50,328 nucleotides of DNA from Parcubacteria group bacterium Greene0416_39 (GCA_007375675.1 VMEU01000005.1:1-50328); one strand, 5' to 3'; shown: positions 1 through 50,328, counted from the first letter of the stretch. Numbers and translations are program-made. Notes: generated from the letters alone by a model not told the origin.

Positions 1-419
1 TGGAGGCGCTGCACCTCTCTCTTTTCTTTGCCCTTGGGTTCGTAGTAGTAATCGAGTCCGCATTCGCCGATTGCAACAACTTTTCCCTTCGACGAGTTCA
101 GGGCAAGTTCTTTGTATTTTTCATAATAAAACTCTTCTCCTTTGGTTTCAAAAACCATCCACGGTTCTTTTTTCACTTGTTCTGACTGCACTTCCAGAAC
201 ATCGACTTCGCGTTCTTCCAGATGAATAGGGTGCAGGCCTATGGCAGCATACACTCCTTCAGGATAGCGTTCTGCCATTTCTACAGCTCTCTTTGAGGTA
301 GAATATTGGGTGCCTGGCATAATAACCCAGGTATCATTCTCAAGGGCGCGTTTCAAAACTGCGTCGCTGTCTTCTTTGAAGGCGTTGAAATTGACGTGAG
401 CGTGGGTATCTATAAACAT
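1..419 (-). CDS. TatD family hydrolase (3' end truncated by window edge)
   Basis: Reverse-strand translation MFIDTHAHVNFNAFKEDSDAVLKRALENDTWVIMPGTQYSTSKRAVEMAERYPEGVYAAIGLHPIHLEE...VAIGECGLDYYY; TatD motifs DTHAH, GLHP, GECGLDY. Confidence 0.88.
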   Translation of the reverse strand, partial: MFIDTHAHVNFNAFKEDSDAVLKRALENDTWVIMPGTQYSTSKRAVEMAERYPEGVYAAIGLHPIHLEEREVDVLEVQSEQVKKEPWMVFETKGEEFYYEKYKELALNSSKGKVVAIGECGLDYYYEPKGKEKREVQRL

Positions 420-452
420 ATAGTTATTCTAACAGAAGTTACAAAAATAGAA

Positions 453-479
453 GAGGCTCCCTGAAAATCAGGAAGCCTC
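453..479 (-). terminator. Rho-independent terminator
   Basis: GAGGCTTCCTGA-TTT-TCAGGGAGCCTC hairpin followed by TTCTATTTTTG on the minus strand. Confidence 0.7.
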
Positions 480-501
480 CTAGGCAGCGGGAAGAGGAGC
501 G

Positions 502-699
502 CTAAAGAGAGCGCTCAAGGTCTGGAATGATCCCTTCTCGAAGATGCCGTAAACGCCTCAAGGAAGGTTCAAGGTCATCGCCAGTTAGATTGGGATGTTC
601 TAGGCTTGCTTCCAAATCCTCGGCTTCTTTCACTCTTGTTCACAACAAGAGATGAATATCTCCGGTCCCGGATTGGTCATCGCCAGGGCCACCAACCAT
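502..699 (-). CDS. Small ORF (65 aa) interrupted by one in-frame UGA at codon 20; hypothetical or pseudogene
   Basis: SD-like GGAGAAGAG upstream of ATG; MVGGPGDDQSGTGDIHLLL*TRVKEAEDLEASLEHPNLTGDDLEPSLRRLRHLREGIIPDLERSL*; lies between two terminator-like hairpins. Confidence 0.35.
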
Positions 700-793
700 T
701 TTCTCTTCTCCGTTGAATGTACGGCTCTCTAAGTTTTGAGGGCCGCCTTGAATCCTTCAACAAATTCAGGACTCAAGGCGAGGCTCAAAGAAA

Positions 794-818
794 GAAGCCT
801 CCCTGGCTGGGAGGCTTC
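794..818 (-). terminator. Terminator/attenuator-like hairpin
   Basis: Perfect GAAGCCTCCC-AGCCA-GGGAGGCTTC followed by TTTCTTT on the minus strand. Confidence 0.6.
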
Positions 819-935
819 GCGGTTTCTATCTTTAAGTTTACTTACTCATGCGAAAATCTCCCAGTCAATTGAGGGGTAATAACCAACAAAGAAATAAGTT
901 TTTGGGAGTTTCTCGTGTTCATACTCACTTTGGAC

Positions 936-965
936 AGTATATAAAATACCAAGGCTCCTTGTCAA
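936..965 (-). promoter_or_regulatory. Sigma70-like promoter
   Basis: TTGACA (960-965) - 18 nt - TATACT (936-941) on the minus strand. Confidence 0.6.
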
Positions 966-978
966 GGGGAAAAGAAGA

Positions 979-1020
979 AGAGGGTCCCTCGGCCGCATAT
1001 TGCGACACGAGAAACCCTCT
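979..1020 (-). terminator. Terminator downstream of pheA
   Basis: AGAGGGT...ACCCTCT stem with extended imperfect pairing, then TCTTCTTTT. Confidence 0.55.
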
Positions 1021-1037
1021 TTGGTCATGCGACCTTG

Positions 1038-1943
1038 CTAGCCCACCCCCGCCTTTCGAGGGTAGGAACCCAGGACTTTAACCACTTCCACTTGGCGCCG
1101 CACGCCAGCCATCGCCTCATCGACTTGAGGGTCCTCCAGATGACCATTTAACTCAACCACGAACACATCGTCGTCAAGCGCCCTCTTGCTAGGACGAGAC
1201 ATAACTTTCGTCAAGTTAATGCCCAGCCGAGCAAATTCACCAAGAATCCAGTAAAGAGTGCCAGGGCGGTCCTTCTCCTTGGGAAAAATGCACAGCAACG
1301 TCTTGTCGTCCCCAGTCGGCGGGGGGGAGGGTGAACGGCATACCACCACAAACCGGGTGATGTTGTTCTTTTGATCTTGGATATCCCGTGCGAGCACCTC
1401 GGCGCCTGGGCATGTTTTTGCTGCGAAGGCTGAAGCGATTGCCACCACTCCATATGGAGTCTTCATCGCCTCCACCACTGCGCCTGCGGTAGACAAGGTT
1501 GCAATCCTTGCAGCGTGGGGGCAATGAGAATCAAGGAACTTACTACACTGCCCGAGTGCCTGCGGATGCGACAACACCGAAACAACCTGCTCCAGAACAG
1601 TTCCATTTGGCCCAATAAGACACTGTTCAACGGGAAGCAGAAGCTCTGCGACTATCGTGATACCTGTGCCGCTGTGGTCGAACCTGTCGTCAAAGATAAA
1701 CTCGTCCATGACCCCATTTACTACCCCTTCAGTGTTGTTATAGATAGGAACGATGCCCTTATTGGCCTCTCTGCGCACAACCATACGGAGTACCTCTTCA
1801 TTCGACTGTGCCGGCACAAGTTCGGCTGTCGAATCGTACCGAACCGCAGCTTCAGAGCCAAATGTGCCATAGGGAGTAAGATACGCAATTCGACCTCCCA
1901 TAACTACAGGGTAAGACCCGAGTCTACCAACTTGACTATCCAT
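1038..1943 (-). CDS. pheA: Prephenate dehydratase with C-terminal ACT domain
   Basis: IAYLTPYGTFGSEAAV, NNTEGVVNGVMDE, SHPQALGQC, NNITRFVVV and an ACT-like tail (PGTLYWILGEFARLGINLTKVMSRPSK); GAGGAG SD before ATG. Confidence 0.85.
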   Translation of the reverse strand: MDSQVGRLGSYPVVMGGRIAYLTPYGTFGSEAAVRYDSTAELVPAQSNEEVLRMVVRREANKGIVPIYNNTEGVVNGVMDEFIFDDRFDHSGTGITIVAELLLPVEQCLIGPNGTVLEQVVSVLSHPQALGQCSKFLDSHCPHAARIATLSTAGAVVEAMKTPYGVVAIASAFAAKTCPGAEVLARDIQDQKNNITRFVVVCRSPSPPPTGDDKTLLCIFPKEKDRPGTLYWILGEFARLGINLTKVMSRPSKRALDDDVFVVELNGHLEDPQVDEAMAGVRRQVEVVKVLGSYPRKAGVG

Positions 1944-2016
1944 CGATCTCCTCTTTTGTGAAAGTGCACTCCAAAGAATTGAAGATAACTTCGATTTTCC
2001 CTGGTGAGAACCCTTC

Positions 2017-2070
2017 GACTTCGCTCAGGGCTCTCATTAGAGAGCATCACGTAACCCTTCGATTCCACTC
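2017..2070. repeat. Two copies of CCCTTCGA(C/T)T(T/C)C(G/A)CTCAGGG repeat
   Basis: cccttcgacttcgctcaggg and cccttcgattccactcaggg about 38 nt apart; coordinates approximate. Confidence 0.5.
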
Positions 2071-2268
2071 AGGGTCTTTTCGCCTACAGGCGAAAAGAAA
2101 ACCAGCCCCTTTTGCGAAGAGGCTGGAGTTCATTTTAAGAGATCTATATCAACTCAAAACTTCCAAGCTCTTCGCTGGGTTGGTAAAGATAAAGAAGAAA
2201 AAGAAATTTCTAGACTGTTGGATCGTTTTCATTTTCAATTTAAAGTGTATCATGCCAAAAAATTCTTG

Positions 2269-2946
2269 TCAAGCACTGCGCGCCAAGGTGCCACGAATGC
2301 CTTGCAGACGGAATTCCTCCTCTATCTCCAGAATCTCTTCTTTGGAAACTTCGTGTTTGTCGTTCATGGCGTGCTCAACGAGAGAAACCCTGAATTCCCT
2401 TTGAATGTCTGGGTCAAGTTTCTCTGTGCGCATTTTCTCAAGCTGCTTTGAGGAATAATGGGAAAAGTCTTGCTCCACCTCCTTGGCAATACTCTCTTGC
2501 TCTTGGATCAATGGATTGTTTGGCGCGAGCGATTTTGCAATGTCTAGCCATTTGTGCCCCTCTGCAAAGTCAAAATAATGAAAGTAGCTCATGGCAAGAT
2601 CCATATAGGCGTTGGGGTTTGTGAGGTCTCGGCTGATTGCTTCTCGTAAATACTTTCGGCCTTCTTCCAAGTTGCCTAACAACACCTTAAGCCACCCCAT
2701 ACTCCTCAAATGTTCTGAATGATTTGGCAAAAGCTCGTCTGCTTTCTCCAAGGACTGTTGCGCCAAAAAGAGCAGCCCCCACTTCATTCTTGCGATTCCC
2801 AAAAGATAGTGGGCATACGCAACATGAGGGAAAAGAGCGGCAACGCGCTTTAAAAGCATTGCTGCTTCAGGATACTTGCGCTGGCGCAGTAAACCGTCCG
2901 CCTTGGCAATATACTCTTTAAATTGTTCACTGTGCTGCTCTTCCAT
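2269..2946 (-). CDS. Tetratricopeptide repeat protein
   Basis: TPR-like helical repeats (YPEAAMLLKRVAALFPHVAYAHYLLGIARMKWG...NPNAYMDLAMSYFHYFDFAEGHKWLDIAKSLAPNNP). Confidence 0.75.
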   Translation of the reverse strand: MEEQHSEQFKEYIAKADGLLRQRKYPEAAMLLKRVAALFPHVAYAHYLLGIARMKWGLLFLAQQSLEKADELLPNHSEHLRSMGWLKVLLGNLEEGRKYLREAISRDLTNPNAYMDLAMSYFHYFDFAEGHKWLDIAKSLAPNNPLIQEQESIAKEVEQDFSHYSSKQLEKMRTEKLDPDIQREFRVSLVEHAMNDKHEVSKEEILEIEEEFRLQGIRGTLARSA

Positions 2947-2993
2947 ACATTAAAATATACTATATTTGAGTCCTCTACACCACAAAAAAAACC

Positions 2994-3015
2994 GGGGCGA
3001 TCCGAGGATCGCCCC
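2994..3015 (-). terminator. Terminator-like hairpin
   Basis: GGGGCGATCC-GA-GGATCGCCCC with a run of A on the plus strand (poly-T on minus). Confidence 0.7.
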
Positions 3016-3047
3016 TTTCTTGAGAATCTGAAGATTCCCTTGCTGCG

Positions 3048-3374
3048 TTACTCTTCCAACCAAAGAGGTCTGGGGAAAGCCACCTCTCCATGGCCCCAAA
3101 TCCAGAACCAATGCTCGCGAGACAGTTGTATGAGTTCTATGAGCGAAAGATTTTTTGTCTCAATACCGTAGAGTTTCTCAAGAGCCTCCCTAACTTTCAA
3201 TTGAAAAACTCCTTGATATATTTCCTCCAACTCGGAAGTATTGCCCCGTGTAAAATTTCTCACATCTTCGGGTATAGTGACCCATTGAGGGGGCCACTCG
3301 CAATGCAAACCCCAATCCTCGACCCTTTTCGCATTTGTCTTGTACCGAATTAATCCTGCTTCGCTAGAATTCAT
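3048..3374 (-). CDS. Hypothetical protein
   Basis: ORF MNSSEAGLIRYKTNAKRVEDWGLHCEWPPQWVTIPEDV...; GGAGG SD upstream of ATG at 3374. Confidence 0.55.
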   Translation of the reverse strand: MNSSEAGLIRYKTNAKRVEDWGLHCEWPPQWVTIPEDVRNFTRGNTSELEEIYQGVFQLKVREALEKLYGIETKNLSLIELIQLSREHWFWIWGHGEVAFPRPLWLEE

Positions 3375-3524
3375 TTTGAGAAACCTCCGCTTTTTATATT
3401 TTGCAAACAGATCCAGCACTATCTGATCGCTTTTGTGTAAAGAACTCCCTGTTCGTGCTGGTGATTAAGCGCTTTACGAGAAAACGTTCAATCATCAACA
3501 CAAGCCCTTCGACCTAAACAAAAA

Positions 3525-3544
3525 CTCCTGGCAAGATCCAGGAG
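3525..3544 (-). terminator. Terminator downstream of trpR-like gene
   Basis: CTCCTGG-ATCTTG-CCAGGAG followed by TTTTTGTTT on the minus strand. Confidence 0.6.
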
Positions 3545-3647
3545 GGCTTTCAATGATTTAAGAAAAACTTATTTCACATCAAAAAAGCTGGACCTTGCAA
3601 AAATTTCAAAGTCCACCACCAACTCATTTGTTTTAATATTCTTTGTT

Positions 3648-3947
3648 TCATATGCCTATTTTCTTTATAATTTGCTGAAACCCTCCTTTTTTATTGAGAA
3701 GTTCTCTTGAACCCCGCGTAATGGTCGCAATGCTCACATGCAAGTTTTTTGCAATTTCTCTCTGGGGGATACCGCATGCGAGCTGCTTCACAATCTGCCA
3801 TCGAATAGGAATCTCTTTATACTCTGTTGGCGTTAGAATATCTTCGAGAAAAGCTCGCAAAAGTTTTTGGTCAGGCGCAATCTTCAAGAGCACCCGGACC
3901 AATCCCCACGCATATGCATCTTTTTGTTTTCTCTCGCCTATTCTCAT
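3648..3947 (-). CDS. TrpR/YerC-YecD family HTH repressor
   Basis: LLRAFLEDILTPTEYKEIPIRWQIVKQLACGIPQREIAKNLHVSIATITRGSRELL; Trp-repressor-like HTH. Confidence 0.85.
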   Translation of the reverse strand: MRIGERKQKDAYAWGLVRVLLKIAPDQKLLRAFLEDILTPTEYKEIPIRWQIVKQLACGIPQREIAKNLHVSIATITRGSRELLNKKGGFQQIIKKIGI

Positions 3948-3977
3948 GTTCTATACAACATCCAACATAACACCACC

Positions 3978-4018
3978 ATTGTAATAGTACAATATATCAT
4001 ACCCAGAACCCCTGTCAA
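3978..4018 (-). promoter_or_regulatory. trpR-like gene promoter with overlapping operator-like dyad
   Basis: TTGACA (4013-4018) - 16 nt - TATATT (3991-3996), followed by ATTGTA-CTAT-TACAAT inverted repeat (3978-3993). Confidence 0.6.
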
Positions 4019-4079
4019 GCCCAGTGACGTCAATTTATTGCCATGGCAAGATTTTGACGTATGGCGTTGAGCGGGCTTT

Positions 4080-5843
4080 CTATTTTCTCGGAAAAAGAAG
4101 GCTCCGGTGCTTGTTGACTTCTAATTTCAACAAGCTTGCTGTTTCTTTTGAGATATTCGTTTCCTCAATTTTTGGGAAAACAGGAGTAATGTGACGGGGA
4201 AGTTCTATCTTTCCTTTATGGCTAAGAAAATGCCAAAAATCTTTTCCTTCTCGGATATAGGAACTCCATTTTTTGTAGCCAAATAGGTAATTGAACCTGT
4301 CTGAACTCTCGGGAACAAACGGGTAGAGAAGCACTCCCAAAGCGTTTGCAAGAGAAAGAGCAGCCAAGACCACTATCTTTGCTTTTCTGGGGTCTTCTTT
4401 TACCATCTTCCAAACCTGATTTCGATCAACGTATGCATTGCCAAAAGACGCTAAATCCACAATTGCTTGGAGAGCAGATCGGAACTCGCCTTTATTGAGA
4501 TGATTTTCAGTTTTCTCAAATGCCTTTTCGATTCGAGTTTTTACTTCAAGAGCAACGCTTTTGGGCGTAAGATAAAATTTTGAACCGAAATTCTTTTGGG
4601 CAAGCACAGCCACGCGATGAATATAATTCCCAATGGTCCCTACCAGGATACTGTTGTTTGTCTCTATGAATTCTTTCCAGGTAAAGTTAAATTCTTTTTG
4701 TTCTGGCATATTGAAAGCCACATAAAATCTAACTGCATCGATTGGATATTGCCCCACAAGGTAAGGAGTTTCAATAAACCAGCCGCGGCTTTTGGACATT
4801 TTCTTTCCCTCGAGGAGTAAGAATTTGTTCACGAAAACATTGGTGGGTAGATTGATTTTTTTATCATAGGCAATCAGCTGAGCAGGCCAGTTGATGCAAT
4901 GAAATACCAAATTGTCCTGGCCAACAAAATAATAGGTTTCTCCCTTTGGGTTATAGAAAAATTCGCGCCAATAATTTGGTTTTTTGATTTTTTGCGAGTA
5001 TTCAACAGCAGCTGAAAGATATCCAACCACTGCCTCAAACCATACATAGAATTTCTTACGTGTTATATTCTCAATCCTCTGAGATTTGGGAATCTTCTCA
5101 ATGGGTAAGGGTACTCCATAATCAATATCACGAGTAATAGAACGGGGCTTGAGACCTTCTCGAATCCACCCTAACGCTTCACTCTTCACCCATGCCCTCA
5201 TTGATGTTTGAGGAAGAAGCCACTTCTTAACATCTTTCTGTAATTTTGTGAGATCCAAAAAATAGTTCTCTGTTTCTTTTCTTGTTAAATTACTCTTGTC
5301 TGTTTTTGAAATGGGGTTAATGAGTTCAAGAGCATCCAAAGTTCTCCCACACTTCTCGCATTGATCTCCCCTAGCATCCGGTGCGTTGCAATAAGGACAC
5401 TGCCCTTCAATATACCGATCTTGGAGGAATTTTTTGGACTGTTCAGAGTATAATTGCTCTGTTTTTTTGATTTGAATAAACTTTTTCTTCAATAACTGCA
5501 AAAACATCTCTTGAACCACGTGTTGATGATTTTGAGTATGGGTAGAAGTATAAAGAGTATAGTCTATATCAAACTTTTTGAGATATTCTTTGTCTAACCT
5601 ATGAAATTGTGTGGCTATCTCTTCTGGTTTCTTTCTTTCTTTCTCTGCGCGTAAAGTGATGGGCGTACCATGAAAGTCGGAACCAGAAACCATTAAGACA
5701 CGGTTTCCCCTTAACTTATGGAACCGTGCAAAAATATCAGGAGGTAAATATGCTCCTGCCAGATTGCCAATATGGAAAATATCATTCACATATGGCCACG
5801 CAACTCCAATATAGATTTTCCTTACATTCTTTTTGCCTGCCAT
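4080..5843 (-). CDS. metG: Methionyl-tRNA synthetase
   Basis: VAWPYVNDIFHIGNLAGAYLPPDIFARFHKLRGNRVLMVSGSDFHGTPI, Zn motif CPYC..CEKC, KMSKS. Confidence 0.95.
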   Translation of the reverse strand: MAGKKNVRKIYIGVAWPYVNDIFHIGNLAGAYLPPDIFARFHKLRGNRVLMVSGSDFHGTPITLRAEKERKKPEEIATQFHRLDKEYLKKFDIDYTLYTSTHTQNHQHVVQEMFLQLLKKKFIQIKKTEQLYSEQSKKFLQDRYIEGQCPYCNAPDARGDQCEKCGRTLDALELINPISKTDKSNLTRKETENYFLDLTKLQKDVKKWLLPQTSMRAWVKSEALGWIREGLKPRSITRDIDYGVPLPIEKIPKSQRIENITRKKFYVWFEAVVGYLSAAVEYSQKIKKPNYWREFFYNPKGETYYFVGQDNLVFHCINWPAQLIAYDKKINLPTNVFVNKFLLLEGKKMSKSRGWFIETPYLVGQYPIDAVRFYVAFNMPEQKEFNFTWKEFIETNNSILVGTIGNYIHRVAVLAQKNFGSKFYLTPKSVALEVKTRIEKAFEKTENHLNKGEFRSALQAIVDLASFGNAYVDRNQVWKMVKEDPRKAKIVVLAALSLANALGVLLYPFVPESSDRFNYLFGYKKWSSYIREGKDFWHFLSHKGKIELPRHITPVFPKIEETNISKETASLLKLEVNKHRSLLFPRK

Positions 5844-5855
5844 GATGTTTTTGTA

Positions 5856-6449
5856 TCACTTTTCTTGATACACCACAACCACGAATTCTCCTCGGGGTTT
5901 TCCCGCTTGGAGTTGTTCAAGAACTTCGTTAATGGTTCCTCGATAGATAGTCTCAAACTTTTTAGTGAGTTCTCGCCCCACGACAACCTTTGGGAGGTTC
6001 TCTCCCTTATATACAAGGGAGAGAACCTTGCATATCTCATAAAGGGTTTTTAAAATTCGGTAGGGTGATTCATAAAAGATTACAGGATACTGCGACTGGG
6101 CGATTTCTTGAAAAAACTTTTTCCTTCCTTTCTTGTGGGGCGGATATCCCAGTAAAAACGCGACGAGTTCGTTGCCCGGGTCTGAAATCCCGGGCGTGCC
6201 GGCATCTGAAACCAAGGCAATGTTTTTGCCCTGTGAAAGCAAATCAAATACTCGCGACATTGCTTTTTCTCCCGAATGCTGGTGATAAGAAAGAGTACGC
6301 GTATGGATCTCATAATGCGAAAGCAGCTTCCTTGTCACTCTTGTGTCTTCGCAAAGCACAAAGTCAACTTCTTTCAGAATCCGCAGGACACGGAGGGAAA
6401 TATCTTCCAAGTTCCCGATTGGAGTAGCAACAATGTATAATATACCCAT
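5856..6449 (-). CDS. rsmI: 16S rRNA (cytidine-2'-O)-methyltransferase RsmI, apparently internally shortened
   Basis: MGILYIVATPIGNLEDISLRVLRILKEVDFVLCEDTRVTRKLL, VSDAGTPGISDPGNELV, FYESPYRILKTL, RELTKKFETIYRGT. Confidence 0.9.
   Translation of the reverse strand: MGILYIVATPIGNLEDISLRVLRILKEVDFVLCEDTRVTRKLLSHYEIHTRTLSYHQHSGEKAMSRVFDLLSQGKNIALVSDAGTPGISDPGNELVAFLLGYPPHKKGRKKFFQEIAQSQYPVIFYESPYRILKTLYEICKVLSLVYKGENLPKVVVGRELTKKFETIYRGTINEVLEQLQAGKPRGEFVVVVYQEK
5995..6028. repeat. In-frame inverted repeat inside rsmI
   Basis: AGGTTCTCTCCCTT-atatac-AAGGGAGAGAACCT, perfect 14-bp stem. Confidence 0.85.
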
Positions 6450-6487
6450 AAGAAAATTGAGAACTATGGATTTTCTGCATTCAAAAA

Positions 6488-7519
6488 TTATGGCGTTGCG
6501 GTCTTTTCTTCTTTGCGTTTCTTAAGAAAGTCTCGCAAAAATTCAAAGAGAATGCCTGCAATGGGAACTGCCAAAATGGCTCCCATAATGCCCCAGAGCT
6601 CAGCTCCCACTGCAAGAGAAACAAGCACGAGCACCGGAGACAACCCGATGAATTTCTTGGTGAGGAGCGGCGTTAAAACGATGCCTTCGATCTGCTGAAT
6701 CAACGCAAATGCGAGAAGAACAAAAAGTACTTTCAGCCCGGAGTCTACCGCAACCACTAAAGCAATGAGAAAACCGGTAAGAAGCGGCCCTACAACAGGA
6801 ATAAAGTTCAAAACTCCTGCGATAAGACCCAAAGAAAACGGGTACTGCGCGTTGAAAACCGCAAGAGTGATATAGGTTGCTCCTCCCACAAACAGAGAAC
6901 TCACCAGGCGGGACACGAACCACGCAGAAACCTTTTTTTGAGACCTTGCCCAAATATCTAAGGCCAAGGCCTCGTACCTTTTTGAAAAGAACACGCTAAT
7001 CCCTCTTTCAATGCCTTTTTCTTCAAGCGAGAGAAATATGGCGATGCTGGTTACAAACACGGTCGCGTAAATGCCTCCGAAAATCGCAAAGAGCGCAGAA
7101 AAAATGCTTGAGGCAAGTTTCTCTGCTCCTCCCGCAAAGGTGTCTATGAAGGTTTGGATGTCTGAAAACGCCGCAAACCCCAAGCCTTGCAAGGGAGGAG
7201 CAAGCGTCTCAAAATACTGAGGGAACAGTTTTGAGAACCTCTGGACTTCCTGAATGAACAATGGAGAGGTTCCATACACGATAAATGCGAGCACGCCGAA
7301 GACAAAAAGATACATTCCAACCGTTGCAACCACACGAGGAACTCTTTTCCTCTGCAAAAAATCAATGACAGGGTCAAACAGTAAAGAAAGGATCACCCCA
7401 AAAAGCACCCACACAAGAATGTTTCTCGTGAGGAATAAAATATAGAGTACGAGGCCTGAAACCGCGAGCTTTAAAATGGTGCTCCACGAAATGTCTAATA
7501 CTCTGTTTTCCTGATTCAT
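6488..7519 (-). CDS. AI-2E family transporter (PerM-like membrane protein)
   Basis: Multi-TM protein; SLLFDPVIDFLQRKRVPR, GLIAGVLNFIPVVGPLLTGF. Confidence 0.88.
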   Translation of the reverse strand: MNQENRVLDISWSTILKLAVSGLVLYILFLTRNILVWVLFGVILSLLFDPVIDFLQRKRVPRVVATVGMYLFVFGVLAFIVYGTSPLFIQEVQRFSKLFPQYFETLAPPLQGLGFAAFSDIQTFIDTFAGGAEKLASSIFSALFAIFGGIYATVFVTSIAIFLSLEEKGIERGISVFFSKRYEALALDIWARSQKKVSAWFVSRLVSSLFVGGATYITLAVFNAQYPFSLGLIAGVLNFIPVVGPLLTGFLIALVVAVDSGLKVLFVLLAFALIQQIEGIVLTPLLTKKFIGLSPVLVLVSLAVGAELWGIMGAILAVPIAGILFEFLRDFLKKRKEEKTATP

Positions 7520-7521
7520 AT

Positions 7522-8829
7522 TTACAGGCGTAATAGTTTCTCAAACTGCTTTTTCTCTTTTCCGCCTGCGGCGGATCCGCCTCTGGAGGAAAAGGGCCCA
7601 ACAAGTACAAGATTGAGTCTGTTATTCACAAAAAGCTCTTGGGCAACTCTCTTAATATCACTCGCCCTTACGCTCTTTATCTTATCATATACTTGGGCTG
7701 GCGTTAAAACCCGGTGCTCCAGAAGCTCCTGGATACCATAAAAGGATGCTTTCTCATCTGAAGCTTCAAGATTTAGAGCCATTTGCCCTTTGATATGCTC
7801 CTTTGCTTTCTTCAGTTCTTTGACAGGAACTGGGAAGCGAACAATCTTTTTGTACTCGTGCAAAATGGTTCTTATCGCCTTCTCTGCGTTGCTCATCGTG
7901 ACGCCTGCCCTTGTAAGGAGGAATCCTGAATCCGGATCTTCTTCATTCGTCATCCCAACATCATAGGCAAGACCAAGTTTGTCTCGCACCTCAATAAAAA
8001 GACGCGAGCTCATCATCCCCCCTAGGATGGTTGCAAGAAGTCCTTGGGTAAATCTAGCAGGATGGAACATGTTGTATGCCCTTACTCCAAGCGCAATTCG
8101 CGCTTGGTCTATTCCCCGCCATTCGAGAAGAATCTCTGGTTTTTTTTGGGATTCGTACACAGGTTTTCTGTCTTTGAACATTTCTTGTGAAGTCTTGCTG
8201 AAAAGCGAAGCTGCGCGTTTTTGCGTATCTTCCTCATCAATATTCCCTGCAACGCATACCACGGTTCTTGATGCTATGTACTGACGTTTCATGTAAGAAA
8301 TCATATCTTGCCTCGTGAGGTTCAAAACGGTTTCTTTGGATCCTGCAACATTCCACCCTGCGGGCTGATCTCCGTAGAGCACTTCCCTCCAAAGGATTTC
8401 GGCTTTGCGCATGGGGTTGTCGTTGTAGATATTGATCTCTTCTATGACAGCTCCCTTTTCTTTTGCAATTTCTTTTGCCGGGAATATGGAGTTGAAAAAG
8501 ATATCTGAAACAAAATCAAGGGCGAGCGGCAAATCGTCGTATTCCACCTTGATCCAGTACCCAGTGAGTTCTTCGCTGGTGAACGCATTAAATGTTCCGC
8601 CTACCGCATCAATTGGTTCTGCGATTTCCAGGGTGCTCGGCCGCTTTTTGGTGCCTTTGAAAAACATGTGTTCCAAGAAATGCGAGATGCCGTTTTGCTC
8701 TTTGGTCTCGTACTTAGATCCTGTTTGCACCAATACCAAAACCGTCGCCGCCCCGGTTTCTTTTTGCGGAACAGTGACAATTCGAAGTCCCGAGGGAAGC
8801 GTAATCTTTTTAGGATTGAAGTCTGTCAT
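7522..8829 (-). CDS. M16 family zinc metallopeptidase
   Basis: HFLEHMFFKGT (HxxEH), TYxWIKVEYDDLPLALDFVSDIFF, R(S)RLFIEVRDKLGLAYDV. Confidence 0.93.
   Translation of the reverse strand: MTDFNPKKITLPSGLRIVTVPQKETGAATVLVLVQTGSKYETKEQNGISHFLEHMFFKGTKKRPSTLEIAEPIDAVGGTFNAFTSEELTGYWIKVEYDDLPLALDFVSDIFFNSIFPAKEIAKEKGAVIEEINIYNDNPMRKAEILWREVLYGDQPAGWNVAGSKETVLNLTRQDMISYMKRQYIASRTVVCVAGNIDEEDTQKRAASLFSKTSQEMFKDRKPVYESQKKPEILLEWRGIDQARIALGVRAYNMFHPARFTQGLLATILGGMMSSRLFIEVRDKLGLAYDVGMTNEEDPDSGFLLTRAGVTMSNAEKAIRTILHEYKKIVRFPVPVKELKKAKEHIKGQMALNLEASDEKASFYGIQELLEHRVLTPAQVYDKIKSVRASDIKRVAQELFVNNRLNLVLVGPFSSRGGSAAGGKEKKQFEKLLRL
7561..7590. repeat. Double-hairpin (6-3-6 x2) in-frame insertion in M16 peptidase gene
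   Basis: TCCGCC-TGC-GGCGGA | TCCGCC-TCT-GGAGGA. Confidence 0.85.
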
Positions 8830-10210
8830 GGATTGCTGACGCAAGATCTTTTATCTTACTGCGTTCTTGCTTCATGGTATCGCGGTCGCGTAACGTGACT
8901 TTCTTGTCCTCTAAGCTCTCGAAGTCAACCGTAACAACCAGAGGAGTGCCGATTTCGTCCTGCCTGCGGTAACGTTTGCCAATGCTTTGGGTTTCGTCGT
9001 ATTCACAGACAAACTCTTTTGATAATGTTTCAAAAATATCTTTTGCAACTTTGCTTAACTCGGGTTTTTTGGAAAGCGGGAGAACCGCAACTTTCACTGG
9101 GGCCAACCACTTAGGAAATTTCATCACGACTCGGGTTGCGCTCTCGCCCTCCTCCTTCGGCTCGCCCTTTCGGGCGGCGGCTGTGGGGGCTTGTTCTTCA
9201 TGGTAGGCCTCCAGCATCGCCACCAATACCGAGCGATCCACCCCCCATGTAGGTTCAATGACATGAGGAAGGAATTTTTCATTCGTCTCAGTATCGGTAT
9301 ATCTCATGTCTTGTCCGCTTGCTTCCATGTGATTCTTCAAGTCAAAATCTCCCCGATACGCCAAGCCGTACAGTTCTTTTTGCCCAAACGGATATTCGTA
9401 CTCAATATCTACTGTTCTTTTTGAGTAATGGGCCCTTTCACCGTCTGGAATATCAACATAATGAAGTTTCTTGTCTGAAACACCGAGATGCTTAAGCCAC
9501 TGCTTCATTTGTCCCAGCCAGTGCTCAAAATACTTCTCCCATTGAGCTTCTGGGATAAAGTATTCTATTTCCATTTGTTCAAACTCCCGGGTGCGGAAAA
9601 TAAAATTCCCCGGAGTGATTTCGTTGCGGAACGCTTTCCCTTGCTGAGCTATACCAAAAGGAAGTTTGGGGTGATTAGTATCAAGGATATTCTTGAAATT
9701 CACAAACATTGCTTGAGCTGTTTCTGGACGGAAATATACTATATTGGAGGCATCTTCAGTTGGGCCCAGAAATGTCTTGAGCATGAGATTGAACTGCTTG
9801 GATTCTGATAACTTTAGTTCTCCGCCGCATGGCCCATTCTTGAAAATACCTGGGCATTTTACTCTGCCATCTACTTGGGATTCATCCAAAGCATCGGCTC
9901 GAAAACGGTTATGACATTTTTTGCATTCCACAAGCGGATCGGAAAAATTCTTCAGATGCCCGCTCGCTCCCCATACCTCGGGGTTCATCAACAAAGCTGC
10001 ATCGATGCCTACGATATCGGCACGAGAATGCACAAAACGCTTCCACCACTCCTGCTTGATGTTGTTTTTTAGCTCTACTCCAAGAGGGCCGTAATCCCAC
10101 GAATTGGCAAGACCGCCGTAGATTTCAGACCCTGGGAAGATAAATCCCCTCCGTTTTGCGAGAGAAACAATTTTCTGCATTAAGTCTTCCATATCGCTCA
10201 TTGTAGCCAT
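8810..10210 (-). CDS. glyS: Glycyl-tRNA synthetase (single-chain alpha2 type)
   Basis: KRRGFIFPGSEIYGGLANSWDYGPLGVELKNNIKQEWW, FRNEITPGNFIFRTREFEQMEIEYF, EPTWGVDRSVLV. Confidence 0.95.
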   Translation of the reverse strand: MATMSDMEDLMQKIVSLAKRRGFIFPGSEIYGGLANSWDYGPLGVELKNNIKQEWWKRFVHSRADIVGIDAALLMNPEVWGASGHLKNFSDPLVECKKCHNRFRADALDESQVDGRVKCPGIFKNGPCGGELKLSESKQFNLMLKTFLGPTEDASNIVYFRPETAQAMFVNFKNILDTNHPKLPFGIAQQGKAFRNEITPGNFIFRTREFEQMEIEYFIPEAQWEKYFEHWLGQMKQWLKHLGVSDKKLHYVDIPDGERAHYSKRTVDIEYEYPFGQKELYGLAYRGDFDLKNHMEASGQDMRYTDTETNEKFLPHVIEPTWGVDRSVLVAMLEAYHEEQAPTAAARKGEPKEEGESATRVVMKFPKWLAPVKVAVLPLSKKPELSKVAKDIFETLSKEFVCEYDETQSIGKRYRRQDEIGTPLVVTVDFESLEDKKVTLRDRDTMKQERSKIKDLASAIHDRLQS

Positions 10211-10218
10211 TTTCTTGC

Positions 10219-11856
10219 CTACTGTACAACGCCTTTGCCTTGAGAAGCAGGGTCGTCGGGAAGCGTTGTATCGAGAGGAACGTCGGAAGACGAGAGAGAC
10301 TGCAGGGTCCACGTGTCGTCTCCTGTGATACGCGCTTCTCCAAGAATTTGAGGAGTTGTTCCGCGCTGGGAAGAATTCGGGATGAATGCAACCTGGAATG
10401 CGATTGAAACAGCAGGACTTGAAATACCGGCGCCAGCTGCGAGATCTCCCGCGCTCCAGACAATTTCTCTTGATTGGGAATCAAAGGTCAAGGAAGCGTT
10501 CTCTGGAAACAACTTTCCGGTAAGCTCAACTCCCTGGGGCAAGGTTGCTCTTACTTTTACATTTTTCACTTCGTTTGAACTATTCTCTGTTTTCCAGATA
10601 ACAGTATAGGTAGTCTTATTGCCAACACCCAGGGGAAGAGGCCCTGAATTTCCAAACACTTCGTCCTGGAAATATGCTGCTTGATGAATGAGAAGATTTG
10701 AGCTCACTTTCACCTCAAACTCTGCGCGAGCTTCAGATAGGAGAACCTTGTCGCGCACCATAAGATTCTTGCCCTGAACGCTTTGAAGGGTCACCCAGAA
10801 TTCTGCCTTTCCTTCTTCCCCTTGGCCCAACAACCTAAGCTTGGCCACGTCCCGCGCCTCCCATACCACGGAATTATCTCCTTTCTGGAATTTACCGTTG
10901 TCTGTTCTCACGGTGGAAACGTCAAACGACTTTCCTTCAAGACCAACAATAAGAAACAGATTCTCAAGGTCTTTCTCGCTCACGTTGCGGAAAAAAATTT
11001 CGTAATGCAAAGTATCTCCTGGAGACACGCTTTGAGAACCGTTCCCATTAATGAACTGGGAAATCCGAATTTCGGGCTTGGTAATCTCAATCCCTTTCAC
11101 AACCTCTTTTAAGAGCGTGAACTTTCCGTCTTTCCATGTGCCAATGGTTGCCCTTAGAGTCTTTAATTCCTGAAGTTCGCCTGCCAGTGTCCCCTTGACT
11201 GAAATTCTTCCTCCTTGAGTCTTGTTGAGAAGCGGAACGCGCCACTCGTTGTCTCCCAAAGAAGCGGGGATTGCCTCGCTAAACTCAAATCCTTGAGGGT
11301 ATTCAATTTCAATCTTTAAATCTGACAAAGGATAGTCAGAATTGGAAAAGTAGTTCAGCGCAAAGGTGAATTGTTGGCTAGCCTCAATGCGAGAAGGAAC
11401 GTCAAGGTCAAAGCTCAAAGGCACCAAGGAAATGATTGTTGTGGAGAAGGTTTCTGCTTCGTATCTCGCGTTAAGGTTTCTTGGCTTGTAAGAAAGCATT
11501 GCTTTTGCTTCCTTGATATCTCCCTCTGCCCCAAACAACCGAGCCTTGAACGCGAGGGAATCTTCTTGCCCGGGGTAAATGTCTTCAAGCTGTTTTGTTG
11601 CGCGGAGGAGAGCGCCTTGTGAAGGCAAAGAGTTTTCAGGGTATTCAAAAATCACAATGGCATTCTCCAAAGCAACGTCTCCGTTGTTCTTCCATTTCAC
11701 AATATAGGTTATCTCCTGGCCCATCACGGCTTTGTCTGGAGCCAATAACTCAAGTTTCAAATCCTCTTTTGAGGTGCTGTTCCTCTGCCAAAGCAAAAAT
11801 CCTCCGGCCACAAAAAGGAGACCTACTCCGAGAATAACAAGCCAAAGGTTTTTCAT
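10219..11856 (-). CDS. N-terminally membrane-anchored protein with DUF11/CARDB-like Ig-fold repeats
   Basis: N-terminal TM (LWLVILGVGLLFVAGGFLLW) followed by repeats such as EITYIVKWKNNGDVALENAIVIFEYPE and HYEIFFRNVSEKDLENLFLIVGL. Confidence 0.7.
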   Translation of the reverse strand: MKNLWLVILGVGLLFVAGGFLLWQRNSTSKEDLKLELLAPDKAVMGQEITYIVKWKNNGDVALENAIVIFEYPENSLPSQGALLRATKQLEDIYPGQEDSLAFKARLFGAEGDIKEAKAMLSYKPRNLNARYEAETFSTTIISLVPLSFDLDVPSRIEASQQFTFALNYFSNSDYPLSDLKIEIEYPQGFEFSEAIPASLGDNEWRVPLLNKTQGGRISVKGTLAGELQELKTLRATIGTWKDGKFTLLKEVVKGIEITKPEIRISQFINGNGSQSVSPGDTLHYEIFFRNVSEKDLENLFLIVGLEGKSFDVSTVRTDNGKFQKGDNSVVWEARDVAKLRLLGQGEEGKAEFWVTLQSVQGKNLMVRDKVLLSEARAEFEVKVSSNLLIHQAAYFQDEVFGNSGPLPLGVGNKTTYTVIWKTENSSNEVKNVKVRATLPQGVELTGKLFPENASLTFDSQSREIVWSAGDLAAGAGISSPAVSIAFQVAFIPNSSQRGTTPQILGEARITGDDTWTLQSLSSSDVPLDTTLPDDPASQGKGVVQ

Positions 11857-11937
11857 CCCGTTAGAAACTTCTTTTGTTACTGTTAGTATTCCATCCCCTT
11901 AGAAAGTGCCATGTACGTTGATAATTTCTAACGGGAT
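11855..11937. repeat. ATCCCGTTAGAAA motif cluster (inverted pair plus variant copy)
   Basis: ATCCCGTTAGAAA 11855-11867, ATCCCCTTAGAAA 11893-11905, TTTCTAACGGGAT 11925-11937. Confidence 0.75.
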
Positions 11938-11949
11938 TCATGCTAAACA

Positions 11950-12570
11950 TTATTGTACCTCTTTTATGACAGAAAGATAATGAGATCTGGCAGCTTCGTA
12001 CAAGGCCTTGCTCGTGCCTTTTTCTATCTGTAAGGTATACAGGACAGAAGTGTTTTTCGCAAGAAAGCTCTGCAGAATCTCGCGAAGCTCAAAGGGATAC
12101 GAGGCAAGGTTTGGCCTCCATCCTAAGTGTGAGAAAAGATTCCAAAAAAAATAGTAGTAGAGAAGCTTACAAGAGGCCGCGGGAAACTGCAAGTTACCCA
12201 AGGTAGAAAAAGATTCCAGAAGAAGAAGCCATGCAGCTTCATCGCGCTCTTCTTTTGAGGTTGTCTCGTCTAAGGTTTCTGCCATTCTGGTTGCCACTCG
12301 AAGTTTTTGCAAGTTTTTGCGTATATTGTGATACCGCTCTTTGAAAGAAGAGTCTGTAAGCGTCTTTCTGCTCTTGCCATTGATAAACTCAATTTCAGAC
12401 CAGCACAACTTCTCTAATCCTCCCCGTAATTTGGAAGTGATTTTGCGTTCAGATATTGCCCAGACCTCAAGCTTGCCAAAGTCCTTGGTGTATATGGTAA
12501 AACTACGGTCTGCCTCGCCTCGATCCCTTGTTGCAAGTACAATCCCTTCTGTTCTGTAATGCACTGCCAT
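11950..12570 (-). CDS. recO: DNA repair protein RecO
   Basis: HYRTEGIVLATRDRGEADRSFTIYTKDFGKLEVWA, SKLRGGLE. Confidence 0.88.
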   Translation of the reverse strand: MAVHYRTEGIVLATRDRGEADRSFTIYTKDFGKLEVWAISERKITSKLRGGLEKLCWSEIEFINGKSRKTLTDSSFKERYHNIRKNLQKLRVATRMAETLDETTSKEERDEAAWLLLLESFSTLGNLQFPAASCKLLYYYFFWNLFSHLGWRPNLASYPFELREILQSFLAKNTSVLYTLQIEKGTSKALYEAARSHYLSVIKEVQ

Positions 12571-12574
12571 AAGG

Positions 12575-15499
12575 TTAGGTTTTAATTACGAGATGCAGAG
12601 ACAGGTTTTCTATCATAACGTCTTTCTCTTTATTAAATTTCGCGGGGCGTTTTCCTGTGGCTAAAACAAGTGCCCCAATTTTTTGAATTTGGTTTTGATG
12701 TTTTCGAATGATTGTTTTCAGCTGCTCATCCCCTTCATAGTACAATGTTGCCTTTTGCCCTGGTTTATATCCGGCTTCCTTGCGTAGACCTTGAATGGTA
12801 CGCACAATCTCCCGAACCATTCCTTCTTCTTTCAGCTCTGGAGTAATGAGAGTATCTAACTCAACCTCTGTTTTTAAACCTTTATCAAAGATAACTTGTT
12901 TTACGTTTACCTCGTCTTTGATTAAATTGAGAAGTTCGTTTCGGATTTCGGACTTCGCCCCATCATTCGATGGGGCGCCCTGTCGAATGACGGGGCGGAT
13001 TTTCAGTGAGGCTAAGGGTTGCCTCACTTTTATTCCCGATTTTGCCCGTTCTGCAAGGGCTTTGGCAACAATAATGCGAACTTCAGTCATTTGTGTTTCA
13101 AGCTTCTCGTCGCGGAGGGACTTGCCCTGAGCGAGGCCGCGTTTAGCGGCTGATGGGAAGGGCCAATCCTGCCAATGCACGCTCTCTTTATGTCCAATCC
13201 CTTGAAAAATGTGTTCTGCCAAAAACGGAATAAAGGGTGCTGCCAACTTGCATACTTCAGAAAGCACGAAACCAAGAACGCCGCATGCGTCTTTCGCTCT
13301 TTGCCTTGACCTGCGTATATACCAAAGAGAAAGGTCATTCACGACAAAATCTTGAATTGCTCTTCCAGCGCCAGTTATATCGTACGAGTCAAGTTTATCT
13401 GTCACATCTTTGGTTGTTCCGTTCAGTCGCGACAATATCCATTTGTCAAGAACATGTTTGGTATTTAGTATTTGGTATTTAGTATTTAGTTTCACTGCAT
13501 AGGTTTTGTAAAAAACAAAGCAGTTCCATAAAGTGAGTAGGAAATTGCGGGTTGCGGCTTGAATGTCTTTTTCAGAAAAGAGCTTGGGGTCTCCAGGATT
13601 GTTTATGGTGTAGAAATACCACCGCACAGCGTCAATCCCATACTTGGTGATTATGTCCCACGGACTCACCGTATTCCCTTTTGACTTTGACATCTTTTCT
13701 CCTTTTTCATCAAGCACATGGCCAGTGGAAATAACATTTTTGTAGGACGCCCCAAATCCAAGCAGAGTGGAAACTGCAAGCAGGGTGTAAAACCACCCTC
13801 TCGTCTGGTCAATGCCTTCTACAATGTAGTCAGCAGGAAATTCCTTTGGTTTCTTTTCTCCCATCCAGTAGTTTTGGGCAAAGGGCATGGCGCCAGAATC
13901 GTACCACACGTCAACAACTTCTTTCACTCTCCGCATGACTCCTGTTTTGCATTGAACGCATGCAAACACAATGTCATCAACGTAGGGTCTATGAAGATCG
14001 ACCTCGCCCTTTTTATTGTGTGGCAATGCATGAGCTCTTTTTTCCAACTCCTGAACCGAACCTATAACCTCTATGTGATTGCACTTTTTGCACTCCCATA
14101 CAGGAAGAGGGGTGCCCCAGTAGCGCTCCCGTGAAAATGCCCAGTCTTTCACTTCTTTGAGCCATTCTCCCATTCTCCCTTCTTTCACGTGCGAGGGAAC
14201 CCAGTTTATGCTCCCGTTGTTGGCAATCAACTCCCGCTTCACCTTTTGCATGTTCACGAACCAGCTGTCTTTTGCGTAGTACAGCAAAGGCGTAGAGCAT
14301 CTCCAGCAAAACGGATACTCGTGAGAATATTTTTGAACGGCAAGAATGGTATTGTTTTCCTTGAGATACGCAAATATCTTCTCATCTGTTTCTTTGGCTT
14401 TTACTGGCAGCCCCGCGAGAAGTCCTGGCACTTCTTTGGTGAACATGCCCGTTTCTCCAACCGTATGGTGCTGAGGCAAACCTGCTTGTACCCCGAGATT
14501 GTAGTCATCCTCGCCATACATTACCGCAGTATGCACAACTCCTGTGCCGTTTGTTGTTGTCACAAAATCTGCGGTATAAATTTTATGCGATTTTTCGTTG
14601 CGGAGGGATTCTATTGGGAAAAGCTGCTCGTACGATAAACCAACCAGGTCTTTCCCAGAGATAGTGTCTAGTATTTCGTATGTAGCACCTAGTGTTTTTT
14701 CTACTAGATCTTTTGCCAAAATGTAGTTTTCGCTCTTTTCTTTGATACTTACTACTTGATACTTAATAGTTTCTCCTACGGCTAAAGCCACGTTGCCTGG
14801 CAAAGTCCAAGGTGTTGTGGTCCAAGATAAAATATAGGTTCTATCGTTTGTTACCCAGTTACCAATTTTCTGCCCCGGTTTCATGCGGAACTTTACGTAT
14901 ACAGAATCATTCTCAATAGTCTTGTACCCTTGCGCTAACTCATGGGAAGACAAGGGAGTCCCGCATCGTGTACAATAAGGCACTACCTTGTAACCCTTGT
15001 AGAGCAATCCTTTCTGCCACAATACTTTTATAATAAACCAAAGGGTTTCAAGGTATGAGGTTTGGTAGGTAATGTAGGGATGTTCCAGATCAATCCAAAA
15101 CCCCATGCGCTCTGTGAGATTTTCCCAATCTTGCTTATACTCCCACACAGACTTTTTGCATTCTGTATTGAACTTCTCAATGCCATATTGCTCAATGTCT
15201 TTTTTGGATTTTAAGCCAAGCTTTTTTTCAGTTTCAATTTCCACGGCCAAGCCGTGGGTATCCCACCCTGCTTTTCTCTCAACCAAAAAACCCCGCATAG
15301 TTTTGTACCTGCAGATGATGTCTTTAAAAGACCTGGAAAGTACGTGGTGAATGCCAGGCTTTCCATTCGCAGTAGGCGGCCCCTCATAAAACACAAAAGG
15401 AGGAGATTTCTTTCTCCTCTTAATGGACTTTTCAAACGCTTTTTGCTCTTTCCAGCGCTTTAGTATCTTCTCTTCCAGCTGCGGAAAATTTACATCCAT
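12575..15499 (-). CDS. ileS: Isoleucyl-tRNA synthetase
   Basis: FYEGPPTANGKPGIHHVLSRSFKDIICRYKTMRGF, GWDTHGLAVEIE, GIDQTRGWFYTLL, KMSKSKGN. Confidence 0.96.
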   Translation of the reverse strand: MDVNFPQLEEKILKRWKEQKAFEKSIKRRKKSPPFVFYEGPPTANGKPGIHHVLSRSFKDIICRYKTMRGFLVERKAGWDTHGLAVEIETEKKLGLKSKKDIEQYGIEKFNTECKKSVWEYKQDWENLTERMGFWIDLEHPYITYQTSYLETLWFIIKVLWQKGLLYKGYKVVPYCTRCGTPLSSHELAQGYKTIENDSVYVKFRMKPGQKIGNWVTNDRTYILSWTTTPWTLPGNVALAVGETIKYQVVSIKEKSENYILAKDLVEKTLGATYEILDTISGKDLVGLSYEQLFPIESLRNEKSHKIYTADFVTTTNGTGVVHTAVMYGEDDYNLGVQAGLPQHHTVGETGMFTKEVPGLLAGLPVKAKETDEKIFAYLKENNTILAVQKYSHEYPFCWRCSTPLLYYAKDSWFVNMQKVKRELIANNGSINWVPSHVKEGRMGEWLKEVKDWAFSRERYWGTPLPVWECKKCNHIEVIGSVQELEKRAHALPHNKKGEVDLHRPYVDDIVFACVQCKTGVMRRVKEVVDVWYDSGAMPFAQNYWMGEKKPKEFPADYIVEGIDQTRGWFYTLLAVSTLLGFGASYKNVISTGHVLDEKGEKMSKSKGNTVSPWDIITKYGIDAVRWYFYTINNPGDPKLFSEKDIQAATRNFLLTLWNCFVFYKTYAVKLNTKYQILNTKHVLDKWILSRLNGTTKDVTDKLDSYDITGAGRAIQDFVVNDLSLWYIRRSRQRAKDACGVLGFVLSEVCKLAAPFIPFLAEHIFQGIGHKESVHWQDWPFPSAAKRGLAQGKSLRDEKLETQMTEVRIIVAKALAERAKSGIKVRQPLASLKIRPVIRQGAPSNDGAKSEIRNELLNLIKDEVNVKQVIFDKGLKTEVELDTLITPELKEEGMVREIVRTIQGLRKEAGYKPGQKATLYYEGDEQLKTIIRKHQNQIQKIGALVLATGKRPAKFNKEKDVMIENLSLHLVIKT
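12957..12996. repeat. Double-hairpin (8-4-8 x2) in-frame insertion in ileS
   Basis: GCCCCATC-ATTC-GATGGGGC | GCCCTGTC-GAAT-GACGGGGC; complementary loops. Confidence 0.85.
13456..13491. repeat. Heptanucleotide tandem repeat (ACYAAAT)n within ileS
   Basis: Coding strand ACTAAAT ACTAAAT ACCAAAT ACTAAAT ACCAAAC, encoding LNTKYQILNTKH. Confidence 0.85.
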
Positions 15500-15552
15500 A
15501 CAATATAAGTTAGCACCTCTTCTTCTTTTTTTCAACGATAAAAAGGGCTACT

Positions 15553-16026
15553 TTAAAAGTAGCCCTGCATATGAGGAAGACGGTAGACCCCGCGAAAACG
15601 GTTTTGATCTCCTATAAACGCGCCAATAGGTTCTTTCACTACGGTGCGTGCTCTAAACGAAGCGTGGAGCACGGTGCCATCCTCTACAACTAATCCAATA
15701 TGCCCTACTCCATTCCTTGCCCTTTCTGCATCATAAAAGTTGTAGACGCGCCCCTTGGTAAATACCCAATCTCCTTTTTGGGCGGTATGCAAAGATTCTA
15801 CCGGAATTCCGCAATACAGCTGTTCGCTCAAAAGATCGGGAACTGTAGTACCACACTGCCTATAAATCCACGCAATCAGGGTTTGGCAGTTTACAACATG
15901 CGGAGCTTCATCTATCTGAGCAACAAATTTGTATACTGCGCTCCCCACCAGATTTAATGCAAGAGATATGACCCTTTCACTTGTGTTTTTGTCCACGATG
16001 CCCTCCTTGCTTTCTTGAAAGAACAA
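15553..16026 (-). CDS. NlpC/P60 family cell-wall peptidase-like protein
   Basis: VNCQTLIAWIYRQCG (catalytic Cys region), KGDWVFTKG, GVGHIGLVVEDGTVLHAS (His region). Confidence 0.78.
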   Translation of the reverse strand: MFFQESKEGIVDKNTSERVISLALNLVGSAVYKFVAQIDEAPHVVNCQTLIAWIYRQCGTTVPDLLSEQLYCGIPVESLHTAQKGDWVFTKGRVYNFYDAERARNGVGHIGLVVEDGTVLHASFRARTVVKEPIGAFIGDQNRFRGVYRLPHMQGYF

Positions 16027-16180
16027 ACGAAAAACCTGTCCGAGTAGGGCAGGTTTTAAAATTACAAAAATGTAAAACCTATCCTCTCGTCAGGTTCATA
16101 CAGCATTCCAAACAAAGCTCGACCAGGTTTTCAATATATTTGTTAGCAACATGGCGGTTTCATCATACTATTATTTTCTA

Positions 16181-17968
16181 TCACATTCTTTCAGGGGCGA
16201 CAATACCCAAAAGAGATAAACTATTTTTGATAATCTGGGCCGTGGCGGCAGTGAGCAATAGACGGGACTGCTTTGTGGCCTTATCTTCTGCCTGCAAAAC
16301 CCTATGGGTGTTATAGAAATTGTTGTACGCCTGAGCTACCTCAAACACAAAAGTCGCAACAACATTGGGAGAGAATTTCTCTGCCGCTTCCTTGACCACT
16401 TCCGGGAATCGGTATGCCAATCGAAGAATATCGAGCTCTTCTTTTGAAAACTGAAGTTTGGAATTTGGAATTTGGAATTTGGAATTTCCCGCTTTGCGGG
16501 CGATGCTTTTGCACCTGGCGTACGTGTACTGAAGGTACGGCCCGGAATTGCCTTTGAGGTTCAGAATTTTCTCCCAGTCAAACACAATATCGCCTGCAGG
16601 ATGCTGGGAAAGGTCGTTGTATTTGACCCCTCCGATTCCCACCGATCTAGCAACCTCTGTTTTTTCTTTGTCTGACAGTCCTCTCGTGGTCTCAGATTCT
16701 TCAATGATTGTTCTTGCTCTCTCGATTGCCTCGCTCAACACCTCTTCTAGATGAATCGTCTGGCCCTTTCTTGTTGAAAACTTTCCTTCTTTGCTTCTGT
16801 ATAGACCATGGGCTATATGCACAAGCTTTTCGTTATCTACAATTTCTGCCAGCCTTGCTGCAAGAAACACCTGTTTGAAATGTAAGGTTTGCTCCACCCC
16901 TGTTTCAATGACAATTGTGCTTGGTTTCCAGCGCTTCATCCGGTACTTCATATTTGCCAAATCGCGCGTGAAATAGGTAGTTACGCCATCTGTTTTCAGA
17001 AGCATTGCGGGAGGCAATTCGTCGTTTGGGAACGGAACAATCAAGGCTCCTTCACTTTCCCTCGCAAGTTTCTTCTCTTTGAATTCTTTCACAATTTGTC
17101 CCATCTTGTCCTCTCCGCCCCGACTGGGCGAGATCTCGCCTTTGGCGGAAAAAAAACTCTCGCCGATCGTATAGTCGATCTTCACGTTGAGCAGATCATA
17201 GATCCTCTCAAATTCCCGCAAGCTAATTTTTCTTGTTGCCTCCCAAATCGCGCGTGCTTCTGCATTATTCTGTTCAAGTTTTTTGAACCACGCTCGTGCC
17301 CCTTCTTCCATTGCGGGATTTAAGGCAAGCTCGGTATGGAAATCTACATACAGTTTTTCGAGATTTTCTATTGTTAGGCCGTTTAGAATTTTCTTTTGCT
17401 CTTTTGCCGTTTTCCCTTTGAGTTTCTTTCCATACAGCTGATAGAGAATTTTCCCGTGAGGAGTTCCCCAATCACCAGGATAGTTTATCCCAATGCATTT
17501 GTATCCAAGAAATGTATAGAGGTTGTATATTGCTTGACCAATAATAGTAGAACGCAAATGCCCAATACCAAACGATTTTGCAATGTTTGGGCTTGAATAT
17601 TCAATGATGATTTTCTCTTTTGACTTGCCAGACCCATATTTTTCTTTCTGTTCCACCATTTGGCGTAGTTCTCCAAGAAAAAACTCTTTTTTGAAGAAAA
17701 AATTAATGAACCCAGGGCCAGCCACCTCTACCTTCTCAATACTGGTATCTAGTATTTTGTATTTAGTATTTAGTATGTGACTACGTATCTCCTCGGCGAC
17801 TTCGCGGGGGGGTTTGCCGAGCTGTTTTGCCAAAATCAAAGCAACATTTGTTGAATAATCGCCGTGGTCTGAGTTTTCCGGATGCTCCAAAAAAATCTCT
17901 TCTTTTGAAAGCTTAAACTCTTTGCCAATAGCATTGAAGATGATCTGCTGGAGCTCCTCGCGAATCAT
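16181..17968 (-). CDS. argS: Arginyl-tRNA synthetase
   Basis: IIEYSSPNIAKSFGIGHLRSTIIGQAIYNLYTFLGY, NYPGDWGTPHGK, KFSTRKGQTI. Confidence 0.96.
   Translation of the reverse strand: MIREELQQIIFNAIGKEFKLSKEEIFLEHPENSDHGDYSTNVALILAKQLGKPPREVAEEIRSHILNTKYKILDTSIEKVEVAGPGFINFFFKKEFFLGELRQMVEQKEKYGSGKSKEKIIIEYSSPNIAKSFGIGHLRSTIIGQAIYNLYTFLGYKCIGINYPGDWGTPHGKILYQLYGKKLKGKTAKEQKKILNGLTIENLEKLYVDFHTELALNPAMEEGARAWFKKLEQNNAEARAIWEATRKISLREFERIYDLLNVKIDYTIGESFFSAKGEISPSRGGEDKMGQIVKEFKEKKLARESEGALIVPFPNDELPPAMLLKTDGVTTYFTRDLANMKYRMKRWKPSTIVIETGVEQTLHFKQVFLAARLAEIVDNEKLVHIAHGLYRSKEGKFSTRKGQTIHLEEVLSEAIERARTIIEESETTRGLSDKEKTEVARSVGIGGVKYNDLSQHPAGDIVFDWEKILNLKGNSGPYLQYTYARCKSIARKAGNSKFQIPNSKLQFSKEELDILRLAYRFPEVVKEAAEKFSPNVVATFVFEVAQAYNNFYNTHRVLQAEDKATKQSRLLLTAATAQIIKNSLSLLGIVAPERM
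16456..16489. repeat. Heptanucleotide tandem repeat (TTCCAAA)n within argS
   Basis: Coding strand TTCCAAA x4, encoding NSKFQIPNSKLQ. Confidence 0.85.
17115..17148. repeat. Double-hairpin in-frame insertion in argS
   Basis: CGCCC-CGACT-GGGCG and CGCC-TTT-GGCG joined through perfect palindrome GGCGAGATCTCGCC; encodes AKGEISPSRGGED. Confidence 0.75.
17741..17776. repeat. Heptanucleotide repeat within argS
   Basis: Coding strand ACTAAAT ACTAAAT ACAAAAT ACTAGAT ACCAGT, encoding ILNTKYKILDTS. Confidence 0.8.
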
Positions 17969-18029
17969 ACACTTTTAGTGTATCGTATTGTGAAGTAAAA
18001 TGGAATTGATGAATCCCGTTAGAGATTAG

Positions 18030-18470
18030 ATGAAACAGCTTGCCGAAAACAGAAAAGCATATTTTAACTATGAAATCCTGGGAAAATTCCAGGCGGGGTT
18101 GGTATTAACTGGGCCTGAAGTAAAGTCAGTGAGGCTCGGGAGAATGCAAATAGCTGGCTCCTTTTGCCGCTTTCAAGGAGAAGAGCTTTTCTTGTCAGGA
18201 GTTACCATACCTCCCTACCAACCTAAAAACACGAAGCCCAACTACGACCCTGCAAGACCAAGAAAACTTCTGCTCCAGAAAAAAGAGCTCAACTACCTGT
18301 TTGGAAAGGTGAAAGAACGGGGGTTGACGTTATTGCCCTTGAAGGTGTATACTACTAACGCAGGAAAGATTAAGATTGAGATAGCTCTTGCCAAGGGAAG
18401 GAAGAAATGGGATAAGAGAGAAGCGATCAGGAAAAGAGAGATTGCAAGAGAAATTAGGCAATCCTTATAA
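18030..18470 (+). CDS. smpB: SsrA-binding protein SmpB
   Basis: KQLAENRKAYFNYEILGKFQAGLVLTGPEVKSVRLGRMQIAGSF, KVYTTNAGKIKIEIALAKGRKKWDKREAIRKRE. Confidence 0.95.
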   Translation: MKQLAENRKAYFNYEILGKFQAGLVLTGPEVKSVRLGRMQIAGSFCRFQGEELFLSGVTIPPYQPKNTKPNYDPARPRKLLLQKKELNYLFGKVKERGLTLLPLKVYTTNAGKIKIEIALAKGRKKWDKREAIRKREIAREIRQSL

Positions 18471-18473
18471 CGC

Positions 18474-18823
18474 GGGGGTGTACGATTTGACAAGAAGCAT
18501 GAGGAACTTTTTGCAGGCCAAGTTTCCTGGAGTCTTGCATGCCCACCATAGCTTTAGCGAAGGTGGGCGAAAATCCAGGGGCATACTAACTGCCAACATA
18601 TTTGTCCCGCAACGCGGGACTCTCGCTTACGCGTAATACGCGATAAGCCATCTGGATCATTGATTCTCGATATATGATCCGGGTGTCATTCATCGAGAAA
18701 ACAAAGTAGCAAAGGGAAGGGGGTTTTGCCCAATTTCCACCTCTTCTCAACAACGAATTGGGATACGCCTGGAGAAGAGAGTTCTAAATCTTTTTGGACA
18801 CGGGTTCAACCCCGTCACCTCCA
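18474..18823 (+). ncRNA. ssrA: tmRNA (SsrA); encodes tag (A)NIFVPQRGTLAYA
   Basis: 5' GGGGGTG pairs with 3' CACCTCC; T-arm GACACGGGTTCAACCCCGTC; tag ORF GCC AAC ATA TTT GTC CCG CAA CGC GGG ACT CTC GCT TAC GCG TAA; directly follows smpB. Confidence 0.9.
18541..18568 (+). repeat. Palindromic element embedded in tmRNA
   Basis: GCCCACC-ATA-GCT-TT-AGC-GAA-GGTGGGC; same fold as the 29895-29920 element. Confidence 0.75.
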
Positions 18824-18874
18824 CTGCTTCGCTCCTCGCTTCCGCTCGGAGCTTCGTAGTGTAAACACACATTT

Positions 18875-19384
18875 TTGCAAAAGAGAATTTTTGTAAACAA
18901 CCAAATACGGGCAAAAGAGGTTAGGCTCATTGACGAAAAAGGAGCCCAGGTTGGCGTAGTTTCTCTTGAAGCTGCGCTTTCTCTTGCAAAAGAGCGGGGG
19001 TATGACTTAATTCAGGTTACCGAAAAAGTACAGCCCCCTGTATGCAAGCTCGCAGACTACGGAAAATACCTGTACCAACAAGACAAAAAAGAGAGGCAAT
19101 ACAAAAAACAGCAAGGCGGAGGGTTAAAAGAAGTGCGCTTAACCTTTAACATCTCCCCCCACGACATGGAAACAAGAGCAAACCAGGCACAGAAGTTTCT
19201 CCTTAAGGGAGACAGGGTGCGAGTTGCTCTGAGGTTAAGAGGAAGAGAGAAATACTTGAAAAACTTTGCGAGAGGCAAGGCAGAAAAGTTTGTTGACATG
19301 CTCAACCAAAAAATACCAGTAAAAATTGAGCGCGGCTTGCAAGAAGAACCAAGGGGCCTTGCAATGCTTCTCACTAAAAAATGA
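18875..19384 (+). CDS. infC: Translation initiation factor IF-3 (non-ATG start: TTG at 18875 or ATT at 18887)
   Basis: NNQIRAKEVRLIDEKGAQVGVVSLEAALSLAKERGYDLIQV...PPVCKLADYGKYLYQ; HDMETRANQAQKFLLKGDRVRVALRLRGRE. Confidence 0.95.
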   Translation: MQKRIFVNNQIRAKEVRLIDEKGAQVGVVSLEAALSLAKERGYDLIQVTEKVQPPVCKLADYGKYLYQQDKKERQYKKQQGGGLKEVRLTFNISPHDMETRANQAQKFLLKGDRVRVALRLRGREKYLKNFARGKAEKFVDMLNQKIPVKIERGLQEEPRGLAMLLTKK

Positions 19385-19566
19385 AAACGAGAAAATCAAT
19401 AACCAAGCGGTTCAAGCTTACCAAGCGCGGCAAGCTGTTGCGTCGAGTTGCAGGGCACGATCACGCCTTGGCAAAAAAGAGCTCAAAAAGTAAACGCCGC
19501 ATGCGCCGTTGGATTGAGGTTTCTCCCTACGAGGCAAAAGTCATAAGAAAGATGTCTACGTACTAA
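19381..19566 (+). CDS. rpmI: 50S ribosomal protein L35
   Basis: MKTRKSITKRFKLTKRGKLLRRVAGHDHALAKKSSKSKRRMRR; follows infC. Confidence 0.93.
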   Translation: MKTRKSITKRFKLTKRGKLLRRVAGHDHALAKKSSKSKRRMRRWIEVSPYEAKVIRKMSTY

Positions 19567-19567
19567 C

Positions 19568-19915
19568 ATGGCAAGGGTAAAACGAGGAGTCGCTTCCCAT
19601 AGAAGGAGAAAGCTTACTCTCAGACAAACAAAAGGATACAGATGGGGCGGAAAAGCAAAATATCGCCTTGCAAAAGAACGGCTTCTAAAGGCCTGGCAGT
19701 ATTCATTTCGCGACAGAAAAGCAAAGAAGCGCGCTTATCGTCGGTTATGGCAGGTTCAGATATCCTCAACCCTCAAAGAAAAAGGGTTGTCGTGGAGCGT
19801 TTTCTCTCACCTTCTCAAGGCGCACAACGTGCAGCTTGATCGGAAAATTCTTTCCAATCTTGTTCAAAAAGAACCTGACGTCTTTGCCAAAATTATTGAG
19901 GCAGTGAGAAAATAA
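19568..19915 (+). CDS. rplT: 50S ribosomal protein L20
   Basis: MARVKRGVASHRRRKLTLRQTKGYRWGGKAKYRLAKERLLKAWQYSFRDRKAKKRAYRRLW. Confidence 0.96.
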   Translation: MARVKRGVASHRRRKLTLRQTKGYRWGGKAKYRLAKERLLKAWQYSFRDRKAKKRAYRRLWQVQISSTLKEKGLSWSVFSHLLKAHNVQLDRKILSNLVQKEPDVFAKIIEAVRK

Positions 19916-20333
19916 GATTGTTGGCTTTTTTGAGGAGTTTTTTTGCATTCGGAAACTTCAGCTTCAAAAGCGCTTTGTCAAAGGGAAGCCAAATGTACGC
20001 CAAATGTTCCTGGGAGATCTTCACGTCTTTGAGGCGTGTTTCTCCAAGAAAAAATACCACGGTTTTGAAAATCTTCTGGCCCTGTGCCTGGAACATGTAA
20101 GAAATGGTCTCCTTGAACCCATTAAGAAGCATAAGGTCTTTGACCCCGGTTTCTTCTTGAACCTCTCGTTTCACGGTTTCAATTTCAGTTTCTCCTTTTT
20201 CAATGTGCCCTTTGGGGAAATCCCAGTACTCTCTTTTGACCCTTGAGCCAGATGGGTAGTGCAACAAAAGATAGAAGGGTTGGCCCCCTTCTTTTCTGAA
20301 TACGACTGCTCCTGCTGATATTTCTTTAGGCAT
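19893..20333 (-). CDS. NUDIX hydrolase
   Basis: GHIEKGETEIETVKREVQEETGV Nudix box. Confidence 0.92.
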   Translation of the reverse strand: MPKEISAGAVVFRKEGGQPFYLLLHYPSGSRVKREYWDFPKGHIEKGETEIETVKREVQEETGVKDLMLLNGFKETISYMFQAQGQKIFKTVVFFLGETRLKDVKISQEHLAYIWLPFDKALLKLKFPNAKKLLKKANNLIFSLPQ

Positions 20334-22104
20334 GGTTCCTCTTATCTTTTAGCATCTGAAGAAATTTATCAAGAGGGAGGGTATTTACCACGTCTGCCTT
20401 TTGAGCCCATCCTCTCCTGGCTTGCGCAATGCCAAAGTTCAAAAATCTGAGGTGTTCTGTGCTATGAGCATCAGAGTTAATGACCATTTTTACTCCTGCT
20501 TCCACTGCTTTTTTAATATGAATATCTTTAAGGTCGAGCCGCCTGGGTTGAGCGTTAACTTCAAGCACCGTGCCTGTCTGCTTTGCTTCTTGAATAATAG
20601 CATCAATATCAATGTCGTAGGAATCTCTCTTGGGCATTGATCTCCCGGTAGGATGAAAGAGGATGTCCACATGGGGGTTTCTCATTGCCCGCATAATCCT
20701 TTCTGTCATATCATTCTTTGACATTTTGAAGTTAGAATGCACCGCTGCTCCTACCACGTCAAGCTTTGCGAGTGCTTCATCCTCAATGTCCAGGGTTCCG
20801 TCTTTTCTAATATTCACTTCTGCTCCTTTCAAGATTCGAAATTTTGCCCGATCATCCGATCGGGCAACCCAGTCGGATGACTGGGTTGAATTTATCCTGT
20901 CTATCTCTTTCATCTGACGCAAGAGCTTTTTCTCATCAGATCCGCCTGTCATTGCAAGGTCTTTGGTATGATCGGTAATCGCAATATAGCTCAACCCTTG
21001 CTTTTTTGCTTCCCGTGCCATTTCCTCAATGGAGTTGTTCCCATCAGTCCAGTTGGTTTGAATCTGAAGGTCTCCTTGCAAGGAACCATACGGGATAAGG
21101 GCTGGAAGACCTTGAGCGAGCGGAGCGAGCCGAAGGGCTGCTTCGATTTCTCCGGTATCTTCTCGCAGCTCAGGCTCAATGTACTGCATGCCAAGAACCT
21201 TGTATATTTCTTCTTCTGTTTCGCATGCAACTCTCTTCTCCCCTTTGAATAATCCGTACTCTGAAAGCTTGTAGCCCTTTTGCAAGGCCAAGGTACGCAG
21301 TTTCACGTTGTGCTCTTTGGAGCCGGTAAAATACTGGAGACCTGCGCCAAAAACTTCTTCTGGGAGGACCCGAACGTCAATATTAAAACCGCGTAAAGTA
21401 TGCACAGAAACTTTGGTAGGACCTCGGCCCCACAGCTTATCGTATTTCACGTACGACAGAAAAAACTCAATGACTTTTTCTGGCGTTTTTGTGGTAACTA
21501 ACATGTCGACGTCTCCAACCGTTTCTTTCATACGTCGTATGGAGCCAGCTGCTACTGCCTGTTTCACAAGTTTAGAATGTTGGAATGTTAGAATGAGCTC
21601 CTCAACGTAAGGATAGATAGCGCCGAGCAGCCATCTTCCTTGCGATCGTTTTACAAACTCAATTGCTTGGAGAATGTTCTGCTCGCTCTTTTCTCCAAAA
21701 TGCGGGAGTTTTCGTATCTGTCCGCCCTTAGCAGCTTGCTCAAGACCTTTGAGGTCTCGTACTTTGAGCTTCTCATAAAGCTCCTTGATGCTCTTGGGGC
21801 CCAGCCCTTCCACCAAACTTAGCTCGTCAAGGTCTATGGGATATTTTTTACGATACGCCTCATAATCTTGCACTTTTCCGGTTTTAAGATGCTCCTCAAT
21901 GCGCTCTGCGATTCCTTTTCCTACTCCTGGAATTTTTTCCAGCCCCTTGAGCCCTTCTGTTTTGTACAGCTCTTCAACATCCTGCGAGAGCGATTCCACT
22001 GCCGTGGCCGCCCTTTCATACGCCTGCGGCTTAAACGGAACATCGTCCATGTGAAGGTACAAAGCCATGTGAGCAAGTATGTTTGCGACCTCTGGGTTTT
22101 TCAT
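20326..22104 (-). CDS. polX: DNA polymerase X family protein with C-terminal PHP domain
   Basis: HhH IPGVGKGIAERIEEHLKTG; AAGSIRRMKETVGDVDMLVTT; PHP GDLQIQTNWTDGNNSIEEMA, YIAITDHTKDLAM. Confidence 0.94.
   Translation of the reverse strand: MKNPEVANILAHMALYLHMDDVPFKPQAYERAATAVESLSQDVEELYKTEGLKGLEKIPGVGKGIAERIEEHLKTGKVQDYEAYRKKYPIDLDELSLVEGLGPKSIKELYEKLKVRDLKGLEQAAKGGQIRKLPHFGEKSEQNILQAIEFVKRSQGRWLLGAIYPYVEELILTFQHSKLVKQAVAAGSIRRMKETVGDVDMLVTTKTPEKVIEFFLSYVKYDKLWGRGPTKVSVHTLRGFNIDVRVLPEEVFGAGLQYFTGSKEHNVKLRTLALQKGYKLSEYGLFKGEKRVACETEEEIYKVLGMQYIEPELREDTGEIEAALRLAPLAQGLPALIPYGSLQGDLQIQTNWTDGNNSIEEMAREAKKQGLSYIAITDHTKDLAMTGGSDEKKLLRQMKEIDRINSTQSSDWVARSDDRAKFRILKGAEVNIRKDGTLDIEDEALAKLDVVGAAVHSNFKMSKNDMTERIMRAMRNPHVDILFHPTGRSMPKRDSYDIDIDAIIQEAKQTGTVLEVNAQPRRLDLKDIHIKKAVEAGVKMVINSDAHSTEHLRFLNFGIAQARRGWAQKADVVNTLPLDKFLQMLKDKRNHA
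20846..20885. repeat. Double-hairpin (8-4-8 x2) in-frame insertion in polX
   Basis: GCCCGATC-ATCC-GATCGGGC | ACCCAGTC-GGAT-GACTGGGT; complementary loops. Confidence 0.88.
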
Positions 22105-22170
22105 ATTCTTCTAGTATACCTTCCACTGGAAGTTTTGCCACTGGCGGTGTATACTAAGATATTATCCCGT

Positions 22171-22833
22171 ATGAAAAATCTCATTAGCTTTTTCCTGAAG
22201 GCAGGTGAAGTGAAACGCCTTAAACAGCGTGGGTTAGTTTTGCGTGGCATTAAAGACCCTGCTACCGTTGGCGGCCACAGTTTTAGAGAGGCTCTCATGG
22301 CTTGGGTGCTTGGAAAAATTGGCGGAGTTGGACTTGACGAAAATCGACTCATAAAGCTCACCCTTTCCCACGATTTGGTTGCAGGATATGCAGGAGATAT
22401 TACTCCCTACGAACCACTTATCTGGGAACACAACGAGAAAAATCTAAAAAAAATATTTGTGAAATGGATCCGCCTTTCTCAACAAGAAAAAGAGCATTTC
22501 TATAGAATCCAGCGTGAACGTGAACAGAAAGCTCTCCAGGAACTCGGTAGCCTTCTCCCAAACCCTCTTAGGGCGGAGATAAAAGCACTTTGGAAAGAAT
22601 ATAAAGAGGGAACGTCAAGAGAGGGAAGGTTTATTCAACAATTAGACATGCTTGAAAACTTTCTTCAATCTATTGAATACTGGCGGGTGGATAAAAAGTT
22701 TCCTATCGAGTCTTGGTGGCAACAAATGAAAGAGTTAATAAACGATCCATTGCTAGTTTCTCTTTTGAGCCAGATTGATAACGTGCTCTATAAAAGTATG
22801 CTATCTGCACAAAAGAAAACTCCTGGAAAATAA
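22171..22833 (+). CDS. HD-domain hydrolase (YfbR-like)
   Basis: ATVGGHSFREALMAWVLGK, LTLSHDLVAGYAGDITPYE; H...HD motif spacing. Confidence 0.75.
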   Translation: MKNLISFFLKAGEVKRLKQRGLVLRGIKDPATVGGHSFREALMAWVLGKIGGVGLDENRLIKLTLSHDLVAGYAGDITPYEPLIWEHNEKNLKKIFVKWIRLSQQEKEHFYRIQREREQKALQELGSLLPNPLRAEIKALWKEYKEGTSREGRFIQQLDMLENFLQSIEYWRVDKKFPIESWWQQMKELINDPLLVSLLSQIDNVLYKSMLSAQKKTPGK

Positions 22834-22837
22834 AAAT

Positions 22838-22880
22838 GGGCGGCGAGTACGTGTGCAGAATGCATACGTACTCACCACCC
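22838..22880 (-). terminator. Terminator of cytidine deaminase gene
   Basis: GGGTGGTGAGTACGT...ACGTACTCGCCGCCC then ATTTTTATTTT on the minus strand. Confidence 0.7.
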
Positions 22881-23408
22881 TTAGTTGGCCGCTTCCTGCG
22901 GCTCAACATTCAGAAGGTCCTCCGGCCCGAATGCCAGGGGCAAGAGAATGCCTATCGTGGTAGGCAGCACCCTCTGTAGATCGGTAGTTGCCAGGTACAC
23001 CCTAAACCCTTCCCCCACGCCGGATCTCCAGCCATATTCACTTATGACCTGGCGGCATTCTCCGCAGGGCGCAGTAACCCCGGGCGTGGGATGACCCTCT
23101 TTGCCACGTGCAACGATTGCAATCGCTACGCATTGGTCCCCTACTCCAAGATTATGAGCCGTCGAAAGCGCGGTGCGTTCCGCGCAGATACTCGACCCAT
23201 ATGCTGCGTTTTCTATATTGGTTCCAACGACGATTTGGCCATCGCTGGTGAGAACAGCAGCTGCTACCGAGAAACCAGAATTGGGATTGTACGGGCTGTC
23301 AAGCTTCTGCTGTGCCTCTCGAAGCAATCTTTGGATTTGGGGATCGACTTCGGGAAACTCGGTATACCGGAACCCCCGTGCGTTGCCGTTGTTCCTAGGG
23401 CTAGCCAT
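22881..23408 (-). CDS. cdd: Cytidine deaminase
   Basis: GFSVAAAVLTSDGQIVVGTNIENAAYGSSICAERTALS, TAPCGECRQVISEYG. Confidence 0.92.
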   Translation of the reverse strand: MASPRNNGNARGFRYTEFPEVDPQIQRLLREAQQKLDSPYNPNSGFSVAAAVLTSDGQIVVGTNIENAAYGSSICAERTALSTAHNLGVGDQCVAIAIVARGKEGHPTPGVTAPCGECRQVISEYGWRSGVGEGFRVYLATTDLQRVLPTTIGILLPLAFGPEDLLNVEPQEAAN

Positions 23409-23442
23409 CTGTCCTCACCTCCTTTTTAAGAACTCTGAATAT

Positions 23443-23922
23443 CTACTTCCTATCAGACCCGTAGGAAATTGTCAAGATCCTATACGGGACTTTCACCGAG
23501 GAGTGAACAACTATTGTTTCTCCAATTCGGTGCCCAAGGAGTGCCTTGCCAACAGGTGACTCGTCGCTAATCTTCCCCGCAGAGGGGTTACATTCAAGGG
23601 AGCCGACGATCGTAAATTCATCTTTTTCGCCGTCAACCTCACACCACACTGTTGCTCCTAAACATATCTCTTTGCGCCTTTCTTTAGGAGGCAGGATGAT
23701 TAATTCTACGTTCTTCAGGATGTTTTCGTACTCGGCGAGCTTGGTTTCCAAAAGGGTCATGTCTTCCTGGAACGCAAGGTATTCGGGGTTTACGTCTTCT
23801 GAATGCCAAATAGAAGGCACGTCGCCTTTTGTTTTGAGCCGCTTGAATTCCACGAGTTTGTCGTGTTCTTTTTGGATGCGCTCAAGCCCTTGTTTTGTTA
23901 AGTGGAATGTTTGTTCTGCCAT
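23443..23922 (-). CDS. greA: GreA/GreB family transcription elongation factor
   Basis: FHLTKQGLERIQKEHDKLVEFKR..., FTIVGSLECNPSAGKISDESPVGKALLGHRIGETIVV. Confidence 0.92.
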   Translation of the reverse strand: MAEQTFHLTKQGLERIQKEHDKLVEFKRLKTKGDVPSIWHSEDVNPEYLAFQEDMTLLETKLAEYENILKNVELIILPPKERRKEICLGATVWCEVDGEKDEFTIVGSLECNPSAGKISDESPVGKALLGHRIGETIVVHSSVKVPYRILTISYGSDRK

Positions 23923-23932
23923 GGGAATAATG

Positions 23933-23997
23933 AAATCTGGCCTTTTGGGAGGCCAGATTTGTTGACTGAAGAATTTTTCTAGTCAGCAAATCTAGCC
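23933..23997 (-). promoter_or_regulatory. greA 5' leader with mutually exclusive hairpins
   Basis: Arms a AAATCTGGCC (23933-23942), b GGCCAGATTTGTTGACT (23951-23967), c AGTCAGCAAATCTAGCC (23981-23997); b can pair with a or c. Confidence 0.6.
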
Positions 23998-24037
23998 TTT
24001 CTTAATAATGGTTTTAGTAAGTGTAATCAAGGATTTA

Positions 24038-24067
24038 TTTATATCAGAGACCATAGACATCTGTCAA
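24038..24067 (-). promoter_or_regulatory. greA promoter
   Basis: TTGACA (24062-24067) - 18 nt - TATAAA (24038-24043). Confidence 0.55.
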
Positions 24068-24168
24068 TAGGGGTTAAGTTTCTAAAGTATATTTCCCAAA
24101 AGACTTAATAATCTAAAGCCATATACATTCTACTACGCCAAGAACCCTTGTCAAGAGCTATCAAAGGG

Positions 24169-25032
24169 TCAAGAGAGTTTGGGCGAAATTGTCTTGGGCA
24201 ATATGGGAAGCTCTCCAATAAACACCTCTATATTCTTCACCCCGGGCATTGCGCGCACTTCGTTTTCCACAAAGCTTTCTATATTTTCAATGTTATGCGC
24301 AAGAATTCCAATCCCAAGACTGTATCTTCCAGAACGCTTTGCGAGATGGTATACTTCCTGCTTCTTTTGAAATTTCTCAAGGAGTTTCTCTACGGTTTTG
24401 CTGTCTGCCTCAAGTTGAATAGCTGCAGACATGGTATAAAACCTATCTATGTTAAGCACGCCATGAATCGTCAAAATCCCTTCCCCTAAAAGATTGTCTA
24501 TCCTGTTTTTTACTGCAACCTGGCTAAGATTGATTTTTTTGCCTATTTCAGCAAATGAAATTCGCCCATTCTCGCCAAGGTATGAGATAATCTTGAGATC
24601 AAGAGCGTCAATCTCTTGCGGGTGCCAAATGGCCTCCGAGCTGTACTTCCATACCGAAAAATCTGCAAGCCCTACACGGTCAATATAGGTAGCGAACTTT
24701 ACGTCTTTAATATGGAGCCGTTCCTTGCGTACTCTCATAACCTCCATGGCTCGTTTGTACCCTTTGCCTGTAATAATATCGTTGTCTACGATAAGAACCT
24801 TGCGGCCTTCCACTTTTTTCTCATCCAACCCTTTCCCATCATCTGCCATGGTAGCAAGCGTCAAGTTTTTCTTCTTTTTGCTCAACCACTCATATAACGC
24901 AACGCCGTAAAACGTTCCGTCTGGCTGAAGGTATACAATGCAAGCATTCTCCTTGCCAAAATACTTTTCTACCCCTTTCCCCACTGCGTGAATAAACTTT
25001 TGGATAGGCTCCAGTTCTAAGAGATTTTTCAT
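24169..25032 (-). CDS. Phosphoribosyltransferase-like domain fused to AsnC/Lrp-type HTH regulator
   Basis: PRPP loop KVLIVDNDIITGKGYKRAMEVM, then AsnC HTH IDALDLKIISYLGENGRISFAEIGKKINLSQVAVKNRIDNLLGEGIL and a RAM-like C-terminus. Confidence 0.82.
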   Translation of the reverse strand: MKNLLELEPIQKFIHAVGKGVEKYFGKENACIVYLQPDGTFYGVALYEWLSKKKKNLTLATMADDGKGLDEKKVEGRKVLIVDNDIITGKGYKRAMEVMRVRKERLHIKDVKFATYIDRVGLADFSVWKYSSEAIWHPQEIDALDLKIISYLGENGRISFAEIGKKINLSQVAVKNRIDNLLGEGILTIHGVLNIDRFYTMSAAIQLEADSKTVEKLLEKFQKKQEVYHLAKRSGRYSLGIGILAHNIENIESFVENEVRAMPGVKNIEVFIGELPILPKTISPKLS

Positions 25033-25904
25033 GAATGTTTTTGAGCCATGTAATACCGGATAATATCGTCTCGAAGTTGCGGAGTGCAAGCCGCAATAAA
25101 GAAATCCACCTTTTCATACTGTTTGCCCGGCATAAACTCGTACTCCTTCCAGTTTCCTCTCTTGTCAACTTCTCCAATGTCACATCCAACAGATTTTGCG
25201 ATTGCAAAGCTTGGATCTATTTCCGACCTCGGCTCGTCAAACATCACATACGCATCCACCCTGCCATCTGCAAGGTACCCGTAGATGTGACTCCCCCCAA
25301 AGGGATAGAGCAATGCCTTGGAATCCATCGCTTTGATGAAATTCAAAAAGGTATTGAGAAATTTTACCGAATACTGAGAACTCATCAAATAGGTTGCCAG
25401 CGAGATGGGCCCCTTTGCGACTTTGTGCGAATGGGGAGAAATGGCGCGTTGAGCGCCAGTAGCCATGTCCAACAGGAATGTCTTCTCGCCGTCAAAAATC
25501 CATGCCTTTCCGTCTAAAATGTCTCCTATGCCCGCGCATATCGGCTTTCGTTTTTTGTCATAGAACGTTAGAGCGGTATACCACGTATGTCGAAATCCTG
25601 TAAAAAAGAGAATAGTGTTGTCAAAAGGATCTATGGAAATATAGAGGTCCGCCTCCCCCCTTCCTATCTTGACACTGCCATTTTTAGACTCAGAGAAAAT
25701 CTCTGCCTGCACTCTGTTTTTAAAGAGAAGCTTCTGAATAATCTCCTCTCCTACCCGATCAACCCGAATCTCGAGGTCTTCGGGACGCCCAGGGATCTTA
25801 CCTAAAATCTCCTTCCCTTCGCCTGCCTTTGACATTGCGCGCACCGCCTTCACGGTCTGCGTGAGGTATTCAAGGAGGATACGGTTTAATTTTTTAGTTT
25901 CCAT
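25029..25904 (-). CDS. Inositol-monophosphatase-fold phosphatase (possible histidinol-phosphatase, HisN-like)
   Basis: ADLYISIDPFDNTILFFTG (variant of DPIDGT), AICAGIGDILDGKAW, LLYPFGGSHIYGYLADGRVDAYV; directly downstream of hisC. Confidence 0.7.
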   Translation of the reverse strand: METKKLNRILLEYLTQTVKAVRAMSKAGEGKEILGKIPGRPEDLEIRVDRVGEEIIQKLLFKNRVQAEIFSESKNGSVKIGRGEADLYISIDPFDNTILFFTGFRHTWYTALTFYDKKRKPICAGIGDILDGKAWIFDGEKTFLLDMATGAQRAISPHSHKVAKGPISLATYLMSSQYSVKFLNTFLNFIKAMDSKALLYPFGGSHIYGYLADGRVDAYVMFDEPRSEIDPSFAIAKSVGCDIGEVDKRGNWKEYEFMPGKQYEKVDFFIAACTPQLRDDIIRYYMAQKHS

Positions 25905-25938
25905 AAAGGATTTTAGTGTACTCTTTATCTGTATGGTG

Positions 25939-27000
25939 TCAACGTTCAAGCGCCTTTGAATACGCCAGAATAAACCGTTCTGTGTCCTGCACCGTTCCTA
26001 CGCTTACCCTCAAGGCTCCAAGGACGTCTCGCCTTGGTCTTACGAGAATGCCCTCGTCTCTCAGGATACGAAGTACTCGCTCGGGATCAGCTGGCTTTAC
26101 AAGGAGAAAATTTGCTTGACTCGGATAGAATAGAATATTGTGCTTTTTAAAAAACTCCTCGAGCATTGGCTTTGCGTATTTCATTACTTCTTGAATATAT
26201 GCTCTCGAATATTCAGCATTAGAAATCGCAGCTCGTATTGCAGTTGCAGCAAACATGTTTACATCATAAGGACCTCGAATTTTCATGAATTCTCTAATGT
26301 TCTGCTCTTGACTTATGAGATATCCTGCTCTTGCCGAAGCCACGCCAAACTGTTTTGAAAGGGTTCTCGTAATACAAAGGTTATTAAAATCTTTTATAAA
26401 ATCTAGGGCTGTGATGCCGGAAAACTCAAAATACGCTTCATCGTGAAGCACTACAACGTCTTTCTCCTTAGCTTTTTCCAAGATACGCCGCACATGTTCC
26501 ATTGGAATATCGCCACCCGTAGGATTGTTTGGGTTGCAAAGAACAAGAAGTTTTGGCGATGAATCAAGAAGCTCTAGAACCTCATCGGTTGGAAAGGATA
26601 GATCTGGCTCTTGATACCTTGGCTTTATGATTTCTGCTCCCTGCACAAGGGCAGACTGGTACTCCATGGCAAAACTTGGGCTCGGGATTACAACCTTGTC
26701 TCCTTTTTCAACAAATGCCCTCATCACAACATCAATCCCTTGATCGGAACCATTGGTGACCAAAACCTCTGCTGGCGCGCAGCCCGCATACTCTGCAACC
26801 ACCTCATTGAGGTTGCCATATTCTGGATATACCTGCACCCTTCCAGAATCAACAAACTCGTGAAGCGCCTGCTTTACCTTGAGAGAGGTTTCTATTGTCA
26901 TTTCGTTAAAATCCAGCAGAAGATACCCCTTGGAAGCTCTCCCTTCTAATGGAGGATTATATGACTCCATCTCTTTGATATTGTCGCGAATCTTTACCAT
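25939..27000 (-). CDS. hisC: Histidinol-phosphate aminotransferase-like PLP enzyme
   Basis: DFNEMTIET, NGSDQGIDVVMRAF, LCNPNNPTGGDIP, VVLHDEAYFEFSG, RTLSKQFGVASARAGYLIS. Confidence 0.88.
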   Translation of the reverse strand: MVKIRDNIKEMESYNPPLEGRASKGYLLLDFNEMTIETSLKVKQALHEFVDSGRVQVYPEYGNLNEVVAEYAGCAPAEVLVTNGSDQGIDVVMRAFVEKGDKVVIPSPSFAMEYQSALVQGAEIIKPRYQEPDLSFPTDEVLELLDSSPKLLVLCNPNNPTGGDIPMEHVRRILEKAKEKDVVVLHDEAYFEFSGITALDFIKDFNNLCITRTLSKQFGVASARAGYLISQEQNIREFMKIRGPYDVNMFAATAIRAAISNAEYSRAYIQEVMKYAKPMLEEFFKKHNILFYPSQANFLLVKPADPERVLRILRDEGILVRPRRDVLGALRVSVGTVQDTERFILAYSKALER

Positions 27001-27024
27001 ATGTACCCTGAGTTTACCGAAGGG

Positions 27025-27618
27025 CTAGAGTTTCCCTTTTGTGCTTGGTAGTTCTTTTAAAAGACGCTTATCTTGGCTGCAAGCCATTTTCATTGCTTTC
27101 CCAAATGCCTTAAATAGAGATTCTGTTTTATGATGCTCGTTGCCAGGATACAGGGCGCGTACATGAAGGGTCGCCTTGAGGGAACGGGAGAATCCTTCGA
27201 AAAAGTGCTTCACGAGGTCTGACTCCAAATCGCCGATGCGCTCTTTCTTGAACTCTACGTCGAAATTGACAAACTGGCGCCCCGAAATGTCTACTGCCAC
27301 CACAGAAAGGCACTCGTCCATGGGGAACACAAAATATCCTGCGCGGTTGATCCCTTTTTTATCTCCCAATGCTTTTTCAAATGCTTCTCCTAGGGCGATA
27401 CCTGTGTCTTCTACGGTGTGGTGCTGATCAACTTCAATGTCTCCTTTCACGCGAAGCCTGAGATCAAACCCTCCATGCCGTGTAAAATTATCTAAGAGAT
27501 GGCTGAAAAAAGGAATCGGGGTTTTGATATCCCCATGTCCCGATCCCTCAAGGGTTAAATCAATGGCAATATCGGTTTCCCTTGTTTTTCTCCGATGAGA
27601 AGCTTTTCGAACCTTCAT
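27025..27618 (-). CDS. hisB: Imidazoleglycerol-phosphate dehydratase
   Basis: RKTRETDIAIDLTLEGSG, FFSHLLDNFTRHGGFDL, DQHHTVEDTGIALGEAF, DISGRQFVNFD, NEHHKTESLFKAFGKAM. Confidence 0.95.
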   Translation of the reverse strand: MKVRKASHRRKTRETDIAIDLTLEGSGHGDIKTPIPFFSHLLDNFTRHGGFDLRLRVKGDIEVDQHHTVEDTGIALGEAFEKALGDKKGINRAGYFVFPMDECLSVVAVDISGRQFVNFDVEFKKERIGDLESDLVKHFFEGFSRSLKATLHVRALYPGNEHHKTESLFKAFGKAMKMACSQDKRLLKELPSTKGKL

Positions 27619-27626
27619 ACAAACGC

Positions 27627-27655
27627 ATTATATCTCTTAGAAAGAGAAACGCAAG
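27627..27655 (-). promoter_or_regulatory. hisB operon promoter with palindrome between -35 and -10
   Basis: TATAAT (27627-27632), TTGCGT -35-like upstream, TCTCTT-TCT-AAGAGA palindrome at 27633-27647. Confidence 0.5.
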
Positions 27656-27726
27656 TATTGACAACTTATTTAAAAAATGTTAAGAAGCAAAAAGTACGGA
27701 GTCTTGTATGGGGGAGGTTATCTACA

Positions 27727-28563
27727 ATGCAGGTAAAGACACTCGCAGGGAAGCTTCTGTCGCGTCGCCATCAAACAGCGCGTCCGGCATTGATCGTTCT
27801 TGACCTGGACCAATGTGTGGTTTGGACGGGCTATGACGCTCCGTTCGCATACTACCAAGCTCTGCCCAGGCTCAGCCGCCTTGTAATGCGTTCAAGAAAG
27901 GGCGAGCTACCTCCTATTTGCATCAATACGGGAAGGGATCGGAACTATGTGGAAGCAGTCACGTTCTTAACAGGAATTTCCGACTGGTGCGTGATTGAGG
28001 GAGGGGCTAGACTCTTCCACCCAGTAACCAAGGAAATGCAGAATAACCCCGAGATCACTCTTGAGGCGTTCAAGGCCCTCATTAAACTCCAACAGGAATG
28101 GGTGCCAAAAATCTGCGAGCGGTTCCCAGAACTTGTTCCTTATCCAGGGAAAACAGCCTACGTCACATTGGAAGTCCATCCGCATACAGCGAGAATGTCC
28201 CTGGAGGAGTACTACCAAGCAATCAAGGAAGACTTGCAACGTATGGAGCAAGGGGGGTTAATCAGCATCCAACGTTCGCAAATCGCTATTGACATAGGAG
28301 CTACTGGGAAAGAAGGCCCCATCAACAAAGGGTCTGGAATGAGGCTTCTTGCGCAAAAGACGGGAGTGCATCCAAGAGAGATGCTCGCCCTCGGAGATTC
28401 TATGTCAGACTATCCTATGATCCAGCAAGCAGGGTTTGTTGCGTGCCCCAGCAACGCAACCGCCGAGTTTAAACGGATGACCCTGGAACAGGGTGGTTTC
28501 GTCTCCGCCCGTCCGTATGTGGAAGGGGTCGTAGACGCGATAAGGCACTTCTGCCGGGGCTAG
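27727..28563 (+). CDS. HAD-superfamily (Cof/IIB-like) hydrolase
   Basis: ALIVLDLDQCVVWTG, CINTGRDRNYVEAV, NKGSGMRLLAQKTGVHPREMLALGDSMSDYPMIQQAG. Confidence 0.85.
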   Translation: MQVKTLAGKLLSRRHQTARPALIVLDLDQCVVWTGYDAPFAYYQALPRLSRLVMRSRKGELPPICINTGRDRNYVEAVTFLTGISDWCVIEGGARLFHPVTKEMQNNPEITLEAFKALIKLQQEWVPKICERFPELVPYPGKTAYVTLEVHPHTARMSLEEYYQAIKEDLQRMEQGGLISIQRSQIAIDIGATGKEGPINKGSGMRLLAQKTGVHPREMLALGDSMSDYPMIQQAGFVACPSNATAEFKRMTLEQGGFVSARPYVEGVVDAIRHFCRG

Positions 28564-28645
28564 GACTTAATCCTGCCGGTCCGTATGTGGAAGAGGTCAT
28601 AGACACGATAAAGCACTTCTGCCGGGGCTAGGACTTTAAATCCTG
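28511..28645 (+). repeat. Imperfect tandem duplication of the HAD gene 3' end
   Basis: 28511-28575 and 28579-28645 (68-nt offset); copy 2 still reads PYVEEVIDTIKHFCRG*. Confidence 0.9.
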
Positions 28646-28651
28646 GCCCCG
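28623..28651 (+). terminator. Rho-independent terminator
   Basis: CGGGGCTAGGACTTTAAATCCTGGCCCCG then CCTTTTTTT. Confidence 0.8.
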
Positions 28652-29604
28652 CCTTTTTTTATTTCAGAAGACAGCCTCAAAGCCCCTTGGGTGCCTCGTT
28701 GGATATATCTACGGAAGTACGCGCGTTCTTTCTTTGGTACGCTAGAATACCGCAACACTCCCCACCAGATTCCCACCAGCAAGGCAGTAATCACCGCCCA
28801 ATAAATTTGGCTGCGGTCGAGTTTCTTTTTGTATACTTTGTCTGCGACAGAAAGAAAACGTTCGAACGTTTTTCGCTGTATTCGCGGCGGATTAAAAAAA
28901 CTGTCTCTGAAAACATACCCTAAATCGTAGAAGATTCCTCCTTTTTTGTTAAAACCAGCGTATTCAAAATCCAAAAGGTATATACGATTGTTTTTGTCAA
29001 CGATAAGGTTTTGCAACAGGAAATCGTTATGCGTAGAAACCCCCTTGCTGGTCGACTTAAGCTCTTTCTCTGCCTTTTTCTCAATGTTTCTCAGCTCTTG
29101 TATTGCACCACTATTCAAAAGCTTGCCGAGCTGATGCTTACTTGCTTCTCCACGGTACTTTGCAATCTCATCACGGAACACATTGTACGTGTTTACAAAC
29201 TTTACCCTGCTGGTATGGAAGGTATAAAAAAGCTTCGCTAACTTCTGTTGGTACTTTTTCTGCCTGAACTGTCGCATAGTAAGCTCTTCGCCTGGAATGT
29301 ATTCTGTCACCATGGTTCCGTCTGGAAGATCGTACTGTGTTTTATTTTTTGTGTTTAAAATATTCTTCTTTGAAAGAACATAGATAAAATACTTTGGCAG
29401 AATACGCTGAACCTTTTTATTGCGGGAAAGTGCGAGGATATTCTTTCCTTCTGTTTTCCTGTCCAATACGCTTTCCCACGGGAGACGTACAAAAAACTTC
29501 TTTGCCTGAAAACTCACCACATAGTTTCTATTGGTCTGCCCGCCTGCTCTTTTCGCGCGAAAAGGCTCAGAAAAGAGTTTTTTGAGGTAGAGGAGATCTT
29601 TCTT
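28636..29604 (-). CDS. Choline/aminoglycoside phosphotransferase-like kinase
   Basis: GQTNRNYVV, VSTHNDFLLQNLIVDKNNRIYLLDFEYAGFN (Brenner-like motif). Confidence 0.78.
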   Translation of the reverse strand, partial: KKDLLYLKKLFSEPFRAKRAGGQTNRNYVVSFQAKKFFVRLPWESVLDRKTEGKNILALSRNKKVQRILPKYFIYVLSKKNILNTKNKTQYDLPDGTMVTEYIPGEELTMRQFRQKKYQQKLAKLFYTFHTSRVKFVNTYNVFRDEIAKYRGEASKHQLGKLLNSGAIQELRNIEKKAEKELKSTSKGVSTHNDFLLQNLIVDKNNRIYLLDFEYAGFNKKGGIFYDLGYVFRDSFFNPPRIQRKTFERFLSVADKVYKKKLDRSQIYWAVITALLVGIWWGVLRYSSVPKKERAYFRRYIQRGTQGALRLSSEIKKGGARI

Positions 29605-32155
29605 CATGTTCTCCAAAAATCTTGATCTTTCCGTACTCGCCATCATACCCGGGTTCAATGTTCACCTTGCCCTCACGAACCCTCTTGATGCCCTCTGCAA
29701 TTTCAGGAATGGTTGCGCCTTGCAGATCCTGTTGTGTCGCATCCAGAAGCACCGCAAACTCGTTGCCGAAATGCGACACCAGCTTTTCATACTCTTCCTT
29801 CCCCTGTTTGGTGCCCACTCCCTGGTGCAGAGCGTCTGCAATGATTTCTTGCAGAGGAATAAGACTCTTAAAAGGGATTGCGCCTGCGGGTTTACCCTCC
29901 GAAGCCTTGGCGAAGGAGGGCCTGTCTGCTAGCTCTTCCACACGGTTGAGAACCCCGATAACCAAGGGCTTCTTGCACTTGGGGCATATATTGTTATGCT
30001 TTTTCGATTCCACGGGAGACATACTTATGTTGCATACTCTATGCCCGTCGTAGTGATACTTCCCTTCTTCTGGGAAAAACTCAACGGTGTATAAAAACTT
30101 GCTGGGATCCTTTGTTTTTATTGCCTGCATCAACGCAGAATAGCTCACCTCTGTATCGAATACATTCGCCTCTCTCCCGATCTTTTCTAAGCTGTGGCTG
30201 TCCGAGTTTGAGATGAGCGCAATATTGTCTAGTGCAGAAAGCCTCCAGTTCATGGCGGGATCCGAAGAAAGTCCCGTCTCAATGGCATAGATATACTTTG
30301 TGTATTCGTCAAAACATTCTTCCAAAGCATTAAATCCGGACTTTGACCCAAACACAGAGAACCAAGGTGTCCAACAATTATGTACAGTGGCAAATTCAGT
30401 TACATACGAATTATCCTCCTCTACCTCTAAATTGTACACATTGCCCTCATAATTCTCTATCTCGATATCACGGATTGGCAAATAGACATAGTTCTTGTCA
30501 ATCCAACCATGCCGTATTTTTGTTTTATAGTTATATTTCTGGAACTCCGGCATATTGAGTAAGCCATATGTATCTTCAAAAAACGCTAAACGATTTACAG
30601 CAAAAAGATCGTGCTGTGCGTTAATCTTACGACCTTCGATAAAACTATTACCTAGTTCTTGACGCCTCTTTGCTGTATCAATATAAACCGACGGAATAAT
30701 GCCTAACCGTAAGAAAAGAATCTTCATCTGATTCATAAGAATCCTTGAAGAGGTATACCCAGCATCTCCTCTCCACCATCCAAGCAATATCTCTATCTGT
30801 TTTTCTTGTGGGAGCTCAAGTATCCATTGAGGCAACGCCTTTGTGAACGCGCGATGTTCTCTGCTGTTTTGCTCGTAGCAAAAAGAAGAAAAGAAATCTT
30901 TTATTATCTTTGAATAGTAGATTAGTTCAATACCTCCGTCTTTACTCCGTTCTTTACTTGGCGTGAGAGAAAATACGCTACGCATTAAATTGCGTACATC
31001 AGAAAGATATGTTTCTTCATGTTGTGCAAATGTAAATGAAATAAGATCTTTACCCTCACTTCCTTCGGCTAGATAATACCCAATAAGACGGCAAAAAGAG
31101 CTAGAAACCGGAATCATTGAAGAAAATGATTTCGATCTTGTACCTTTCATTGTTACTACGGTACCAGAAAGTGCTCCTGAACTTTGTGATAGAGAAAGCC
31201 CTGCGCCTTGCCCATTGCCTAATATATCATTTATCGATAAGACTTCTTTCTGAAGGTATGGTAGCGTAAGAAAATTTTGCAAAACGATGTGCCCGATGTC
31301 TTTTGTTTGCATAAATCGCGGGTAGAGAAGCACGTCTCCCTTTTCAAGGTTTTCGGCAAGAACCCATGTGGGAGTAAAATTCTCTTTCGTGGCCTTATGC
31401 TTATTACAACAATGACTGCTTCCTAAACAGTTAGGATGGCAAAACCCATGTTGCCACCGACAATGCTTCTGGGTCTTCAGAGCATAGAATGGGTGTTCAG
31501 AGGTCGTGCTCAATCCTTCTCTAAAATAGTAAGGTTTAATGTGATAAAGTTTTCCTTTATACGGACGAGTAAATACTTCGGTAACCTTCTGCCATCTATT
31601 CTTGTGGGTATATACATAATCCCCTTGCTTAATATCTTTTATCGGTTTGAGATTGCCTTGAGTATGAACAATACTCTCTGGAGGCAGACAATGTGCGGGG
31701 ATTACCATGCAGTCGGGAGACGCATCCAAAGCGATCTTCACTACCTCTTTTGCGTCAATGCCAATAATGGGCCTGCCGTCTGCTTTGAGATTGCCAACCC
31801 AGGAAAGTTTTGTGTTTATCTTTTCCACTGCCTCAAATGACGGGGCAAACAAAATGAGATGCACTTTCCTCACCTTTCCTCCCTTGGAATAAATGCAGCT
31901 TATTTCGCTCGTCAAAAGAAACCGAGTTGGAGTTTCCTTGCCCGCCGAAGCGGGTTTCAATTGATACAATCCTTGTTCTGCGGGCTCCAGCTGCTCTTTC
32001 AATTCTTGAAACCAAAGCGGGTGAGTAAAGTCACCCGTGCCCATTACTTTGATGCCTTTTATTTGGGCCCACTTGTCGAGATTCTCCAGGTTCATATCCT
32101 TGGAGGTTGCCCTCGCAAACCTGGAGTGAATGTGAAAATCGCCGACAAACTTCAT
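29567..32155 (-). CDS. Endonuclease Q-like PHP-domain nuclease, intein-interrupted precursor
   Basis: Extein: GDFHIHSRFARATSKDMNLENLDKWAQIKGIKVMGTGDFTHP, VIPAH|CWTPWFSVFGSKSGFN, NSDSHSLEKIGRE, Zn motif CPKC, C-terminal QKTLF. Confidence 0.85.
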   Translation of the reverse strand: MKFVGDFHIHSRFARATSKDMNLENLDKWAQIKGIKVMGTGDFTHPLWFQELKEQLEPAEQGLYQLKPASAGKETPTRFLLTSEISCIYSKGGKVRKVHLILFAPSFEAVEKINTKLSWVGNLKADGRPIIGIDAKEVVKIALDASPDCMVIPAHCLPPESIVHTQGNLKPIKDIKQGDYVYTHKNRWQKVTEVFTRPYKGKLYHIKPYYFREGLSTTSEHPFYALKTQKHCRWQHGFCHPNCLGSSHCCNKHKATKENFTPTWVLAENLEKGDVLLYPRFMQTKDIGHIVLQNFLTLPYLQKEVLSINDILGNGQGAGLSLSQSSGALSGTVVTMKGTRSKSFSSMIPVSSSFCRLIGYYLAEGSEGKDLISFTFAQHEETYLSDVRNLMRSVFSLTPSKERSKDGGIELIYYSKIIKDFFSSFCYEQNSREHRAFTKALPQWILELPQEKQIEILLGWWRGDAGYTSSRILMNQMKILFLRLGIIPSVYIDTAKRRQELGNSFIEGRKINAQHDLFAVNRLAFFEDTYGLLNMPEFQKYNYKTKIRHGWIDKNYVYLPIRDIEIENYEGNVYNLEVEEDNSYVTEFATVHNCWTPWFSVFGSKSGFNALEECFDEYTKYIYAIETGLSSDPAMNWRLSALDNIALISNSDSHSLEKIGREANVFDTEVSYSALMQAIKTKDPSKFLYTVEFFPEEGKYHYDGHRVCNISMSPVESKKHNNICPKCKKPLVIGVLNRVEELADRPSFAKASEGKPAGAIPFKSLIPLQEIIADALHQGVGTKQGKEEYEKLVSHFGNEFAVLLDATQQDLQGATIPEIAEGIKRVREGKVNIEPGYDGEYGKIKIFGEHEERSPLPQKTLF
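29895..29920. repeat. Palindromic element in EndoQ-like gene (encodes SFAKASEG)
   Basis: CCCTCC-GAA-GCC-TT-GGC-GAA-GGAGGG. Confidence 0.85.
30377..31690 (-). other. Intein with LAGLIDADG homing endonuclease (438 aa)
   Basis: Starts Cys1 CLPPESIVHTQGNLKPIKDIKQGDYVYTHKNRWQKVTEVF; TTSEHPFYAL block B; LAGLIDADG-like RLIGYYLAEGS and EILLGWWRGDAGY; C-terminus VYNLEVEEDNSYVTEFATVHN followed by C+1. Confidence 0.93.
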
Positions 32156-32190
32156 ACAATAAATAAAAAATTAAAATCCAATTTGAAAAA

Positions 32191-32931
32191 TCACAGAAGT
32201 ATTTTTTGGGTTGTTTTTCTAGGATAGTTGGTGATTTTTCCAAGCCAGTCTCGGTTATACCATTCCCACACCTCTTTTGCAGAAAGGAACGCTTGAAGGT
32301 CGTGTTCGTGATTCTCAAGTTCCTTAAACTCCACCTGGCCCTGCTGTGGGCCCCACACGTGGTTGCACAAAGGGTTTCCCTCAAGAACCCTGCCCGATTC
32401 ATCGCGCTCTCGCTGTTTTGCAAAACACCCTTGGCATTTTGCGTACTGGTCAATTCTCAAGATCCACCGCGTCTTGCAGAGTTTTGTTCTCTGGGCGCTT
32501 TTGTTGTACGCGTTAACGTAGGCTGCAGTCTGCAAGGCATACTCTTCTCTCATGCCACTGCTCGTTTTTAGGTCAACAAGCCCAAACACGCCATGAACCA
32601 TTCCCGCCACGTCTATGGTCCCGGCATACATATGCTCCTCATCAACAACAAGTCTTTCAACGTCTTCTTTAGGATTCAACACTTCAAACGCCACTGCCCT
32701 CTGCCACTCCAAAAAGGCGTTCAGGGAAGGAAGAATGCGCGGTTCTTGCATATTACTCTCTCCCTGAAGAAGTTTTGCAACAGCTTTGTGAACGAGCGTG
32801 CCCCAGTCAGTCCCCGATTTCCCCCAGAACACATTGTTCTTGGAAACGAATGAGGTAATAGCCGTGACTCTAGGCATCCAAAGGCCTGCAACCTCGTGTC
32901 CGTATTTCTGTTTAAAAAAGTCAACCGTCAT
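32191..32931 (-). CDS. PD-(D/E)XK family nuclease-like protein
   Basis: GTLVHKAVAKLL, YAGTIDVAGMVHGVFGLVDLKTSSGMREEYALQTAAYVNAY (D...DxK...Q...Y). Confidence 0.72.
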   Translation of the reverse strand: MTVDFFKQKYGHEVAGLWMPRVTAITSFVSKNNVFWGKSGTDWGTLVHKAVAKLLQGESNMQEPRILPSLNAFLEWQRAVAFEVLNPKEDVERLVVDEEHMYAGTIDVAGMVHGVFGLVDLKTSSGMREEYALQTAAYVNAYNKSAQRTKLCKTRWILRIDQYAKCQGCFAKQRERDESGRVLEGNPLCNHVWGPQQGQVEFKELENHEHDLQAFLSAKEVWEWYNRDWLGKITNYPRKTTQKILL

Positions 32932-32938
32932 ACAGTAA

Positions 32939-33232
32939 TCACGCGGGTTTCTTCATGAGAATCTTAAACACGCCTTCTAGGAAATCTCCTCCTGCATACC
33001 CTATGATGAGCGCCATGGCTGGGGTGATAGTGTCTGTCCCAAACACAAAGATCCCTGACTCTTTGATTGCAAAAGCCGCGGTTACGCCAACAATGCCCGA
33101 GAGAACCATAGTGGAAAGAAACGAAGGCAACTTAAACTTCACCTCCTTGTATGAGTAGTAGTGCTTTAAAAATCCTACCAAGCCCCTAATCACTCCTCCT
33201 CCAAACCCTGCAATGAGAACTGCTTCGTACAT
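32939..33232 (-). CDS. Small membrane protein
   Basis: 97 aa with hydrophobic segments (LSTMVLSGIVGVTAAFAI, ITPAMALIIGYAGGDFLEGVF). Confidence 0.6.
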   Translation of the reverse strand: MYEAVLIAGFGGGVIRGLVGFLKHYYSYKEVKFKLPSFLSTMVLSGIVGVTAAFAIKESGIFVFGTDTITPAMALIIGYAGGDFLEGVFKILMKKPA

Positions 33233-33235
33233 AGA

Positions 33236-33796
33236 TTAAAGAATTATGCCAAACATTGTTTTCACTCCCCACCCAACTCCGTAAGCAACGCCAGAAGCTA
33301 ACCCCCCTACCAACAGAATTTCCATGCCTGCTTTGAAGGGGTTGGCTCCTGTCACCAAAGTTCTTGCTGCTCCCACTCCAAAAAAGGTAAGTGCAGCCAG
33401 AATGCCTGAAATCCAGAAGAGCTGGGGCGAAGGTTCTGCTAAAAGATAGGGTATAAGAGGAATGCTTCCTGCAATCACAAACGCTCCAATTGTTGCGAGG
33501 CCGTGCTTCCAAGGGGTTTTGACTGCTGTTCCCAAAGCTTGCGCTCCAGAATTTTGGAGGTGATTCTGGGTGTGCTCGTGCTCGGAGCGTATCGCAAGAA
33601 AATTGGAAGCCCCCATAGAAAATCCGTCTGCAAAAAGGTTTGCGAGCCCAAGGATAATAATTACGCCTTGTGGTAAAAGGGCTCCTGTGGCTCCCGCAAC
33701 CACGGCAAACGTGGTTACCAATCCGTCTGTTGCGCCATACACAAAATCTCCAACGTATGTTTCTTCTTTCTTAAGATTTCCCTGAACGGTTTCCAT
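33236..33796 (-). CDS. VIT/CCC1 family transporter
   Basis: [59 protein letters not shown]. Confidence 0.88.
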
Positions 33797-33812
33797 GCGT
33801 ATCTCCCAGTAT

Positions 33813-33895
33813 ACCCTGTAGTAGAACTTTGGCAATGGTTTTGCTCTACAAAACCATAGAGATGCCGGTGGGCAGCCAAAGTTTCACTACAGGGT
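33813..33895 (-). other. 83-nt structured element (branched inverted repeat) in the leader of the VIT gene
   Basis: ACCCTGTAGT/ACTACAGGGT (10 bp), AACTTTGGC/GCCAAAGTT (9 bp), inner hairpins GGTTTTG-CTCTA-CAAAACC and TGCC-GGTG-GGCA. Confidence 0.8.
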
Positions 33896-33925
33896 GTAGC
33901 AAAAAACCTTGTTGACAACAAATTC

Positions 33926-35065
33926 TTACAACAAAAGCGTTGCTGCTGCGCCTCCTACTAACAAAAGGGCAATGAACAACAAAACAAACGAGGGAACTTT
34001 GATGCTGTATTCTGGCGTTCTGTCTCCTTTGACTTTTGCTTTTTGGAACAGGAGAATAATCAAGATTCCTTCCAGGGCCCCAATCAGACCTCCTACCACA
34101 CTAATAACCTGGATGAATTCTCTTATCCCTAAAAGAAAAAGTGCTAAGGGAGCGCCTACTGCAAGAATTGCTGCTGGCACCGTGGGAACTTTAAAATCGT
34201 GGCGCAGGGAATTCTTAAGATAATTCCCAATAACCAAGAAGGAATCCGCGATCACCACAATCCCTATCGTTGCGCCAAACCACACAATGCCTTTACCCAA
34301 GAACGGTACCAACCCAGAGAAGGCATCTTGGGAAGAAGAGGACCCTGAAACTAAAAGCACGATGACGGTAAACAAAAGAAGAAAAAACCCTGAAACAAGG
34401 GTGGATGCCACAATGACATTATCTAACTTGGTGTTTGCCTTCCTATCTCTGAGAAAACTCATCACCTCTGGGATTGCCTCAAACCCTACCAATGCAAAAA
34501 GCAATACACCAAAAGGCAAGAAGAGGTTTGCAGAACCGGTGAGACCAATAAAAGGAATATTCAAGTTGCCAAGATGTGGCAAGGCAAAAATCACGAGTGC
34601 TGCAATTGCGCCCACAAAAGCAATATTTGTGAAAAACTCAATCTTTGCTATCAACTGTCTTCCGACAAAGACCAAAATAAGCGCAATGATGCTAAATACC
34701 ACTGATACAAAAAGCCCAGAAATGCGGGGAAAATCCTGCAGAATGATCTCTCCAAAGTGTCCAACTAAAATAAGATACGCCAGGAGGGTCCCCACTAAAA
34801 CAAAAAAAAGGGTGATGCTTGCAAAGAACCTACCCCATTTGCCAAGGTAAATTTCAGCATACCCTACCAAGCGGTGCTTCCCCGATGTTCTTAGACAAAC
34901 CTCTCCAAAAAATAGATGCAGCAGGGTGACAACCAAAAGAAGAAGGAGGAAAGAAAAAACAGCAGGAGCTATCCCGCTTATTGTTACAACATAAGGAATG
35001 CCAAAAATGCCGGCACCAACAATAGTCCCCACCATTGTAGAAACAGCTAAGATGAAACTGTTCAT
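33926..35065 (-). CDS. Amino acid permease (Trp/Tyr permease-like)
   Basis: STMVGTIVGAGIFGIPYVVTISGIAPAV; about 10 hydrophobic TM segments. Confidence 0.75.
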   Translation of the reverse strand: MNSFILAVSTMVGTIVGAGIFGIPYVVTISGIAPAVFSFLLLLLVVTLLHLFFGEVCLRTSGKHRLVGYAEIYLGKWGRFFASITLFFVLVGTLLAYLILVGHFGEIILQDFPRISGLFVSVVFSIIALILVFVGRQLIAKIEFFTNIAFVGAIAALVIFALPHLGNLNIPFIGLTGSANLFLPFGVLLFALVGFEAIPEVMSFLRDRKANTKLDNVIVASTLVSGFFLLLFTVIVLLVSGSSSSQDAFSGLVPFLGKGIVWFGATIGIVVIADSFLVIGNYLKNSLRHDFKVPTVPAAILAVGAPLALFLLGIREFIQVISVVGGLIGALEGILIILLFQKAKVKGDRTPEYSIKVPSFVLLFIALLLVGGAAATLLL

Positions 35066-35156
35066 ATGAGATTAACGAAACCCATGGCTTCTTCTGCAGA
35101 CGCGTAGGGCCCCGCCCGCAGGTGGGGTAAAGCGCAAAGAAAAGACATGGGTTGAG

Positions 35157-35507
35157 TTATGCAGTCTTGTATACGCGGTATCCTTCCCTTACTTTTTGTT
35201 TTACTTTGAACCCTACGTCTTCTCCTTTCTTTGCCTTTTTCACCTGCTCATGCTCAATCTGCATGGAGTCTATCTGCTGGGTGAAAGACTTGCCGCCTCC
35301 TTCAATGCGAATGGTATCGCCTTGAGAAAGAGTATCCTTAAGAGTTACTGCCGCAACCTTGATCTTGTCGTAGTAGTGGGCAATTTTGCCGATGAGTTTC
35401 TCCTTGGATTTCCCCGCCGAAAGCTTCGCATTCGGGCGGACCCGCCTTAATGCCTTACGGGCTTTAGGCGGGTTTGGTTTTGATTTTTTGACTATTTTCT
35501 TTTTCAT
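35157..35507 (-). CDS. EF-Tu domain-II-like small beta-barrel protein
   Basis: IGKIAHYYDKIKVAAVTLKDTLSQGDTIRIEGGGKSFTQQIDSMQIEHEQVKKAKKGEDVGFKVKQKVREGYRVYK. Confidence 0.65.
   Translation of the reverse strand: MKKKIVKKSKPNPPKARKALRRVRPNAKLSAGKSKEKLIGKIAHYYDKIKVAAVTLKDTLSQGDTIRIEGGGKSFTQQIDSMQIEHEQVKKAKKGEDVGFKVKQKVREGYRVYKTA
35413..35472. repeat. Two adjacent palindromic elements in the N-terminal coding region
   Basis: CCCGCCG-AAA-GC-TTC-GC-ATT-CGGGCGG (35413-35439) and CCCGCCT-TAAT-GCC-TTACG-GGC-TTT-AGGCGGG (35441-35472). Confidence 0.8.
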
Positions 35508-35520
35508 AGTATAAAAATAG

Positions 35521-36150
35521 CTATGCTTTCTTTCGACCTTTGGGGGGTACAGTACTGTACCCCCCTTTGCCGTGGTTGTTTTCTTTTTCTTTTTTGATCA
35601 TGTTGATAAGTTCTTGCACCAACACTGTGGGGTCTGCAGCCATAATGACTTTTTTGCGCCCCCGATACCCGTCCTTGAACAAAAAGTCGATTTTGTCCGC
35701 GGTGCCTCCGGTGCCCTCCAGCACGCCAATGGGTTTTTTGTCTTCAAACGCAACGGTGAATTCGTTGAGCGTGCCCATCCTCCCGCAGATGATAATAACG
35801 GCATCTGCAGAACGCGTAAGAATGAGGTTGCGGCCGGCGTACCCTGCCCCCGTGTACACGATCAAATCAAATTCGTTGACGGGCAGACGATACACCTTGA
35901 TGTGTTCTTTTTCCGTGCCTGCAGGAGAAAATCCGATCGAAATTCCCTTAGCATCGTTTGCGCCAACAGCTGCCCAGTAGGGAATACCTGTGGTGGCGCC
36001 CGTGAGCAGCACGGCCCCTTGCTTCACGATTTGTCTTCCCACTTCTTTTGCAATCTCTTTTGCGTTGGGGCTGCAAATGTCCAAAGCGGCAGCGCCCGAC
36101 ACGCAGATTTTGTACTTCCTTATATAATCGCTGGTGCTCTGTTGCTTCAT
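35521..36150 (-). CDS. LOG-family-like Rossmann nucleotide-binding protein
   Basis: ICVSGAAALDI..., LLTGATTGIPYWAA, SADAVIIICGRMGTLNEFTVAFEDKKPIGVL (GxxGTxxE). Confidence 0.78.
   Translation of the reverse strand: MKQQSTSDYIRKYKICVSGAAALDICSPNAKEIAKEVGRQIVKQGAVLLTGATTGIPYWAAVGANDAKGISIGFSPAGTEKEHIKVYRLPVNEFDLIVYTGAGYAGRNLILTRSADAVIIICGRMGTLNEFTVAFEDKKPIGVLEGTGGTADKIDFLFKDGYRGRKKVIMAADPTVLVQELINMIKKEKENNHGKGGYSTVPPKGRKKA
35542..35565. repeat. Perfect 24-bp palindrome within the 3' end of the LOG-like CDS
   Basis: GGGGGGTACAGTACTGTACCCCCC, encoding GGYSTVPP. Confidence 0.9.
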
Positions 36151-36189
36151 GCTAAAATTATACCAGAAAGCGCGAGAAAAACAAAAAAG

Positions 36190-36261
36190 TGTCCCCACCC
36201 TGACTCGAACAGGGATTTCAGCCTTCGGAGGGCTGCGCTCTGTCCATTGAGCTATGGGGAC
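36190..36261 (-). tRNA. tRNA-Arg (anticodon CCG)
   Basis: GTCCCCATAGCTCAATGGACAGAGCGCAGCCCTCCGAAGGCTGAAATCCCTGTTCGAGTCAGGGTGGGGACA folds as a cloverleaf; anticodon loop CTCCGAA. Confidence 0.93.
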
Positions 36262-36264
36262 AAG

Positions 36265-37656
36265 TTACAACCGCTCAAGCATCTTTGCTAGAAGGCGCAC
36301 GGGAACTCCTGTTGCTCCTTTTGCAAGAAACTCTCCTTCAATAGAAGTCATGCGGGGACAAATGTCAATGTGTACCCAGGGATAATCCTTTGCAAACTGA
36401 TAAAGGAAAATGGCGCCGGTGATTGCTCCTCCATACTTTGTCTTTCCCAGGTTGATCACATCCCCAAACGTTCCCTTGATGTCCTCCTCGTACTCATCCC
36501 ACAAAGGCAAGGGCCACACATAGTCTCCGCTTTCTTCTCCCAGTTCCCGAAAGAGCTTTTCAAGTTTTTCATCCCTTGTGTAGATAGCAGAGGCGCGCTG
36601 CCCCAGGGCTGACATGGTAGCTCCTGCAAGGGTTGCTACGTCTACCACAAGTCGCGGGCGATATTTCTTTGCATAGGTGAGGGCATCCGCTAGAATAATC
36701 CTTCCTTCTGCGTCCGTATTTAATACCTCAATGGTTTTGCCAGACATCGTTCTGAGAATATCACCAGGCCTGTAGCTGGAACCCGATGGCATGTTCTCAA
36801 CCGCAGGGACAAGGGCCACAACATTCTTCTTCAGCCCTAGTTTTGCGCTAAGAACAACCGCAAGGAGAACTGCAGCTCCTCCAGACATATCCATGTGCAT
36901 CTCGTTCATTGCGTCTCCTGGCTTAATGTTTAATCCACCTGTATCAAATGTTACCCCCTTTCCTACCAACACAATGGGCCGTTCTTTCTTCCTGCCGCCC
37001 CAGTACTCAAGGATGATAAACCGAGGCTCTTCCAAAGATCCTTTTGCCACACCGAGCACTCCACCCATAGAAAGTTTTTGTATCTCTTTCAAACCAAGTA
37101 TGCGTACGAGAACGTTTGTATTCTTTGCCGCATCCTGAGCTGCTTTTGCAAGAACGCGGGGCGTCATTTCTCCTCCTGGAGTATTTGAAAGCGTTCTGGC
37201 TACATTCACCTCCTCCCCAACGATTCTTCCTTTCTCAATGCCTTTCTTCCCTTCTTTCCCAACCTTTCCGTACACCACAATTTCTTCTACCATACTCCAT
37301 CCGCCTTTGGGCAAAGTTTTATACTTTACAAACTCGTAATTTGCCATCTCAAAGTTCACGGCAAAAAGTTCTCCAATTTCCATTTCGCTCATGCGCAAAT
37401 GAGGAAACGTAAAGTCGGCCAAAGAAACTGCGAGGCGTTTTATTTTCTGGGACTTGGCAAGCGCAATACCCCGTCTTGCAAGAAGTATCAACTGTCTTCT
37501 CGTGACGCTTTTTCGGTCTTCTACTCCCAGACGCACGACATTTCTGCCATATTCTTGGCGCAGCACATAACTTTCTTTTTCTTCAGTCACGCAAAGTTGA
37601 GCAACTTTTGGATCAAGTTTCTCAATTGATTGCGCAGGAGAATAACTATACTTCAT
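36265..37656 (-). CDS. pepA: M17 leucyl aminopeptidase
   Basis: VGKGVTFDTGGLNIKPGDAMNEMHMDMSGGAAVL, NTDAEGRIILADALTYA. Confidence 0.95.
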   Translation of the reverse strand: MKYSYSPAQSIEKLDPKVAQLCVTEEKESYVLRQEYGRNVVRLGVEDRKSVTRRQLILLARRGIALAKSQKIKRLAVSLADFTFPHLRMSEMEIGELFAVNFEMANYEFVKYKTLPKGGWSMVEEIVVYGKVGKEGKKGIEKGRIVGEEVNVARTLSNTPGGEMTPRVLAKAAQDAAKNTNVLVRILGLKEIQKLSMGGVLGVAKGSLEEPRFIILEYWGGRKKERPIVLVGKGVTFDTGGLNIKPGDAMNEMHMDMSGGAAVLLAVVLSAKLGLKKNVVALVPAVENMPSGSSYRPGDILRTMSGKTIEVLNTDAEGRIILADALTYAKKYRPRLVVDVATLAGATMSALGQRASAIYTRDEKLEKLFRELGEESGDYVWPLPLWDEYEEDIKGTFGDVINLGKTKYGGAITGAIFLYQFAKDYPWVHIDICPRMTSIEGEFLAKGATGVPVRLLAKMLERL

Positions 37657-37792
37657 GCTTTTTCGAAAACTTCTGATAGAGTTCTGAAATTTGTTTTTCT
37701 TTTTCTTTCACATCCAAGCCCTCCCGCCTCATGCGAGCTTTCTCCAGCCGAATATGCTTTCTCACGCTTTTGGGAAGCTTGATTCTTTTCAT
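37646..37792 (-). CDS. Small basic protein (48 aa) overlapping the pepA start
   Basis: MKRIKLPKSVRKHIRLEKARMRREGLDVKEKEKQISELYQKFSKKHEV*; below the length cutoff of the supplied ORF track. Confidence 0.55.
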   Translation of the reverse strand: MKRIKLPKSVRKHIRLEKARMRREGLDVKEKEKQISELYQKFSKKHEV

Positions 37793-37842
37793 ATGTAAAA
37801 TTGGAATGATTTCCAAGTTTCATTTCGTAATCTTTCAAGGTA

Positions 37843-39144
37843 TCATACTTTTTTGATTTTGTCCATCTCTTCTCTTACAACCTCTCTATCATCCCAGGGG
37901 ATTTTTTTGCCTCCTTTTTGCGCAATAGAATCTTCGCAGCCCTTGCCGGTAATAACAACAGTGTCTCCGGGCTGTGCCAAAGAAAGAGCTTGTGCTATTG
38001 CTTCTCTCCGATCAAGAATTTTGAATACCGCGGATTTATGCGGATTCTGCTGATTAATACTGATACTTTCAGCGCCGCTCGCAACCTGCTCCATAATTTT
38101 TACAGGATCTTCTTCGTAGGGATCTTCGTCGGTCACAATGATCTTATCGCAATAGGTTCCGGCAAGCTTTCCCAGAACCGGCCTCTTCCACCTGTCCCTG
38201 CCACCCCCAGCTGCGCCGAGTACACAAATAAGTTTTGGGCTTTGGGGAGCTGAGCTCCCGCTTGGGAGCTCAGCTCCCAAGACTGCTCCTTCTCGAAAAG
38301 TTTTATAAACCTTTTCGAGAGCTGCTGGAGTAAACGCATAATCAACAATCACCCGAAAGGGGTGCGCGATAACTTCTTCCATTCTTCCTGGCACTCCTTC
38401 CATATTCTCTAACGCACGCTTGCAAATTTCCAAAGAAACCCCAAAGCTCTTTGCAACGCATAGTGCAGCTGCTGCGTTGTACAAATTGAACTCTCCTAAA
38501 AGTTTTAGGTGAAAGTCTGGGATATTTTTTGCATCAGACAGAGAATACTGCAATACTTTCTCTGCGGGGAACTGCAAAAAGTATGAGGAGTTTTTGTCAT
38601 CAGCATTAATCACATGAACCTTTTTTGCTACTTGGAACAATTTTCCTTTTGCTTCTCTATATTTCTCAAACGACCCGTGGCGCTCAATATGCTCTGGAGA
38701 AAGATTCGTGAATACCGCCGTATGAAAATTGAGAAACCTGTGGCGATGCTGAAGAATTCCTTCTGACGTAACCTCTATCACCGCGTGGGTGCATCCAGCA
38801 TCTACTGCCTGCCTCAAAAATCTTTGAATCACAAAACGACCCGGCATGGTCATTTTCAAACGATTCCGCCAAGTCTTGTCCCTAATCTGAAATCGAATTG
38901 AGGAAAGAGAAGCAGTTTTGAATCTCATCGAGTCTGAGGACTCTTCAGAGTCTGAACGACCTGCTTCAAGAAATATTTTTGAAATCATCTCAACAGTCGT
39001 AGACTTCCCATTCGTTCCCGTCACCCCAATCACCGTCATTCTCCTTGCAGGAAACCCATAGAGTAAAGCCCCAAAACCCGCCCATGCAAAATGATACCAG
39101 CTTAGCAAAAAACTTGGGACAAACTTCCTTAATAGATTTTTCAT
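37843..39144 (-). CDS. MurE-like Mur ligase
   Basis: VIGVTGTNGKSTTVEMI, AVIEVTSEGILQHRH, NLSPEHIERHGSFEKYREAK, DYAFTPAALEKV, LGAAGGGRDRWKRP. Confidence 0.88.
   Translation of the reverse strand: MKNLLRKFVPSFLLSWYHFAWAGFGALLYGFPARRMTVIGVTGTNGKSTTVEMISKIFLEAGRSDSEESSDSMRFKTASLSSIRFQIRDKTWRNRLKMTMPGRFVIQRFLRQAVDAGCTHAVIEVTSEGILQHRHRFLNFHTAVFTNLSPEHIERHGSFEKYREAKGKLFQVAKKVHVINADDKNSSYFLQFPAEKVLQYSLSDAKNIPDFHLKLLGEFNLYNAAAALCVAKSFGVSLEICKRALENMEGVPGRMEEVIAHPFRVIVDYAFTPAALEKVYKTFREGAVLGAELPSGSSAPQSPKLICVLGAAGGGRDRWKRPVLGKLAGTYCDKIIVTDEDPYEEDPVKIMEQVASGAESISINQQNPHKSAVFKILDRREAIAQALSLAQPGDTVVITGKGCEDSIAQKGGKKIPWDDREVVREEMDKIKKV
38245..38278. repeat. Double-palindrome in-frame insertion in the MurE-like gene
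   Basis: GGGAGCTGAGCTCCC-gctt-GGGAGCTCAGCTCCC; perfect 15-bp inverted repeat whose arms are each near-palindromic. Confidence 0.9.
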
Positions 39145-39156
39145 ATTGATACTCTG

Positions 39157-39723
39157 CTACCGTTTGCCTAAGAGCTTTAATGCTTCTTTGATTCTCTGCT
39201 GGACATCCTTTACTTGAGGGGGAACCTCCTGCAAGGCGCTTCTGGCCTCGTTTGCAGAAAATCCGAGGCGCACAAGCGCGTACACTGCCTCGTCTGCTTC
39301 CAGATCTTTTCCAGGAAGAGCAAAATCGTCGAGTTTCCCTGTGAGCTCCACAATAATCTTTTGGATCTTTTTCTTTCCAATGCCCTTTGTCCCAGCAAAA
39401 AACTGTTCGTTGCGCTCTTTGATTGCTTTTTGAAAGTCTTCTATGCTGCCAAGAGACGAGAGGGCGAGACCCGCTTTTGGCCCAACCCCAGAAATAGTGT
39501 TGAGCACTTCAAACATCTTCAGCTGTTCTTGGGTTTTGAATCCGTAGAGCTCCATTCTGTCTTCCTTCACATAGAGAAAACAAAATACTGCTCCTCCCTG
39601 GCCTTCTTCAAAGTCTTGAAGGTTTTGAGGAGCAAGAAACACTTTGTACCCAACTCCCTGCGCATCAATAACAATGCTTCCTGCGCCTTTGAGAATAACT
39701 GTTCCTTTAAGATAGGAGATCAT
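39157..39723 (-). CDS. ruvA: Holliday junction branch migration protein RuvA
   Basis: MISYLKGTVILKGAGSIVIDAQGVGYKVFL, LNTISGVGPKAGLALSS, GIGKKKIQKIIVEL. Confidence 0.93.
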   Translation of the reverse strand: MISYLKGTVILKGAGSIVIDAQGVGYKVFLAPQNLQDFEEGQGGAVFCFLYVKEDRMELYGFKTQEQLKMFEVLNTISGVGPKAGLALSSLGSIEDFQKAIKERNEQFFAGTKGIGKKKIQKIIVELTGKLDDFALPGKDLEADEAVYALVRLGFSANEARSALQEVPPQVKDVQQRIKEALKLLGKR

Positions 39724-39803
39724 AATACATATATTCTAACAGGAAAAAAAACCGAGGGCCACTGAATGCACGAGTGGCCCTTTTACTTTGTTTTGCTTCC
39801 TTA

Positions 39804-40877
39804 TTAGGAAGATGCATTTGCGAGGATTGGATCACGCAACGGCGCGCTCACCCGGCGGAGATGTCCCCAGATCCCCGTGAATGTGTCTAAAACCCCAGTC
39901 TCGCAATAAGGGATTTCATAATCTTTGAAGAACTTCCTGACGATTATCTGCGCTTCCCGCAGCTTATTCTCGGCCATGAAGGGGAATAAGTGATGTTCAA
40001 TCTGAAAATTCAGACCTCCAAACAAAAAGTCAAAGAACCAGTGATTTTTGACATCCCGCGAGGGAAGGGCTTGGCGGAGCAAAAAGCTCACCCCATCTCC
40101 TTTTCTGAACATGCGCATACCCTTATGATTGGCTGCAAAGAGAGACCCTATATATAACCCCGTGAACCCCTGATACACAATGGTAAAAACCATGATGTAC
40201 AACCAAGAATCCAGAAGAAAGACCAGTAAGAGTATGTATCCTGCGCTGTGCGCAGCCAGGACAGCTATTTCGAGTAGCCGATATCTTACTTTCAGCTCCC
40301 CGTTGCTCCAGGGGAGCAAGTAATGGATGCTGGCGCCCCGGAAGCTTAACGCTGAAAGACACAGGATTAGGAAAACGAACACGTGTTGGTATCTAACCAC
40401 AGCCCGATTGAACCCTTTCTTCCCGAACGCCTGCTCCTCGATAAACGCGAGTACCGACACCCGCACGTCTGGATCAAGATCCACATTGTTAGGATTCTTG
40501 TGGTGACCGTCATTGTGTTTAAACGCCCACCACGAGGGAGAGACCCCTGTGAGGAACCCCACGGCAAGACTTACCGCATAGTTGTTACGCCATGAGGCAA
40601 GTACTTGTCCGTGCCCTGAGGAATGCGCTGCCAACAGCATTTGTCCTGACACAAACCCTGCCAAGAGCGCGTTCGCCATGTGCCACCAGGAATTACCCAT
40701 CGCGACCAACCATAGGATACTTGCTCCAAACAAGCACAACGTAAGAAGTAGCTTTACACTATAGTAGAGATACTGCTTCTTAAGCAGGCCCGGCGAATCC
40801 CCAATACGCCTTTGAAGCTCCCTCCATAGTACTCCTTGCTCCGCCATGGATGGCAGAGCAAACTCTTGAGCGTTCAC
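39804..40877 (-). CDS. Membrane fatty-acid desaturase family protein
   Basis: Histidine boxes AAHSSGHGQ, HNDGHHK, FQIEHHLFP; several TM segments. Confidence 0.88.
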   Translation of the reverse strand: MNAQEFALPSMAEQGVLWRELQRRIGDSPGLLKKQYLYYSVKLLLTLCLFGASILWLVAMGNSWWHMANALLAGFVSGQMLLAAHSSGHGQVLASWRNNYAVSLAVGFLTGVSPSWWAFKHNDGHHKNPNNVDLDPDVRVSVLAFIEEQAFGKKGFNRAVVRYQHVFVFLILCLSALSFRGASIHYLLPWSNGELKVRYRLLEIAVLAAHSAGYILLLVFLLDSWLYIMVFTIVYQGFTGLYIGSLFAANHKGMRMFRKGDGVSFLLRQALPSRDVKNHWFFDFLFGGLNFQIEHHLFPFMAENKLREAQIIVRKFFKDYEIPYCETGVLDTFTGIWGHLRRVSAPLRDPILANASS

Positions 40878-40926
40878 TCTCTGTCTCCTTGTCTTGTAGA
40901 ATGGTAACAGCTAAAGTTATGATACC

Positions 40927-42846
40927 ATGCAATTCCAACTTGTTTCCAGGTTTCGCCCCACGGGCGACCAGCCCCAGGCGATTGAAAAACCAACGCTTGT
41001 GATTTCTCCTAACAAAATGCTTGCGGCGCAATTGTACCAGGAGTTCAGGGAATTCTTCCCAAATAATGGCGTGCACTTTTTTGTTTCTTACTATGACTAT
41101 TATCAACCAGAAGCATACATTCCCCAAACCGACACCTACATTGAAAAAGACGCGAAAATTAACGAGGTCTTAGACAGGCTCCGCCACGAAGCAGTGCAAG
41201 ACGTGCTCTCCCGAAAAGATGTTATCGTTGTGGCTTCGGTCTCTTGCATATACAATATCGGCTCGCCTGAAGAATACCAAAGGGTTTCTCTTGAGATACA
41301 GCAAGACCAACACATCAAAAGAAAAGATTTTCTTTCTCGCCTAACCTCGCTCCAGTACGAAAGAAATGATGTTGATTTCCAGCCGGGGAAGTTCCGTATC
41401 AGAGGAAACGTGGTTGAAATTTTTCTCGTCACCGGCAAGGAACTCGTGCGCGTGGAGTTTGTGGGAGATGAAATAGAAAGAATATCCGTAGCTGAGGCAA
41501 GTTTAGCCCCCAAATACCAGATACTAAATACTAAATACTTGTTATACCCCGCAAAGTTCTGGGTAACGCCCCAGGAAAAGCTTACTATTGCAATAGAGAA
41601 CATTCGTTTGGAACTCCAAGAACAACTGAAAATTCTTAAGAAAAAGAAGAAGCTCCTGGAAGCGCAACGCCTTGAGCAGAGAACCAACTTTGACCTTGAG
41701 ATGATGCGAGAGTCTGGCTACTGCCACGGCATTGAAAACTACTCACGACATTTGGAGTTCCGAGAAGCCGGAAGTTCGCCATTCTCCCTTATTGATTACT
41801 TCCCTAAAGACTTTTTGTTGTTTGTTGACGAATCGCACCAAACTCTGCCCCAAGTAAAAGCAATGGCAGTGCAAGACAAGGCAAGGAAAAACGTGCTCAT
41901 TGATTATGGGTTCCGCCTGCCTTCTGCAATTGACAACAGGCCTTTGCAATATGAGGAGTTTTGGAACAAAATCTCCCAGGCAGTCTTTGTGTCAGCAACG
42001 CCAGGAGAAGAAGAAAAACGCCTTGCAGGCCCCAGATTTCTCGTACAACAAGTAGTCAGGCCCACCGGCCTTTTGGAGCCTACCATAGAGATACGGCCAA
42101 CAACTCGCCAGGTGAAAGATTTAATTGAGGAAATTAAAAAGGTACGGGAAAGAAACCAGCGCGTTCTCGCCATTACTTTGACCAAGCGCTTGGCAGAGGA
42201 ACTCTCTGACGTTCTTGCTAAAGAAGGGATTGCTTCTCAATGGCTCCACTCTGAAGTGAAAACTTTAGCGAGACCCGAGATTCTCCGGGAATTAAGGCAA
42301 GGAAAATATAGCGTGCTCGTTGGGGTAAACCTTTTAAGAGAAGGTCTCGACCTTCCCGAGGTGGAACTAGTTGCAATACTAGACGCAGACAAAGAAGGAT
42401 TCCTACGTTCTCAAACTACGCTCATCCAAACCATGGGCAGGGCATCAAGAAACCCCAACGGAAGAGTCATTCTCTATGCAGACAAAATGACAGGGTCTAT
42501 GCACTCGGCGATTGCCGAAGTTGCAAGGAGAAGAAAGGTTCAAGAACAATACAACAAGCTCCACAACATTATCCCAAGGCCCATTGAAACGCCGGTGCGC
42601 GAATGGCCGTTTGCGCCAAAGCAAAAAGAGGTGGCTGCAGAATTCGGCGCAGTACACGATATCAAACTGCTTACGCAAGAGATGAAGGAAGCCGCTTCAA
42701 ACCTTGACTTTGAGCGAGCCGCCCACCTCCGCGACTTGATAAAATCTCTCAATGGTGGTACAAAGAACACATATGCCGATTACGAGTTCAGCGAAAAAGG
42801 CGCTTCGCCAAGACGCGAGGCGAAGACAACAAAACGATCGGGTTAA
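40927..42846 (+). CDS. uvrB: UvrB excinuclease subunit lacking the Walker A segment
   Basis: FRPTGDQPQAIEK|PTLVISPNKMLAAQLYQEFREFFP, YYDYYQPEAYIPQTDTYIEKD, DESHQTLPQVKAM, VGVNLLREGLDLPEVELVAILDADKEGFLRS. Confidence 0.93.
   Translation: MQFQLVSRFRPTGDQPQAIEKPTLVISPNKMLAAQLYQEFREFFPNNGVHFFVSYYDYYQPEAYIPQTDTYIEKDAKINEVLDRLRHEAVQDVLSRKDVIVVASVSCIYNIGSPEEYQRVSLEIQQDQHIKRKDFLSRLTSLQYERNDVDFQPGKFRIRGNVVEIFLVTGKELVRVEFVGDEIERISVAEASLAPKYQILNTKYLLYPAKFWVTPQEKLTIAIENIRLELQEQLKILKKKKKLLEAQRLEQRTNFDLEMMRESGYCHGIENYSRHLEFREAGSSPFSLIDYFPKDFLLFVDESHQTLPQVKAMAVQDKARKNVLIDYGFRLPSAIDNRPLQYEEFWNKISQAVFVSATPGEEEKRLAGPRFLVQQVVRPTGLLEPTIEIRPTTRQVKDLIEEIKKVRERNQRVLAITLTKRLAEELSDVLAKEGIASQWLHSEVKTLARPEILRELRQGKYSVLVGVNLLREGLDLPEVELVAILDADKEGFLRSQTTLIQTMGRASRNPNGRVILYADKMTGSMHSAIAEVARRRKVQEQYNKLHNIIPRPIETPVREWPFAPKQKEVAAEFGAVHDIKLLTQEMKEAASNLDFERAAHLRDLIKSLNGGTKNTYADYEFSEKGASPRREAKTTKRSG
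41512..41540. repeat. Heptanucleotide repeat in uvrB
   Basis: ACCAGAT ACTAAAT ACTAAAT ACTTG, encoding KYQILNTKYL. Confidence 0.8.
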
Positions 42847-43036
42847 ACAAGGCGTAAAGAGGGTTCTCAAACAAGCTCGTGATTTGGTTTTACAAAAGAA
42901 AATTGGGGAAGCAGAGAAGCTTCTCCCTCAACTTTTCAAGGTGTTAGACAAAGCTGCTAAAGTGGGGGTGATTAAAAAGAATACGGCTTCAAGGAAAAAG
43001 TCTCGCATTGCAAAACTCTTGAAAAGCGCATCTTAG
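42773..43036 (+). CDS. rpsT: 30S ribosomal protein S20
   Basis: MPITSSAKKALRQDARRRQQNDRVKQGVKRVLKQARDL...NTASRKKSRIAKLLKS; overlaps uvrB 3' end. Confidence 0.88.
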   Translation: MPITSSAKKALRQDARRRQQNDRVKQGVKRVLKQARDLVLQKKIGEAEKLLPQLFKVLDKAAKVGVIKKNTASRKKSRIAKLLKSAS

Positions 43037-43881
43037 GCCTGCGCGGCAAAGAGGTAGAGCGCACTGGCAGGTTTCACACGACCTGTCTTTATATTTTTAT
43101 CTGCCTCAAACACCTTTTCAAAAGACTGCTTAAGTTTTGCTGTCGAGAAGTTTTGCGCAACCTCAAAAATCTTTCTCCTGAACTGCATTGCTATCATAGA
43201 AAGAATACGCAGAGGTTCTTCTCCTTGCTTGATATGCAATGAAAGAAGATGAAGCGCTTTGGCTCTATCTTGCACGGCAATGGCCTGTAAGGTTAAAAAG
43301 ATATCTGCCTCAAGACTAAGGTGGAGGAGATTTTTTACGTCTTCTGCGCGCACGCCTAGTCTTGTGCCAAGAAATGCGGCGAGCTTGGCAATCTCTTGCG
43401 ATAATCGCCAGAGGTTGTTACCTGTTTCCCCAATCAGAAAGGCTAACGCGTCTTTCTCAATAGTTTTGCCGTATTCCTGGAATTCTTTTTCAACCCACGC
43501 AAGAGTGCTTGTTCTATCGAAAGGCTTACATTCTTGACTCTTGGCGTGTTTCTTTAAAAACGAGAGCAAGGGATGAGGTAAAACTTCGCCGTCTTCAAAA
43601 AAAAGCAGGGTGTCTGCGTTTTTTTCGAGCATATCTTTTTGTTTAAAAAGAGCTTCAGCCAAGTCTTTATTTTGAAAGACATTTTTTAAGACCAGGAGTT
43701 TCTTTCCTTGGAACAAAGAAGAGATTGTTAGCTCTTTTTGCGTATCTTCAAGACTCGCCTCTGCGCAGTCAAGCACCTGCAGATTTCTTTGCGCCTTTGG
43801 GAGTTGGCTGTAGCGCTTCAAAATCTCGCCTAACTTTTGGCGAGCGCGGTACGTATCTTTCCCAAACAGAAAGAGCAGCAT
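43033..43881 (-). CDS. holA: DNA polymerase III delta subunit
   Basis: FLFGKDTYRARQKLGEIL, DALAFLIGETGNNLWRLSQEIAKLAAF, LTLQAIAVQDRAKALHLL. Confidence 0.82.
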   Translation of the reverse strand: MLLFLFGKDTYRARQKLGEILKRYSQLPKAQRNLQVLDCAEASLEDTQKELTISSLFQGKKLLVLKNVFQNKDLAEALFKQKDMLEKNADTLLFFEDGEVLPHPLLSFLKKHAKSQECKPFDRTSTLAWVEKEFQEYGKTIEKDALAFLIGETGNNLWRLSQEIAKLAAFLGTRLGVRAEDVKNLLHLSLEADIFLTLQAIAVQDRAKALHLLSLHIKQGEEPLRILSMIAMQFRRKIFEVAQNFSTAKLKQSFEKVFEADKNIKTGRVKPASALYLFAAQA

Positions 43882-43883
43882 TT

Positions 43884-44249
43884 TTACTTAAGCACGAGCT
43901 TTATCTTCTCAACGATTTCTCCTGGCGTAAAATGCGCCTTGATAAGATAATCAGCGGCCCCCAGTTTTACCCCTCGATCCAGGTCCTCTTTTTGCCCGAG
44001 ATTAGATAGGATGATCACGGGAATCCCTGCGGTCTCTGTATTCTCTTTTGCGCGCTTGAGAACTTCAAACCCGTCAATGCCAGGGAGAATAAGGTCTAAA
44101 AGAACAAGGTCGGGCTTTCCTGTATTGAAGCGCTGTAATCCCTCCTCTCCGTCAACTCCTTCAATAATCTCATACCCTTCCTTGAGGAGTTTTTGGACAA
44201 TGAGCTCTCTTAAAAACTTGTCGTCTTCAATAACGAGAATCTTTGCCAT
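43884..44249 (-). CDS. Response regulator receiver-only protein
   Basis: KILVIEDDKFLRELI, PDLVLLDLILPGIDGFEVL, IILSNLGQ, AADYLIKAHFTP. Confidence 0.93.
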   Translation of the reverse strand: MAKILVIEDDKFLRELIVQKLLKEGYEIIEGVDGEEGLQRFNTGKPDLVLLDLILPGIDGFEVLKRAKENTETAGIPVIILSNLGQKEDLDRGVKLGAADYLIKAHFTPGEIVEKIKLVLK

Positions 44250-44261
44250 GTTCGTAGATTA

Positions 44262-45107
44262 TCATACCTCTTGTTTTATGGGAAGTGAAAAGGAAAACGT
44301 AGAACCTTCTCCTGTTTTTGGTTCCGCCCATATCTTTCCTTCGTGGGCCTCAATAATGTTTTTGGAAAAGTAGAGTCCAAGGCCCGTGCCTTCTGTGTCA
44401 ACCTGCTTTGCGTTGGAAGCACGGAAAAACTTCTCAAAAATCCTTTCCTTCTGCTCCTCGGGAATCCCAATGCCAGAATCTCTAATGGAAAACACCACGT
44501 CTTTTTTGTCGTGAGAAAGAGCAACTTCAACTCTTCCTCCTGGAGGAGTGTAGCGCAAGCTATTGTCCACAAGATTCTGAATCACGAGAAGTATCTTTTC
44601 TTTGTCAACAAGCACTCTGGGGAATTTTTCCTTACGAGGGTCAAAGACAAGAGTGATGCTTCTCCGCCTTGCTTCTATCCCATACGAGAGCACCACGCCT
44701 TGCACTAGTTCCTCCAGTTGAGAGAATACGGGCCGATACAAATACCTGCCTTCTTCAATCCTCGTAACGTCAAGAAGGTTGTTGATCAAGGCAATCATGC
44801 GTTCGTTGGAATGCTTGTTTTGCAAAAGGAGCTCTCGCTGAGCACGAGTAAGAGGACCTGCGTCTCCATCTAAAAGCGCTTCTAAAGCCCACTTAATAGC
44901 AGACAAAGGGGTTCTCAACTGATGGGCTGCAAGGGAGACAAACTCATTCTTTAGCTGTTCTGCCTTCGCCTGCTCTTCTTCTCTTTTTGCCCTCGTTTCA
45001 GATAACTCCAGGTCGCGGCGCACCAGCATTTTCGCAACCTTATCAAGCTCCTGCGTTCTTGCCTTGAACTCTTCAAGTTCTTTGGTTTGAGATCTCATCT
45101 TTGCCAA
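44262..45107 (-). CDS. Soluble sensor histidine kinase
   Basis: H-box FVSLAAHQLRTPLSAIKW; N-box QNLVDNSLRYTPPGG; G-boxes DSGIGIPEEQ, GTGLGLYFSKNI. Confidence 0.94.
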   Translation of the reverse strand: MAKMRSQTKELEEFKARTQELDKVAKMLVRRDLELSETRAKREEEQAKAEQLKNEFVSLAAHQLRTPLSAIKWALEALLDGDAGPLTRAQRELLLQNKHSNERMIALINNLLDVTRIEEGRYLYRPVFSQLEELVQGVVLSYGIEARRRSITLVFDPRKEKFPRVLVDKEKILLVIQNLVDNSLRYTPPGGRVEVALSHDKKDVVFSIRDSGIGIPEEQKERIFEKFFRASNAKQVDTEGTGLGLYFSKNIIEAHEGKIWAEPKTGEGSTFSFSLPIKQEV

Positions 45108-46292
45108 TTACTCTCCAACAACTACCAAGGTCATGGTTTCGTTGTGGAAATATGCAGGCGTGCCTTTTTTCCCCAAAAGCGGACCCTGCTCTCCGTAGGT
45201 ATAAAATCCAACCATTGGAACATCTTTGCCAATCACGCCTAAGACCGTTTGGTTTTCCTCGTGGCACCTCACCCCCAAGAGTTTGTTGCGCGCCATGCAG
45301 TTAAACATCAAGATGAACCCAGGCTTTGCTTTGTTGAGCTGATCAATCGCGACCTCGGCTGCTTCTTTTGCTGCGGCAATTGCCTTGTCTCGATCTCCAA
45401 TCATAAGACGGATCGTGGTTCCTTGAGGGATGGCTGCTGCCATTGTGATCTCTCCTTTTTCATTGGCAATCACAGGGTCTCGAATCAGAAGCTCGTCAGA
45501 GCCTTCTACTGTTAAGCCGATAGGATAGGTATATGCCATGCGAGCAAGGGGTTCTTTGACGAGTTCCGCGGCGTCTTTCCCAAAATACTCCTCATAGACA
45601 TTCAGGGCTGGTTTCCCATCAACCTCTTTAAGCACAGCTCCCTCTGCTTTGGTAACCTTCAGCGGTAATCCAATGGGCTCCCAGCCGTGTTTGATCCCGA
45701 ATCCGTAGGAAAATTTTCCGTAGAGTCCAACTCCTACAACAACATCCGTCAGTACTTGGTCTTGATAATACTCAAAGGTTTTCTGAAAACGATAGTCGTC
45801 TCCCAAAGATCCGCCAACAATGGACGCATTTTCTCCGAGCACTGATTTTACTCCGTCCACGATTGCAGCTCCATTCCCAGTCATTCCGTCTGGCAGCATG
45901 ATAAAGAGATCGGGCTTTTGCCCGCCCCCCTTTTCAAGAACCGCTTTTGCTGCTTTGGCCCCGGCTCCAAAGCTATCTTTGGAAACACCCTCTCCTATAC
46001 CTGTCACAAACTGTATCGAGTCTGAAGCAATTGCCATTGCGTTAACTCCATCAAACACGGTACTGAAAGAAGTTATTTCTCCCGCGGCGCTCCCTCCAAC
46101 TACCAAGGCATCTCCTACAACTTCCCTCACGCCCTTGAGCACTGCTTCTTGGTCATACTGTATGGAAGAGTAGGCAAAAAGAATGTCTGGTTTTTGCCCT
46201 GCTAACTTCTCCAACGCAGTCCTTGCTGCCTCTTTCCCTGCTTCTTTGTGATCTGCCAAATTTTGGCTCAACCCTACTCCTGCTTTGATCAT
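45108..46292 (-). CDS. FIST N/C domain sensory protein
   Basis: ILFAYSSIQYDQEAVLKGVREVVGDALVVGGSAAGEI, PDGMTGNGAAIVDGVKSVLGENASIVGGSLGDD, FYTYGEQGPL. Confidence 0.88.
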   Translation of the reverse strand: MIKAGVGLSQNLADHKEAGKEAARTALEKLAGQKPDILFAYSSIQYDQEAVLKGVREVVGDALVVGGSAAGEITSFSTVFDGVNAMAIASDSIQFVTGIGEGVSKDSFGAGAKAAKAVLEKGGGQKPDLFIMLPDGMTGNGAAIVDGVKSVLGENASIVGGSLGDDYRFQKTFEYYQDQVLTDVVVGVGLYGKFSYGFGIKHGWEPIGLPLKVTKAEGAVLKEVDGKPALNVYEEYFGKDAAELVKEPLARMAYTYPIGLTVEGSDELLIRDPVIANEKGEITMAAAIPQGTTIRLMIGDRDKAIAAAKEAAEVAIDQLNKAKPGFILMFNCMARNKLLGVRCHEENQTVLGVIGKDVPMVGFYTYGEQGPLLGKKGTPAYFHNETMTLVVVGE

Positions 46293-46314
46293 ATGAGTAA
46301 ATAAAAAAACTTAG

Positions 46315-48564
46315 TTAATGAGACTCGGCCTCGACTTTTTGTGTTTGGAGCTCTCCCCAGTTCTTCCCTGTTTTCACTTCGCACAAGAGCGGGGCTTTAA
46401 GCGCAACTGCTTGTTCCATAATCTTTTTGATCTTTACGCTTGCCTCTTCCAGTATATCATCGGCTATTTCAAACAACAACTCATCATGAATCTGCAAAAG
46501 AAGCCGTATCTTGGGGTTTTGCAACCCAAACTCTTTTGCTATGCTGACCATAGCAATTTTGATGATATCGGCTGCGCTTCCTTGTATTGGGTGGTTCACG
46601 GCTTCTCTCTCTGCCTGTGCTCGGAGTTGAGGAGCTAAAGAGTTGATTTCAGGGATATATCTCTTTCTTCCAAACAATGTTTCCACATACCCTTTTTCTC
46701 TCGCAAAGTCTTTGGTCTGCTCAATGTATAAACGAATCTTTGGAAAGCGTAAAAAATACTGCTCAATGAATGACTCTGCTTCTTCAATAGGTATCTGGGC
46801 AGAAGCTGCAAACCCCCTGGCGCCCATACCATAGAGCACGCCAAAATTCAAAGTCTTTGCTCTTGTCCGCATCTCATCTGAAACTTCAGGTTCTGAAACT
46901 CCGAATACTTCAGAAGCTGTCATTCGGTGAATGTCTTTGCCTTGCAAAAATACCTTTTCCATTTTTTCTTCTTCAGCTAAATGGCAGGCAATGCGAAGCT
47001 CCATTTGCGAGTAATCAAACGAGGTGAGAAAAAAGCCTTGCTCTGCAACAAATCCTTTGCGAACCCTCTTTCCCCAAAAACCTTGCACTGGAATATTCTG
47101 CAGGTTTGGAGAAGAGGAAGAGATTCTCCCTGTGGCAGCTCCGAGTTGGTCAAAGCGCGAGTGCACCCTGCTGTGTGTATCTGCCATGTGAGGCAAAGGA
47201 AGAAGATAGGTGCTCAAAAGCTTTGAGAGCTCTCGGTGCGCGAGCACCTCTTTTACTATGGGGTGGCCAAGTTTTATTAATTCATCAGACGCAGTGGAAA
47301 CAACGCCGCCTGGAGTTTTGCGCAGGCCTTTTGAAGAAAGCTCAAGCTTTTGAAACAATACTTCAGACAATTGCTTTGGAGAGGCAATGTTAAACACGAC
47401 TTCTCCTAACTCGTGAACTTTAGACTCAATCTTTATGAGCTCTTTTTGCATTTCTTTTGCAAGGCTCCCAAGATATGTCTTGTCTATTGTAATGCCCAAC
47501 TCTTCCATCGCGAGAACAACAGGAATCAATGCCTTCTCTAGTTCGTAGACTTTATCTGAAAGAATACCTTGCTCGTGGAATTGTTCAATCTTTTCTAACG
47601 AGGGCTGCGAGAGCGCTTGAGGTTTCCTTTTTTTGCCAGAAAGTTCGGGGAGTCTTTGGAGTAAAGTACGAAACTCAAACCGTTTGAGCATGCCTTCGGC
47701 GCCGGTTGTATCAAATCGTTTCCAGGCAAGGTCTTGCATTGTAAAGTCTAGGGGAACTCTCTGAATAGTCGCAAGATCCCTGCTCATAAACGCTTGGTCT
47801 TTGTATTGCGTCAAAAGGGCGGCAAGTTTTGGCTTTATCTTTTTGTCTCCCTTCGGGAGATCTCCCGTAGGGAGACTTTCCTTGAGGAGTTCTTCGTAGA
47901 GGTTATCCAAAGAACCAAACGCATTGAGCAGCATGATCGCGGTTTTCTCTCCAACTCCCGTAACTCCAGGAATGTTGTCTGAAGGATCCCCCCTCAACCC
48001 CTTGTAGTCGGTGAGTTGGCTTGGCAGCAACCCTCCAAATCTCTTTTTTACCGTATCCACGTCATAGAGCACCGTGTCTTGCAGGCCTTTACGGGACGTG
48101 TATACCTTGGTATGTTCGTCTACCAACTGCAAAGCGTCCATGTCTCCTGAAACCAAAATGGTTTCCAAACGAGGGTGAGCCTGTTTCTTGGGAGCCGCCT
48201 TTGCAATGGTTCCAAGAATGTCGTCTGCCTCAAACCCTTCTTTTTCATACGAGGGAACGCCAAACGCTTTGAGCGCCTCCTTTACTAAAGGAATTTGGCT
48301 ATACAATTCGTCTGGCGCCTTCACCCGCTTTGCCTTGTATTCTTTAAATGCAAGGTGGCGGAGTGTCGGGCCTTTCACGTCAAAAGCCGCCGCGATGTAA
48401 TCTGGCTGAAACTCTTTTACCGCCTTGAAAAACAACAAAAGAAAGCCATAGAGGGCATTCACCATTTCTCCTTTTGCAGTGGTCAAAGGAGGAAGTGCGT
48501 GAAACGCCCGGTGAATCAAGGAGTTTGCGTCAATAACAAGCAGCCGCTTTTTCTTTTCCGCCAT
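46315..48564 (-). CDS. polA: DNA polymerase I (5'-nuclease plus polymerase; 3'-5' exonuclease domain apparently absent)
   Basis: VIDANSLIHRAFHALPPL, GVGEKTAIMLLNAFGSLDNLYE, TGRISSSSPNLQNIPV, DYSQMELRIACHL, RTRAKTLNFGVLYGM, QIHDELLFEI. Confidence 0.94.
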   Translation of the reverse strand: MAEKKKRLLVIDANSLIHRAFHALPPLTTAKGEMVNALYGFLLLFFKAVKEFQPDYIAAAFDVKGPTLRHLAFKEYKAKRVKAPDELYSQIPLVKEALKAFGVPSYEKEGFEADDILGTIAKAAPKKQAHPRLETILVSGDMDALQLVDEHTKVYTSRKGLQDTVLYDVDTVKKRFGGLLPSQLTDYKGLRGDPSDNIPGVTGVGEKTAIMLLNAFGSLDNLYEELLKESLPTGDLPKGDKKIKPKLAALLTQYKDQAFMSRDLATIQRVPLDFTMQDLAWKRFDTTGAEGMLKRFEFRTLLQRLPELSGKKRKPQALSQPSLEKIEQFHEQGILSDKVYELEKALIPVVLAMEELGITIDKTYLGSLAKEMQKELIKIESKVHELGEVVFNIASPKQLSEVLFQKLELSSKGLRKTPGGVVSTASDELIKLGHPIVKEVLAHRELSKLLSTYLLPLPHMADTHSRVHSRFDQLGAATGRISSSSPNLQNIPVQGFWGKRVRKGFVAEQGFFLTSFDYSQMELRIACHLAEEEKMEKVFLQGKDIHRMTASEVFGVSEPEVSDEMRTRAKTLNFGVLYGMGARGFAASAQIPIEEAESFIEQYFLRFPKIRLYIEQTKDFAREKGYVETLFGRKRYIPEINSLAPQLRAQAEREAVNHPIQGSAADIIKIAMVSIAKEFGLQNPKIRLLLQIHDELLFEIADDILEEASVKIKKIMEQAVALKAPLLCEVKTGKNWGELQTQKVEAESH
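47846..47875. repeat. Double-hairpin (6-3-6 x2) in-frame insertion in polA
   Basis: TCTCCC-TTC-GGGAGA | TCTCCC-GTA-GGGAGA. Confidence 0.9.
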
Positions 48565-48599
48565 GGGTGCATTGTATCATGCCTCTCTGCTTTAAAAAA

Positions 48600-48629
48600 T
48601 TGACAAAAAAGAAAGAAGGTGTGTATAGT
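48600..48629 (+). promoter_or_regulatory. Sigma70-like promoter
   Basis: TTGACA (48600-48605) - 18 nt - TATAGT (48624-48629). Confidence 0.65.
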
Positions 48630-48675
48630 GGTTCTACCTCGAAAAGAGCCAAATCAGAATAGCAGGAGGTATCTC

Positions 48676-48987
48676 GTGACGGCAACTTATGAGCAGCTCA
48701 AGGCAGCGGTTCTGGAAGACATTGGGAAACTCCCAGATGAACGTCAGCAGGACGTACTGAGGCGCAGGTTCGGCCTAACCGAGGATGGCAAAGCCCAGAC
48801 TCTTGAGGAAGTCGGCCAAGCCCTTGGGCTCACCGGAGAACAAGTTCGCAAAACCGAAGGAACGGCCCTGGGGGCTCTTCGTCGTCGCAAGCGTACGTTC
48901 TCTGAACAAGACATAGTACCAGGGAGTGCCGAGGATCGTTTGCTCCAAGCGCTCTTCCCTAAGAGGCCGCCGAGTTCAGCTCCCTAA
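48676..48987 (+). CDS. Sigma-70 region 4-like HTH protein (GTG start)
   Basis: LPDERQQDVLRRRFGLTEDGKAQTLEEVGQALGLTGEQVRKTEGTALGALRR; AGGAGGT SD; GTG at 48676. Confidence 0.78.
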   Translation: MTATYEQLKAAVLEDIGKLPDERQQDVLRRRFGLTEDGKAQTLEEVGQALGLTGEQVRKTEGTALGALRRRKRTFSEQDIVPGSAEDRLLQALFPKRPPSSAP

Positions 48988-49024
48988 GAGAGCCTGTCCA
49001 CTTGTGTGCCAGTGCTCTTCGCAA

Positions 49025-49048
49025 GCCCTTCAGACGCGTCTGAAGGGC
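49025..49048 (+). terminator. Rho-independent terminator
   Basis: GCCCTTCAGACGCGTCTGAAGGGC perfect palindrome followed by TCATTTTTTAT. Confidence 0.8.
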
Positions 49049-49081
49049 TCATTTTTTATACTACGAAAAATGTGTGAAAGT

Positions 49082-49854
49082 GTTAGAGGCCTTGCCTTTA
49101 ACATCCAAAGAAGTTATTATTATTTCTATGGCAATAAGAAAAGTTCAATTTGCACCAGAGGAGCATTATCATCTTTGTGCACGAGGAGTTAGCAAACAAA
49201 AGATTTTTCTTGAAGAAAGGGATTTTATTCGTTTTCTTTTTCTTATTTTGCACTTTCAAGCTCCCGTAAAATTTTTTAATATCGGGAGACAGGTCGGTTG
49301 TTTCGTTAGCAGCAAGGATTCTAATATCAAAGCTTTTAATATACATGAGGAAGATATAAAGACTATTACTAGTGCTCGCGAGGTTCTCTTGGAGGGGTTT
49401 GCTATTATGAAGAACCATTTCCACGTTTTTTTAAAAGAGGTAGAGCAGCGTGGCACCACGAATTATATGCAGAGAGTACTTACAAGTTATGCCATGTATT
49501 TTAATACAAAGTATAAACGGAGTGGGCATGTGTTTGAAGGAAAGTTTCGCGCCGTGCACGTGGAAAGCAACGAACAACTTATCTATCTTTCTGCGTATAT
49601 TCATAGGAATCCTCGAGAGATTGCAAGGTGGACAGGGAAAGAACATCGATATCCTTGGTCGAGCTACCAAGATTACATCCGGAATAATCGCTGGGGGAAG
49701 CTACTTGATCCTTCTATTGTTCTCGACCAATTTTCAGACCCCGCTTCTTATCGGAAATTTGTTGAAAAGAGCGGCGCGAAAGAAAAGATCCAAGAAAAAA
49801 TTGACGAGAAATTTTTGCTTGAGTAGAAAAATTGTTAGAGGCAAGGCCTTTAAC
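49082..49854 (+). mobile_element. RAYT (REP-associated tyrosine transposase) unit with flanking REP-like hairpins
   Basis: GTTAGAGGC-CTT-GCCTTTAAC (49082-49102) and GTTAGAGGC-AAG-GCCTTTAAC (49834-49854) bracket the transposase. Confidence 0.82.
49128..49826 (+). CDS. Y1/TnpA_REP-family (IS200-like) transposase
   Basis: FAPEEHYHLCARGVSKQKIFLEERDFIRFLFL, FAIMKNHFHVFLKEVEQRGTTNYMQRVLTSYAMYFNTKYKRSGHVFEGKFRAVHVE, LSAYIHRNP. Confidence 0.92.
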   Translation: MAIRKVQFAPEEHYHLCARGVSKQKIFLEERDFIRFLFLILHFQAPVKFFNIGRQVGCFVSSKDSNIKAFNIHEEDIKTITSAREVLLEGFAIMKNHFHVFLKEVEQRGTTNYMQRVLTSYAMYFNTKYKRSGHVFEGKFRAVHVESNEQLIYLSAYIHRNPREIARWTGKEHRYPWSSYQDYIRNNRWGKLLDPSIVLDQFSDPASYRKFVEKSGAKEKIQEKIDEKFLLE

Positions 49855-49970
49855 GGATCGTTCCAGAGTTGAGCTTAATGGAATAATAAAGGCCCCCTAC
49901 GTAGTTTGGGAGCCTTGGGCTTATGCCCTTGTTGCCCTCTTTGCTGATGAACCGCCTCTTCCTGTGCGAC

Positions 49971-50138
49971 CTACTCCACCATCCGAGCCAAGCATTCAGC
50001 CAACAGGTCACCAGCGTAGCGTTCTTCCTCTTCAGCCTCAGCAGCCCTAACCTGTTCCTCGTACTCGGCCGTCACGGCCTTCACCTCAGCATCGTGATCG
50101 TACTCGTCGGGAATAACCAGTTTCCGCCGTGCACTCAT
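49971..50138 (-). CDS. Small hypothetical acidic protein
   Basis: MSARRKLVIPDEYDHDAEVKAVTAEYEEQVRAAEAEEEERYAGDLLAECLARMVE; GGAG SD; promoter upstream. Confidence 0.5.
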   Translation of the reverse strand: MSARRKLVIPDEYDHDAEVKAVTAEYEEQVRAAEAEEEERYAGDLLAECLARMVE

Positions 50139-50177
50139 TAGTCTACTCCTTCCATCCCATTTTGTATCTCTGTTATA

Positions 50178-50220
50178 CACTATACATCTGCACTATACAT
50201 CTGTTTCCTTAATTTGTCAA
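50178..50220 (-). promoter_or_regulatory. Promoter with tandemly duplicated -10
   Basis: TTGACA (50215-50220) - 17 nt - TATAGT (50192-50197); CACTATACATCTG duplicated at 50178-50190 and 50191-50203. Confidence 0.6.
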
Positions 50221-50273
50221 TAGTTAGTGGGTATTCTCCACATACATATGTCCCCTCTGGTAAGGTACGAGAT

Positions 50274-50328
50274 ATGGCACAAACCTTACCAAGAGACGCA
50301 GCAGAGGAACGGCTGCGCTGGATCCAGC
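50274..50328 (+). CDS. Truncated ORF start MAQTLPRDAAEERLRWIQ; possible DDE transposase N-terminus
   Basis: ATG at 50274 runs open to window end; EERLRWI resembles N-termini of some CPR transposases (recalled, weak). Confidence 0.3.
   Translation, partial: MAQTLPRDAAEERLRWIQ

Follow-up and report, generated by a model that had tools for sequence, protein, structure and literature searches.

Six short double-hairpin inserts in housekeeping genes of a Patescibacteria genome are probably non-autonomous palindromic micro-elements, which form several coexisting families, insert in the chromosome and persist where harm is small. Judged by sequence comparison, the elements are insertions and belong to recurring families. 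One of these (family A) occurs patchily within and beyond the phylum, with a short sequence (X) on both sides of its hairpins and the reverse complement of X between them. Two kinds of site would be permissive. One is positions in housekeeping proteins that vary in length, where an insert survives only if it is in frame; the other is a duplicated half, 3' or 5', of a tRNA gene.

Genomes and gene comparison

The window (the whole stretch of DNA analysed, 50,328 nucleotides) is contig 13 of 14 in a 517,233-bp genome (G000, 97% complete), and the entire genome was examined. Coding genes of G000 were called by greedy ORF length. The host genes were identified with NCBIfam and Pfam as those of an M16 peptidase, IleRS, ArgRS, PolX, MurE and DNA polymerase I. 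The nearest relative (G001, from the PolX search, complete in four contigs) was used as the reference for insert comparison. Its orthologs have approximately 60% protein identity, so that the protein alignments place the insert edges approximately; in M16 and argS they are exact.

The six inserts

A sequence-only reading of the window had reported the six inserts; they were located where it placed them and all six sequences were verified.

7561..7590 (-): M16 insert, family B, 30 nt, in ORF 7522-8844 (-); 6-3-6 x2 with one mismatch; peptide SSRGGSAAGG
12956..12997 (-): ileS insert, family A, in ORF 12575-15535 (-); covariance-model match with E 6e-13; parts CG 12956-12957, core1 12958-12975, CG 12976-12977, core2 12978-12995, CG 12996-12997
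17114..17149 (-): argS insert, loose family-B-like double hairpin, in ORF 16181-17968 (-); peptide SAKGEISPSRGG; hairpin z -4.6
20844..20888 (-): polX insert, family A with trinucleotide X, in ORF 20326-22104 (-); net 42 nt; parts TTG 20844-20846, core1 20847-20864, CAA 20865-20867, core2 20868-20885, TTG 20886-20888
38245..38278 (-): murE insert, 15-4-15 palindrome, in ORF 37843-39144 (-); two 6-3-6 hairpins; hairpin z -5.1
47846..47875 (-): polA insert, family B, 30 nt, in ORF 46315-48564 (-); perfect 6-3-6 x2

The 6-3-6 x2 layout first given for M16 stands but its pairing is imperfect, the second hairpin having one mismatched pair (TCCGCC/GGAGGA). An 8-4-8 x2 layout had been given for both ileS and polX. 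The 40-nt layout is retained for ileS, with one T-G pair in the second hairpin, and is abandoned for polX, where two 10-bp hairpins (20844-20867 and 20865-20888) overlap in the CAA/TTG trinucleotide. The murE insert is a whole palindrome of 15+4+15, as described, to which we add that it is composed of two 6-3-6 hairpins with a 4-nt spacer; it is outside families A and B. The argS insert, described as a looser version, looks in its sequence like a bulged relative of the 30-nt type (family B).

Evidence for insertion

At each of the six sites G000 has extra residues relative to the G001 orthologs: +11 in ileS, +11 in polX, +10 in M16 (exact), +7 in polA, +15 in murE and +12 in argS (exact). The claim of in-frame insertion in conserved genes is borne out, the G001 orthologs being without the inserts at all six sites; the empty sites compared are from other genera and species, none in the sample being from the same species or genus. 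The PolX insert is missing from 29 of 29 other aligned orthologs, in which loop length varies in any case. The M16 insert is missing from 21 of 22 other full-length orthologs of the bacterial family; in G024, M16 has an insert at the same codon as in G000, also of family B, with different yet paired stems. The polA insert is missing from every other aligned ortholog of the bacterial family, and family B in polA is limited to G000 and G001, the latter with its own copy approximately 80 residues further on. The M16 copies (G000 and G024 only, one site) and the polA copies (G000 and G001, different sites) are thus independent insertions. The suggested placement in peripheral loops or linkers holds in so far as the positions appear to be length-variable among orthologs, as read from alignment gaps.

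Double hairpins are far commoner in genes than in codon-preserving shuffles, the comparison proposed in the sequence-only reading. Coding genes of G000 contained 31 with a score of at least 30 and 12 with a score of at least 38; synonymous shuffling lowered these numbers to 4-8 and 0-1, and shuffling of codon order to 1-4 and 0. Genome-wide, 51 (score at least 30) were found against 1-10 in order-2 Markov genomes, and the window alone contained four against a mean of 0.55 by chance.

Families and their grammar

The inserts had been regarded as one family defined by structure rather than sequence. The two-hairpin grammar is genuine, but there are at least two sequence families, with murE separate. 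Family A (ileS, polX; approximately 40 nt) is made of inverted pairs of hairpins with 7-9 bp stems and 4-nt loops. The loops (ATYC and GRAT) are conserved and the stems covary freely, giving the consensus CCCnnTCATYCGAnnGGG - X' - CCCnnTCGRATGAnnGGG, in which X' is the reverse complement of X. In G000 the family is present in 13 two-hairpin copies, with a few further copies that are partial. Most lie within coding genes, frequently between GGATTTC-type heptads, which flank the ileS element on both sides; the ileS orthologs are without the element. The intragenic hosts are ileS, polX, leuS, cysS, tsaE, lepA, a prepilin peptidase, one unnamed protein and a 679-aa protein whose sequence suggests NAD-dependent DNA ligase. 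One reading frame of family A contains TGA, and the remaining two open phases are both in use.

The order in family A is X-hairpin-X'-hairpin-X, where X is a dinucleotide, or a trinucleotide in polX (the sole copy of this kind). CG-CG-CG was observed in 50 of 72 copies; CG, CA and TG account for most flanks of the 72, and TTC^GA is a frequent setting. The reverse-complement rule is read from the nine copies with a middle that is not self-complementary (X being CG in most copies), and both flanks are its exact reverse complement in eight of these, polX included. That all inserts keep the reading frame, as first reported, is true of the survivors. Family A usually adds a net 40 nt; survival inside a gene therefore needs a compensating indel, and flanking indels must have restored the frame; the 3-nt X of polX gives 42 nt, which is in frame.

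Family B (30 nt) consists of two abutting 6-3-6 hairpins and is represented in G000 by M16, polA and four more copies and in G001 by about nine; 12 of the 15 copies examined in relatives lie in open frames of >500 nt. At M16 and at locus L123 there is apparently no target duplication.

Family A was found in ten of 25 genomes of the bacterial family (none in G001) and 18 of 380 sampled genomes of the phylum, and family B in 16 of the 25. The exact family A pattern occurs in 39 stretches of genome_contigs, mostly Patescibacteria. The other records are filed as Omnitrophota, Elusimicrobia, Lentisphaerae, Planctomycetota and Deltaproteobacteria, some of which may be binning errors. Named records sharing elements of G000 include Wildermuthbacteria, Yanofskybacteria and other Parcubacteria-type MAGs. 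Carriage by phage was rejected, the exact pattern having no match in IMG/VR viral contigs.

Copies at tRNA gene fragments

Relatives carry the same families in tRNA gene fragments, a habitat that the picture drawn from the window did not include and that changes the appearance of the element; for family A, tRNA fragments predominate in relatives and protein genes in G000. Outside proteins, family A is mostly found 8-60 nt 3' of tRNA genes within an incomplete copy of the 3' end of a tRNA, in the order T-stem, TTC, element, GANTC, T-stem, acceptor strand. In a scan, 23 of 42 copies lay at most 200 nt 3' of a tRNA gene. The junction TTC^R fell within a T-arm-like site in 42 of 69, by a lenient test (3 bp) that some protein sites also pass. 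Some other copies of family A occupy the anticodon loop in the 5' half of a tRNA (loci L118, L120 and L214), as does one copy of family B (L197). In G240 three tRNA-Lys copies hold three different double hairpins in their T-loops, and tandem units are present at L149.

Removal of the element in silico never gave an intact tRNA, the joined flanks containing no full tRNA across the junction. The tRNA sites are therefore partial copies, and we infer from these the insertion into a tRNA loop; a spliceable intron in an intact tRNA gene was rejected on the same result.

The T-loop and the anticodon loop are known integrase crossover positions in tRNA genes. Their coincidence with family A sites, the partial tRNA 3' ends 8-60 nt downstream of intact genes and the tandem units of L149 would suit scars of site-specific integration, with the tRNA 3' half duplicated (attL/attR) and the double hairpin at the crossover. 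We consider this unlikely: the carriers G238 and G293 have no match to PF00589 (tyrosine recombinase), the same element is found in protein genes, the duplicated halves are often unlike the neighbouring tRNA and the units are just 70-130 bp or so.

Search for a mover

Five Y1_Tnp (RAYT-like) genes are present in G000, one of them in the window at 49074-49826, and several are flanked by their own hairpins. With the inverted-dimer layout, which resembles that of REPINs and REP dimers (PMC3116915, PMC3733652), this could indicate REPIN-like elements moved by the genome's own RAYT/Y1_Tnp transposases, a reading that we hold to be improbable. The hairpins beside the RAYT genes differ in sequence, no unpaired GTAG-type tag was found at the hairpin ends of 72 family A copies, and 35 RAYT loci contained no copy of family A. 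Y1_Tnp matches are also missing from carriers of family A (G238, G081) and of family B (G005), and RAYT was rejected as the mover of family A on these last two grounds. The carriers G238 and G081 likewise speak against an IS200/IS605 or other HUH-moved element, for which Y1_Tnp would be needed in every carrier.

The one-contig genome G238 carries family A and has no match to Y1_Tnp, RVT_1 or Phage_integrase. Reverse transcriptase is missing from the carriers G002, G022, G238 and G007. G238 has a serine recombinase match; none was obtained for the three genomes of the bacterial family with most copies, G000, G002 and G003. Reverse transcriptase and tyrosine or serine recombinase were rejected as obligatory movers, none being present in all carriers. 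Each tested enzyme class is missing from some carriers, so movement may depend on a different enzyme, on one supplied in trans or on one since lost.

Maintenance of the stems

The 144 hairpins of family A contain 695 Watson-Crick pairs, 20 mismatches and five G-U pairs (5/720, fewer than mismatches). At stem position 4 all four Watson-Crick types occur in similar numbers. Changes on both sides were observed at 11 of 16 pairs in family A and nine of 12 in family B; two-sided changes outnumbered one-sided changes by 35 to 1 (A) and 46 to 0 (B). G-U pairs are to be expected as intermediates under selection on RNA, but not if one arm serves at the DNA level as template for the other. The stems change on both sides together with almost no G-U pairs, so that the sequences point to DNA-level arm copying as what probably maintains them, although two-sided changes could instead stem from unsampled intermediates. 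Template switching is a known process (PMC8604942, PMC8794818, PMC7202029). In one of 72 copies the two hairpins had the same stem, compared with 11.5% when copies were paired at random; it thus seems that long perfect palindromes are avoided.

The hairpins might also be made in place by replication template switching, as inverted copies of nearby sequence and with no mobile element at all. Template switching yields two-sided stem changes, copying of X' and extension of the palindrome into the flanks (the process is described elsewhere: PMC8794818, PMC8604942). Across genera and phyla the copies keep their loops and closing pairs (TCATYCGA / TCGRATGA), and their length is constant at 40 nt; independent local events would not produce this, which makes an origin in place unlikely. 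The homology between copies in different genes and genomes argues against template switching being the only source, though this process may yet be what maintains them.

Selection on RNA folding, with the hairpins acting as terminators, mRNA stabilizers or tRNA 3'-trailer structures, is very unlikely. The predicted hairpins are very stable and numerous copies of family A closely follow tRNA genes on the 3' side, but G-U pairs are rarer than mismatches, most G000 copies are intragenic, presence is patchy, and an Rfam scan of the window gave a tmRNA and one tRNA and nothing further. DNA uptake signals for competence, to which a short motif recurring in many genes might point, have hardly any credibility and are refuted in this form: for the core 8-mers TCATNCGA the genome has 14-25 occurrences, family A copies counted, against approximately 16 expected, which is no enrichment, and the stems vary while pairing persists. 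TIGR-Tas arrays, which occur in CPR, were set aside, as covarying self-complementary stems are unlike guide spacers.

Proposed route of insertion

For the micro-elements, the following steps may be envisaged. Family A would enter loops of hairpins, such as the anticodon loop or, at TTC^GA, the T-loop of tRNA, by way of a Y-R step that is CG in most cases. The target dinucleotide would be copied by fold-back synthesis, and the arms would then be kept perfect by template switching at the DNA level, given that both sides of the stems change together. A more specific formulation is put forward tentatively: family A might be a novel type of minimal mobile DNA of approximately 40 bp that enters Y-R steps (mostly CG) at DNA sites able to form T-loops or anticodon loops of tRNA genes and in doing so duplicates part of the tRNA gene. 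Around two unlike hairpins it would leave three copies of the target dinucleotide, in direct, inverted and direct order. It would have passed between phyla in groundwater bacteria and, in the lineage of G000, reached essential protein genes, with no tested class of transposase, integrase or reverse transcriptase. The tRNA-fragment habitat and the X-X'-X signature offer a concrete handle on movement, a question that goes back to the description of Rickettsia palindromic elements (RPEs), REPs and mitochondrial double-hairpin elements. The scarcity of G-U pairs is a simple test of DNA-level arm copying against RNA selection, usable for other hairpin families.

Comparison with known systems

RPEs had been named as a precedent, aptly, as they too are palindromic repeats in-frame in coding genes. 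They share with the present inserts a location in housekeeping genes, several families per genome and no known dedicated transposase (PMC10969869, PMC3733652). Compared by description, RPEs are approximately 150 bp and encode a conserved peptide (PMC10969869, PMC3733652), whereas the inserts here are strict double hairpins of 30-42 nt, use more than one reading frame and, in family A, occur at tRNA gene fragments.

REP dimers of the CGTC and GTAG superfamilies also consist of two short opposite hairpins, the partners often being unlike in stem, and have already been described inside DNA repair and tRNA synthetase genes, including those of DNA polymerase I, DNA ligase and tRNA synthetases, as here (PMC3733652). 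CGTC REPs have 8-9 bp stems, 4-5 nt loops and no known transposase (PMC3733652). Family A agrees with this layout in stem and loop sizes, inverted dimers, intragenic copies and the lack of a known transposase. An unpaired CGTC (TGTC/CCTC) end, A-T at the first two stem positions and a CCA tail were not found in family A; its NNTC lies inside the stem, with NN variable, and its outer pairs are C-G. It differs further from REP dimers in the X-core-X'-core-X rule and in lying, outside G000, mostly at tRNA fragments.

REPINs (PMC3116915) are likewise inverted hairpin pairs and non-autonomous, and RAYT-like genes are present in G000; the elements here are unlinked to RAYT genes, far smaller and present in genomes without Y1_Tnp. 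The double-hairpin elements of Allomyces mitochondria and repetitive hairpin elements akin to them (cited in PMC2800124) are tandem small GC-rich hairpins with no known mover, dispersed and mobile on comparative evidence, as are those described here. The absence of duplications had led to the proposal of an RNA route for mitochondrial double-hairpin elements (PMC2800124); unlike the Allomyces elements, which are eukaryotic and reported to be without flanking duplications, family A has a 2-3 nt duplication and an inverted middle copy. GC palindromes flanking tRNA genes have been reported in Neurospora mitochondria (reference in PMC2800124).

By analogy, the inserts would work functionally like REP dimers, RPEs and mitochondrial double-hairpin elements, and by their tags they are neither GTAG nor CGTC REPs. 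In agreement with the sequence-only reading, an open-access literature search found no such family in CPR bacteria or in tRNA loops, which is weak evidence. What is new is the unusual target (tRNA fragments) and grammar among otherwise known kinds of palindromic element.

Contribution to protein insertions

More than a quarter of the medium-sized protein insertions relative to the nearest relative are hairpin inserts in this 0.5-Mb genome, which makes palindromic micro-elements one of the main sources of new protein segments in a genome-reduced lineage. In 319 reciprocal best hits between G000 and G001, a hairpin z < -2.5 was obtained for 16 of the 58 G000 insertions of 7-30 residues (28%), compared with 1.25% of random gene segments and six of 70 G001 insertions.

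Hairpins in tRNA 3'-end copies

Loci with tRNA genes or copies of their 3' ends are as follows.

L019:12128-12200 (source genome G000, contig C4), minus strand, tRNA-Arg(gcg)
L123:1860-2330, tRNA-Lys cluster of genome G240
L149:784-973, minus strand, two AAGGGTTC–family A–GAGTCCTACTGGGGGCAC units in tandem, 3' of tRNA-Lys
L104:9576-9720, L092 near 8576 and L132:1020-1233, other tRNA 3'-end copies with inserts

The tRNA-Arg(gcg) gene has, 34 nt downstream, an incomplete copy of T-arm and acceptor that contains no hairpin and is possibly an empty site. The T-loops of the G240 cluster hold differing double hairpins, one being a copy of the 30-nt family B and a third kind having CG-CG-CG flanks. 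Hairpin inserts of an unrelated kind were found in the tRNA-Lys 3'-end copies of genome G014, and the element AAGGGGTCGGGAAA is common to those of tRNA-Lys (nearest relative, G001) and tRNA-Gln (L132).

Surroundings of family A copies

Window 12940-13005, G000 C3:18760-18779 and C4:5728-5758, tandem heptads GAAATCC/AAATCCG
L153:687-748, family A copy with nested hairpin

Several family A copies are surrounded by these heptads; the same PolX loop in relatives carries heptads of the AAATTC type (NSKFKIQNSKF). In the L153 copy, the loop of the first hairpin contains a further family A hairpin.

Further palindromes and genes

Window 35542-35565, G000 C4:68099, C4:83335, C11:67466, C14:7267 and C14:60926, CTTTGGAGGGTACAGTACTGTACCCTCCAAAG-type palindromes
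G000 C2:23125, C4:37486, C14:16543 and C2:22490, TCGCTTCGTTAGCGATCGCTAACGAAGCGA double hairpins
Window 49074-49826, plus strand, Y1_Tnp (RAYT-like) transposase gene (PF01797)
L025:2857-5073 (G000 C11), minus strand, Xer-type tyrosine recombinase, 738 aa
Window 18474-18826, plus strand, tmRNA gene (Rfam RF00023)

The CTTTGGAGGGTACAGTACTGTACCCTCCAAAG type forms one long hairpin per copy, some copies also lying within proteins (EGAVLYPPK), and the TCGCTTCGTTAGCGATCGCTAACGAAGCGA double hairpins are mostly intergenic, with ATC/GAT at their flanks. Flanking the transposase gene, at 49082 and 49834, are hairpins of related sequence, GTTAGAGGC..GCCTTTAAC, and G000 has hairpins resembling them at C14:51349 and C4:74207. 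What looks like an intein (TLRHC...FISHN/SFATDLL) interrupts the recombinase at its catalytic motif.
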